A DNA stretch of 64,000 nt from Fasciola hepatica (taxonomy: Eukaryota > Platyhelminthes > Trematoda > Plagiorchiida > Fasciolidae), in the NCBI GenBank assembly GCA_948099385.1, contig CANUEZ040000129.1:5208001-5272000 (forward strand). The letters run 5' to 3'. The notes beneath the pieces are model-generated. The model saw only the letters and a list, made by a program, of their open reading frames with translations. It searched no databases and had not been told where the DNA came from. This document shows, piece after piece, positions 1-64,000 of this stretch. Numbering within the stretch: the stretch's first letter is position 1; each line of letters begins with the position of its first letter. Made by a program: the position numbers and the translations under genes.

Positions 1-586
1 ACAACATACGATTAGAATAACGGAGCAAAGGCGGATAGAAAAATACAAGCATTCCAACAAGACAGCCTTAGCGAAACTAGAGCCGGATTCAGCTGTCACT
101 CCTCACTCCATAGCCCAGGGACAGCCAAGACTACGAGGAAACAAAAATTCCCCATAACGGATTGGGAAATTCGACTGAACACGCTTGTATACCGGATATC
201 TGTCATCTAACACCTACCCTGAATGCGTCAACCGAAAGTACTAGGCAGCCAAATCCGCACTGACATCACTAACAAACAAGCACATCATCACTCCGACGGC
301 TGACCTCGTCACCACTGACTCTGATCATGGGAGTACTTGGGACTAAAACCAGTCAATCTAATGGAATAAACAGACCCCACAGTTAACCTATAAATGATTC
401 ATCAGAGTCAGTTGATTGCAAAATTGTCTTGAAAATCGTGACTCACTGTAACCGAGACGTGGGCTAATCGTTATTTTCCACCTACAATACCGTGATATTG
501 AAATTATATTTTTCTCGTTCTTCATTATCTCTGATTTTGCACCTTTGAAGATTCTTATCATCCTCGTTCTGTTTGACTTTCTTCAG

Positions 587-595
587 CTCGGGGAC
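587..595 (+). CDS. Gene A micro-exon, triplet P-R-G
   Basis: CTCGGGGAC between CTTCAG and GTAAGT. With a C carried from the previous exon it reads CCT CGG GGA + C. It is the first exon of gene A visible in the window; the preceding exon and its last base are not seen, so Pro is inferred from the other exons of this block, which all end in C. Confidence 0.8.
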
Positions 596-3034
596 GTAAG
601 TTTCACCTGAAAAAATGGGCGTGAAAAGGTTTGCTATCTTCAAAGAAAGCGATTTATTAGACAGGGACGTGGTTTAGCCTTGCACTCAAAGAGGCGCAGA
701 CAGTTTTCCTTTAGTGACCTAGGTTTTCGTAAAAAGCAAACGAAATAAAATTCTTTAGTGCATTCCATATTCTATGTAGAGGTGATGACGCTGAACTTTT
801 TATGTTTTCTATTTCGCGCTTTGTTCCTGATATTCAGCTTGTGGACGTGAGTTTTGAATTTTCCATTTGCCATTACCCACTTGAATGATGAAATCTCCAA
901 CAGTAGTGGAAATTCAGTCCGTTAACCTCACAGAAAGATACTTTAAATTTCTGTACATCAACATAATAAGTGGGAAATTGCGGGATAGAAGTGAAGTTCA
1001 CCAAATGAAAAAAATTAACCTACCTTTTTCAACGGAATATATACATGTTCACAAGAAAATAACTTAGAACAACCGGAAACATTTAATTACGTACACTGCT
1101 GGCTTCAACACATCTTCCGACTAGAGTATTACGGAGATTATACTTTCGACAAATATATAACCCCTCATTAGCTCTGAAACCAAGCACCCTTATGTTGTTC
1201 GAAAAAATATCTCCCCATTTTTACAAACAATGGTTTTTCTCCATCCGTCCCGATTTGCAACATGTAGCTCCCGGACGTGAGTGTAAAGATTTTTTCAGTA
1301 GACTTGAATAGACTTTGTTATTCACATGTTATTACCGTGAAGGTTTTCCTTCCTTTGGATGTCTGACACTTCGCTTTCGATGCATCTTCATGTAAGGCGA
1401 GATTTAGTTACCACTCTGCGCTTAAGCAGCCGCTGTTTTAATGGAAAGCTTGGAACTCTCGGTTGCTTGATAAAAATGCTTACCTCCATGCACCACTGGC
1501 TTTAATACATTTGTGATACTGACAGCGCGGTAAATGATGTTAGATACGCTTGAACTAAAAGAGTGGTCACACACAGCTGTCAGATCGAATTCATTTTTGT
1601 TACTTCAGATGTAATTTCTTCAATTAAGCGATTGTCGTTTATCATCATTCATGATCCTCAACATTCAGCACCTGGACGTGAGTATAAGTATTCGTTTGTT
1701 ACCTCGACTTTGGCAGATTAACTAATTCATCATACTGTTTCCCTTTTTGAGATTCCGTTCTATAATTTAATAATGTAATCACGGGGATTGTTTATATAGT
1801 GAAGGAAAAAAGGGCATTGAGAAAAAGAAAGGTGTACAACTAACAAATATTTATTATCAGGAAGGAGCAAAGTAGACGGACAATTCATGCTAACTACATA
1901 ATCGGGAGGTTTGATTGCCAATGGACAGTGCTTCTGTGTAGTTGAGCAACCATTGGTTTGTTGGTAGACTGTATGACCTCGTGTGCTTCGTATGGAACTA
2001 CGCAATCTCTCTTCTCCCAAAGATGTCGCATGATCCACTACCTGGGAAGTCGTATATTTGGTAAGGATGTAGCAAAATGATCCTGGATACATTGTCCAAG
2101 TCGACCACTTTGGCTTCTCTATCCAGACTATCCAAACAAGTTTGTTCAAAGCACCTACATTTTACTTACGAAATAATGAACTATCAGTGAAGCACAAGCT
2201 ATTAGGTGTATCCCACGGACCTGTTTCACTGGTCATTCGATCCACTTAAATACGGTCGTCAATTTCTGTATTCATTCAGCTCGAGGACGTAAGTGTTTTC
2301 CAATGAGTGACTTTCTTTGGAATGGCTTTAGTTTACCCAGTTACTGCGGATTCGTCTTTGCATTGATCAAAATATATAATCTCGACCACAGTGACAAGCA
2401 TGAGCTGGTGTTTTCTGGCAGTATTCTCAATATTATTATTCCACTAAACATCAGTCGTACTTCTGTACTCTGAGTCCGTCTGAATTCTCTCTTCGCTTCG
2501 TAAAATATCATTGACTCAACACAGTGTTAACTACTACATATTTGCTAGTCACATCGGCTTATTCCGTATGTCTTAATCGAGTCCCAATCAGCTTTTTCCT
2601 ACGTGTCCCTGCCGTCATGTATGTCAATGTCAAGTTCACAAACAATTGGGAGCAGACACCAACGAAGACGGAACATGACACTTCCCGTTTTATTCGAACC
2701 ACACCACTCTCTCCACGAACACCCCAGTCTGGTAGCATTCCGTCCCACCATTTATGAAACACATTAAAAAAATAACTCATTTCAGTTCCTTATGAAACCG
2801 AATGTAGAAAATGTTGTTCGTACTCACAGCTGCTTTCTTAGTGAAACAATGCCTTCATTGAAAGCCAATCTGTTTGATTATCATGTTCGTTCGTCCCCAT
2901 TCTGATGTGAATACTAACTTTGGGCGAATATCACGCACGTATTTACAGGTTCCGGAAAACCCTGCAAGTATTTTCGACGCCCATGTGACATCCGTGCTGT
3001 GAGTTACAGGCTAAATATAGTAAATCACTGTTGA
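587..3034 (+). CDS. Gene A: 3' part of a collagen-like micro-exon gene (5' end outside window)
   Basis: Spliced gene read from five 9-base exons at 587-595, 838-846, 1268-1276, 1669-1677 and 2280-2288, plus a terminal exon at 2949-3034. Each small exon sits between an AG acceptor and a GTGAGT or GTAAGT donor and is phase 1-1. Joined in order the exons read PRG, PCG, PPG, PPG, PRG, then RSG and a 23-residue tail with three Cys, ending in TGA. The Gly-X-Y register runs unbroken into the last exon, which is strong internal support. By architecture it resembles the micro-exon genes of schistosomes, but the content is collagen-like; a secreted product is inferred from gene B, because the 5' exons of gene A are not in the window. 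It is probably a tandem paralogue of gene B, whose last visible exons use the same PRG/PCG codons. Expression and the full exon count are unknown. Confidence 0.8.
838..846 (+). CDS. Gene A micro-exon, triplet P-C-G
   Basis: CTTGTGGAC between ATTCAG and GTGAGT; reads CCT TGT GGA + C. The Cys at the Y position is identical to the gene B exon at 63108, down to the nine bases. Confidence 0.85.
1268..1276 (+). CDS. Gene A micro-exon, triplet P-P-G
   Basis: CTCCCGGAC between TGTAG and GTGAGT; reads CCT CCC GGA + C. Gly-Pro-Pro is the archetypal triple-helix triplet. The acceptor is TAG after a C/T-rich stretch in 1240-1256. Confidence 0.82.
1669..1677 (+). CDS. Gene A micro-exon, triplet P-P-G
   Basis: CACCTGGAC between ATTCAG and GTGAGT; reads CCA CCT GGA + C. 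It uses different Pro codons from the previous exon, so the residues are conserved while the bases differ. Confidence 0.85.
2280..2288 (+). CDS. Gene A micro-exon, triplet P-R-G
   Basis: CTCGAGGAC between ATTCAG and GTAAGT; reads CCT CGA GGA + C. The final C completes the first codon (CGT) of the terminal exon at 2949. Confidence 0.85.
2949..3034 (+). CDS. Gene A terminal exon, Cys-containing basic C-terminus with stop
   Basis: Acceptor TTTACAG ends at 2948. With the C from the previous exon the frame reads RSG, then K-P-C-K-Y-F-R-R-P-C-D-I-R, then a stretch ending V-N-H-C and TGA at 3032-3034. There is one more Gly triplet, then a non-helical basic tail with Cys at three places, suited to disulfide bonding between chains (inference). 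A good donor-like GTGAGT lies at 2999. If used, the exon would be 50 bases and leave phase 0, unlike every other exon here, so I prefer the read-through terminal exon. Confidence 0.7.
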
Positions 3035-3459
3035 AAAAGTACCCAACTGCAGTAGCCCTCTGTGGTTCAATTTCATTCACCGTAAACGGCCAACCTCAGC
3101 TTGCTTGTACTCCATGGAGATATTCTGAGTATGTGTGCTCTTATTCGGTATATCTAATTCCGATTATGTAAAACCGAGTGTGGACCTTTTTCACTACTGG
3201 TATATTCCGGAAAATCCGTGAAACATGTTCATTGCTTCCATGAGCACTCCATTATGAAGATAGTTGTCTTTTATATTTCCACTGTTTCAGGATATTTATT
3301 GGCTACCAAGTGAAACAATTAGTTTCTTGCCACTGCTAATCATGCTATGATTTTTCTGCACTTGGAGATGAAAGCGGTGTAATGTGCTTCTGGGCAGTTT
3401 ATGCAGCCCTATACCTTCGGATTTATAAAACTACTACTGAAAACGGCGGAAGTAGTAGT

Positions 3460-3465
3460 AATAAA
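3460..3465 (+). terminator. Possible polyadenylation signal for gene A
   Basis: AATAAA about 425 bases after the stop codon of gene A. It is only a hexamer match in AT-rich DNA; other A-rich variants occur nearby. Confidence 0.25.
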
Positions 3466-6400
3466 AAGTAAAGCTCCAGGGGCACACTCACCATCGAGGA
3501 ACACATTGTGCATACGATGTGACATGAAAATGTAAGTGTGCGTGTGACGTACACTCAGACAACAAGTACGAAAACATGGCTCTCCTCCTTCAAAATAAGG
3601 TGATCCACACAAATGGGATCAGTGCAACACGGAACATTTAGGGGAAAAAACTTTCCTAATCGAAAACTTCAAATGTCAACTTGATCAACAGTTCCCAAAA
3701 TGATTTTGATAAACGTTTTGATTACTTAACCATACTCAGGACATTACTCAGGAGTTTACCTTTGAGTGAACCCATTGTACCAGCAATTGAATCGCTGGTA
3801 ACTTCAAGGGTTATTTGACACCCATCCAAGATATCTCTTCCCCGTTCTGATCTATATTTGCTAATATAGACCTAATGAAATGATGGGTACAACAGTCAGT
3901 TTGAAGGCCGGCCGTGGTGGACGATGTCATTTATTCACTCCCAAGGCTTTAAAGGCTATCACAGATGTAAAGTACGACCGATGTACCAAACAATCTCTCG
4001 ATCGTTCCCTTTTTTGGACAAGCTGTAGGTCGGAAGATCAGGTTATGTCCGAAGTAAAACACGTTCGTCGAATTGACTGCTTAACTGAAGGGCCGCAAAG
4101 TAGAGGAAACGTGGACCATCTGGGCAAGTGGCGATTTCAGAGGAACTCATATCTCAGTGCACCGTGACAGCAAAAGCTTGTTGTGAGTGATAGCCGATGA
4201 ACTATATTTTGATGTATACTATGTTCCCCACAATTCACAAAATTCCTCTTGGTTGCATCTTTTGAATGGTAAGATTCCAACTTCAGATAATTTCCGGCTG
4301 GTTTTACGCTTTTGCTTTTTCAGTGATTTGCCCTCCCTTCGACAGGCTGATTAGGTCAATCCAATCTCCGTCATTTGCTGTTGATCTGAATGTGCTCCGG
4401 TGATCGCTGACTATATTCAACGTATTTCTGATCCCATTTTCCCATGTATTATTAAAAATTCTTGCAACTTGAAAAAAATTTATCTTTCCACCAACAATGG
4501 GAGTGATATGGGTAGGAATTTACCGGAAAGTGAGACATATCCCCTCAGTAGATCACACTGTGTTGGAAAAACAGAAGCCTAGATAAGTCGAACAACACGG
4601 ATATTAAATATCAGTACTTTTGAGCCCGACTACAAAACTAAATGGCGAAATGCTTTCCGTTCATTCCACAATTTTGTGACTGAAATCCCACCAATGGGCT
4701 CCCGGATCTTGGCAGGACCCGATCAGTTAAAAATCTTCGTAAACACAGTGGGAGCAGTTCGTATGAGAATAAATTCAGTGTCGGAAGACACGTGACCGGA
4801 AAGGAACCGGGAGGCGCAGGTCACCGGAGAATCGATCCTTCCGGAGTATGGGTGTCAAAATGAATTGTTTATAAGACTGGGTCAAAGTTCTACCGTTCTG
4901 AGTTTTCTCACCCAATAAAAAGAGGTGTCATTCCTGTTACGGACAAAATTGACATGTTTGATAGTTTTGGGCGATCTGTAGTAAGTCATGATTTTTCTTT
5001 GCGTCAGAATTTCCAAAATAAATCTGAGGAGGATTTGAGTGCTGAAACTAGTTGATGATTTTAAGCTAATATCAGAGCTCCCACGGCCTTGTAGGCCTGG
5101 CTTTTCGTGGACCTATTGTAGCTGCGGTGATAGGTTGTCTAAATTCCACTGAGGTATGTATGCTCGAGTAGTGTGAATGATATCGTGAATGTAGCACATG
5201 CAAATCTACGTTTGAGATTAAACTTCTGTCCGGAGGGAAGGCCATGGTAGCTGATGAGCACCTACAAATATTTTGACCACTCAAGGTGGAGTAGTTGGGA
5301 CGGATTCCAACAGTCCTCGCCTTGGCTAGCATGAGACGTTCTGCCGGTCTTGAATACTAATTCCTAGCGCACTCTCCACCGTAGAAAGGGTCCTAGACCA
5401 AAAATAAACTCGCAAGGCGTGTGGAACTGTTCCACCTCAGTCCCCAGTTGGACCGAAACCACGGTATTTTGTGATCATCATTCCCTACCACTTCCACTTA
5501 TTTTGTTAATAAACTAATCCTCCAAGTGGCAAGAGTATGAAACACCGCAAATGAGCAGGGGCAATTCAACGATGAATTCGTATTGCAAAATATGGGCACC
5601 ACCAAACGCGATGTGGTTCCCGTTTGCTATTGCCCACTTCATCTGGGGTGTCATTTATATTCGATGCAACCAATCTAAATCCTTGAACAAGGAAAGGAAA
5701 TCAGTTACTTAAACGAGATGCCGATCGGTCTGCTATCACAGCGAAAGGTCACGGAATATCACGGTGGGGTACATAAAAGAATATGACTTCAGGTGTGTCG
5801 TCTTCGAACACCATACTATCATAGAGAAATTACTAAAGCTCACAAGTTAGTTTTGGTTGTTTTACGGGGTTCAGCGAAATAGTAATGGTAAACAAATCTG
5901 GTGGGAGATAATGGTATGTTTCCAAAAATCCGAAACCACGACCGCACGGGGAAGATACGTACGGTTACGAGTCAGTTAAAGTAACAGATTAATTCCCCGT
6001 TGACTGAAAACAGTCCGTGAACAATTTGGATGGAGATGTCTGAGACCATATCCGGCAAAGCCACTGGGGCTTATAAAGCGTATCATGAACTGTGAATATC
6101 AAAAAGAGGTCACCCGATATTGTATATTTGGTAGCAATGCCTGAAGCTGTGCCGATTAGGCAGAAAGAAAAATCAAACGTTTACGGCGGGGCATGTCTTG
6201 ACTCAGTTTGAACTTTCCCCAGTGGGATTAATTGTGAAGCTCAATAAAAATAAGCATTCTAAAATCAGGATACATTTAAATTTGAAGCAGTTACGAAAGA
6301 TCAATAAAAATGCACAATTTACGTCGGAAAAAACGATGTTTATATGAGAACAGTTTTGTTAACTCCCCGGGTTCGCTAGAGCGAGAGGAAGAACAAAGAC

Positions 6401-9400
6401 CATCCGCACTTAATGGCCGCGCAAGTCTTAATGATTAGACCGTATACTGGACAACGAGATCAGTTCTATGAACCACTTTTGATCAGGTCAGTAATGTGCT
6501 AGGTCGCTTGCAAGTATCTGGTGTTGATAGCTCAGTAAACTACTCTGAATGAGCAACATCAATGATGATTGTGAAGAGATAAAGTATATTTCCCATCTGT
6601 AGGGACTTTTAAAAAGGTTGAACTGATTCGTTAGAGGCAAATCAGCATAGCGCCCCTTAGCAACAGTAGACAATCAAACCCACTTAAAGAGAGAGGAATC
6701 AGATTTTAGATGATAGATTTCCCATAAAATTAACTCGACGGGGAGTCAAGATATTCGTTGGCCATAAATCCACCTAAAAGGCTGAATGGCTGTAACGAAG
6801 TATCCTTCGGTTTAAAATGTGCACCTCCTCATTCCACTAAATAATGAACGGCATGTTTCATGGTTTGTCTTTGGCTGCCGCCTATGTGGACTCCAGTAAT
6901 TATTTTAAGCACAAACAGTCATGCACATTTCCATCATCGGAAAATTTAGTCTCATATAAGCAGCTGATTAGGTCCCACATTTGCTTAGAAAAACGTCTTC
7001 TATTTTCTACTCTTTCTGGTACCCGAGTTTAGTTGTTAATGCTACTGGTAGATATCCGAATCCATTACCGCGAACCCCATTTGCGAAATGTCAACAGGGA
7101 CTAGAATTCCTACAATCCGGTTGTTTCTGGGTATGATCAGCTCATTCAATCAATTTGTACCGGTCGAATCAGGCGGTTTGCTGATACTATAAAATGGCAT
7201 ATAAATGAACAACTAGAGGAACGACCTTTAGACAACAATTCAACCTGGTTAGCTTAGCTACAGAACTACTCAAAATCAAAGAGTTCAAGGCAATATACAC
7301 GCTAGTGTATGCTTGTTCAGGATGGAAATAAGCAGAAAGTATGAAAATGTCCTCCGTAAACAATCCGCTAATGATAAACATATGGCACAAACGGAAGTTC
7401 AGCTGCTGCCACTGATACGATGATTCAACATTGTTGACCTTGCCTACGAAAGCGATTTCAGTGGACGATGTTAAGCACGAACTGCAGGAATCAAAAGGGG
7501 AGAATGGGCAGCACTTGTTCACAGGGTGCCTCTCGGCATGCAACACTAGATGGGACAGGTCCATCCACTTCGAAAGAAACACAACCAACTTGATAGGAGT
7601 ATTCCCAGTGGTCAGCCTTATGTGTGATCAGATGGACGTAGCATTTGCAGCATAATGCCAACCGATATAACAGCGTATTTTATCATCAGGTGTTTCTCAC
7701 AAAAACAGCTATCAGTAAGAAGATATCCCGATCAAATCAGGTACATGATACATCCTTTCCAGTTGGACATCACAATGAAATCTTATCAAGGCCAGGATTT
7801 ATAAGATACGCTGATGTGGCGGCCCAACACAAATGTGGGGTGAACAGAGAGCTTGATTGACCTCGGACCATCAGTTGGTCTAGATTCATGCGTTACTTGA
7901 TCCAGCACGTCCTGCACTGTTCCCAGCTATTTGAACATACGCGGCTCCGTCAAGCGGACAGCTTTTGTTTTTTCTTTTGATCTAGGCGATCCAGGGACAT
8001 TAGGATATGTCCTAAAACAACTGATTTTCAATAATGTGCTTCCCCTTTCTAGACTGGCTCAGCTGTCTTCTAGTGCAGGTGTCGGAAATTAATTTACCTC
8101 CAAATTCAAACTTGTTTGAAAGCCCTCAAAAGTTTAAAACGCATCTCTTGGTTTGTTAAAAAACCACCATAGATGCAGTCTACTCTGAGTAGTTCACTGA
8201 GATAACGACAACAACTAACTGCAGGTCATTTAGCTGAATATTATCCCGGTCAGCAGGAGTGTATGGAGCTGGTCTCATAGGCCGGAATATAGCTGTCTTG
8301 CTTGAGATATCTTCCTGGTGTTGCTTTGGTGCACAAACCCAGATTGTTGGAAAAATATGTGTGCTATTTTCTGCCTGTATTTGTTTAAAATTTTGATTGG
8401 CCAATATCTCTGACTTTGGGGTGAAAAAACACGACTGAGATCCTTGATTTTTATCTGCAAAACTCGGTAATGGAACAACCCAAAAGCTCAAGCTTCTCAA
8501 TGCACAGAACGTCAATTAGGTTCCTTAAACATCCGTTATTATCATAAGCTGGTGCAGCGAGCTTTGGATTGCACAACTCACACATACACTTTACAGTTTC
8601 TGCAATGCTCCTTTGATTATTTGAAGCGTCATAAGCTAACTGGCTTACTGGCTGGAGAGCTGGGCACCCTAATACCTCCTATTAGGAAAGTGATACAAGA
8701 GTTGCCTCTGAAGCGAAATCAAACTGAAAATGAGTGAGACATCTTGACCAAAAGAGACATGAATTTTTGCTTTGAATAGGTCTCAGCTAATTAAAAGAGG
8801 ACAACAGCAGAGTTCTCATGTAGATATGAACGGTTTATCGAAGGCTGAGACTAATACTTATTGGGTTCGGGATATATTTGTTTTGTACTGGTACCAACAT
8901 TTTTGTTTCGGTCGTTTTCTATCACACACGTAACAGATTTGATCAACGTATGGGAAGTGTTTCACAAAAAGCCAATCCCCCCATTTTACGCATACTTCAG
9001 GAGGTATGGATCGATGATTGAATAGATTATGGATTGCTTGCGTATTTCAATTTTTGGTTGGTGTAACTTCTAGTCGATTCATTTCGTTGGGCGCACTCCC
9101 ATTTAGCATCATTTCTGGGTCCGTTTTATATTTGTCATCCGTTGACATTCTTGTGTGATAGTCTGAGGAGTTTTGGGGTTGAGGTAATACACGGATGCAG
9201 ATTCAGATACACAGTGGACTTTCGTATTAGTTCTGACGACCACCATAGATTGTAACCAAAGGTGAAGCAGGTATTTTTCCATGACAAATGAATCCACAAA
9301 AATGGGATGATGAAACCGGATTAGTGTGAGTTACGCAATCTCGTGCAGCGGATTTTAGCACCATAACCGCAAAAAATGTTGAGCTGATGATTCCCACGAG

Positions 9401-11035
9401 CAACATCACCAGCTTCTCTCTTTCTTTCACGTCCTCCTTCTATTTTGAAACCATGAACTTCACAAAAAGCCTCCAGCACCTTTATTGGGTAGACAACCAG
9501 GTTGCAGGGTGCTATAAAGTTCTCGAATCTGCTGCATAATTTTCCATCTAATGCAATCTATTGTTACATATCTGTGGATGGGGCCTTTGATAATGGGTCT
9601 TCATTGTAAGGTAGGAAATGAAGATCTCTCCAACGGAGAATTAGGACCCTGCCTGTTTGGTAATTTATGCAGCATATTTGAAAAATCCGGTACTGATGTA
9701 GAAATTTTTCTATGCACTGACGAATGAAATTGTCAATCAACCCGACGGTTAATCATACGTATAAATGCGGTAGACTATTGTCCCTTCATTCTTTAAAAAT
9801 AAATTTGGCATCCGAATAAGCAGTGTTAAAATTTTCAAGTAGTGGATTTGTATGGCCGTTGCTTTTTACCACACACTGGGTATCTTCTGCGTATCTTTAG
9901 CACATGCATAGTATTTTCAAATTTTACCATGAACATGTAAGCTATCAGTTCAAACTTGGACATGATTCGTATTACCCGGTGACTCAGGAAATCTCCGATA
10001 TTTACTGTTAAGTACTGTTTCAGGCAACTTGGGAAAGTTTCGGATATGTTGGCAGGTTATACTTGGTTTCAGTTCACAAAACTGAAGTGAAATTTATTAA
10101 ACTTTTGGGTAAAATCATACATTCCAGTTGGATCGCGAGTGAACGCGCACCAAACAATCATTATTGCACAGCCTCCAACGAGGTTATCATACTACTGGAC
10201 AGCCTGAGGGAAATTGTTGCCAGATAGTTGACTATCCTCAATAGTACGCGAATGTTAGTTTAGTCACTGTACGATAGTTATTGGGCAAAATACGGTAATC
10301 AGTTTCAAACGTAATCAGCTTGATGATGCCCATTTTACTAAATTACCGTTTACCACCCATCTACAACTATAATAACCTTGACAAAGTAAGGGAATTTAAG
10401 TAAGCAGTCCATAAGATGAAAGATATCAAACGTCGGACGATTGTATATTGCCCTTTATGGTCTGCCGAGTTTCAACGAGATCCGTGCAACCAGCGTCTGC
10501 TTCTCATGATAAGAAAAGCTTTTGCATTCATACCACTTGCTCATCATACTGTTATCGTTATTTTCTTAGTTAGTTTGCTGCCGAGAAGTACCAATAAGAT
10601 AACCACCGAAATCCACAAACCGGCCACGGCTGCTCCATCTAAACTGGGTTATGTGAATTCGCTCACATTCAGGAGGCCGATATGAAGATACGAGAATAAA
10701 CCACGAACATGTTGGTGAAAATGCTGTTCTAATGAATGAAATACCACTGAACAAAGAATACGCAACTTGTTATTCGGTTCTGGTGCTCTGAAGTGACCGA
10801 CATTGCCATTTTATTGACAATGAAAAAGTTTGTGCTGGTATACATACCACTAACTGTCCACTAGACTGACGTAGGTAGCTTTATCCGATCTCTTTTGGAT
10901 AAACGTAGCACTTGTGTGGTATAAACGGAAAATCTATTTATCGTTCACAATCCTCCCAACCAGACAGTGCAGTGTAATATTTTTCTTTGTGCATTGGAAA
11001 ATACATTTAGATTTTTTACGTCCAAAAGTCCGAGC
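3466..11035. other. Intergenic DNA, no supported gene
   Basis: Between gene A and the tRNA-like sequence I find no ORF with a recognisable family, no array of small exons and no clear repeat boundary. The ORFs present (for example 3880-4167 plus, 5072-5332 minus, 7187-7588 minus) are short, overlap ORFs on the other strand and have no motif I can name. The 5.07-5.33 kb ORF may be part of an old repeat, but I cannot assign it. Confidence 0.5.
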
Positions 11036-11039
11036 TGTG

Positions 11040-11104
11040 AGATGGAATCGAAAAGGCGACACTCCGCTTACCGGTCAGATGCTCTACCGACCGAGCCATC
11101 GGTA
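11040..11104 (-). tRNA. tRNA-like sequence, probably a pseudogene or SINE head
   Basis: On the minus strand the A-box-like TGGCTCGGTCGGTAGAGC (11081-11098) is followed at the right spacing by a B-box core TTCGATTCC (11044-11052). The D-arm pattern is good, but I cannot build a clean five-pair anticodon stem or a full acceptor stem. I therefore read it as a decayed tRNA or tRNA-derived repeat. Confidence 0.4.
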
Positions 11105-12141
11105 AAACTTAGAAACATTTTCGATTAAGCTACTGCCACCGTTATCAGTAGTAGTATTAGAAATTCGAAGCTTTTAGAGCATGCCACTTTGCGAATGACT
11201 ATAGACAAATTGCCATCGTTTCATTTCATTCACCAGGATACCAAACCGACTTATTTCTTTCGCCTGATTGTATCTATGCATGTATTTGATTTTTTTGTCA
11301 GGAATATTGTCTACAGAGAGCCAACACCAGGTTTCTATAGAATGAAAAATATCTGGTAAACATTTTCTAGGAACTGCGATTCCTAGCTGTTCTAAAAGGC
11401 TGCTCAACCACTTTGCCACTGCTTTGTATGGAGAATCATGAATACAAGAAATCGGTCAAAGGCGGGCTTTTTCCACTCCTCGGTGGGCCTTACTGCCTAA
11501 GAAGTATGCATTTAAGCAAACGCCCTAATGAACACCACATGGCAGCTTTGAACACAGGAGTCATACGAGAGTGTGACCAAACCTTATTCATTCAAACGGC
11601 CCATTAGATCCGATAACCGCCTTTCTCACCATTCACAAAGTTTGGGACAAGAAATTAGGACTCATCGGGTGTCGTATGCCAGCTGCAGATAATGGCATGA
11701 GTATTCTCTGCTCTGAGATCAGAAACATTTTGTGCTTGCTCCTAGACTCCGTTGGCGCACTTCATGTTCCGGAACACGTGTGCAACTACGTGAAAGTTCA
11801 CCACTATGATCCTTTGCGCAGACGTGCAAGTTCAAAGATAGATTTGAATCATTATTCCTCTTTCGTGATTCATGAGTCATTTATTCGTCATCATCATCAC
11901 CATCTTTATCGTACGTCGTTAGGCAGCATGGCCTGCCCTACTGATCGTGGCCTTCCTCACCATGTTGCTCATGGAAATAGAAGGAAGGAATATACAAGGT
12001 GGACAGTGAGTGCATCTACAGGGGTGGTAAATGGAAACAAAGCCCTTGTATCTAACCCACCGAATGCACAGTATAACCATACAAAAGCGCATTGATCAAT
12101 TATTCTCATTCTACAGAAGGTGATAATTTGATCGTCACTGC

Positions 12142-14650
12142 TCACGGTTCGCTGCTATATCCTTCAGTGTTTTCACCCAACGGTTTGAGCGATCGTTTGG
12201 ACCCCCGGAAAAGAAGATGCGAGGCACATACTTTTCCTGATTTTGGTGTGCATTTTTCCATTCCTGGCTGACAGGTCATCTGTTGACCTCCACGTGGCAT
12301 TTTCCTTTCTCGAGGAGGAACGGAAACCAGGGTACGGTACGGTGGACGTGCTTCCACTATGTCAAACACGTGCCCCAAACAATGAAGTCTACTAAGCTGG
12401 GTAAACTGTGATAGGACATTCTCTGAACTAGCACCGAGTACTCTATTTCTGACCCCAGTATTGCTTACCCCGTTATTTCACCCAATTTTAGCGATACTAC
12501 GCAAACAATGATTGTCGAAAACCTCAAGACGACGAATATCTTTGACTCGCAGACCCCATATATCGCCACTATACAACAAAACTAAACGCACCGCGACAAA
12601 GTATACACAAACTTTCAGCGTCAGTGAAATACCAGGTTTGCTCCACGGGTGCTTTAGTCCAGCATACGCCCCTCGAGCCTTGGATAAAAACACAAACTAG
12701 GTTAGTGTTAGCAACAACTCCGATTCCGCGTGCGGCTTTTCGTGAATATGTGCACTTGGCATGCCAATACTACGGTTCATCTTCGACATATCAACATGTA
12801 AGCGGAATTCAATACCAATATCATGATCACAAATTCAGTATACGAAAAACGCAACGCAGTAAAATACAATAGAAAGAGCAATAAAAATCGATTTTCAAAG
12901 GTTATTTTGACAGGAATGTTTCTCATCTACCACTATTTTGACAATTACAAAAAGGATTTGCCTTGCAAAATGTCAGAACATCATGTGCAGCGTGTGTAAC
13001 AAGTTGATTTGAGAACTTCTCTAAATACTTCTCAGCTATGTGAACCCGTATCAAGAATTTTAAAATCTCATATTGCTCACAGTTCAACACATATCAGGAT
13101 ATATGTCACAGTATATGTTTTAAATGAATAATTTAACCGCCTACTGTCGTGCAGCCATTAGTCTCCTCGTTGCTGCCGAAGTATCTGAAGTGGTAGACAC
13201 TTGCTAGTACCTCCCCGTTGAGCATCAATCTCGGAATTGTTGACTTTCAGTACGGCAACATCGCTTTACACTTTGAAGGCTTAAAGAGCATACAGAATGG
13301 AGCTCTTGCGGGTCTGTCTGATGCAAGTTGCGCGTGTTCTGTGAATTCAAATAGGCAGACAATGTCGTCTGTGTAACCTAGGTCACATAGCCTTTCACCG
13401 TTTGCAAGTTCAGAGGCCATATCTCCGTCCTGTCGTGGATGACGAAGTGGAACAAGAAAGGTGAAATGGGACATCCTCGTCGAACACAGTTGGTTGTTGC
13501 TAATAGACATGGTAGTTTACTACAAACCCCAACCCAGTCAGAAGTATGAAATTACAATGACGTCCGTAGAGCCACGAACTTCTGATGCAGGCCTTTTCTG
13601 AGCAGAGCGCTGAACAAGAATGTTTGATCGACTGAATAGAAAAAACATTTCAAGTTGGAGAAAATCATCAATATCGGCCGATGGTGTTCGTGAAGCTTTT
13701 CAAGTAATTGGCGAAGAGCAAAATTCTGATCGATGAAACCTCGACCTGGGCAGAATTCAGTCTGTCGTTTGCCTACCTTGTTCTCGGGAGACGGTGTCAC
13801 AGGCTGCGACGAAAACGAGGCCAAAACCTTGGTGATAATCGGGATTAAACTGATCCCGCTATGATTACTGTAGTCATGGCCTAACGTTTTCTTAAAGATG
13901 GGTACAACCCATAACTCTCTCCATAATAACGGAATATGTCCCTCTTTCCAAACGCCACGTATCAAGGTGGTGAGTGGTTGTATCAACGCAGCATCACTAT
14001 TTTGATAAGAACTCGAGGAATTTCATCAGAACCGGCCACTATCTCACTCTTAATCAGTGGGATGCATGACTTAACTTTCACCTCCCATGGAGCCTCATGT
14101 GGTACTCCCCAAGGAATTGCAGTTTTTGACGTCGGATTAACTATATCAGTGCTCGGACAGCTCAGCTGTTCTTTGAAGTATTCAGCCCAGCCGTCGAGCT
14201 TGTGTTCTTTACCATGAACGGGCTATCCATTTCTATCGCACATCGCTTCACTGACCGGAATTTGCCGTCCGCCAGCGTCACGAATACGTTTGAACAGTCT
14301 TTGACTGTTACCTGAAGCAGCTGCTTTTTCATTTTTTTCGGTGCCTTAAGACACCAATTTTCGCCATCAGTCTCAAGGATTTTTGTGCCTTCTCGTTACA
14401 GTTGTTGTAAAGATTTATTGAACTTGGACAGAAAAACCCATCTTATTATATCGAGGATCTGGGTTAAATTGGTTCAGTCCAGATCCTTTGCTCCCAGTCC
14501 TAAAGTTTTCTGGTATTGATCAAACTATTTTGCTTCCATTCGTGCTTTGTCAGGGCTGAATTCAATGTCAATCATACTTTTGGTCTCCTCAACCTCGTAA
14601 CCATTGTTGTTCAGACACGCTGAGTCACGCAGCTCTGTTCACTCTTGTCT
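12142..14650 (-). mobile_element. Decayed RTE-like non-LTR retrotransposon (reverse transcriptase fragments)
   Basis: Minus-strand fragments, in order from high to low coordinates, follow an RTE/SR2-type pol. At 14217-13990 there is the pre-RT segment with LDGWAEYFKEQL and a later E-I-V-A-G-S-D-E-I-P. At 13986-13552 comes the RT core (WKEGHIPLLW, then SGISLIPI and TEFCPGRGFIDQNFALRQLL). At 13510-13247 are a VRRGCPISPFLF-like stretch reached by frameshift and LGYTDDIV, the variant of the catalytic YADD box. At 12693-12478 lies the conserved C-terminal region (GLRVKDIRRLEVFDNHCLRSIA), and at 12378-12142 the MGHVFD and PRGGQQMTCQ segment. Stops and frameshifts separate the blocks, so the copy is dead. 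The 12.70-13.24 kb part has no recognisable RT and may hold a later insertion. Confidence 0.75.
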
Positions 14651-17600
14651 CTGTCGCGTGTCGATGAACCAAAATCCCCATGCGCCGAACTGTTGTTCTT
14701 ATCTGAATGAGTTTATCTTTTACGTAACCTTCCCTCTTCCCGTCTCTCTTAGCCGTGTGAACGACTGGACTTAGCTGTCTCCCGCTGATCTCGCTCTTTC
14801 TGATAACCACGGTAATCGGCTTGTTCGACGCCGGCGCTTGTGTGTGTTCCCTCTGATCATTATATCTCTTCTGTTCGTTGATTGGCCAAAAGGCCTCCAC
14901 AAAATAAGGCCCTATTTTGTGATCTACTTGACTTGTTCCTGCACTGCTGTCTCGAACGTTCCCTATCTATTGTTGCTTGGTCATCTTGAAGCTTTTCTCA
15001 ACCGTATTGACTCTGCGGTCAGTTTGTCCACAATATGAGGCACGTTTTTGTTATTGTTCGACAATCTATCCTCTGGTACACGATTTTCTCTGTCTAGGGA
15101 CTTGGGGTTCGTTTATCTGCGAGTCACTCAATTACGGGACCAAAATCCTGTACAGGTGTCTTCGTATCTCACTTATCTCTTCACAGCTTGAGAGCTGACG
15201 TTTTTGCTCCATTAGAATCAACTACTCTTGAGAAATCCAGTCTCTTGGTGGACATCAGATCTAAGACCACATGCGAAATCAGCTGCCAAGTGAATCACCT
15301 ACTTGATATGGACCCATTGCCCGTCTACTTTACAGTTCGTTGTAGAGCCTAGATTATGATAATTTCAGTACATTAAAGGTGAGGAGTTTTGGATCAGACA
15401 AACTTCCTACTGTCAACCGGGTTTGTGGTTTGTGTCGATGACCACGGAGCTGGAGAGCAAATCGAAATAAAACTGTTTGGCCGACTCTACTTACGTGGAC
15501 TATTAGGATTTACAGTGCTGGACATAACTGTGCCACCGGTAGGTTTTTACGATACGATCGATCTGGATCGGAGCACCAGTAGAGTTACAGCACCATGTCG
15601 CTAAGCGACGCGAGTTGTGTCGCAAATTTGTACTAGAGAGGAAAAACCGATTATTTGCACAAAACTATTATTGGCATGGGTACGACTAACTGAACGTAAA
15701 ACTCTTAGCCACGATCTTTTTCAATGAGTTCAGTAGGTGTTACTTTTTCTCTCTGTGAAGTTAGATGGACTAACTATTCATGTTGAACCTGACAATCGCA
15801 TGACTCGAAATCTCGGATCCAAAGCAACGAAAGCCAGGACTCTCTGGAGATACGGTATTATTGATAAGAATCAGTTAACTACAAGGTAGAAAATGTGCAA
15901 AGCTTTATTCGTGACGCTTTTGGGACAGGATAGCTTCCAATGCACGTTCAAAAGTTATTGCGTCCTTTATACAGGAAGGTTATCTAGTAAGTGCATGTCC
16001 ATACCAGGAATAAAGACTGCGCTCGACTGTGTCAGTATGCATCTTTAATCACGGTGCTTCAGAGAGGGACAATAAAGTGCGACTCACAGCAGAGAGTAAA
16101 CATAATTACACCAAGATGTTTTCAATGGGCTGTAGTACGAATCTTCAAAGTACCAAGCGGATCAAACGGGAGAGTCAGGTACATATAAATTTGGGACAAC
16201 GGTAAGTGCGCACGTGCGTGTTGATCGGCTAGGATGGTTGATACATAACAAAAATGCTGAATCGGCATGTAGGAGAGAGACCGTACAAGAAGATGAAGTA
16301 ATGAGGAGGGTGAGGAAAGTCACATGCAAACTAGGGCGGTTGAAGTCGTGTTAGGCAAGCCGTATGTTTGTTTGTGTATCTATATAATACCTCTGAGCAT
16401 AGATTGGAGCCTGAACCAGGTGAAGCGAGCGGTGACTGTGTGTTTGAGGGCTGGATTGTCTTACGATCCATAGGTCCTGCGAGTGTGTGGGTCGCATAGA
16501 CTGTATCGTGTACTTCAGTGAAAACTCATCTCATTCCTTGTACACAAGTCAACACAAGTCTACTTTGCGAACGTGGATCTCGAAGTGCTGCGGATTTTTT
16601 CATGATATGTTCAGCCTCAAACTTGAGCAGTGTGAATTTTTCAGTCACTATTCACTTGACTTTTCACATTTTTATTGACTAAATGATTGCTTTGACGCTG
16701 AATTAATATGTGCCTATTGAATATGTTCGGGTTTTTATCTTCGGAAGTGATTGTTTTTCTTGTATAACCAATAATTTTGGTTGACTTGCTGTTATTTAGA
16801 CTCCATCTGTCATGAGCAAACCTCGGGTCGTTCAAACAATCATGCCTTCTGAAGCACCAGACTCGAGTTTCGCTGTTGTTAATAGGTAAACTTAAGCAAG
16901 CAAACTTAGTTTAATGCAGGTAGTTACAAGGTTCCCTCGTGCTCCCTAGCCCCTGTTCGGTATAAGTATCAAAAGCGGAGCTGCGTGACTGGGTGACGAG
17001 TGAATCAGATATACTTTGATTTCTTCCGTAAATCAGGTTCCACGAGAATCACCCGCATAAAATAAAACCAGAAAGTTTTACCCTGGCTGATATCAGAGAA
17101 ATACTGTTTGGTATCGCTGCCTTCCATTACTATTTCAAGAGAAGACGATTTCTGGTAACCCAATACTTCATGATCGTAAGTAACTTGAGGGGTAGACAAA
17201 AATTCGGCTTTATGGGTAACTCTTATAGTAGACTAAGTGAAGTGAAACCGCAACAAAATCCCTTTATGACAGTATCAACAGTGTACTCATCCTCAGTACG
17301 TCATGGGTTTGTGAAGCTGTATCACCTTCGTCACAAATCAGTATCAGAATTCGGAATGATGCCATATCGCGTGATTCTTGGTCGCTCGCGTCAGTGGTTG
17401 AGCCATCCGGGCTGGCTCTTTACTATTTCTGAAGCTAGAGTTAGCTTCCTACCGGTACTCTGTGCTAACAACTGGTACGCACCCCATGGGGACCAAATTC
17501 ACGAAGTGACCACAGTAATGTCACATAGTAAGGAGATTATTGCTGAATAACTGATATTCTACACCGGAGAAGGTAGCAATTCTGTTGCTGGTGTGGGTTT

Positions 17601-20469
17601 TGTTCGTACTCCAATGAACAAGTTGCAAAAAGACAATAGTTAGGAAAAATGTTGTATTATCAATTGATTTGCTAGTCGAATAAGTGAACGACTCACAGGA
17701 GTAGCGAAATAGACAAGAATTATTGCTCAGTATGTATGTATGTCCACGGGCGGCGGTCTAATAGGTTAATTTGACCACATTTTTTAATCTCGGTCAACGC
17801 GTGTCATTAGGTTTCTGAGGTTATCATGTGAACACGGTGTTCGGTGAATTTCAGCAGCCTTGGTGACTCAAAGAAGTATATCCAGTGGCTATTGTTTTTA
17901 ATCAATCAAGCATGGAAAAAGGAAAGACATGCCATGAATCGACGAATCACTGAACATTTACACGTGTATCCTAAGCAAGTGATCAAGGTTGAGGAAATTA
18001 TTCTCAGTAAAGATTCTTGCTCATAGATAACGACAAGTTTGTGAACTGGAAGTTCATTTAGACACGATATTTTTGATAAGTTTAGCGGAAATTACCGCAT
18101 AGAATTTAAGCTTCATTCAAGAGAAACAGATAACTGCAGACGGACGGGCAGGTAAATATACAGACAAATAGACCGTCAGTCACATTGAGAGAGAATAACG
18201 GTTACTTTAAATGTACTACATAAAAAGATCAGCCAATGGTAGGAAGTTTGAGTTCGGATGTTCATGGGGAATAATACATAATGAGCAGGTCATTGGGCAA
18301 TGTTCAGATGAGTATTATTTCTTCTTCCAATTTCATTTCAGAATGGAACTGTTTATTCGGTCGACTGTTTGTCTTGGTTTAGGTGAATAATGTGTATAAC
18401 AGGGAACCTTCTAGTTGTTGCATAATTTGAAAGTTCTTGAGTTCATTCCGAATCTCCCACGACCGCAGGAGTAACTAATCTAGTAAATAATGATTACTGA
18501 TCTCGGCAAGCTTAACTCCTACGTACCCACCACACTAGCTAACTTTGTAAAAAATCGTTTTATCGTGGTCTCACTACATAGAATAATCTGATCTCCGCAG
18601 AAGCATCTGAGAATATCATCTCCTTGTCATTTTACAAAATGAACTCAATGGGGAAGCGTCCAGTTTGCGTATGAACGTGACAGATAAACTCACTTCGTAA
18701 AGGGCCATTCTTAGCGCAATCCAAAGGGACCGCATTTGACCAACGCGTATTTGGAACCAGAATCGAATCATGACTTTTATGTTCCGTCTGTGTTCAATCA
18801 ATCGATGGTTCAACAAAAATGTACAAACACCAAGCTTATGCATAGGATGACTGAAACAAATATGTAGATGCAATTTGAATCCAGAAAGATAATGCATAGT
18901 TCTGACAAAATCTCATGTGATGTGAAATACAGATCATCAGCTTATGTAATGTTACTCTCCATTACTTACCCGAAAGTGTAAAATGTTGACAGACAAAGTG
19001 TATTCCGGCATTCAGTATTGTGTCACACAATGAGGGAAGTCTGATGACAGATATTTTCTTGCCAATGAAAGAGGCCTTCACATATGAAAAAGCTCAAAAT
19101 ACGGCACATTATTTTAAAAGAGCTGAATTTAGGAGAGAATTGATTGGCATCTGTTTTAACACTGAAAACGTCCACTGCAATCCCTTAATCTGCTACTTAT
19201 TTTGTGCCCGAGAATGGTTCATAGAATCCGATTTGCCAATTGACTTCTTGTCCAACTTCAGGTTTTTTAAACCGAGACTTGTATCCTCCGCCAGTCATTT
19301 CACTAACACGGGCGTTCCCAGTATTCATCAGAACTCTATTTGAGAAAGGAATTTCCGAGAACTGATTAAAGATAGCTTCTCGCCGGATGATTTGTCGTCC
19401 GTCGTTATGCAAAATCAAGTCGTATATGTGTGACATACGTACTGGAAAACACGTACCTTCTGTTTCTTGGTTTTGCGGCAGGATTTTGACACGTTTCACC
19501 TTGAATTTACCAACTCACAACTCCTGTCTTTATCGAGTTCACAACTGTATGCGTGCTTAGTTAAGTGCCCGTAGATCCTAATGACCGAGTAAGGTTTGGA
19601 GACTTGCGCTGTACTCACCTGTACTACTAACTGCTATAAAAGTGGATTATTCTGATGTCCACCACGACGCTGTATTGACCGACTGATGTCGCTTTGACTC
19701 CCCGTCGTGATTGTTGGAAAAATGTCATTCATATGACAAAAGTCTTGAAAGAAGCCTTCCCTGAAAGCTGAGAGCTTTTTGACTTTTGTGTTCTGAAAAT
19801 CAAATGGACAAATGACTAAATTTCAATCTACCGGTATTGTCGAAAATTATCACACACTGATGAGTACGTTTTGTTTTCCTCCATGACAGCGTTATGTGAG
19901 AACAGTAAAATTGCAAATCTATAGTAATCAGCAAGCAGTAGCTAGGCTCCAAGATAACTGGTCTTACGGCCTGCTTTAATGCTGCTAGTAATTAGGATAA
20001 AAATCTAGAAGAAAACCTATATTTCCAACCAGTAGTTAGCCTTGTACTTCGCGGAAGATGAGTCTCTGTGTGAAAACGAAATAGGATTTATTCAAGTTGA
20101 TCTAACCCACTTATCAACAGAAGCATAATGTAAATTGCAAACGTTCACTAGTGTTTACTTCACTGCCCATAAACATGTTTGTATCCGTTCGATAGGATTC
20201 AGATAGAAAAACAACTGAAAAGTACCTCCACATTAAAGTACTAAGCGAACAAAAAGAAAGATATATTTTTGCTTATTATGAGGTTCATCATGCAGTGTGA
20301 ACTTTCAAGTCATTGAAGACGGAATTCGTTCGTTGTAATAAGAAATGTCGTAAATTACCGAAGTCTCCCGCCTTGCTGGAAATGCTTTGCTAACCTTCAA
20401 AATCAGTATTGTGATGGTGCTGTATAATGTACTACGTAACTTCTGTATTCCGTTGAGAGCCATCCCTTA
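14651..20469. other. Intergenic DNA, no supported gene
   Basis: There is no recognisable protein family, RNA gene or micro-exon run. The longest ORF, 17170-17550 plus (126 residues), has no motif I know, and shorter ORFs lie on both strands around it. I see no codon pattern that separates it from chance. Confidence 0.5.
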
Positions 20470-20625
20470 ACGTCTTATGTTTATGGTGTTCGATTCGCAA
20501 TCGTTCACCCCGGGTTCGAGTTTCATTTGGGCTTCATCGGATGCGCACTGCTGATGATTCCTAAGAAGGATGAAACAGCCATACAGTACTTCCGTGGTCT
20601 TCAACGTTTTGAACGTTCACACTGC
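20470..20625 (+). mobile_element. tRNA-derived SINE with hammerhead-like core, degenerate copy
   Basis: A tRNA-like head (GTTCGATTCGCAATCGTTCA, then a GGTTCGAG B-box) is followed by the same body as the copies at 30.6-31.0 kb. The hammerhead-like part is at 20545-20589: GCACTG, CTGATGA, a stem II arm TTCC/GGAT, GAAA, then TA and CAGTAC. Stem I has lost one pair and stem III is broken (CAGCCA), so this copy is probably inactive. Confidence 0.65.
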
Positions 20626-23600
20626 ATGACTGTGAGAGTATGTGCTGCCTTGTGGTCGACAGCCAGCAGTGTCCCGTCAGCAATCGGCATGTCATCTCCC
20701 GTACTAGCGGACGGGCAAGTGACAAGGCAGCAAATCGATGAGACGCGAACGGAGTCCCGTCATATGGCAGCTGGTCGTGGGACCAATCAACCAATCTGAA
20801 GACAGGCTACCTGATGTCAGTATGAACAAGTCGGTTAAAGGTGGAATGATTGGTGTCGGTAATTGTTTCTTTTTTTATAAACGATGTATTTTATGCTAAA
20901 AAGATGAGATGATTCCCGAGCAGAATAGACTTCTCACTAGAGTTAGTGGGATGCTTCAAAACAATGATGAATCTGACGATGTAAAAATCTAATCGCTAGT
21001 ATTCACACAGACATGTTTCCAACAATGATATGAATATGTATAATTGACAAGACATGTTTCATTTTTTGTTCAGCAGGCCTATCGTGGTATGAATGATGCA
21101 CTATCCTGTTACCGAACACGTTCCCCATCTAGTGTCGAAACAAATTGTCAAAAATTTACCTGAATTGTAACAGAAAAGAAAACTTTTGTTGGAGCACAAA
21201 ATTGTTTATAAATTCTAATACTGCTGTGATTATTTCGTTTCCGAAACAAACCATACACTGGACGAAGCTAAAGCGAAACGTGAAGATACGAGAACACCAT
21301 CCGAAAGGACAGCAGGAAATAGGAAGTAATTTTCTGCCCAAGTTTCATTATTATATGTCGCCAAGTTGGTAAAATGAAATTAAATGAATATGAAGTTAAT
21401 CAGTTATAAGCAGACATACTGCTAAAGTGTACCCGAAAACATTTTCAACACTGTATTTGATCGGTGAACGTTTTCTTCATTCAATCATTGCGAACAATGC
21501 TCGGTGGGGTGCTACTTCATTTGCATGTTGGTTCTTGTCGCAGAACGCATCTTCCCAGTCGACATGCATATAAATTTGCACCTTCGGCACCGCTTCAGTA
21601 TATTTCTTGCTTATTATCTGCTTGAGAACGCAAGCAAAATAGCGACACTGGAAAATGAAAAGTCACAGGAAATACTGATAAATGAGAAAGACTCGTATCT
21701 CCAAACCAATAGGTGTAGCTAATTTCATCTTTCTCATCGCGTTGAAGCCTAACAAGTCAGCCAACTCGTCCTTTTTGCCTCACTAGCAGCAACTTACGCT
21801 CGTCATCTGCGATCGATAGTCTGATTAGTAAGCGGAGGCAAGTTCATTTTTCATATCTTGCTTGCGTATGAGTGCATAAGAAATGGTATATATCCCATAG
21901 CTTTAAAGCCAGGCTGCAATGTGAGGGATAACAGTGAACCAAACTCTGAGACTTGGAGTAGAGAACCACATACTTTTTTCCAAAGATCAGGTGTAGAAGC
22001 GATCCTGACTACAGAGGATTATATTTTACCTTCAAAGTGGACAACTGCTTTCCCATTGGAAGAAGCTGTTAACACAAGTGGATTGTACCTCGTTTGCCGA
22101 ATTGCTTGAGGCTCAACGAAAGATGAAGTACACTCACAAAAAAGCAAATGCCTCGGAATTGTAACCAGTAGTTCGTGATCAGTTATCTGATTATCAGGAG
22201 AAACCACGTTTGATTGGTTTCATGTAATGTAATGCACTGGACCACATCTTCAATATTTCAGTCGGTTTTTGTGTAAGTTTCGAACGTAAAGCCAAATGGA
22301 TTTGAAAAATAGGCTCTGATGCATTTTGTTCTCTTTATGGATCATTTTTGAAGGCTGATCTCACGGTCAATATGAGCAATACAATAAGGGAACGATGGAT
22401 TTATCATGGATGGTTTCCTACATTGTGATGCACAACAAACCAGCACGGTTGACGGGTACAGCAGTAACCTTTTGAGCAGTTTTATTCGCAGTGAGTTTCA
22501 CCATAGAACAGTAGTACGATGCTCCTTACCTGTTATAATATTTTTTTCAAAAGCCGCTACTGATGTGCATTTCTTTGTCCGTGTTTGTCTCTGATCTGAA
22601 AACTTTTGTTCAAACTGTGTGTTTCCTAAATCGGTCATGGACTGTTTTTTAGCGTACAAGCAAAGAACCAGTTCAGTTATCGTGGCTATATGGATGAATA
22701 AGTATTATTGTAGCAATGACTTATGCAAGAGACGTGTAGTAAATGCAACACTTTTTATTGTCTTCGTATCTGACTTGAAGTTGTTTACAATTTGAATCAG
22801 ATTTGACGTATTCAACAACGTTTATGACGGTGAAAGATCTTTGCCTCAATTTCACCAATGAGAAACAGTTCCTAGGCCCAATCGTCTGAAATTATAGTTC
22901 AACAAGAAGCGCTAAATAATAGATGAAGTTATCTCTGATAATCATGAGATCATTTTTTGTGGTATAAGATATTGCTTTGTTGTTGTCACTTATTCTATCC
23001 GAAAAATGTATACAAATGCCAGACTTTATGCACTGTATTATGAAGGGATAAGTTCTCTTCCGCGGGGGAGGAGGAGGGAGGGGAAGCGGCGGGGGGGGGG
23101 GGTACATGTGTTCAAACAACAAGAGCACAACGAAAAGAAATAATCCAAGAGTCAAGGCTCAGTAAGTGCGTCAACAAACACGAACATTTACGTTAGTCGA
23201 ACAACAACATCGCCGCTTACGGAATAGCCGTACCACTGATAATATTATGATAGACACCTGCTTTATCACCAAGGTCAATGGGTTCTTGTTATTCAGTTAT
23301 TTTTATTCGTAAAATCGACAAAAAGCCAAATAATAGGTGCTAAATATACCCGAGTGAATCCGTGAGTTTCATCACATGGACACTCTGAGGGGAGTGGATC
23401 AGTCAAGAATCAATAGAGAAAAAACACTGGCAATTAACCTCATTGCTTTTAGCTATGAGATTTTGCCCTACTGATGTTATCAATGATCAGTGTATGTAAC
23501 AAGACGTGTCTGGATGTTTTTCCAAATAAAGCTAGTACATAGCAACCCGATTCACAAGGTTGGTACCTCAAACTGTGTTGACGTAATTTATTACCGGAAA

Positions 23601-24430
23601 ATTAAACCTCGCGTAGATGAATAAATATTCTTAATCACGGCTGTGAGTCAACTGACAGAAGTAAGATTTATTGAAATAGTTCGATTGCGTGCTTCTTCAC
23701 AAGGGGGAAACAATGGTTCAACAATTTACTCATTTCCATTCTTTCTTTTTCTACTGCTGATACACCTGTTGATGGTAAAGTCAACGAGTACGATTGGGTT
23801 TTGATGGTTTTAAATCGGCAAAGGAACTACGGAGTACAGTTTGCAGACGTGCACAGCCTCGTCAGAGTAAGAACTGATCTGTTGTCAAGTTTTGGACCAA
23901 TGGCATTGGCTAAATCCAAAAAAGAAGTTAAATTTGGAATACTCCCCGATTTTCAGTGAGCAAAAGGCCCTTCGAGAAATAAAGTCATTAACCATTTGAC
24001 ATCAAATTTTGTTCAGTGTCAAGCAGATTTGTTGGAATGGTTCCAAATGAGAAAAATTCTGTTCGGCACAACAACATGCACGACATTCCAGACCACAATA
24101 CCACCACTCGTACGCTGAACTTGTCCAAAAGCAAGTTCACAACTCACAGACTATTTCTTTGATTTCCCAAGTTCCATTCTAATGTACAAAGTCACAAGTG
24201 ACAGCATTTTTCCAAAAAAGGGGCGAAAAGTCTGATAATTTTGCCCTTAACACGTTTTTTACGATAACTTCAAAACAAGACTAAATTATGATGTGTTGTC
24301 CAGGACATAGTTCAATTAAAAATCTAAATTTGTGACAGACTCTCGCTTTCATCAAAAATGAGGCACTGTCTGGAATTCACTCTTAATGACGTTCAAATTT
24401 CTTGTCCTAAAATTCAGAATCCTGGAGTTC
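20626..24430. other. Intergenic DNA upstream of gene B
   Basis: No supported coding region. A G-rich tract lies at about 23062-23102. Other ORFs here are short and unrecognised. Confidence 0.45.
23062..23102 (+). repeat. G-rich low-complexity tract
   Basis: About 40 bases almost wholly G with a few A and C, ending in a run of twelve or so G. Several G-runs of three or more make a G-quadruplex possible on the plus strand. It lies about 1.4 kb before the gene B promoter. Confidence 0.7.
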
Positions 24431-24439
24431 TACCAAAAA

Positions 24440-24448
24440 TATATAAAA
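24440..24448 (+). promoter_or_regulatory. TATA box of gene B
   Basis: TATATAAAA, 58 bases before the start codon at 24506. A transcription start about 30 bases downstream would give a 5' UTR of roughly 35 bases. The position and the absence of splice signals between it and the ATG support a core promoter. Confidence 0.6.
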
Positions 24449-24505
24449 AGACCACCATTTCTAGTTCAAAAACAATACAGTACAAGATTGCACTGCAGAT
24501 AGAAA

Positions 24506-24566
24506 ATGCGTAGCTTCACACTCTGTTCTTGGGTTGTTCTAGTTTCATTGCTCAACCTGACAAACG
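24506..24566 (+). CDS. Gene B exon 1, signal peptide
   Basis: ATG at 24506 is followed by 20 codons and one extra base before GTAAGT at 24567. The peptide starts M-R-S-F-T-L-C-S-W and continues with a hydrophobic core V-V-L-V-S-L-L, ending L-T-N: a short, typical secretion signal. The donor leaves phase 1 with a G, which is the phase every later exon expects. Confidence 0.85.
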
Positions 24567-27500
24567 GTAAGTCATGGAATAACTAAATATTCATGAGATC
24601 ATTTTTTTATTTAAATGCTACTGTACTCTGTTTCAAACTTGACTTTAGTGTATTTCAAGGATATGTATCTAAGGTTTATCGAGGCTGTGTTCCTTTTCAG
24701 CAGAAAAGCTAGTGCTTAACGAGGATATTTCATGTGCTCAGTTAGCGACTAGATAGGACACATTTTACAAGTCAGATTCAAAAACTACTTAGTGTGGCTC
24801 CAGCGTGTTAGAATTCCGTGGGTGGTTGTTGACCACGAAAATAAACAGGAGATTTTCACTTATTAATGGGGAAAGCTCCCCTCGTTTTTTGCATGTGGTC
24901 TAACTTTGGATTTTGTTCACCGTCAACACTAGCAATTTGAGAAATCTTTTACTGCCGTCCTCACCCAATGGATTCCATTCTCACCAATGAGTGTGTTTGT
25001 AATACACAACCACTGTAAAATTCCTCTGACTAGAAACTAATTCTAAGAAGACTATGTGGAATAAAAAGAATTCATGTCACTAGCGTGAATTAACGTTTTG
25101 ACCAGGTTACAAGTGTGAAGCCCTCGATTGAATGAAATCGTTTGTTTGCCGCAGATTTGGCATACTATTGTATGATGAATTCATTCGGAAGATGCGTACA
25201 ATGATTATCAAGTTGTGTGTAATGCTGTGTTCAAGTTAAATAATGACAAGATTAGGTAATGAATAAACGCTCCGCTGAGAACCGTACAATTTCTCATCCT
25301 AAGGGTCCATTCGAATAATACTTTCACTTAGTATGCCTATTTAAGTATAAACGTATGGAGCGTACCTCTCAGTGCAAGTATTATTTCTGTTGAATCGGTA
25401 GGACACACCAAAACTCAGAGGTGAAATGCGTTCAAAACCCTTCAGATTACGGTGGAAACGAAAACCACCTGAACTGAATGCAACCTGAGTTTGTTCACTA
25501 TTCAGATACGTACACTGTATAAATCCTTCCCGATCGTCTCAAGGTTGTCACAGGTTGACACACTATCTACACTGTGGTTCTAAGCATTTCGCAGTCAAAA
25601 CTCTTAGTGATAAACGAGCGAATATTTGCAACTGAGTATGATTTCCCAGCTATTTTGATTATCATCGACCTAAGCCTTGCTGTCACACACTTCGAAAGAA
25701 TGACGACGCATGACCGCCGTGAACAGCAATTGATGACTCGTTCCTAACATCTGGGTCTGTGGGTTGGATGATAACAGACTGTACATTACTGAAACACGTT
25801 GATTCTGCCTGTGTTCGCATGTGATTGTAAGGGTTTGATACAGTACCCCACTAAAAAATTCAACATTCATTCTTTTTTTCAGTAAAATGTGATTATGAAG
25901 AAGAGAGTGAGTTCAAAGCATAGACCTACTTGTTTAGGAGCACAGTATGTTTCAGTCCTCGAAACAAGTCACGAACCTTTTGGTCTTTGATACACTGCGA
26001 GTTCGAACATGTTACAGTCTGACTATAGCGTAGCACTTCTAACAGATATCGTGTTCTACATGACCTATAAGTGACTTTCTAGAGTTCATATCAAATTGAC
26101 CATAGTTATCATACTGGGATAAGGTTATTTGTTTGCAGTTGTATGCGATCCCGCCCGAAATTCTGTGCATTTATTGATAGACAACCTCCCCGTAAGCTGC
26201 CTTCTCACACTCGAAATGTGAAATCACAAAAACCCTTTGGCAGGAAGCCATCATGCTTCAATTTAGAAAATACCATTTACCTTCTGTGTGTCCGACCTTG
26301 AGAAACTTAATAACTGGGCCCCAACGGATTCAAAACTTATCTTGCTGTGGCCAAAGCCAAAACGTTTTGTTGACTTGTATAACACTTTACTAAAACATCA
26401 TTGAACTTAAGAGACTATTCTGTGTGTAAAAGCACTTATGAAAGCTCAGTATAAAAATGGAAAGCGCGAAATTAGTGTTTCTACTCTCGAAGCACCTGGC
26501 GAATGTACAACAAAACTTATATTTTAAAATTCCCCTAACTCAAGAATACTTGAAGTGAAAACGAGCACATGAAACGCTGCAGTCATTGTACGTTTAGACA
26601 AGCTAATTCAATCTACTGCAAGTCAGTTCAACGGGTTTGCTAACTGCAGTTGCTCGGTTCACACAACTGTTGTTCGACCTTAACTATATGAGCTTTGGTG
26701 ACAGTCGTCTGCCCGCCCACGATGTGATAATGCATATGTCGAAGCAAACGCAGGTATTGTCCTACTGCATTCCTTAAAATACACATTTCGTATCCAGAAT
26801 TAAAGGGAGTTCAGGTCTGCTGCAGTAGCCAGCGTTAAAATGCTTTTCAAGCCCCGAATATAAGCAGCAAAGTGGAACAGTTACTAGGTGTGAAGAATTC
26901 ATGAATGGGCTTGAAAGGGACTGAGTTTACTACTGGCGTGCATTGGTCTACGATACACCACTTTCGACTGGTAGATATGGTAGAATACAGTACAAACCTC
27001 AGTTGTACATTTCGACTACCAGTTGTGAACCGGCACGTCACTTGGGCCTCGTAACAGTTGATCCAATTTGGGGTTGTGCGTTGGTGATACATGGCACTGT
27101 TCTTGTTGAATGAATCAGGTTGCTAAACCAAGCATTGCGTATCTAGGGCCCGATCCGGGATACAGGCTCAAGAGCGGGATTACCGTCTCGGAATATCAAG
27201 GTGAACCTGTGATTAGTGGAACAGTTTGACCATAATTTCTTTTGTAACATGACCCCTTGAACTGTCTCTGCCACGCAGTGGTAGAAGGAATTCCACCAAA
27301 ATAGGCATGATTGATTTGAAACGACATTTTTGTTGTGAATCCGGATAGCTTACCGGTTTGATGTGGAATTAAATCACTCATGCAGTCCTGCAGTCCGCAA
27401 TCATAAGTCGTAGGATATAAACTGCTGACGTATATGAGTATAGCTTAACGAACAATCTGTTGTGATGATTTTGATTGTGAGTTGGATAACAACACCACAT

Positions 27501-30500
27501 TCAATAGCAATCTGTGTCCCACAACTGGAAAAAAAGTAGATAAATTGGATTGTACATAAATTTGTCTATGAAAACACTTTCCCCCGGTGACTTTCGAGCT
27601 GATTAGGTTGTCTACCCATCACCCGGATATTCGAGGTTCGAATCTTACCATCATCGGTCACTATGATGATACAGAGCATTCCTCACTGTAGGCCGATTCT
27701 TAATCACCCCTAGCCTTGTCGAAACGTTTGTGGTTCTCCATTTCAAGTCTTAGGGTGAAAATGACAATAATTTTAAGAAGTGCAGAGGACCTTCCTAGCT
27801 AACCTGCACCCCCATTCCACTGTACTGATTAGCAGGCATGTAACCGACAAGAAAAGGTTTAAAGTGCACGTACAAATATTTTCAATACTGAGAAATGCTC
27901 TGTAGGTGCATAATTTTGCAACCTCTGTAATCCACACTATGTTAACAGGTTCATGCAGTGAGTTATACCCAGAAAACTCTTTTTTTAGAGTTAAACAGTT
28001 TACTGTCCACATGTATTTAACCGTAGGAAGTTCAATTCAGATCTTGTGTTTTATTCGGCACAATGTAGTCCATCCAATGCGTTCCGCGATGCTGCAGATA
28101 TTTTAGGCGCCATGATTTTAAGACGGTCTATTCATAGTCTGGTAAATTGATGGAAAAGAGTTGTAAACTTCCCGTTTCATATTTTACCACCGAATTGCAG
28201 GAACTAGTTATACGTGATCAATAGAACTGGCCCTTCATTGTATTATCCTTGACCGTGAAATGCTTCAGCGAAATTTGCATCGAGGATGAGCATTTCCACG
28301 TTAGCACCCCTTTAGAACATATTATTTTACCGAAAATCCGATATTCTCATCCACGCTTATCAATGTCCCTGAGTTGACGTGTCTCGCACGAAATTCACCA
28401 AACAAAAAGAACCTGAGGAGAACGGTGCGAAGACCTCTTTGGATTAACATGCCCAATACCAATTATACTATTCAAATCGCCAATTACACTATCTGCAAAA
28501 CGGAGAATTGTAGCGGTTGCTTTATTTAGGAAAAAGAGAATACAGGAAATCAAACCACTAACAAGAAGGCTGACGAATGAGTAGACAGATACTGCAGATT
28601 ACAATCAGTGGATATGGCCAATTACTCTGCTACTTTCCTCATTCATAGAACCAACAGCAATCGATTGCTTTCATTTGCGGCAGGTTCTTGCACTTTAATG
28701 TTTATCAGAAATGAAGTGGAGAATGCAATTCACTTTCTCGAGCGTGTAAACTGTGTAAAGTATCTCGGCGTCACTTCACAGGAAAGCTTTTACTGGTCTC
28801 TACCTTGTAGAATCTCTGTCGAGAAATTGCGTCGACTGTCCTTTAAAATTCGCAGACTTTGACCATTCAGTGCTCCGTATTCTGTTATTTGTTCCTTCGT
28901 ACACTGGTGTACATTTGCAACAGTCCAATACTAATCTCCGGTACTTTTCCGTTGTTTATTGAAAAAAGCACTATCACTTTTCGTAGAGGTTTGCGCCACA
29001 TCAGTATTATAATCTTGAGGGACATCGCACTTAGATTATGTAAAAAGCAAATGGTAGCTTCCTTTCCTGACTGTTCATGCCCAGTGAATTACGAATTCTT
29101 TCTCACCCAATCCTAAACGTTGATCCGTCCCATAGTTAGACTAGTTCATTCAAAATTATTCATGAGCAATACTTCACAATTTCTTTCCATGCCCTTGCCT
29201 TATCAAACAAGGATGCAGTTTTATCGGAATTGCTAATCCACTTTAGCTTGCAGATATTTTCTCAATTTTTCCTAATCGACGGCTCAAAACCCCAGTGGAA
29301 TGGTTCTTAAGTCAATATCACAACAACCAGTGTAAACTAAAGATTTCACTGGAATGGAAGCTTCTGTTAGATCATCATCTTCGGTTTGCGTGTACAACCT
29401 ACAAGTTATCATGAACAGTGAAAAGATCTGTCTAGCTTCATCCTGATGTCTTCAAACTGGAATAGATGAAGTTGCTCCAGGCGAATTTTCACAATGAGAT
29501 CATCGGGAGAACAGAACCAGGGTAGAACAATGCAAGAATCTCGTTTGATTGATGTAGCCAATGCTAGTCATTCTATTCAGATCACCAATTTCACATTGCA
29601 ACTCAGCGAGGCTTTGCGACAGCCAGATACCGAAACAGTGAATACTGGAAATAAAAACAAGAAAGTGAAGTATACAAAATTAAGGGCTAGGCACTGCTGA
29701 TCTTGATCTTTGAGAGTTAATCGATAGATATAACCAAATACTTTCCCTGTAGTCCTTGAATAATCGCGGTAACTCGAATTTATTGTATCTTATTTGCAAT
29801 GACTTTTTACCATTCAATGCCAAATATATATCTTTTGAGAAAAAATGGGAGAACAGAAGTGGAAAACGGATATTTTTTACGATGCTGCTTGGTCTGATGT
29901 GCTGTGCACTGCGATTTGTTTCGTTAGCAATAGTGGTTCCTATTATTTACATTTGTTCATCGCATTTGCTTTCGAATAATTTTCTTCTAGGACGAGGTCG
30001 TAAGTTATTCTGACATTTGCTATGCTCCTTTAGAAATGATGCTCTTCTGAATGTTTTACCTACAAGTATTGGTGTTTTTCTGTTCCGTCCCGTTGGTTCT
30101 AGTGAGAAGACTCTCCTGCCTGCCAATCCTCACAATTTAATAGTACAAAATATATTGATTATATCAGATATGTTTTGATCAAAACCATAACCTTGCATAG
30201 AAGCTTAATGATAGATCTGAACGGCCCGTTCAACTGGTTCGTGTGATTGCACTTGGATTGGTTGATTCAGCTCTCTTTTGTTCAGACCAATGTTGACCAC
30301 TGATTAGTCCATTGATCGTTTCACCGTTTCCAATCCTGTCACCGATTCTGGTCAGCTAATCACATGCTGTCTACTCCACTGCCTCCGACGGTGTGCTTAA
30401 ATCTGGATGGGCTACCGCGTGCTGTCTGACTGCTGAAACCGGGGATCTGGCAAAGCTTTGTGCCCATTCTCTCACAGTTGGTAACTCCCCATTTGGAATT

Positions 30501-33500
30501 TGAGATTCTCAGCAATGAAGAGATATTTCCACCATTCTCCTATGATTTGCTGATTTACATTTTGTATCAGATTTTCTGAGACGAAATGCAGGTCCGTTGA
30601 CAGTTAATGAATTAATTAATATGATTCATCATGCAGCTTCAACGCTCAACTCACCATTGAAAACCATGGAAGCACTGTACAGCTGTTTCATCCTTGTTGG
30701 GACTCTTCAGCAATGTATATCCACCGAGCCCCCACGGGGACTCGAACCCGGGGAAGCGGGTTGTTACCGTTCAAAAGCCAGTGACGGAAGGGTGCTATAT
30801 CATGTAGTGTAGATGTTCAACAAACCATTAGGAGCCATGGCGGATAGCCTTGTGGTTAAGGTGTTCGATTCACAATCGTCCACCCCTTGTTCGAATCCTC
30901 GTGGGGGCTCGGTGGATGTGCACTGCTGATGATTCCCAACAAGGATGAAACAGCTGTACAGTGCTTCCATGGTTTTCAATGGTGGGTTGAGCTTTACAGC
31001 TGCATGATGAATCATATTATACAAATCTAATCTCTTACTACTAAATTGCAAATGAATTAGTTTTGCATTTGTGATTATGAATGAAGTGCAGTTTGGCGCT
31101 TTGTTTATGCATCAGGATAGTGTTGCCACTGACAGCATGGGAAGGGAATGGGTTTGTTTTTTGGCGGTAATTCCATTTTCCGTGATGGCAGTTGAACTTT
31201 CTGGGCTGTTGTCAGGGCCCAAAAGGACTCCTTTTGAGTCTGATAGTGATATTTTACTATTGCTATGAAATTTCTTGAATGTCCAACTTTACTGATCCAA
31301 ATTATATCCCAATGTTTCTTTATTCTAGGATATGTTCGTAAGTCGATTGCACTTTTCCTACACATCTTCAATACGATCAATTTTATTTGCACTTCGTGAA
31401 AATCTAGAGATGATGACACTGCAGTACGAACAGATGTTGCATTGTTTTTCCTATGACTGCTATTTCAGCTCACAAAATCCAGGCTGGATGATCATGGGCT
31501 TAAATGAAGGTCACTGTTATAGAGCTACACAGGAACTGGATAGCAGTTCTATAGTTCATAAGTAAAGAAGAGAGTTTAGTCGGCTTTCGATACGGTCGCC
31601 GACCGCAGAATACGCGCACTTGTTCCTCATTCCACCGATTCCATACTTAGCTTACAAAGCCAAAATATATGAAATGGTATAGCTTTGCCACGCCCGGGTG
31701 AGAACATAGTATAAACTAATGAGACATCATAAGCGAACAGTAACGGCTTCAGCAAGGGCTAGGATCCGCTGTGAGACTGGCTTCAGCCAATTGGGAGATT
31801 GGTGCACCGAAATGTAGATTCATTCGGTGTAGGTCTTGTGACTGATGTTGATTATGAAACCGAGGGAAGAATTGCGTTTTTGTGCATGTGTATCGAGCTC
31901 GTCCTGGCCTAACTGTTTATAGCACCATAAAGGTGATTTACAACAAATTGAATGTCACTTTTGACTGATAATAATAATCAGTAAAAACGGTAAATGCGAA
32001 ATTAGAAATACACAAAATCGACTTTTGGCAAGCGAGGGTTGTTTCTTTTTTGTTTGAACTGTTTTGAAACACTAATGGGTTTTCCAAGTAGTGTTTTATT
32101 CTGTTGATTTTCGAAGAATATTTCTGTTATTATTGTGGTTCCAACACTCTGTTTTCAGTACGTGGACGTAAGTAGTATGGTTGGGTCGGCGAAGTTTTAG
32201 CCGCGTTACTCGATAAAGTAAAACAAATACCAAATTTTATTAATATCAACCGTGATAAATAAGATTCAGTGCCGTTTATTACCCTTTGGTTTGCAACAAA
32301 AAAGAGAGTAAAAATCGATTTGAAAGAGATTCTCAAATGTACTGGTGAACAAAGATTATTTTGTCCATTTTTTTGCACTTCGACTTACGAAAATGTGTGC
32401 AACTCAGAAGTCTAATTTATTCACTTGCTTTCCGATCACCCGACTCTAGTTGTTGACAGAATGAGCGTTCTGTTCCGAGATGAGACCTCAGTGGGCTACA
32501 TTACAGAATAAAATAGTAATCAAAAGAAGAACATGCAATAGTATATGATAGAACCAAGAAATTCGTAACTCAGTCGGTGAACCGCACGCAGAAACGGCCG
32601 GAAAACGGGAAAAAGAAATGGCAAACCAATCATTGACTGACGTTGGTATAATATATGACTTCATTCGAATTTGAGTGAGTAGCCTCAAGTAATATTTCGA
32701 CTGGTTTTGGCAAAACTGGGGATATCGTCTAAATTCCGTGCACAACTACGTGCCCTAGAAAGGCGAAACTATTTGTTGACGAAATTAGATGTCAAAGTTA
32801 ATACCTATGCACTTACGCCTCCGAGTACGGAACAAGGGATGTGTTTCTCAGATGCTCTTGTGTTTCTATTTTGATTGTACTTGTAAATTATATTATTATA
32901 TTAACCTTAAATGAAGCTGTCGCATGTTTTGACAATAAGAATAATCACCGAACTACTCGATTTACAGCACCAGGCCGTAAGTGATTTGGGAATCACCTCG
33001 CCCATAGTCTATTTTCCTGGTGCACCGCCGTACATTGACCTACACAAAAATGGACTCTATTCGAATCTGAATAGTTGTCAAGCGTGGTCATTTAAGTTAT
33101 TTTCTATTATTTTTTGCTCAATAATTAGGGCTTTTTTATGGCAATAATTATCGGGTTTGAGAGTCCACGGCCCTATAGGAAGAAGTTGGGATAATGACAC
33201 TTTGGACTTGCAATAGATCATCACATTAGGTCTCCAGGTGTCAGGTGTGATAAACAGCCGTGGAACAGTGTAGGGTTACCTGCCAGCAATGGGATCAACA
33301 TGGAAGGAACCCATTCATCACAACTTTGAGATGATAGAAGCTTATACCCCCAAACTTCGCATTCCTGAACTAAACACACGACAAATTCAGTTCCCAACAA
33401 ATAAATCCACGAGTTGAATGATAACTAGCACAGGATTTTTCAGCGCGCGGACTTGCATCAGCACTACGGAATAACAAATAAATCTTTCTCCAACCGATAG

Positions 33501-36500
33501 AACGCCTTATCTGCTTGCGGTTAAAATATTCTGGTCAATTGAACATAGTTTTTGCTGCTGGAAAAGTGGACTTCATAGTGAATGGAATATATAACCAACA
33601 TTGTCGTTATTAAATGCTTCAGTTTACCTATATTAATCGGATCGTGTCCTCTCACTGAAAAATCAAAGATTTCATTCTCATCAAAAGTGTCCCGGTCAAG
33701 AAGCACCACCGAGTACTTTCATTCCTGACAAACGATACGTGTGTGAATGCTTCCAAATTTCCTCACCTAGCTATTTTTTGTATCTGTTCTAATTTACAAT
33801 TTAGCTCCAGGATGTGAGTTTACTTTCCCGTTAGTAGATGAAAAGTGAAGCGAAAGAATTGAAATGCCTTTCCATTTTCAAGCAACAATATATATCCAGG
33901 ATAAATTTGCTAAAAACCTTTAAATCCAGTGGACTGTTATTCAGAGAAGTAAATTTCAGGACTATTAGGCTCTCGGGAGGAATAAGTTCGACATCACACT
34001 AACTAGTATTCGTTTGATAAACACTGAACAACAAAAATATCGGACTTGTTGATGATCTTCCCACATGTTACAGTTTTTTACCTTCGAACGAAATCATACC
34101 TGGTCAGAAAGACCATTTGAGGAATCCTATACGGCAGAAAAATTAGGGAGAGAGAAAAGAGTTTTCATCCAAAGAAACTACGATGAAAGCTCAGCGACTA
34201 TTCGGGGAGACTTTTTTAGCCAACGACCAAAGTGAGTTCGATACACTTGAGGGCATACAAGATCCCCTTGGGTGTGTTTGTGCTTTAGAACAGTTTCTGC
34301 TTATGCTAGTGTCCAACAGAACACAAGATAACGCTCTATTCTAACATGATAATGGTTCCCTCCGCAGCCAACTTACCACAAATGTTTGCTCCAGTATTGA
34401 GCCATTGCGCCTGATGACTAGGCTAGTGGTTGTGTTGGTTGATAAAAAAATCTTAACACCTGATAGTCAGTGACGATGGTGAAGTTGGCACTGAACATTT
34501 ATTTGCGTAGGCACTTCACTCCCCAGTATACATCCAGTGCCTCCCTCTGGGTCTGATAATAACTCCTTTCAGCTTTTTTTGGGTAGCTGTAAAATACAGA
34601 TCGCACGTCGGCTACGTTGTTCCAGAATAGCACCGATGCTTGTCGAAGACGCATCAGTGATTGCGGTGGTGTGATCCTTCGGTGTAAAGGGTTTTAAATC
34701 AACATTCGACTTCAGAATTGCTAACAGATTAAGCGGTGTTTGCTCCAACAGTGGAGACCATGAAAAATAGGGGAAGGAATGCCACGCAAACAGTTACTCT
34801 TCCAAGACAAAAACTGGAATGAACCGAGAATAATACTATAGTGCATCCCGAACAAAACCAAGTTCATTAAAGTTGTTGGGCTAAGGTACATCAATGTAAG
34901 ACAACAACCGCTTGCGATCAGGAGAAATGGCATCAGATTTCGTGGTATACCCAGGGCGCGAAAACCGTGGAACACCAAAAACACTTGTTTGAGTTGATTA
35001 TGACTTCAAACTGGAGAAACCTTTCTAATAAAAAATAAAGTCGGGAACAGTGGACAACTTTAGAAAGACTATGAAAAACATCTTGATGGAATTCTATTGC
35101 ATCGAGACCAGCCGTGATGAAATTGAGGGACTGTTAGGATATCGCAGACTACGTGTGCAAACCACAAGCTAGAACATTATACTTGTAAAGACCAAGTGGA
35201 GTACTCATTGCTGTCAACAGACTAGATTTCCCATCAAGCGAAATTTGTAAACATGCATTCACGAGATCATTCTTGGAAAAAAACTGTGGAACCTGAAAGA
35301 CGACAGAGCACATCCCCCGTTTCTTTGGTAGTACGTGCGCCATGCAGTAGTCTTTTGTTGAGAGTCAACCGATAATCGCCACATATCGGTGGGGTTTCGC
35401 CATTTGACTTCAGGGGTTTATAGCGGGTGTAGCCCAGCTAGTGGGCGATGGTACCTTTATCAGACAGATTTCATAGCAAGGCAAACCGGTTCAAGCAGAC
35501 CAAATTGCATAGTGCGCCGTTTGAAGATATTGGGCCCCCAGGCAATTCCGCTAAACCACTTTTTATTATGCGGATTATTTACCCTCCCTACAACCCTGGA
35601 GCATTTTAGAATAAGTTATCGAGGGTGAGACCCATCACTCTGAGTGCTAAACAACGATGATGAATATGCGCATTACGGGAAAATGATTGGAGACGGGATT
35701 TAGAAATGACAGACTCGTTATTGCCTGAGTCAAAAGTCATTTCATGAGAAATACTGCTCGGAGTTATAAAAGACTTTCGAGTGCGGCTAGTGAACGTGTC
35801 TTCTATCCGGTCTGGCACCGAAATACCAACGTTATCCCCTCAATCAAAAGAATAGAGAAGATGCAAGTCGCTTAAAAGATACAAGAGTGTATTCTATTTA
35901 TCAGGGCATCAAAACAGTACCAATACGAGAGATACACCGAACGGATATGAACGCAATGGCTCAGCAGAATGCGGGCCGCGAGCGCGTACAATCGGCGAAG
36001 GACGGAAAATGAAAGTGATTCAGAAGGAGGTCGACGGAAACCTCGGAAAAGTCAGTCCAGTTAAACGTACGCAACCGAACAAAACAGTGAGGTCGATGTC
36101 AAACATCAGGAAGGATCGTAAAGAATATAGACTCAAAATGATGTCCAGAAAACGGTCATTTTCTCAGAACGATCGAGGTCAGTACAGATTAAACGAAGTT
36201 TGAGAAGCATGAGACGGAGGATTACGGACAATAGCCATAGCAACTGAAGGAAGCTCATTTTCAAGTGACGTGGGGTTGGAATCTGAGTTAAGGGCCATGC
36301 GACATATCTTACTTTGTTGACAAACACTCTAGAAATGATCGGCTGCACCACAGAAAAACAGAGAACTACGGTGTGGGCAGAAAAACGGAATGTAGATGTC
36401 CACAGGAAGCACACTGTCCCAGAGATTTCTGCACGGGAGCGTGAGAATTGCTGGGACCCTTGAGAAAATCATCACTGGTGAGGTAACCACCCAAAGGCTT

Positions 36501-39500
36501 GAAAGATTGAGGTTTTAGTCGTATTTCTCTATGGTGTGTGGTTAAACTGAATGGTTTACGAATGGAGTTATGGATTTTACGTACTAAAACTGGCCGAAAG
36601 TAGTTCCAATGCTCTGAAACGTTTGGTCACTCCGAGATAGTAGTTTTCTCTGGAGTTCCCGTATATTTACTCCAGCAATAGAAACATCTCGAGGATGATC
36701 ATTCAACTGTGCACCATAATCACACTTGTAGGCTTGCATCTGAAGCCTGGGAATGAATGCATGAAAGGACGGGTCGTCTATGCGGACTAGAGAGCTGAAT
36801 GTCTAACTGGTACAAATATGAGCTGAATGCATATTTCTCTTGTTTTCAGGTACTGGCCGTAAGTCGCACACCACTGCTTCAGCACGCATTCATTTCCTGA
36901 CTTATCAACCAGTTGCATTTAAGACGGTCTTATAGTTCTCCGTTTTGTAATACGAACCATCCATATCCAATTTAGGACTTACCAATTTCATTCCATTTTT
37001 GCTTATCTGCTTTTCACTAAAGCGTAGAAACCGTCATTTTAAAAGCAACTATTATAATACGCTAGTGGGATCATATCAAAATTTTAGGACCAAATTTTGT
37101 CGATTCAATTAGTAGGGGTCTAGAAAGTATTTGATGAAAATTCTTATGATCTGGTTTCGTGGCCGCGGAGAATTGTTGCAAAAAATGTAACATTTTGTTA
37201 TTCCGAGGGCTTTCGTTACACTCTGTACCACATTGGGTTTCAGTAACGAGAAATTCTCATCAATTATGGCTGATTTATCTTGAGACGGAGTTTAACATTT
37301 TCTGCCTCTTTTGGGGCTCATTTTTCTGTTATAGCGAAAGGAGGTACGTGAACGGTACACGAGAAAATGTTGTGCCAATTATTTTCTTTTGGTTGGGTAT
37401 CTAGAGAGCAAGTTGATTGGGCCAGTATCTGAATATTTGCTCATTCCCTATACTTCCGAATAGAACCCCTTTGTATTGGCAGGCGCGAGGGAATATTGAA
37501 CGAATACTGACGATATATCCCTTATTATTAATTAAAATACTAATTTTTATTGCCGCCTTTTACTGAGTGTTAGGAAAAAACATGCCATATATCACCAGTA
37601 ACAAATAAGTACAGTGATAAAAATGATTTTCCTATCCTTGACAATTTTTATGTGGGTATGCAAAATCCTTCAAAACTGCTGTCTGTTATATACTCCGAAA
37701 GCTGGCCGGTAGTCTTTGAAGATAGTAGTTACCTGGATGACGCACTGCAATATAAGGATAAATGGCAACCAGACCCTGGGACGGGGAGTGGAGAATCGCA
37801 TAAGGTCTCAGTCGGTCAGAATTGGTAGCGAACCTGCTGATGGTGCAATCACGTGGACTGCCCCTGAGCGTAATACATGTATTAGGTATTCCCCACAAGT
37901 ACATAAGTCTACCAGAAGCTACGATATCCAACCAAATCAAATCTGGCCTACTATAACCAAATGTGGTCGTATCAAATCAGAACGAAGTGAATCTAGTACA
38001 ACTCGAATGAATCGGATGAATTTGAATTTCAGCGGCCTGTAAATGTGTCATTTGGTAAACTTAGTTAGAAACACTCTGAACATGATGGACTTCATATGAT
38101 ATGATGTTATTCTGTATAGTGAAAGGATACGTATACTGTATAACTCATCACGTGAAACTAAGTGCTGCAATAATATTAACTGCACATGATCATGACGTTC
38201 GATTTGCATCCCCACATGTCCACTGCTTTCATTCGCACTCTATACTTGCTTTCCTCAATTCGAACCAAACTGGCGCTTCAGAGAATGGAGGTGAGTCAGA
38301 AAAACCGATTGCCCACATGATGCTGTGCACTTCCGTATGGTGGACTGTGTAATTGAACTAAATTCCACTCTGCATACCACGGAGAATGTATTGACTTCGT
38401 GTGAATTAGTCACTTGAAAGTGAGCTATAAGTGCGGCGAACACGACTGGCGTTCATAATTGCAACGGAATATGCACCTCTGCAATTTGTTTCGAGTTGTA
38501 CGAACATTGAGTGGCTGGATACTAAAGAATTGTTAAATCCTCGGGTTAAATCAGGTAAACTGTGTGTTTACAAATGATGTTCCTTTAGGCTCATAGAGTC
38601 CACGTTTTCATGAAGAAGTATGATGTCACGAATTAAAATTAACATAATATGGTTCCATGGGACCAAAGAAAACTGAAATATTTATAGTCATTTCAACCCA
38701 TATCGACTGAAATGCAGTCGATTCGAAAGTTTTCGAGCTGCATGCATTCATGCTGGAGGTGAATAACGCGACTCATGATCGCACCTGTTTCACGTAATTT
38801 GATGAAGTTTGATGACATCAGGAATTGAACTGGGCAAAGCTTAGTATGTGATCAACTAATGTGGTCCCACTGCATTTTCGGACAATCACGTATAATTTTC
38901 ATTCTGGAGTATGAGGTAATCAAATTCACATTGACCGGCTCTGTGCTTTTACTCATGTCCATTTCATTATTTAGAGAAAGGCGGTGAGTCGTTTAGGCCA
39001 TTTTATCCCATCATCTACCTTTATTTGTATGGCTGAGATCCTACATACCGGAGCCGGCACATTAACTGTACACGAATAAAAGGTTCCGTAAAAGTAACTC
39101 ATTTGGTAATCCACTGACAACCACTAAAGTGCCGCCATCAATTTTTTGGGATCGTTCCGATAGTCACTGATTGAGAACGACTGAGATAGTTACAGATATC
39201 TTTTGATCATGTGATCCGCATTCGAGAATTGATAATAGCTTGGATTAAGAAAACAAAGCGGAACATGTGGTGCCCAATGCTTTACACTCTGTTAATTTGA
39301 TTAGTGGTGAAGCTGAAATGATCGGGTTTTGAAAAGCTCATCAAGTTCTGTACATTGGTTCAAATGAACCAGAGCTTCGTGCATTCACCACAGTCGAAAA
39401 GGTTGCGTAATAAACTACTGAAAATGTTCGTTATTGTTTGAGTTTGGGAGTTGATACGAGAGAATTTATGTGCAGCCTTCATCGCGGAATTTATTCTTTA

Positions 39501-42500
39501 CGAATACTGACTTTCAACGGTCATCATCTTCGATTTATATTCACAAATTTGCAAAGCCTTTATTCATGTGACTGTTTTCTCACTTCTCCTCAATTGATAC
39601 ATGCTTCAGAAAAGGGGGGTGAGTTGCGGATCTAATAGATGGCGTGGCGCAAATGATATCATAATCCATATGCTGTTATCTTGTCTTATCATCAGTAACC
39701 GGCCACTGAAAATGAAGGACTACCTATCTAGTATAGATCAGTCATTTGTTCGTGAATGGGAATTATGGAAAACGCAACAGAATAAATACTCGACTATTCA
39801 TGGACAGCAGTGAACTTTCGATTACAAACTACTTCCAATCTTCGAACGATAGTATTTTTAACCGGTTACTTTTGGCCCTGTGAGTCTTGGCTGATGATAC
39901 AAAGTGTATTCTTGATGCCGTGGTTAACAGGACGCTAATTCACTCTAATCTAACTTAAGTTATTCTTATCAAATCAAACTAAATAAAATCAAACCCATTC
40001 CAGTGGAATCCAGTTCAGCTGCCCCCAAAAATTGGATTGATCCGAAGTAAATCGAGCTGTAGACAAAACAGTTCACATTACCACTGCTTATTTAAATGCA
40101 TCCTACACGCGCTCTACCTACGTGATGTGGAGCTTTTCGACTGAATGTAGTGATGTATGAATAACAGTGCACATGACTTTGTTTATAACAGGAAGCAGCT
40201 CAGTTCATCAGCCTTCACTAAGATAATGTCCAATTTATATCCACAAATGTGCAATACACCATTTCTTGTTTAATATATCGGCCATTCATTTCGAATCAAA
40301 ACATTTCTTCAGATAAAGGAGGTACGTAACCACGAGATTCTTGTTTGTAAAAACGTATCTCCTTCTGGTCACACTATCAGGTGGTTTACTTGAGAATCTA
40401 TTTTATCTTGTCTTCTGACTGTAAATAAGAACTGACGTGAGAACCACTGCTGTCACAATCGGGTACTTTAAGTGCCAGTGTGTTTATTCACTTTAAAATC
40501 TGACCAAATCTTGCGAGAGAGCAGCTACTATGATCAGTCATTGTTCTGGCCGAACAAAAATGATTATGTAAACTGCAATAGGACGGGCTGGAAAGAGTTT
40601 TCATTGGGTGGTTTGTATGGCTTGCCAAATATCGTAGAATCTTGTGCAGCTATCTTCAACTTGGACGAACTTCATGCGTGATATGATGAAGCATATTGCA
40701 ATCGATTTGATTTGGAAGTAACGTTTTGTTGACTCGAATGCTACACAGACAAACAATGTCGCACCGAATGCAAATCATGCTATGATAAGACGCGGTTCGA
40801 TATGATTTCACTTGTCGTGGTAAATTATTTATTTGTTCCGGGAAAGTGTATTAAACGATGCTGAGCGGTAAACAGAATACTGTACGGACAGTGACTCTGT
40901 GTGATTTTCATGTTTACTTCGAATTTGCAAATGAGTGAAGCCAACGCTCATCTTTATCGTTCTGTTCTTTCCCGTCACATCCACTTACTGTTACAGATAA
41001 AGGAGGTGAGTCGGAATGAACTACATTTAACTGGCTATTTTGCCGTGCATGCCCTTTTGGTTAACAGAATGACAATTCATGTTTAGCTCAGTTGTACTTC
41101 CTCATCCAAGCGAAGATACTGTGACAGAGAAGGTACCTACCTGGTGTTACCTTGTTTATTGTATTTGAATTTCAGTGAATACGACGCTTACTGTCGACAA
41201 TATTGAACGAATCGTAGGCAGGTGTGCACTGATTCATTGGAAACGATTTGTGAACATTGGAATGAACAAATAATGACCGAGAACTAGTATTTTTTGGCTG
41301 ATTCGATTTTACTATGATTGCATCGAAATGCAGTCTAAATTTATCATTTCGATATCAATGGTAATCCAGTTCATTGTGATTGAATTAAGTCGTAGCGAAA
41401 CGATTCCAGTCAAAGCGATCTTGTCGAACTGAAGCCGATTGCAAATATTGTATGCACAAAGCGCGACCTATTTGAGAAAACTAAACACTTTCCATGTGAT
41501 CTGATCTGATCTGATGTCATCTGATGTGGCATGGTTGTCTCATGTAAAGTGGGAACGTGCTTTTCGATGGAAAGGTTGCAGAAAGTGTGGCACGGTGCAA
41601 GATAGATATACATATTTAGTTTTCTATGATCTTTTTGTATTGAACGCGAATAGAAAAATTTGTGAAGATGGCATCTGAGTTCATCATTACTTTTATATCC
41701 CCAAATCAATCCCATTAATCAGAACCGGGCGGTGAGTCAGGAAGAACCAATTACCGATGATTTTCGCACTTGGTAGCATAACACCTAGAACAGTTTGGAA
41801 GAAGTATTTGTTTATTATCGAATACCGGCCCCCAAATTTTGAACCCACTTGAGTTATCTCTGTCAGTTGTAGCAGCAATGACACATTTGTGAACGTAGTT
41901 TGTTCAAACGTGTGCCAATGCCTTGGCATTCCCGCACTTTTATTCGACCAAAAGTCTGATGATTATCAGTGAGACAGTAAACGTGTTGCGTTTTTAATCT
42001 CTTTTAAGAAAACACTTCGTCACAGCAGTGAATCAAATTGACAGCTATCCGATCTAACCGAATCGCACAAAACCAAATCAAATTAGCGGGTGTTTCTATT
42101 GGAGTTGATTTGAACGAATCTAATGCGTCCCAGTTCACAGCTTTTGAGACCAAAAGGGATAAGTATAGCTGCTAATGTCCATAGTGGTCGGATTTTACAT
42201 TGCTTCTAAGTGTTAAGTTTTACTGTGGAAGGATAAACTTGCATCCATAAAGCCATTTTCATAACCAGTGGTAAAATTACAAATATCGTTTCGTGATCAG
42301 CGTATTCCAATTTACTTCACGAGTATTAGAATTTACTGATCACATCAGCCAGTCTGTTTGTTTGTTTATTTACAAAGTTAGGGAAACTGATTAATTTGAC
42401 TCTCTGTAGAAATATTCATCTTTGGAGATTAACATCGACTGATTTTACTCAGTGTGTGACGGAACGATTACTAGTGCTAAGTTACTAATCAATATTGACT

Positions 42501-43522
42501 ATATTCATTCATTATAATCTAATTGCGCTTGAAATAAAGCGGATCCGGATTCTCTCAAGTTGTAATAACTGAAAATGAGAATGTTTCTGACATCGTATAT
42601 TTAAGAGTATGAGCTGCAATCGAACAAACGGCAGATGTTCGAGACGGGAAGAAGTTGAATTTGCACAAACAAATAAGAAAATATAATGTTTTGTTTTCAT
42701 ATCGTAATAGGGTAGGTGGAATATATTTCTAAGCTAATCGTAATTTAGCTGCACTGGTAAGACCAACAACTACGAGGTTGTTCGGGATCACAGTGTGTGT
42801 GGATTTCAAGATTCCAAGGCTCACACTTGTTATCATGCCCGAGAAGATCGTCGTTCAGTTCAATCCACGTACGCACATAACAATCGTGCAGTCCAATCTG
42901 AGATTAGGGCAGTCAGTTTATCTTTGAACTTGGTGAAACTTTGATGTGAATTTTATAACCACTCTCAAATCTAACGCCGGTCAAAACAGTTACGCGTACT
43001 CAATCATGAGCTCCACGGCCATATTTTGAAATCCATCAGTCAGAAATTGAACTTAAAAATAAACTTTCCCATTCCTTTGTCGAAAACTTTTCTTAGTCTA
43101 TGATCTTGTACTAATGAGTACCTAGGGCGTTTTCGTCTAATACATTTAGACCAGTTGAACATAATCTGCTAAGTAGTGAGATTTTTTCGCTAAGTGGGAA
43201 ACGTTCAGTGCACATTACTACGTTTGAAAATATTTGATGCCATAGTAAAGTATACCTATTCAGACAGACTCAACAGTGCAAAAACTTCATTTAAATTGAT
43301 CATTCCTGTTCTGTCCATCCAAATCAACTCAATCCGTCAGAAAAAGGAGGTCAGTTGTCAATCAATTTAGTTCCGCTTGTGATTGTGTTGACGTTTATGT
43401 CACTTCGTGTTTCATGTGCATAGTATTGAGCATCGTCTAAAACTGAGTGTACTCGTCATCAATTACTGAGAAATCTATTGGTTCACATCCACAAATTACA
43501 TGAGAACAGAAGCTGAAGTCAA

Positions 43523-43580
<58 letters not shown>

Positions 43581-46500
43581 GGAATCATATGTATCATATT
43601 TGCAGTGTATCTCCATTTCATGATCCAGCAACAACCGAGAACAACTGATTTACTGAGTGATCAACCTCGATAACATGAACTGAAATCTGCCATGCCAAGT
43701 CTGTGTGGTTCGAGGGAAAACAAATTCGATCCAACCTAATCTAATCTGATCCAGTACGACCAAATATAATTTGACCCAATCTGAACGAATTGAGTCTCTT
43801 CACTATCGGAAGAACCAGATTGATTCGGATGACCACGAACTACGTGCAAGTGTGTCAATGGTGGCACGTGTTGCGAAGCACTGCGAACACGTTTGACGAG
43901 ATGTGATGTGATTTGAAATAGCGAAGAATTGTGTGAGAATAGTGTTGCATCGGACCTCGTTTGTAACATTATACTGCCTAACCGATGATTTTATATAATC
44001 ATGTATTTAATTTTCGTGCAGGATTTGACAATTTTTACATCAGTTGTTCTTCCAATAAATCCAAACGCTGCTTCAGATAAAGGAGGTGAGTGATGCAGGA
44101 AGGTCTCCAAATTTAGTAGGTTTGTTACCGCGGTCTGGAAAATCTTTGAAAGCTCGATTGATTACATCAGTATTGAATAAACTGTGTATGGTAATATGAA
44201 TATCGCAAATATTTGTCCTGTTCGCAAACTACTCCGTCTCGATGCTGGCAAAAAATATTTACCGTAAACAGTTGCATTCACTTTATGCCAACGTTGAACA
44301 CCGAAAATGAACGGGAGATAAAATGAGATTGTTTATATTGTGCTATGAATACCTCATTGGTAGTTGAATCAAGTATAATCTAGTATTATTCAACCAAATG
44401 AAAAGTAGTCATATTGAAACAGTGAGCTGCATTCACAAACAAAATCAAGAATCCACCTTTAACGCTTACCTATTTTATTTTTTTCAGTCAAATAAAACTC
44501 ATTATTAGGATGAAGAAATCACACAGCGAATGAAGCCTGAATTCTCTGCATCCCTGGGGAATAGTCGATTATTCTTCGTATTTTTCATACTTTTAAAAAG
44601 AGTTATCAACTAATCTGTGGCCTGTTAGGTAAAAGGTAGGGATACGTCTCCAGCAAATATTTTTTGCTTACTAAGAAGCATTTATGCACGCTATATTCCA
44701 TGCCGTTCGGAAACTTCTAAAAGAGTAGTGAAAGAGAAAGACGATGTCGCTGACGTTTCACAATAAGCTGCACGAAATGCAGATATTCTCGATTAGAACA
44801 CGATAACGGTACACATGCATTATCATTATTATCATACTGATCTGCCCTAGTTTGATCCGACCGTATGAAAAAACAAATAGGTTTTGTTTCGATCTTGACA
44901 GATTTAATGAAATGCTACCAGCTAATGCATAGAAGTATAGTCAGATAAAGTTCAAAGGATTATCTTAAAAACACGGCTTGTAGGGACATGGATTCGAATG
45001 ATTACGTGCTGCTTATGTACGTTACATGCGAGGACCGTGCATTGAACGGCGCTCAATAAGAAGGACAGTGGGTTGCAGCCGATCGTCTCGTACGCGCTTC
45101 CCGCTGGCACTCCAGTATTGGATTTGGAGGCATGTTTCATGTTTGAAGTAGAAATATTACGGGTGACGGCTTTTGACAGAATTCACTGCAGTACTTGCGA
45201 TCATTTTGTGACACCACCAAGTTTGTCTTCACACCAACACAGACATACTCAGACAAAGGATTTGAGTCTTCCAAACCTGAAAGTACTGCAAACGAAGGTT
45301 GAGCAAAAGGGACAAAGTCAACTTCACTCTGTTAAAGTAAAACTCATTTTCATCATCCAGTACCTGTCTGTGTAATGGAAATCCTACCAGTCCGGTGTAA
45401 ACTAGGTGATTACTTGTGAATAACAAGTAACGTAATCGGTAGTAAACTAAACGAATTATAATACTCTGGAAGTTATATCAGTTGCATAACTAACTGTTCT
45501 GAATAGTCCCAAGGACAACTCTTGAGAAAAAGTCAGTTTCTCACGGGTCTCCTTTATTCATATGAACCACAGTCGACCGTCATATGAATAGTCATTTTTG
45601 AATCGAGTACAGCGATTCAAGTGGTACCCATTTTTCTCTAATCAGCTCTAGTCTTATTTTGTCTGACGTGACGGAAAATAGCCTAATCCAATCTTAATTT
45701 TTCTTTTCTTATTTAAAGTAATTCAAGAATAGCTTTTGTTAACAGGCCACTTGAAATAACTGAACCATGAAACGCCCACCTATAAATGGAAGCGTAGCTT
45801 CAGATGAATCAGAGCTTCAATAAAATGCTGTGCTCAGAAATGCTTCTATGAAATGGGACGTATATGGTATTTGACTTAGATACAAAACATTTGTTTGTGA
45901 CTGTTCGGGTGAAAGTTATTGCCTGTAAACAGTCGTTTTCTACGATTGTGGAGTTTGATTTGTGTTCTGAACTGTGCAAAGCCTTGACTCAGTAGACATT
46001 TCCTCCCTGCTGCGTGCTTCAGACAAAGGACGTAAGTCACCGATATTTCCTACTTGATTCTGGTAGCGAGAAATAGGGCTTGCACTCTCTTTGTCGAAAG
46101 TGTTTTATCATCCGTTACCAGTTGACACTAATGAGGAATAAACTCGATATAAGTACTTAGATACTGCATCTGGATAAGGGGACGAAATTTCATCGGAGGC
46201 ACACGACCGGTTTTGTCTTTTGCTGCTGGTGCCCTTCTCCCAATCATCCGTGTATTTGAGCCCTCAAAAGTTGGTTTACAGCTGTAACCTCATTTGAATT
46301 GTGAGGAGCATCCGTGGGCGAGTAGTTAATTTTCGAGACCTTGTGTCCTAGTTCTGATGTTTAGTCTTTCTGTCCAAAGAAGTAACCTGGGAAGGCTCGC
46401 CTTACCATCTGAAAAAGTGACTCATCCTTCTCGACCACCCATCACAATTCGAATGAGATTAGGGTCACGAATGAGTGAACTCTATTTAGTTATTGAAATA

Positions 46501-46589
46501 CCAGCTCGCAACCATTTCTTTCGTTGTATTATCCGTGACTATGCATAGAGGCATAATGACTGCTGAGCTGTCCACACTTCCAAACAATT

Positions 46590-46645
<56 letters not shown>

Positions 46646-49600
46646 TTAGATGAAGTGATGCATGTAGGGGAGAAGTGACACCATCGATACGCACTATAGA
46701 ACAAAACTGTTCAGCTAAAAGTCATAATTCTGTTCACTTGACAATGAAAAATTTTGAATCAAACATTCGCGTTTAACACTACCCTTCCTTCCATCCAATA
46801 AATGTCATCCCTTAAGCGAAAGGAGGTGAGTGATGATGGGACTTGTTGTGATGAATATTCGTGTCTTTAAGTTTTTGCTTGTATGAAGAAATACCTGAGC
46901 CATCCCATCAATATTTGCCAGTTATTGCAAATGATGAACTTCCGGCCCGATGTGGTAGACAAGTAGATTCCTAGTCAGTTGCAATTACCGCGAGTGTCGA
47001 AAGTCGCGCGAATATATTTTGAATCCCTTCAGGTATCGAAATAAACGGAATGACCAGCAATCGTTAAGAATCGCCCTTTTGACCGATCCTTTTAACCCTC
47101 TTGAATTTCAACTTAACTTTATACATTCTTCTGATTCAGAGGAGAACAGCGGAACTCCATTTCTATGTATTCAGTTCTAATCCAATCTGAACCCATTTGT
47201 TCTGGTCTATTATGCTCTACTCCTGGTGGTCTCGAACTAGATAATGTTAATTAATGGACCTTGAAGGGAGAGACTGGGGTGAAGTTGAGCTTCTTGTAAA
47301 TATAAGCAAGCAAATCAACCTGTGTGAAAAAAATGAACCGTTCGCAGCTGAGCTGATATAGGAGGATTTGATCTGTTACTACATTTGCTGATGAGATGTT
47401 CTGAGACGATTTGAGTAGTGACATGAAAGTTTCGAATTGCTCAGTGATGGGTGTGAAAAAGCACAGTGTCAAAATAGTTATTGGTTAAATCATTTCGTTC
47501 AATTTATGTTGACAAGCGTTCAAAGTCTACATTCAAATTCATCTTTACCTCTTCATGATTCAGACAAAGGAGGTGAGTCTCGATCAGGCCTAAGTACATT
47601 GCTGATCGCTTTCCAGTGCGTATGTGTGCATAAGAGAGCACGAGGAACACTATGAATTTTCGCAACCCTGGTAACTAGTCAGTAGTTCATTCGATTGTAC
47701 GCTACCTGAAGGTACCGCATATTCGTATTATTCTGCATTCTCGCTGATCCAGCAGGATCGTTTGATTATGGTCTGTAAAAGTTCTCGGGTTTTACAACAC
47801 GCAGTCGAGGATAGATCATGCTTCTGGCCAGTCCAGTTCCGAAGTGAGAACTGAAATGGGACCTCCTGGGTATTTTAAAAACAAGGGGGTTATCATATCC
47901 CTAAGAAAAGCACACTATTAAATCTTATGTATTCTACCGTAACCTTACCCGAACCAGTCTTATGTCACGTTAACTGACACGACGTAAGTGAACCACGTCA
48001 AAATTAACTGTGATGAAGTTGGGGGGGGGAGTGATCAGTGTCTATCAGATTGTTGATCATGCACGTTGTTTCGAACTATGGGGTAAAAACACAGGTTTAT
48101 TGAATTGCAGAATACTAGCTTTTAAACAAATAAATTTGAAATGAACGTTTTCTTGTTGTCTTCATATTCAGTATGCTTCTACCAGTGTATTGAGTCTACA
48201 TTTGCAAACTCCATTCCCATTCCTGCCGCAAAATCAACTCGATGCCTCAGACAAAGGAGGTAAGTGATGAAGACATTTGGAACTACGTATGCTGATTCAT
48301 CACTGCGTGTGTACTAGACAGAAAAATATAGGGAGGTAGCACGTAGATCACAAGGTGTTTTTCTCACTATCATCTATTAGCCGATCTTATTGAAAACAAA
48401 ATTACCTGGAGTTTCTTAGACACTTATAAAAATATTTCAACCTTGGTGAGAGAAAGTTAAGATGCAAATTTTTGCTGTATCACAGAGAACTGTTTTCTCA
48501 TTGTTAGCTCAACGGAATCGCAGGAAAGGCAACCGAAAGTGATTCAAATTGGCCCTGTTTATCATCTTTTTCCGTGTGAATTCCAATCGTTACTGTTGGA
48601 ACAATCATCTATCGGCGGACAAAGAAATGTTGCACATCTGAAGTACATCAAGCTTATCCCAGCAAGTGTATTTCACCACACTTCTTGTCAGATCAGATCA
48701 AATATTGTCTCATCTAATCAATCTGAAAAATGAAACGGCAACGGGTTGGATTTATTGGGATGAAGTTCGGTTTGATGCGGATGGGAAATGTGCAATATGC
48801 AGTGTGCAACAGAACAGGTGTTTTCGTGATGGTCTGTATGCCGTAAACATATAAGCGGAGTGTACTACCCGAGATTCACTATGGATATATTATATTATGC
48901 AATTATTGTAATTGTATCATCGTTATCAACATCTTTATGCTCAGTTTGCAACCAAACTCATATTGCTCCCAACAAATTAATTTGCCCTTTCAGAAAAAGG
49001 CCGTGAGTCGATGGAATTTATTATTACGGATTATTTTCAAAAGCGGAAAACTTTGAGGGACCAGGCAGCAATGCTCAGGATAGTAGTCTTGTTCTCAATG
49101 ATCGGTCACTGTGACTGAGAACATAAGTGTCTGGTGTTGATTAGTTATTCATCAGCTATCAATCTTCGATTCGCCCGACTAGTAATCAGAATTTTTCCGA
49201 TATTTGATTAGTAACAGACAGCTGGTTACTTTCCGTGGTCAACTATTCAGAATCTTAAGCGTGAGTATAGACCTGGTAGCACTGTCCATCTTGTTGATCT
49301 CGTTTGGCTCTGTGAACTGCAATAAATTGAGTCAGAAGTGATTGCCTTTCTTGTAGTAATGATGAGCATTACATCTCAACTAATACAAGCCTATCATCCA
49401 GAAGCGATATCATGCTATTTACAGCAACTATTCAAGGCTACGCTATGGAATTTCAAGTCATCTAATCCGATCTAATCCCATCTAAAATGAAATGAAATGC
49501 TGTATCGTCTATTCTACCGGAAAAGATGAAAGCGGAACGAGTCGGAATGTTTGGATGAAGTTGAGCTGAACGCGGATGGTGCATTAGTAATGTACAGTGT

Positions 49601-52600
49601 AATGCATGGCTGACCACATTCAACGAGATCTGATATAATATGATGTGAAATGTGATCACTGATGAGGGCCAATGTCGACCATGGAGCAAAACTGTGACGT
49701 GATCAACCAAATTGCACCATCGTCATGTTTAGTTTTTTTGACGAAATCATCAAAAATATATCGAAATTCAAAGTTTCCATTTCTCCTGTAAAATAATTTT
49801 GATCTTCCAGCAAAAGGAAGTGAGTCGTTGTGAAATTCATTAGAGTAATTTCTTTGTACTAGTGAGAAGATAGGAGGCACTAGACAGTCTGCTTATTATC
49901 AATAACTGGTCTGCGCGACTAAGAACCTAAGTACCTGGTGTAGACGGGTGAATCACCTACCATCAATCATCTATTCATCCGATTGGAGATATGCTTTGTT
50001 CCAATATTTGGTGAGTCCTGAGCAACTCATTACTTTCGACGACGAACTGTACGGAATCATTAAGAACAGGCAGTGACCGTGTAGGACCGACCATCTGACC
50101 GATCACCTGTTACCACGTGAGCTCGCATTGTTCACGCTGGAAATACTACGCATTACACTTACAATATAAATCTGGGTAATAAAGTACAACCCAATCTCAT
50201 CTCATATTCTCACCTCACCTCAGATCTTGCTAACCCCCGCTAGTCTCTTAGAGATAACTTCGGAACTGGCGAGATTGATTTGGATAAAGTTGGATTAGAC
50301 AAAAAACTATCTTACTTACAGTGACACCCGATAGACGACGTATGTCCTCATCGAATGTGACTAGATTCGGTGCTACGTATCTATTTCTTTTCTCCAATTA
50401 GAATGCACAATGATCACAGTGGAATGAGACACCAAGCTACGAATTACTTGAATGATGATCATCTTCAGGTTTCATGTGATTATTTAAAAACCCTAAATTT
50501 GTAATCATAATTGCCCGTCTCTTTATTCAACCGATTTGGTCTTTCAGAAAAAGGAGGTGGGTTTTGATGCAGTGCTCTATTATGATATTTTGTGTGTCAT
50601 TATTGCGGTACGCAGAATAGAACACGTGGCACATTTAACAAATTCTAAGATATCAGCCAGTGCATACGGGAACTTTCATACCCACTATGTGTAAAACAGT
50701 CAGCTTCATGTAATTGATTTGCTGCGAATATGACATATATATATATATATATGATCAGCAATCTCAAGGGTTTATTTTCAAAGTATACGTTCCCCCGTTC
50801 AAACCATTTCGTTGATTCAGATAAAGGAGGTGAGTCTCGATAAAAGGTCCGTATGGGTTTGTGTGCATAACTGCAAAACTAGATTTGCAGATGATTCCTT
50901 GCAAAACCACAGTAAACTCCGATCGTGTTCACAACGCTTTACCGATCCGATTTGCTCAGCATCATCCACTTGTGTAGCAGTCCATTCAGAGACTGAGAAT
51001 AATTGTTCTGAATTTCGTTGATAGGCTACCAGTGTGAAGGGACACGTTTACCGTTATACGTGATTAATAAAATGAAATGAATTAGACCATGCTGCAAACC
51101 AACGTGATTGAGAGGACAAAATCATTCGTCATGCATAATTTTAGCGATTTACCATAAATGATCATAATTTTGTCCAATCCAATCACACTGAATACGTCCG
51201 TGTCGAACCAAATCAAGCTAAAACCACTTAAACTGATCGCTTTGATTCAAATAAACTTGAGCTCCGTGAATTTACCTCCTGCTCAAAAGGACTTACCGTT
51301 CGTGGTTGAAAACTGCTGAACTGAAAGAATAGGACGTGGTACATTGTGAAGTGGTACGAGCCGAGTGTGCTGCACGATGATCCCTGTGAATCATATTATT
51401 AGGCAATCTTTCAGCCTATAGCGTCAAGATGTTCAAAAGCAAAAGGCAGAATCGGAGCTGGTGTCTTTCGATGCGGTCAGACTTGGTATACAGCAAAGTG
51501 ATGACGTTTACTGGTGTGATGGAGTGTGCACAGTATTTATTGGATAATGAAGTAGCTGACTGCTCAAAAAGCAACTGTGAGCCATCAAGGATTGCTAACA
51601 AGCTCGACTACCTCGGAGTAATTAAGCCCAAAACGGGTAAACAAGGCAAGCTAACCACAGTATTGTTACCCCCATCGTCATAACAACTATCCTCATGTGG
51701 GCCAGACGGATATGCAGATAAGCCTTTTTGTTACGTTTGATTGATTTGGAAGATGTCCATTCGAGCAGTGTCCACTAAGCAACGTTTACCAGGCAGGTCT
51801 TTTTGAATGTAGCTCTGGGCTTGGATAAACGTACAATTCCTATTGCTAGTTTGGAAATCAGCTACAGAGTAATTAGTATCCTTCTGAAATCAGAGTGCCT
51901 GCATTTCATTAACAAGTGATAGAATTTTCGAAAACTCCTACTAATATGCTTCATTGCTTATGTTTTATTTCGTTCATTCAAGCCAAATACATAGTTAAGA
52001 TAAACCATTCGTGTGACGCATGAAACCTACCTATCAGCCTGTCTATTCTTGAAGATGGAGCGACAGATTTTTGGAAGCATGTTGCAGGACGACCGCTAAG
52101 ACGAGTTTTCTGTTTGTATGTGATCATCTGCTCACGTTTTGTGTCAAATGGTTTTGAATCTTCCTATGAGCGTTGACTGGAAATGAGGAACTTTCAGATG
52201 TCCCACTTTCGGGAACATGGTCTGCAGTCGGGTAGTCCTCAGATGTTCGAGATGATGAGATGATACTGCTGCGTGCAAAACAGTTATAGACAATTCGCTC
52301 TGATCTTGTATCACATCATCAACATTTCGAAACTCACCTTAGTTCATCTTCGCTAGCAAAGCTCAGTACGATGAGACGGTTCCGGTTTGTTCTGTTCATG
52401 GTGCGCGAGTTTCCAAGGTCCAACAGCGTCGTCCTAGAGTGCTTGATAGTTTTACCTCGTTGTTCGATCCACCCAAGCGATTCATTATAGTGCAATCCTG
52501 TGAGATTTGGACAAGCAGTTTACCTTTGAAATTCACGGAAGTTTTGCGTGACTTTCGAAACCCTTCTCTAGTTGGCTGTCAACCAAAACAAAATTTAGGC

Positions 52601-53146
52601 GAATGCTACGCTTATTCATTCATGAATTCCCCGGACATATTACGAACTCCATCAGTCAGGCTATGGATTCATGGGAAGAAAGATTGTTTCCTACTTATTT
52701 GTGGAAAATCAAATCTTTTCATGTCAACGCCGGGTTTACAGTAATGTGCAATTAGATACCTGAAGCCTCATTACATATTATGTACGAAGAGTTTTCATTT
52801 GTGTCGGCAAATGTTTCAGTTTTGTATGCAAAGTTTTCTACATAAAACTGATCGTTGAACTAATTTCGTTGCCAGAGAGAGTTTCAAATTGGCGAAAACT
52901 TCACTCAAGTTGATCATTCCTATTCTCTCTTTCCAAATCAACTCAATCCGTCAGAAAAAGGAGGTCAGTTGTCAATCAATTCAGTTTCGCTTGTGATTGT
53001 GTTGACATTCGTGTCACTTCGTGTTTCTTGTGCATAGTATTGAGCATCGTCTAAAACTGAGTGTAATCGTTGTCAATTACCGGGAAACCAATTGGTTCAC
53101 ATCCACAAAATAACATGAGAACAGGAGCTGAAGTCACTACTACTAT

Positions 53147-53225
<79 letters not shown>

Positions 53226-56200
53226 GGAATCATATGTATCACATTTGCATTGTATCTCCATTTCATGATCCAGCAACAACCGAGAACAACTGATTTACCG
53301 AGTGATCAACCTCGATAACATGAACTGAAATCTGCCATGCCAAGTCTGTGTGGTTCGAGGGAAAACAAATTCGATCCAACCTAATCTAATCTGATCCAGT
53401 ACGACCAAATATAATTTGACCCAATCTGAACGAATTGAGTCTCTTCACTATCAGAAGAACCAGATTGATTCGGATGACCACGAACTACGTGCAAGTGTGT
53501 CAATGGTGGCACGTGTTGCGAAGCACTGCGAACACGTTTGACGAGATGTGATGTGATTTGAAATAACGAAGAATTGTGTGGGAATTGTGTTGCATCGGAC
53601 CTCGTTTGTAACATTATACGGCATAACCGATGGTTTTACGTGACCACTATTTTTAATATTCATTCACAATTTTGCCAGTTCTCCATATTTTTTTTCTAAT
53701 AAATCGGTTTTATGCTTCAGCAAAAGGAGGTGAGTGGTGAATAACGTCTTCCGTTTTCAGTTGTGTTTACGTGAGCAGCGGTTCGGAAAATCATCCGGAG
53801 CTAACACGTTTTTATTGTCTTTGATGAAGCCGTTTCTGAAAACTTGAATAACGCAAATCTTTCCGTATTTATCAGACACTACGCAATATATTTGATGCCT
53901 TCTAATGCAACTATAGCGAGTCTGAAATATAACGCTACCGTTGGCGTACCGGCCTTTGCTTTGTTTCTGACAAAATGTCTAACTTCTGTTCAGGGTGCAA
54001 CAATCTCCTCACTTTTTTACCAACCATTTTCTATTGTCTTTTAATAACTCAAACCGAATTGCTGTTTTAGACAAAGGATGTGAGTGATAAACGAAACCTA
54101 AATTCGTATTCCTGTGTCTGTTCTTGGAGAACTTCTGATACTCATACCCATTAGTCAGTCTGGTATATTATGATCTCGGCTAATCATGTTCTTTAAACTG
54201 ATTTTTTTAAACATATTACGGATCCAGCATCGAACAAGATGTTCCTGCCTATTCAGTATTTTCTAAACGGACTCCATTCTAAACAGGGCCTTATAGTTTC
54301 AGCTAGCATTCACCGAGAATGACGATGTTTCTGCGATGTCATGTGGCACAATTAGAATCTCAATTAGACCCTCTGGATATTCGCAATAAGCATGATCCAA
54401 GTGTGTACGCTTAACCTAATTGATTTCGCTTTTCTCGGAACTGCCTTCATCCGATCTCATGTTGTATAACCTTTAGTGGTAGAGTAGATTCTTCAGTTCC
54501 GAAAGAAAACTTTCTACTGTTTGAAGAGATATACGTTCGAGGCCTATTCAGCCGATGTTGAGAAAATGAGGTGGGAGATTGATTTAAATATATAAGAACC
54601 GCTTCTAGACGGTGCTCTGATAATAAATAACGAGGATCAAAGTTGAATACTTTTAACACAATCTGATTCAAATTAATAATATGATGAAAGTTCACTTGCT
54701 ATTCAAAAGGTGTACTAACACTATATGCAATCAGTAACATTTTCATGAATATCTTCTTTTATCTTTTTTATAATATGCAATCCGTTGTCTAATATTTGTC
54801 GTTGCCATTTCGTCCGGATCCCACTTGACTACTGCTTTAGTCAACGGAGGTAGGTCATGATGGAATTTTGTCTTTCATTGCTTTTCTTTATCCGTGTTCA
54901 TAAAAAATAAACAGCACTTAGAGCACCATCCGATTTTAACACCATCATCAGTTCAAAATCGGTTAAACATAATCTAAGTATATTAATATGAAATGTTTGA
55001 TCATATATCAGTACCAATCATCGCAAACATGTGACATTCACTGACATATTGGAAAATTATGAATCGCATTACCCATTGTTCCGAATCTATTCGAGAACAA
55101 CTAGGTTTCTCACCAGTCTTTTGTAATCACGTGATCTGTTATCAAGCACTCTATGGATGGTTTCGATTGGAACGACTCAAGTGGTACCAAACGCATCTTA
55201 ATCCGATGTGAACCATTTCCGACTACTTTCAAGGGAAGTACATTGAAGTCACATGAATTCTTCACTTCTCCATGGAGATAACCTGTTGGAGTAGTACTTG
55301 GAATTTTTCCAGATAAGGCTTAGCTAACTGAGGCATGATGCGCTTACCAATATTATCGGATTACTTCAACTACGTCAAAGTTTCACACGTTCGTAGTATT
55401 TGGAATCTTAATTGGGGAACGCGATCGACTGCTTCCGAAATGACAAGAGACTAAGTATCAGTAAGAGAGACCTTTATGTGCAACATTATATGTGGAAAAC
55501 ATACTGTACACACACTGATATCATGGGGTTAGAGTGTTTAGTTAGCTTTCGTAAATGCATAAAACCCTTCGTTTGAATTGATCACTCGTTCCCCATTTTC
55601 CCTTGTCCCAAAAACATTTCAGAAAAAGGAGGTAAGTACGCTTATTTTATGCTTTTATCAGACATGATAGGAGGACGAACGTAAATTGAATGACAAAAGT
55701 TTTGCCTCACCTTTGGTATGCAGGATGTGCGATTGGGAATCTGCCTACCTGATGTCGATCAGTAAAGTGCACGCAAAATGTCGCAAATACCAATGAGCAG
55801 ATGTTTCCCGAATCATTAGCAACGTGTGACTTTAGATAAGAGAAATTTTTCAGTGTTAACCACAGACACCTGCTAAGAAAAATTCTGTTTCTTATTGATT
55901 GCTTTTACCATATGAACTACAGTCGATCAGAGTGGATGTCCTTGTTTGCTCAAATTGATTGAACAATGTTGTCATGTAATTCCATCCAATCTAAACTAAC
56001 CATGTACAGCCAAATCAACCCATCTCTAAATAAAACGAACCTGCATACACCCTGGCAAATTAGACAGATGAGACCGAATTTGAGCGGCATCCGAGTTCAG
56101 CATTCGCGAAAGACATTTCGATATACAATCGGAACACCCCAACAAGATGTGATCCGATCAGATTTGGTTTGATTTGATAGAGGTGAAGTGATGTACAAGA

Positions 56201-59200
56201 AGCTTATCTGGTCTTGTTCTATGTGGAATAGCGCACTACACAATCAAAGAGGCTTTTCCTCCAGGATGATTAATTTGCATTCAGAAGTGTGCAGGCAATC
56301 TACTCAAGTCTTCTCATTCGATTCAAATTGTTTCTTCAGAGAAAGGAGGTGAGTCACAAATAAAGTTTGTGTATTTCGTCTATTATACATGTCTCTATGG
56401 CTAACTGATATAGGACCCTGTGAAAAACCATAAGGCGCCTAAAACGTTATCACTGTCATTCAGCAATCTCGTTAAATCGGTATCCAAGTGGTTTAAACCC
56501 ATCCGTTCAGCTTCAAGAAGAAACATTGCCTGATACGTCTTTGTGAAAGTAGTGATGAACATGTATTCTTGACTACCTATTGGCCGATACATTACGATTA
56601 GACTGTGCCAAAGAATGGCTCATTTTTGAGAATGGAAGAGAGTTATGCATTTTAAAATGCCCAGGTTTCTTCTGCTCTTCTGAATTCCTGTAAGTAAACG
56701 CTCATTCTATAGCTAAGTATCAGGATCAGGGGTGAAATTCCACGAGTCACCTAAGACAATAGTGTCCCTAACTGATTTCCTTTTGGTTTGTGAATGGCAA
56801 TTTGGGATAACCGGGGTAAATGTCATTGGAACTAGTTGCAAGAAGGTGATATGACCATTTCGAATCAAGTTGAGGCGACCTGATACGAATCAAACATGTC
56901 TGATTTGCTTTCACAATTCATGTTCTTTCATTCGAACCCAATTATTACTCCAGATAAAGGAGGTAAGCCGCCGTGTATTTACTTTGTATTGGTTTGAGTA
57001 TGCACCTGTACAGCCAAATGTGCAGCTGACATTATGGATAACCGCAGTAAACTCAAAGTATCCTCATTGGTGTTCACCGGTTCCTGTATTTCATCATCAT
57101 CTTCCTCTTGTAAATCAGTCCATTTGGATTTATACGCCTTCATTGCGCGCGAGCTATTTTAAAATATTTCCTTTTCACTGGCCATGTCCATGGCAAGCAG
57201 CTCTGTATCTTGCAACCAAGCAAAAGCTATGCTACTTTGCACGTGAAGAGCAATCATGCGTATTAGATAAGATTTCCGTTCTGGTTCAATCAAAACAAAT
57301 TTCATTTAATTATTTACGACATCATTTCATAGAACGAAAAATAAGTTCGTGGAATAGAACCACGTCGATTTGACTGAGATCAAGCTAACGCTCGTCTATT
57401 CGGGTTGACTGAAATGCATGCTAAGATTAGTGGATATGTGGACTTAAACATATCGTAGCCCGCTGCGTTGGAGTTAATCGGGTCTGGTGTACCATCATGT
57501 GATTTTATATAGCTCTATTCCGTAATGCTCATTTATTACTGGAATGCAAAATAATCAATAATTTTCGTGATCGAAAAAATCGAATGTTTCCCATATGTGG
57601 TATATCGTGCATTTTACGTGTACGTATACCATTCACTTATACTTATTTTATACCTGTCTTCTTTTCGTTCATTCATTGAAATCTAATTCATTCTTCAGAT
57701 AAAGGAAGTGAGTTATCCACGTGCACATTTCTGTGAGATCTGTTATTCTCATTTTAATTTGTTAGTCTGCTAACATGAGTTGTCAGCTAATTTGGACTAC
57801 TCAACGGATATGGATAAGCAGAATACGGATCGTTCACTCTGTTTTTTCATCTTCTTCATTTTCTGCTCACTTTTATCTCCAAGCCATTCCGAATGTTCCG
57901 GAAGAGCAAGGACCAGAAACGAGGATATTTCTGACGTTTCACGTTTAAGAACATGAGCTGCGATTGAATATAACGCAGATGTTCGGGATAGTGTTGCAAT
58001 ATGTAATATGCTGTGATCTTACATAAAAATATTAATGAGATATACGCGTTGCATGTCTGAGCTCATCTTATTCCATCTTCACTCGTAACGCCTAAGACGA
58101 CGAGGTGGTTCAGACATGCACTGTGAATGGATTTTCGAGTTTCCAGGGTCCAAACATATGATCCCAGATTGCTTGCGAAATTCACCTTGCTGTTCGTCAC
58201 ATCTAAACACATGAAGGTCAGAGAATAATTGAACAAACCTAGTCTGATATAGTTTGCGCATATCTGATCCAGTTCGATTTTTTGATATTTCCACATAGTA
58301 AGGCACGTAGATATTTTGGTTTGAATGCATCCTGCCACGGATAATCAAAGTTGGTAAATCCATGCCCTGTGTGGTGCAGTATGCACTGTAACTAGTATAT
58401 TTGTACGCTAACCGAATTCAATTTTCTCTCGCACTTGCACGAGTCACCCCTTTACATTCTTCTTTGCCAATTCCCCAAACTCGAATCAACTTGATGCACT
58501 AGATAAAGGAGGTGAGTCAGGAAGTGTACTTTTGTGATTGCTCGTGTTATATGTTGCATATATATGGCGTGGACTGCATGTAAAACAAAACGCGTTTGCT
58601 TCGTCATCAACTGTCGGTCTTCGGAACTGAAAACCTTACCATCTGATATGGACCAATCGATTGTCCGTGAACAGTGGATCACTTAGACATTGGTCCATGC
58701 ACTGCCCACTGTATATGTTCCATCACCAATTATTTCGGATCATTTCGACACACTCTAATGCGAAACCCTTTGGTACTAACAATCACATTTACTCAAATGA
58801 ACTACAAGTGATCAGTTTTGGATAATTTTCATTGAAAAGAAGTGCCTAACGCACATAGGTACACTGATGCACTCTAATACTGCCCGATATAATTTGATCT
58901 GATCTCGTGGAAGATGACTAAATTCAATCTGAATTACAGATTTCTCCTTGGAAACAATCGAAAACCAGCAGTCCTTTTCAAACCAGGCATTCTGTCGATT
59001 GGAGCTCAGATACTTTTGGTGTGAAACACTCAACAATTTTGGCAGACTGATTCAAATGAACATGTTGCATTCGTCTTAGGCAGCGAGAAACACGAATGAG
59101 CACCTCAAACGTGACGTGAGTTAAGGGAATTGACGCGAGAGACGTTTGTGTACCAAAATCCCGGTGTCGAAAGGAATGCGGAGAGGGTTTGGGCTTTTCA

Positions 59201-62200
59201 CAATATCACAGTTTTTGGCAAAAACGGACAGCTAGAACTAACAATGTGGTGGGCTGTGATAGTCACTTTAATGGGATGGCCTTTCTGCTTGAGCATGGGA
59301 GATATGATTGAAATCAGGGGGAACAAGGACCACAGAAGCAAGTTCCGGAGATCAATTCCTAGCAGAAAAACGAGAGCGAAATTACTGTCCTTTGATGTGC
59401 TAGCGATTGCAATGTCGATGTTATCGTGGATGACCGATTCGGCGGATGACTTTGCTTTGGGCACGATCGAAGCAAGTTAGTCACTGCAGTATTCAAGAGT
59501 AAGACAAAATCTGACCTTGCGTAGAGCAAAATGTTGTGTAGTTGGGAAATATATTCGTCACGAAAAAGAAAACCAATCGTTTTAAAGCTATTGAGACAAG
59601 AACAATTGCATATGCAGACCAAAAAATGAACTGGAGAATAAAAGACTAACGCGAACCAAGGGAAGTGAAGTATTTGGAGCAGTATAGTTGGAAGTAAGGA
59701 GTGGAGATTACAAACCATACCGGTGATTAGTCATCCGTCAATGACGTTCTTGGTACGACTAATGTTGATTCAAAATTGAGGTTCTCACATTCGAATAAGA
59801 TTTGTTGGACAAAAATGGGTTGGTGTTTTGCAGGTTCGAGGATTCACTACACTTCAGGATACGGGAAATTAGTGCAGTCTTCCAACATGAGGGATACATG
59901 TAATTTTCTTAAGATCGATTAAATAAACGACGGAGAATGGGTGCAGATTATCGTACACAGTCATCCAACAGAGTGGGACTGATGTCTTCCGGACCAAGAA
60001 GATTTGGTGTGTCAACTGAACGCAGAAGCTGAGGTAGTTTTCGGATGGCATTTTAGCCTATCAAGGCTCAGATTAGGTCAAGAGTTGAGATTCCGTGTGG
60101 ATACTTGACAATCTGGAGTTGAGTGCAAAAATGATGGTGGTAACTTTGGCTTTTCCTAGATTGAATGAATGAATATGTCGTCGATCAATTCAAGATAAGT
60201 GGAAATGAGGAAAGACAAAAATTGATGGGGGACGGATTTTGGGAGGGATTAGAAATAGTGGCTACCAGGGGGACGTGATTTTCACTCCTAACCTTTACGA
60301 TGATTGAATATTTTATCCATCGAGCACGAATACATAATATTTGGCCTGTGCTGATGTGCATATTTCACACAAACATTGGGCTTGGTATCGGAGCTAATGT
60401 ATGGGTGAACGATTCAGGGATTTAAATCAGTGAAGCATGAGCAAATATGCCTCAAAGTATAATTTGTGTAACGTTCCTAAAAGAAGTACTCAGAAAAAAT
60501 GCAATGCAGCATTCAGAATAGGTATACAACATTGGAAAGTCAGACATTACGCTTCACTGGTCTAATTAATCGGGGAAAGGGAAGTGAGAAACCTTGGAAT
60601 AAAATGATGAGTTTGATGTCAGTTAACGATCGTGCTTGTGTGCACGATCACCGGGGCAAAAGAGGACAGTGTAGAGAAATGGAATGGCGGGGAATGTTTT
60701 TTATCGACAACAAATGTTTCGCTTCCACGTCCCAGGATAGGGGCTCCGAAAGCGTGTATAAGCCGGTCACTGTTGTGGACACTGAAGTGACCTCAAATGA
60801 ATGTGTGGGAGCTGACGCTATTTATCAAAATATCTACCATAGGCTGCAACACGATTACAAAAAGGGATATAGTAGTGCTTTTGGCAGAGTGACGTAGAAT
60901 ACTTACATAATATAATATGATTCATTATGCAGGTTGAACGCCCAACTCACCATTGAAAACCATGGAAGTACTGCTCATGATATTGTAAACTAGGCTGTGG
61001 TTTTGAGCAATTAATTTTTAATTGTTCACACTTGACCGTTCATACCCAACCGGTGGTGGTCAGCTGGTTACCGTGGTGAACGTTAGCACATGCCGTCTCG
61101 GGTTCGAATTTCGTGGCAATCTCTACCGATGGCTTAGCCTAGCTGAGATCCTCTTAATAACCGCGATTCTCTTATCGAAAATATATGGTGTCATTGTATA
61201 ATAAAAGTGGGTAGTAAGGCAACAAAATGACTAATCAGAGATTATTGATGAATATTAAATGGCATAAAATAAAAGCATATCCAAGTTATGGTCTAAACAA
61301 CGAGGTGTTTCAATCTGACGGATCCTACGAAATTGGTTCTAGTAAAATTGGGCTGAATGAACATGCATTGCATTCGAAATAGTTATGGCAAAAAACGGGA
61401 AACATGTACAGCCTGGTTCAATCTTATGTGACGTGATGTTTCTTGCAGATATCTGTGGCATTGTAGAAAACGACCTCCTGCTTTCCGTGAAGTGTGTACA
61501 TTTTTCATCATGATGTAAGGTTCGCATCTACAAGTTTACATAGACTCCTCTAAAGTTCAATATTTTCGTTCCTCTATTAAAATCAACTTGATGCTTCAGA
61601 GGACGGAGGTGAGTCATGCTGAAGTGTCTGCTTTGCGTTTTGTCGGATTCTGTTGTGCTACTTGGTTCGAAGTGAGAACACACTCGGATGAAGCTGATAG
61701 TGTCCGTTCATGAATTTCCGGGCAGAATGTCGCTATTCTATAGCCTCTTTTTCTGTGCAAAACCCCACTGACCCATACACTGTGTAGAATGTGAACCCGT
61801 AAACCACACATTAGTAGGAATTATTGTAAAGGCAACCGAGCCAACTAACACTTATTCACTAACAATTGCAAAGCTCGATTGAAATACATTTGCAATATTT
61901 CCAGCAAGTAGTGACTGTGAACGACTTTGTTTCGAATTGGCTACTTCTGACATTATGAACTGCAATGAACGAAATCGGATGTGTTGAGGATTGGAAAGAT
62001 AGTCATTCTCTAGTTATTTGTTGCTTCATGGAAACGATTCAAAGTGAAGAATCATTTCTATGTGAATTTACTCCGATTGGTTGATTTGAACCTAGTTGAG
62101 CTTCGTGAAAACATGGCATCTGAAGTGCAAGAGCAGATGCACTGTAGAACAAGTTCCAATCGGAGTGGTCACTGTAAGAGTAGGTAAGAACTATATTTTG

Positions 62201-63966
62201 CAATGCTCATCCGGGCACAGATAATTGTGCAACCAATGACTTCACTCTTTTCTAATGTCATTTTCGTTCGATGAATGCAATATACATTCGCAAATGGTAA
62301 TATCCATCACGCATCTTCACTATTTCCATCCATTCCATTAAATCACTTGGATGATGCAGAGAAAGGAGGTGAGTGATGATGAATAGTGTGCCTGTGATTA
62401 ACTGTGTGCTTGTAAGACAGAAAGTGATCAAACTGACCACGAATAAAATTTAGATAGCTGAAACTAGTTAGCTTAATTGGTGTCTGTTTGTCACATACAC
62501 ACGAGTTACAACAATCACCAGTGTTCATAATCAGAATGTCGCTTATCTATTCGAACGCGTGTGCGTCCATTTACCATTTGTTCCATATCATACAAACCAA
62601 CACCGAATGTACACGATCGTGGTTCTGTCAAGTCGTACATGACCATTTAATCTGGGATCGAACATGATGGAAATATTTGTGGTTAGGATGATAATTTCTT
62701 TGCACATTTCTTCTAATATTACCGAACCAAATTCCTGTCACCTGAAAAGTATGTACTATAGCTCAAATACCCGCGTTCATTTTCGAACACACTTACATCC
62801 GTGAGACCATGTATCTGCATCGACTATCCGGTGATACCTGCGCTTTATTTGATTTAACTGCGTTATGTTTGTACGACTCAGTTCTACCCTTGAAAACCGT
62901 TTTCACTTCTCCTGTCGTTCAGAACAAGGACGTGAGTGTTTCGTCATATTTTCAAAATTAAATTGATTTCCATGAATTTCTTCATAGTATATCTGAATTT
63001 ATCTGTTGAAATACATTACGGAATAAAAAAGTAGACTAATTTCCTTGTTTATTCCTGAGGTGGTAACTTGTCATTCTCTCCCTAATCATTTGCTTTGCAT
63101 TACCAAGCTTGTGGACGTGAGTTCAATCCAGTGCTCCACTCTACGTTAAGTTGTAATGGTCTTCGCTGTTTCCAGTTACAACTTAGTATATTCCCCCCTC
63201 CAGACTAAAGGAGCTGATAAAATGGCCCTTCCCATGGTAGCTATTTTCGACTTCGTTTGATGGGCATTTTATGTTACCGAAGCTGTGGTTGATTCAATCT
63301 TGAAAAGGTCCGTTGAATTTAGCCCGTTGCGATCCAGGGATATGCCATGTTCTCCATTGTAGTTCAACAGAATGTGGTTCGCTACATCTTTTGATGAACT
63401 GACTCAGTTTCAAGTAGGCAGCTAATTTCAGTCACCTTTTGGTGTCACTTTGGGTTTCCGCTGATTCTTATGCCACTCGTTGCATTTCAATAACTTCAGC
63501 TCAAGGACGTAAGTTTCCTTTTCACACCGGCATTAGCGCCTATACTAATATGCAAAATGATGGATCATTTCTACTGAAAGAGACTTCCAGTAAGACGAGA
63601 TTCGATTCAACAGACAGATGTGTGCTACTAAACATTTTACTTTTGAAAAGCCACTTTATTTCGGAAGGTGAAGATAACAGAACCATCGAGTGCTTCCTTT
63701 GTTCTGTATGAGGTTCCTAATGCTGCAGTTTCGTTTGTTGGATTCTGTTCCATTTTTCGCAAAATACAGCCCGTGGACGTGAGTGCAAACATCTTTTACA
63801 TTCTCCCTCAAATATCGTTCCCTCTGACTGGTTTGCACATACTTTGATAACTTCATTCCTAATCACTACTGGTTTTGAGATGTGTTTCTTTATGGTAATG
63901 AAATTATCGACTAAATTTCCATGTTCATCAGAACCGACATTTTCCGTTCACTTTCAGCTCGTGGAC
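24506..63966 (+). CDS. Gene B: secreted collagen-like protein encoded by an array of 9-base micro-exons (3' end outside window)
   Basis: Plus-strand gene with a signal-peptide exon (24506-24566), a 24-base exon (25883-25906) and 39 exons of exactly 9 bases from 29991 to 63966. All are phase 1-1, so each adds one whole residue triplet, and 38 of 39 give Gly as third residue. Order of blocks: RRG, RYV, LRG, PPG, PPG, CTG; then 28 exons dominated by DKG/EKG; then EQG, PCG, PQG, PRG, PRG. Lys is at the Y position in 24 of the 28 central exons and an acid at X in 21. Known collagen chemistry makes K-G-D and K-G-E junctions, and Arg or Pro at Y, strongly stabilising for a triple helix, so a short secreted homotrimer is a reasonable inference. 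Layout (signal exon, many symmetric tiny exons) matches schistosome micro-exon genes. Typical animal collagens use exons of 45 or 54 bases beginning with a whole Gly codon, unlike this. No stop lies in the window. Isoform use is unknown. Confidence 0.85.
24701..24733 (+). CDS. Gene B candidate exon 2 (33 bases, weak donor)
   Basis: A strong acceptor (TCCTTTTCAG) precedes 33 bases in phase 1 that read A-E-K-L-V-L-N-E-D-I-S and one T, ending before GTGCTC, a poor donor. Length and phase fit the gene, and a new N-terminus after signal cleavage would make sense. If not spliced, the frame runs on to TAG at 24755-24757, which would make a short secreted isoform. Confidence 0.3.
25883..25906 (+). 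CDS. Gene B 24-base exon, acidic N-terminal segment with Cys
   Basis: TTTTTTTCAG acceptor, 24 bases, GTGAGT donor. After the G of exon 1 it reads V-K-C-D-Y-E-E-E and leaves an A. The single Cys just before the Gly-X-Y array could link chains (inference). The A makes the next exon begin with Arg. Confidence 0.75.
27585..27760 (+). mobile_element. tRNA-derived SINE-like repeat in an intron
   Basis: A B-box-like GGTTCGAATCT at 27635 follows a tRNA-like stretch (GCTGATTAGG, CATCACCCGG). The downstream part (TAATCACCCCTAGCCTTG) resembles that of the repeat at 61.05-61.19 kb only loosely. Boundaries are approximate. Confidence 0.4.
28600..29250 (+). mobile_element. CR1-like non-LTR retrotransposon 3' fragment in an intron of gene B
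   Basis: Translations over this stretch keep the end of an RT domain: VNCVKYLGVTSQESFYWS, then VEKLRRLSFKIRRL, then in other frames an A-P-Y-S-V-I segment and further post-RT sequence. Several frameshifts and stops. The family name is from recollection of trematode CR1-type elements and needs a search. Confidence 0.5.
29991..29999 (+). CDS. Gene B micro-exon, triplet R-R-G
   Basis: GACGAGGTC between TTTCTTCTAG and GTAAGT. With the A from the 24-base exon it reads AGA CGA GGT + C. It is the first Gly triplet of gene B and the only one using GGT. Confidence 0.75.
30615..30790 (-). mobile_element. tRNA-derived SINE with hammerhead-like core (minus copy)
   Basis: On the minus strand a B-box GGGTTCGAGTCC is followed by the body shared with the copies at 20.5 and 30.8 kb, ending in a tail near 30615. 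The hammerhead-like part is at 30672-30716: CTGAAGA, stem II GTCC/GGAT, GAAA, CAGCTG, TA, CAGTGC. Position 7 of the core is A, a site that tolerates any base. It lies head to head with the next SINE, about 40 bases apart. Confidence 0.75.
30832..31030 (+). mobile_element. tRNA-derived SINE with hammerhead-like core (plus copy)
   Basis: The head is TAGCCTTGTGGTTAAGG (A-box region), then a B-box GTTCGAATCC. The hammerhead-like part is at 30920-30964: stem I GCACTG/CAGTGC, CTGATGA, stem II UUCC/GGAU, GAAA, a self-complementary CAGCTG for stem III, and a TA at the cleavage position. It ends near ATGATGAATCATATT. It resembles the hammerhead-bearing SINE-like repeats known from schistosomes (Sm-alpha type). 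Confidence 0.78.
31329..31337 (+). CDS. Gene B micro-exon without Gly, triplet R-Y-V
   Basis: GATATGTTC between TATTCTAG and GTAAGT. Length, phase and splice sites fit the array, but it reads CGA TAT GTT + C, so Val stands where Gly should be. It may be an interruption of the helix, or a decaying exon that is skipped. Confidence 0.5.
32159..32167 (+). CDS. Gene B micro-exon, triplet L-R-G
   Basis: TACGTGGAC between GTTTTCAG and GTAAGT; reads CTA CGT GGA + C. If the 31329 exon is skipped, the incoming base is still C (from 29991), so the codon does not change. Confidence 0.82.
32968..32976 (+). CDS. Gene B micro-exon, triplet P-P-G
   Basis: CACCAGGCC between TTTACAG and GTAAGT; reads CCA CCA GGC + C. 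Confidence 0.85.
33805..33813 (+). CDS. Gene B micro-exon, triplet P-P-G
   Basis: CTCCAGGAT between AATTTAG and GTGAGT; reads CCT CCA GGA + T. It ends in T, so the next codon becomes TGT (Cys). Confidence 0.82.
34430..35990 (-). mobile_element. Decayed Ty3/Gypsy-type LTR retrotransposon fragment
   Basis: On the minus strand, 35343-35149 encodes an RT segment FSKNDLVNACLQISLDGKSS followed by LLTAMSTPLGLYKYNVLACGL, the usual Gypsy order. At about 34690-34440 an RNase H region follows, with TDASSTSIGAILEQ and, after a frameshift, YYQTQREALDVYWGV and FTIVTDYQ-LRFF. Frameshifts and stops throughout; no LTRs seen. It sits in a long intron (33.8-36.85 kb), explaining that intron's size. Confidence 0.65.
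36850..36858 (+). CDS. Gene B micro-exon, triplet C-T-G
   Basis: GTACTGGCC between TGTTTTCAG and GTAAGT. With T from the previous exon it reads TGT ACT GGC + C. The Cys depends on the exon before it being included: after a C it would be Arg. Confidence 0.78.
37335..37343 (+). CDS. Gene B micro-exon, triplet P-K-G
   Basis: CGAAAGGAG between GTTATAG and GTACGT; reads CCG AAA GGA + G. First exon of the Lys-rich block and the first to end in G, which sets up Asp or Glu in the next codon. Confidence 0.82.
38282..38290 (+). CDS. Gene B micro-exon, triplet E-N-G
   Basis: AGAATGGAG between GCTTCAG and GTGAGT; reads GAG AAT GGA + G. Confidence 0.85.
38975..38983 (+). CDS. Gene B micro-exon, triplet E-K-G
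   Basis: AGAAAGGCG between ATTTAG and GTGAGT; reads GAG AAA GGC + G. Confidence 0.85.
39610..39618 (+). CDS. Gene B micro-exon, triplet E-K-G
   Basis: AAAAGGGGG between ATGCTTCAG and GTGAGT; reads GAA AAG GGG + G. Both codons differ from the other EKG exons while the residues are the same. A TGC lies just before the acceptor. Confidence 0.85.
40313..40321 (+). CDS. Gene B micro-exon, triplet D-K-G
   Basis: ATAAAGGAG between ATTTCTTCAG and GTACGT; reads GAT AAA GGA + G. Confidence 0.87.
40997..41005 (+). CDS. Gene B micro-exon, triplet D-K-G
   Basis: ATAAAGGAG between GTTACAG and GTGAGT; same nine bases as the exon at 40313, in a different intron background. Confidence 0.87.
41723..41731 (+). 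CDS. Gene B micro-exon, triplet E-P-G
   Basis: AACCGGGCG between TTAATCAG and GTGAGT; reads GAA CCG GGC + G. Confidence 0.83.
43341..43349 (+). CDS. Gene B micro-exon, triplet E-K-G
   Basis: AAAAAGGAG between CCGTCAG and GTCAGT; reads GAA AAA GGA + G. The donor has C at the third position, seen only here and in the duplicated copy at 52955, so both may be spliced less efficiently. Confidence 0.78.
43523..43580 (+). repeat. (CTA)n microsatellite
   Basis: About 19 uninterrupted CTA units in the intron of the duplicated segment; the other copy has a longer run. Confidence 0.95.
44077..44085 (+). CDS. Gene B micro-exon, triplet D-K-G
   Basis: ATAAAGGAG between GCTGCTTCAG and GTGAGT; reads GAT AAA GGA + G. 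TGC precedes the acceptor. Confidence 0.87.
45253..45261 (+). pseudogene. Broken micro-exon with lost donor (would be D-K-G)
   Basis: ACTCAG is followed by ACAAAGGAT and then TTGAGT instead of GTGAGT: the invariant G of the donor is T. Spacing, acceptor and nine bases otherwise fit the array. Without a donor it should be skipped, which does not disturb the frame. Confidence 0.7.
46023..46031 (+). CDS. Gene B micro-exon, triplet D-K-G
   Basis: ACAAAGGAC between GTGCTTCAG and GTAAGT; reads GAC AAA GGA + C. It ends in C, making the next triplet start with Pro. Confidence 0.85.
46598..46639 (+). repeat. (TA)n microsatellite
   Basis: About 21 TA units within an intron of gene B. Confidence 0.95.
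46817..46825 (+). CDS. Gene B micro-exon, triplet P-K-G
   Basis: CGAAAGGAG between CCCTTAAG and GTGAGT; reads CCG AAA GGA + G. The acceptor is AAG, rarer than CAG or TAG, but a C/T-rich tract (ACCCTTCCTTCC) lies upstream. Confidence 0.75.
47564..47572 (+). CDS. Gene B micro-exon, triplet D-K-G
   Basis: ACAAAGGAG between GATTCAG and GTGAGT; reads GAC AAA GGA + G. Confidence 0.87.
48251..48259 (+). CDS. Gene B micro-exon, triplet D-K-G
   Basis: ACAAAGGAG between GATGCCTCAG and GTAAGT. TGC precedes the acceptor, and upstream AAATCAACTCGATGC resembles the same region of the exons at 58503 and 61600. Confidence 0.87.
48994..49002 (+). CDS. Gene B micro-exon, triplet E-K-G
   Basis: AAAAAGGCC between CCCTTTCAG and GTGAGT; reads GAA AAA GGC + C. 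Confidence 0.85.
49811..49819 (+). CDS. Gene B micro-exon, triplet P-K-G
   Basis: CAAAAGGAA between CTTCCAG and GTGAGT; after C it reads CCA AAA GGA + A. The final A makes the next codon AAA (Lys). Confidence 0.83.
50548..50556 (+). CDS. Gene B micro-exon, triplet K-K-G
   Basis: AAAAAGGAG between GTCTTTCAG and GTGGGT; after A it reads AAA AAA GGA + G. If the 49811 exon is skipped, the incoming base is C and the codon becomes CAA. Confidence 0.8.
50735..50752 (+). repeat. (TA)n microsatellite
   Basis: About 9 TA units between two closely spaced micro-exons. Confidence 0.9.
50821..50829 (+). CDS. Gene B micro-exon, triplet D-K-G
   Basis: ATAAAGGAG between GATTCAG and GTGAGT. The intron before it is only 264 bases, about a third of the usual spacing in this block. 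Confidence 0.86.
50836..52889 (+). other. Long intron of gene B without a recognisable exon
   Basis: About 2.1 kb, nearly three unit lengths. The strings GCTCAAAAGGACTTACC (51281) and TTTCCAAGGTCC (52411) look like worn remains of an exon region and of a shared intron block. No intact acceptor, 9 bases and donor found. ORFs at 51429 and 52439 are unrecognised. Confidence 0.45.
52955..52963 (+). CDS. Gene B micro-exon, triplet E-K-G
   Basis: AAAAAGGAG between CCGTCAG and GTCAGT, identical with its flanks to the exon at 43341 through duplication. Confidence 0.78.
53136..53225 (+). repeat. (CTA)n microsatellite
   Basis: About 30 units with one interruption (ATT) near the start; expanded relative to the copy at 43523. 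Confidence 0.95.
53721..53729 (+). CDS. Gene B micro-exon, triplet A-K-G
   Basis: CAAAAGGAG between TATGCTTCAG and GTGAGT; after G it reads GCA AAA GGA + G. TGC precedes the acceptor. Confidence 0.86.
54071..54079 (+). CDS. Gene B micro-exon, triplet D-K-G
   Basis: ACAAAGGAT between GCTGTTTTAG and GTGAGT; reads GAC AAA GGA + T. The T gives Phe in the next exon. The intron before it is only 341 bases. Confidence 0.85.
54841..54849 (+). CDS. Gene B micro-exon, triplet F-N-G
   Basis: TCAACGGAG between CTGCTTTAG and GTAGGT; after T it reads TTC AAC GGA + G. If 54071 is skipped, the incoming G gives Val instead. TGC precedes the polypyrimidine end. Confidence 0.78.
55623..55631 (+). CDS. Gene B micro-exon, triplet E-K-G
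   Basis: AAAAAGGAG between CATTTCAG and GTAAGT; reads GAA AAA GGA + G. Confidence 0.87.
56340..56348 (+). CDS. Gene B micro-exon, triplet E-K-G
   Basis: AGAAAGGAG between TTTCTTCAG and GTGAGT; reads GAG AAA GGA + G. Confidence 0.87.
56954..56962 (+). CDS. Gene B micro-exon, triplet D-K-G
   Basis: ATAAAGGAG between TACTCCAG and GTAAGC; reads GAT AAA GGA + G. Confidence 0.85.
57699..57707 (+). CDS. Gene B micro-exon, triplet D-K-G
   Basis: ATAAAGGAA between TTCTTCAG and GTGAGT; reads GAT AAA GGA + A, so the next triplet starts with Asn. Confidence 0.86.
58503..58511 (+). CDS. Gene B micro-exon, triplet N-K-G
   Basis: ATAAAGGAG between GATGCACTAG and GTGAGT; after A it reads AAT AAA GGA + G. 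Upstream AATCAACTTGATGC is shared with 61600. Confidence 0.84.
59190..60050 (-). mobile_element. Jockey-like non-LTR retrotransposon C-terminal fragment in an intron
   Basis: On the minus strand, frames joined across breaks give the usual end of a Jockey-type pol: a L-N-S-F-K-T-I-G-F-L-F segment, then S-K-V-I-R-R-I-G-H-P-like, LQSLAHQRTVISLSFF, a C-S-S-E-L-like stretch and a L-S-V-F-A-K-N-C-D-I-V segment. Higher-coordinate parts (59.87-60.05 kb) hold N-L-L-G-P-E-D-I-S-P-T-L-L-D, as upstream of an RT core. Much of the RT core is missing. It explains the 3.1 kb gap before the exon at 61600. Confidence 0.55.
60912..60976 (-). mobile_element. 3' fragment of the hammerhead-bearing SINE
   Basis: TATGATTCATTATGCAGG and CTCACCATTGAAAACCATGG match the tail region of the minus-strand SINE at 30615-30670. 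The hammerhead part and tRNA-like head are absent. Confidence 0.7.
61045..61190 (+). mobile_element. tRNA-derived SINE-like repeat
   Basis: TGGTCAGCTGGTTACCGTGG (A-box-like) followed by GGTTCGAATT (B-box) about 30 bases later, then a short body with CTGAGATCCTC. It is a different family from the hammerhead-bearing SINE. Boundaries approximate. Confidence 0.5.
61600..61608 (+). CDS. Gene B micro-exon, triplet E-D-G
   Basis: AGGACGGAG between GATGCTTCAG and GTGAGT; reads GAG GAC GGA + G. TGC precedes the acceptor. Confidence 0.84.
62360..62368 (+). CDS. Gene B micro-exon, triplet E-K-G
   Basis: AGAAAGGAG between GATGATGCAG and GTGAGT; reads GAG AAA GGA + G. Last Lys triplet in the window. Confidence 0.86.
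62923..62931 (+). CDS. Gene B micro-exon, triplet E-Q-G
   Basis: AACAAGGAC between CGTTCAG and GTGAGT; reads GAA CAA GGA + C. It ends in C and marks the change from the acidic/Lys block to the Pro block. Confidence 0.84.
63108..63116 (+). CDS. Gene B micro-exon, triplet P-C-G
   Basis: CTTGTGGAC between ACCAAG and GTGAGT; reads CCT TGT GGA + C. The acceptor is AAG; the same nine bases follow CAG in gene A at 838. Confidence 0.76.
63500..63508 (+). CDS. Gene B micro-exon, triplet P-Q-G
   Basis: CTCAAGGAC between ACTTCAG and GTAAGT; reads CCT CAA GGA + C. Confidence 0.85.
63770..63778 (+). CDS. Gene B micro-exon, triplet P-R-G
   Basis: CCCGTGGAC between ATACAG and GTGAGT; reads CCC CGT GGA + C. 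Confidence 0.85.
63958..63966 (+). CDS. Gene B micro-exon, triplet P-R-G
   Basis: CTCGTGGAC between CTTTCAG and GTGAGT; reads CCT CGT GGA + C. Last exon in the window; the open frame and the GTGAGT donor show that the gene goes on. Confidence 0.85.
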
Positions 63967-64000
63967 GTGAGTGCAAAAAACTTCTACACTTTCTACAGAT

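Follow-up and report, generated by a model that had tools for sequence, protein, structure and literature searches.

A predicted collagen gene of Fasciola hepatica in which each nine-base micro-exon contributes one Gly-X-Y triplet

The 64,000-nucleotide stretch of Fasciola hepatica DNA analysed here (the window) very probably carries a secreted collagen gene, referred to below as gene 2, in which every 9-base exon contributes one Gly-X-Y triplet and whose exon array is likely to have been extended by the duplication of units of about 0.74 kb. The lengths and phases of the exons, their splice motifs, the glycine register, the likeness between units and one block copy are directly visible in the locus.

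Gene 2 starts with an exon of 61 bases (24506-24566, plus strand) that ends in phase 1 at a GTAAGT donor and encodes MRSFTLCSWVVLVSLLNLTN, whose likeness to a signal peptide was judged by eye. A TATA-like motif, TATATAAAAAG (24440-24450, plus strand), is placed 66 bases upstream of the start codon. The second exon, of 24 bases (25883-25906, plus strand, splice score 21.3), is also in phase 1 and adds the residues VKCDYEEE. The nine-base exons follow, all on the plus strand. A recount between 24506 and 63966 gave 39 such segments between an AG and a GT, 32 of them followed by GTAAGT or GTGAGT, both figures in agreement with the initial annotation. An exon does end at 63966, where that annotation had closed the array, but this position need not be the end of the gene; the window stops at 64000.

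The array opens with RRG (29991-29999), RYV (31329-31337, the sole exon without Gly, which fits the splice motif), LRG (32159-32167), PPG (32968-32976), a second PPG ending in T (33805-33813), CTG (36850-36858) and PKG (37335-37343, donor GTACGT). It continues with ENG (38282-38290), EKG (38975-38983 and 39610-39618), DKG (40313-40321, donor GTACGT, and 40997-41005) and EPG (41723-41731), and with EKG (43341-43349, donor GTCAGT) and DKG (44077-44085), which lie within one copy of a duplicated block. Between this copy and the other are DKG (46023-46031), PKG (46817-46825), DKG (47564-47572 and 48251-48259), EKG (48994-49002), PKG (49811-49819), KKG (50548-50556, donor GTGGGT) and DKG (50821-50829), and the other copy contains EKG (52955-52963, donor GTCAGT) and AKG (53721-53729). 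Further downstream are placed DKG (54071-54079, last base T), FNG (54841-54849, donor GTAGGT), EKG (55623-55631 and 56340-56348), DKG (56954-56962, donor GTAAGC, and 57699-57707), NKG (58503-58511), EDG (61600-61608), EKG (62360-62368), EQG (62923-62931), PCG (63108-63116), PQG (63500-63508), PRG (63770-63778) and a last PRG (63958-63966), the final one inside the window. The 40 introns have a median length of 737 bases and the median exon-to-exon spacing is 744 bp, so that the 436 coding bases represent 1.1% of a span of 39,461 bases.

The pattern AG, nine bases and GT(A/G)AGT occurs 38 times on the plus strand of the window, compared with a mean of 2.06 and a maximum of 7 in 100 dinucleotide shuffles and with 5 sites on the minus strand, of which a pyrimidine-tract filter keeps 3. 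Every other exon length from 4 to 63 bases gave between 0 and 7 sites on the plus strand. Length 3 gave 25, none of them with a pyrimidine tract, because the GGAGGTGAGT core yields 3-base sites as a by-product. The same filter retains 38 of 38 plus-strand sites at length 9 and at most 4 at any other length. With splice-score cut-offs, whose matrices were trained on the 9-base exons themselves, 39 matches were found window-wide at length 9 and no more than 4 at any other length from 3 to 120. Seven of the 39 donors depart from GTRAGT (GTACGT and GTCAGT twice each, GTGGGT, GTAGGT and GTAAGC). The six exons found in the matrix scan (37335, 40313, 43341, 50548, 52955 and 54841) were detected only by matrices trained on the rest, and these weaker-donor exons therefore rest partly on the model. 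The acceptor scores of some 9-base exons are low, with a minimum of 2.0, which counts against the gene reading.

The register of glycine agrees with these splice signals. Among the 38 sites picked by the splice motif alone, which include five of a second gene described below, 36 have GG at exon bases 6-7, against a background of 3.8% and none of the five sites on the minus strand; the protein register, proposed by the initial annotation as an independent signal, thus survives a selection made on the motif only. The two exceptions are the Val exon at 31329 and a 9-base site at 27949-27957 (GTTCATGCA, donor GTGAGT, in a 4-kb intron), which is open and in phase, has no Gly and was excluded from gene 2; it may be an extra, non-collagen micro-exon. 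Reading in the phase set by exon 1 places Gly as the third residue in 38 of the 39 exons, as previously annotated, through GGA (31), GGC (5), GGT (1) and GGG (1), the exception being GTT at 31329. The last 37 triplets are uninterrupted.

Exons of several triplets were looked for across the whole window, and no site of 18, 27, 45 or 54 bases exceeded the splice-score cut-offs. One 36-base site did exceed them, and is absent from the open, in-phase sites for 1-6000 and 24567-64000. The sites at 29928 (72 bases), 1609 (69), 44044 (42) and 45993 (39), and the 3-base sites at 33811 and 32974, each end at the donor of an accepted 9-base exon and could at most be alternative acceptors. Those at 36519 (15 bases) and 59404 (72) are open and in phase, and were left out for want of other support.

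Exon 1, exon 2 and the 39 nine-base exons join into a single open frame of 145 residues that stays open through the last exon seen. The predicted product consists of the signal-like peptide, VKCDYEEE, the triplets RRG RYV LRG PPG PPG CTG PKG, a Glu/Asp-Lys-Gly-rich run and EQG PCG PQG PRG PRG. No stop arises in the 38 codons split by introns, which is modest evidence alone because 63% of random exon orders create at least one. The product matches the Pfam family PF01391 (Collagen) with an E value of 9.1e-21 (73.8 bits, cut-off 27.2), and a PDB sequence search returned solved collagen chains as the top of 70 matches with E up to 1. The collagen-like character assigned in the initial annotation is borne out by this match and by the open frame; what needs amending is that the array does not stand alone, an apparent sister gene 3' end being present at 587-3034. 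A protein search with the full-length product gave 377 matches at E up to 1e-10 among 7,989 candidates scored, alike by composition, and among the 120 matches listed five bear organism names (three bacterial, one coral and one fish). A search with the N-terminal 56 residues brought up 7 length-matched candidates and no relative among them at E up to 10. Lys occupies the Y position in 24 of the 39 triplets, giving ten Lys-Gly-Asp and eight Lys-Gly-Glu steps, a type of step that stabilises triple helices with little hydroxyproline.

Transcription, splicing, secretion, trimer formation and the tail of gene 2 are predictions from this arrangement. The chain would likely form a small secreted trimer, with a signal peptide followed by a short, acidic, Cys-bearing linker, a helix of at least 37 triplets in which Gly-Asp-Lys and Gly-Glu-Lys abound, with Pro-bearing ends containing Cys, and, by analogy with the upstream gene, a short Cys-bearing tail at the C-terminus.

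A closer look at the exon content shows that each 9-base exon provides two bases of the X codon, then the complete Y and Gly codons, and ends with the base that opens the following X. Each intron consequently splits an X codon. The wording that each exon encodes exactly one Gly-X-Y triplet is off in this respect. Since all 39 exons are 9 bases long and in phase 1, the addition, loss or skipping of one of them changes one triplet and leaves the frame and the Gly register intact, and exon gain or skipping could alter solely the split X codon.

G is the favoured last exon base before a GT donor. In the 27 related exons of the central part the last base is G in 22 and the first base is A in 23, and as a result X is mostly GAN (Asp or Glu), while the Y codon is mostly AAA (Lys). 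Over the whole array, X after an exon ending in G (n=23) is Asp or Glu in 22 cases and Ala in one, and X after an exon ending in C with another exon downstream (n=11) is Pro in 9. The third base of X (exon base 2) has a pairwise identity of 0.23 in the central exons, and where X is GAN its variation does no more than swap Asp and Glu. The last two exon bases, 8 and 9, are mostly A and G and do double duty, as Gly wobble and first X base on the one hand and as donor consensus on the other. The donor consensus is therefore likely to write part of the collagen protein, and we infer that consensus and protein composition shape one another.

As for the splicing itself, joining 39 exons of 9 bases would require micro-exons to be spliced in very efficiently. 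The branch site may lie in an A-A-N-C block conserved at -19 to -16. The splicing of regulated micro-exons elsewhere uses the eMIC domain and UGC motifs, according to PMC8797185, and such a route is possible for these 9-base exons. The UGC motif accompanies 11 of the 39 exons (p 0.019), and 10 of these 11 belong to the related exons of the central part; a code dependent on UGC was not retained, as the enrichment is weak and confounded by shared descent.

The growth of the array has left traces in the central region. The 27 central units were compared pairwise with exons and splice sites masked, at separations of 850 bases or more. Of these pairs, 21 matched at E up to 0.1, 11 of them in register, whereas the reversed and random controls gave 1 and 2 matching pairs, none in register. 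The adjacent units at 48994 and 49811 share 60% identity across 657 columns. The best preserved copy is the two-exon block mentioned above (43278-44095 and 52892-53739, both on the plus strand), with 88.4% identity over 850 columns. Both copies contain TAC/ACT microsatellites, at 43523-43580 (19 repeats) and 53136-53225 (30 repeats). A fossil exon, ACAAAGGAT (45253-45261, plus strand), follows a CAG, has its donor changed to TTGAGT and reaches a short-matrix score of 12.3; this site rests on the short matrix, and the profile trained on the central units did not include it. A possible second fossil, ATAAACCAT (52000-52008, plus strand, score 9.4), has no GT donor. After these, the highest non-exon scores were 6.2 (twice) on the plus strand, and the minus strand reached 4.9. 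The central-unit profile recovers the central units by construction and was excluded as evidence.

Outside the exons the sequence has mostly decayed. Single conserved columns are found upstream of the exon (e.g. -31, -18, -16, -12 and -8), and the flanks of the 27 central exons (columns -40 to -32 and +13 to +26) show pairwise identities of 0.26-0.43. All 27 central exons have GG at bases 6-7 and a G at donor +5; they all have AG and GT as well, but the search criteria demanded these. Compared in this way, the units suggest that stretches of about 0.74 kb, each carrying one 9-base exon, were likely duplicated to extend the array. Their likeness, the 88% block copy and the fossil at 45253 together point to both gain and loss of such units.

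Two dispersed repeats, SINE-like by eye, have copies in the introns of gene 2 (20474-20629 and 30849-31007, 79% alike; 30613-30677 and 60908-60973, 91% alike). A gypsy-type pol-like remnant, recognised by eye, is located on the minus strand at 34200-35700, in the 3-kb intron between the exons at 33805 and 36850. Elsewhere on the minus strand, a decayed reverse transcriptase fragment (13552-14022) matched RVT_1 at 0.0013, below the Pfam cut-off, and none of 43 candidates was related to it at E up to 0.001. A Pfam scan of ten open frames, from 43 of at least 90 residues, left nine without a match and gave this RVT_1 match for the tenth. Rfam and tRNA scans of the window, and comparisons with viral contigs (one pattern) and plasmids (one 1.3-kb stretch), returned no match.

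About 21 kb upstream of gene 2, the segment 587-3034 probably represents the 3' end of another gene (gene 1), built in the same way and on the same strand. Its plus-strand 9-base exons encode PRG if C precedes (587-595), PCG (838-846), PPG (1268-1276 and 1669-1677) and PRG (2280-2288), and are followed by a candidate last exon, also on the plus strand (2949-3034), inferred to encode RSG and KPCKYFRRPCDIRAVSYRLNIVNHC and to end with TGA (stop at 3032). An AATAAA lies downstream at 3460. The candidate exon also contains a GTGAGT at 2999 that could act as an alternative donor, so that the exon could end elsewhere. The tail of gene 1 (43 residues), examined with regard to the C-terminal NC1 propeptide of fibrillar collagen genes, matched PF01391 alone in Pfam, below its cut-off. 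The exons at 587 and 63500, with their flanks, are 76% alike over 55 bases, and gene 1 has, like gene 2, a Cys-bearing PCG triplet, which in both is the fourth from last of the 9-base exons seen. From this shared position, gene 2 may end soon after 64000.

Several other explanations of the array were weighed against this evidence. Gene 2 could be a real gene made mostly of cassette exons, from which splicing picks subsets to give a ladder of chains differing by single triplets, in the manner of the variants of micro-exon genes (MEGs), for which variation of proteins by splicing is reported in the part of PMC4350168 available. This is a genuine possibility, though we lean against it. All 39 exons are symmetric and a skip preserves frame and Gly, just 18 of the 741 possible forward joins create a stop (all following the two exons ending in T), and central joins give Asp or Glu at X in 247 of 351 cases and a stop in 4 of 351; on the other side, GTRAGT donors in 32 of the 39 exons favour constant use, and chains of unequal length would have to pair in the trimer. 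That gene 2 is a recent or ongoing pseudogene is very unlikely. The fossil at 45253, perhaps another at 52000, the Val exon and the seven off-consensus donors would fit such decay, but the 38 split codons are free of stops and Gly is kept in 38 of the 39 exons despite diverged introns, and a matrix requiring neither AG, GT nor GG finds just the one clear and the one possible decayed copy.

A non-coding DNA repeat, with a conserved core that happens to resemble an exon with splice sites, is an even less probable account of the segments. The kinship of the central units does extend past the exon, so part of their likeness is shared descent; the Pro/Arg exons found in gene 1 and at either end of the array, however, share little with the central ones beyond AG, 9 bases, GG and GT, the phase matches that of the signal-peptide-like exon and the 24-base exon, and exon base 2 varies freely where Asp and Glu codons permit. 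We give equally little credence to the idea that the 9-base exons are relics of a primordial collagen gene unit. On reasoning alone, a single triplet is the smallest possible collagen building block, yet the fibrillar unit proposed in PMC2852846, as far as the accessible text goes, has an intact Gly codon first and an intact Y codon last, whereas X is split here, and the unit likeness and the 88% copy indicate local growth.

Collagen genes are the textbook case of growth via exon duplication, with the origin of the 54-bp exon too old to be seen. In a collagen gene made of single-triplet exons, the recognisable one-triplet units, the 88% block copy and the exon fossil make a model of exon amplification testable base by base. 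We tentatively suggest, as something that may well be so, that the triple helix is written wholly in single-triplet exons, that unit duplication in the genome and splicing in the cell can set its length by single Gly-X-Y steps with frame and register kept, that the exon-amplification model of collagen origin has been caught in action at the smallest unit possible and that the donor consensus dictates an Asp/Glu-Lys collagen. If true, the locus would offer a clean test of micro-exon splicing, with 39 nine-base exons in one transcript, and a case of splice-site rules shaping protein composition. ORF-based annotation would miss a gene of this design, and short-read aligners and tryptic proteomics would likely miss it too; trypsin cuts after Lys, and Lys at Y would produce many peptides of just three residues. 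Genes of this kind may thus go unnoticed elsewhere.

The closest known design of small exons is found in the MEGs of Schistosoma mansoni (PMC10526429, PMC4350168 and PMC4671649, as far as their available text goes), in which a signal peptide in the 5' exon is followed by many short exons, 10-20 in number and of 6-81 bp (most of 15 bp), with lengths mostly divisible by three and introns of 0.1-5 kb; MEGs encode secreted proteins, form tandem clusters in some cases and are hard to annotate automatically. Gene 2 resembles this description in its signal-like peptide, its small symmetric exons and its long introns, and differs from it in at least 39 uniform exons of 9 bp and a predicted collagen product. 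The MEG definition requires a coding part mostly of micro-exons below 36 bp divisible by three, which is the case for 39 of the 39 exons and for the 24-bp exon 2, and a longer 3' flanking exon, for which gene 1 has the candidate at 2949-3034, while gene 2 runs off the window. The word collagen has no occurrence in the main text of PMC10526429 and PMC4350168, and in the consulted portion of PMC4671649 it occurs once, as an unrelated transcript.

Among collagens, fibrillar genes share with gene 2 a helix thought to be built by duplicating an exon-bearing unit in whole triplets. Their unit, in the available text of PMC2852846 and PMC4450265, is a 54-bp exon beginning with an intact Gly codon, from which 45-bp exons derive; it thus spans six or five triplets, and the exons of gene 2 have one triplet, 9 bp, phase 1 and a split X codon. 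Collagen-like database proteins rich in Gly-Asp/Glu-Lys are like the product of gene 2 in composition, its N-terminal part being without a match, and to our knowledge bacterial collagen-like genes have no such introns. Exons of 9 bp are present in human COL4A5 as well, as exons 41A and 41B. They are described as two alternatively spliced exons in the accessible text of PMC7160674, whose reference list includes Martin and Tryggvason (2001), which contradicts the statement of the initial annotation that known collagens use exons of 45, 54 or more bases. By length each would be one triplet, as in gene 2, but COL4A5 has just these two cassette exons in a large gene, against a whole array here, and its intron splits the Gly codon (c.3790 ends exon 41 and c.3791 starts 41A; PMC7160674, same text) and not X. 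No collagen gene built of 9-bp exons is described in the titles or abstracts among the matches listed from the open-licence literature. Single 9-bp collagen exons were therefore already known, and what is new here is a collagen helix in which no exon size other than 9 bp is detected.
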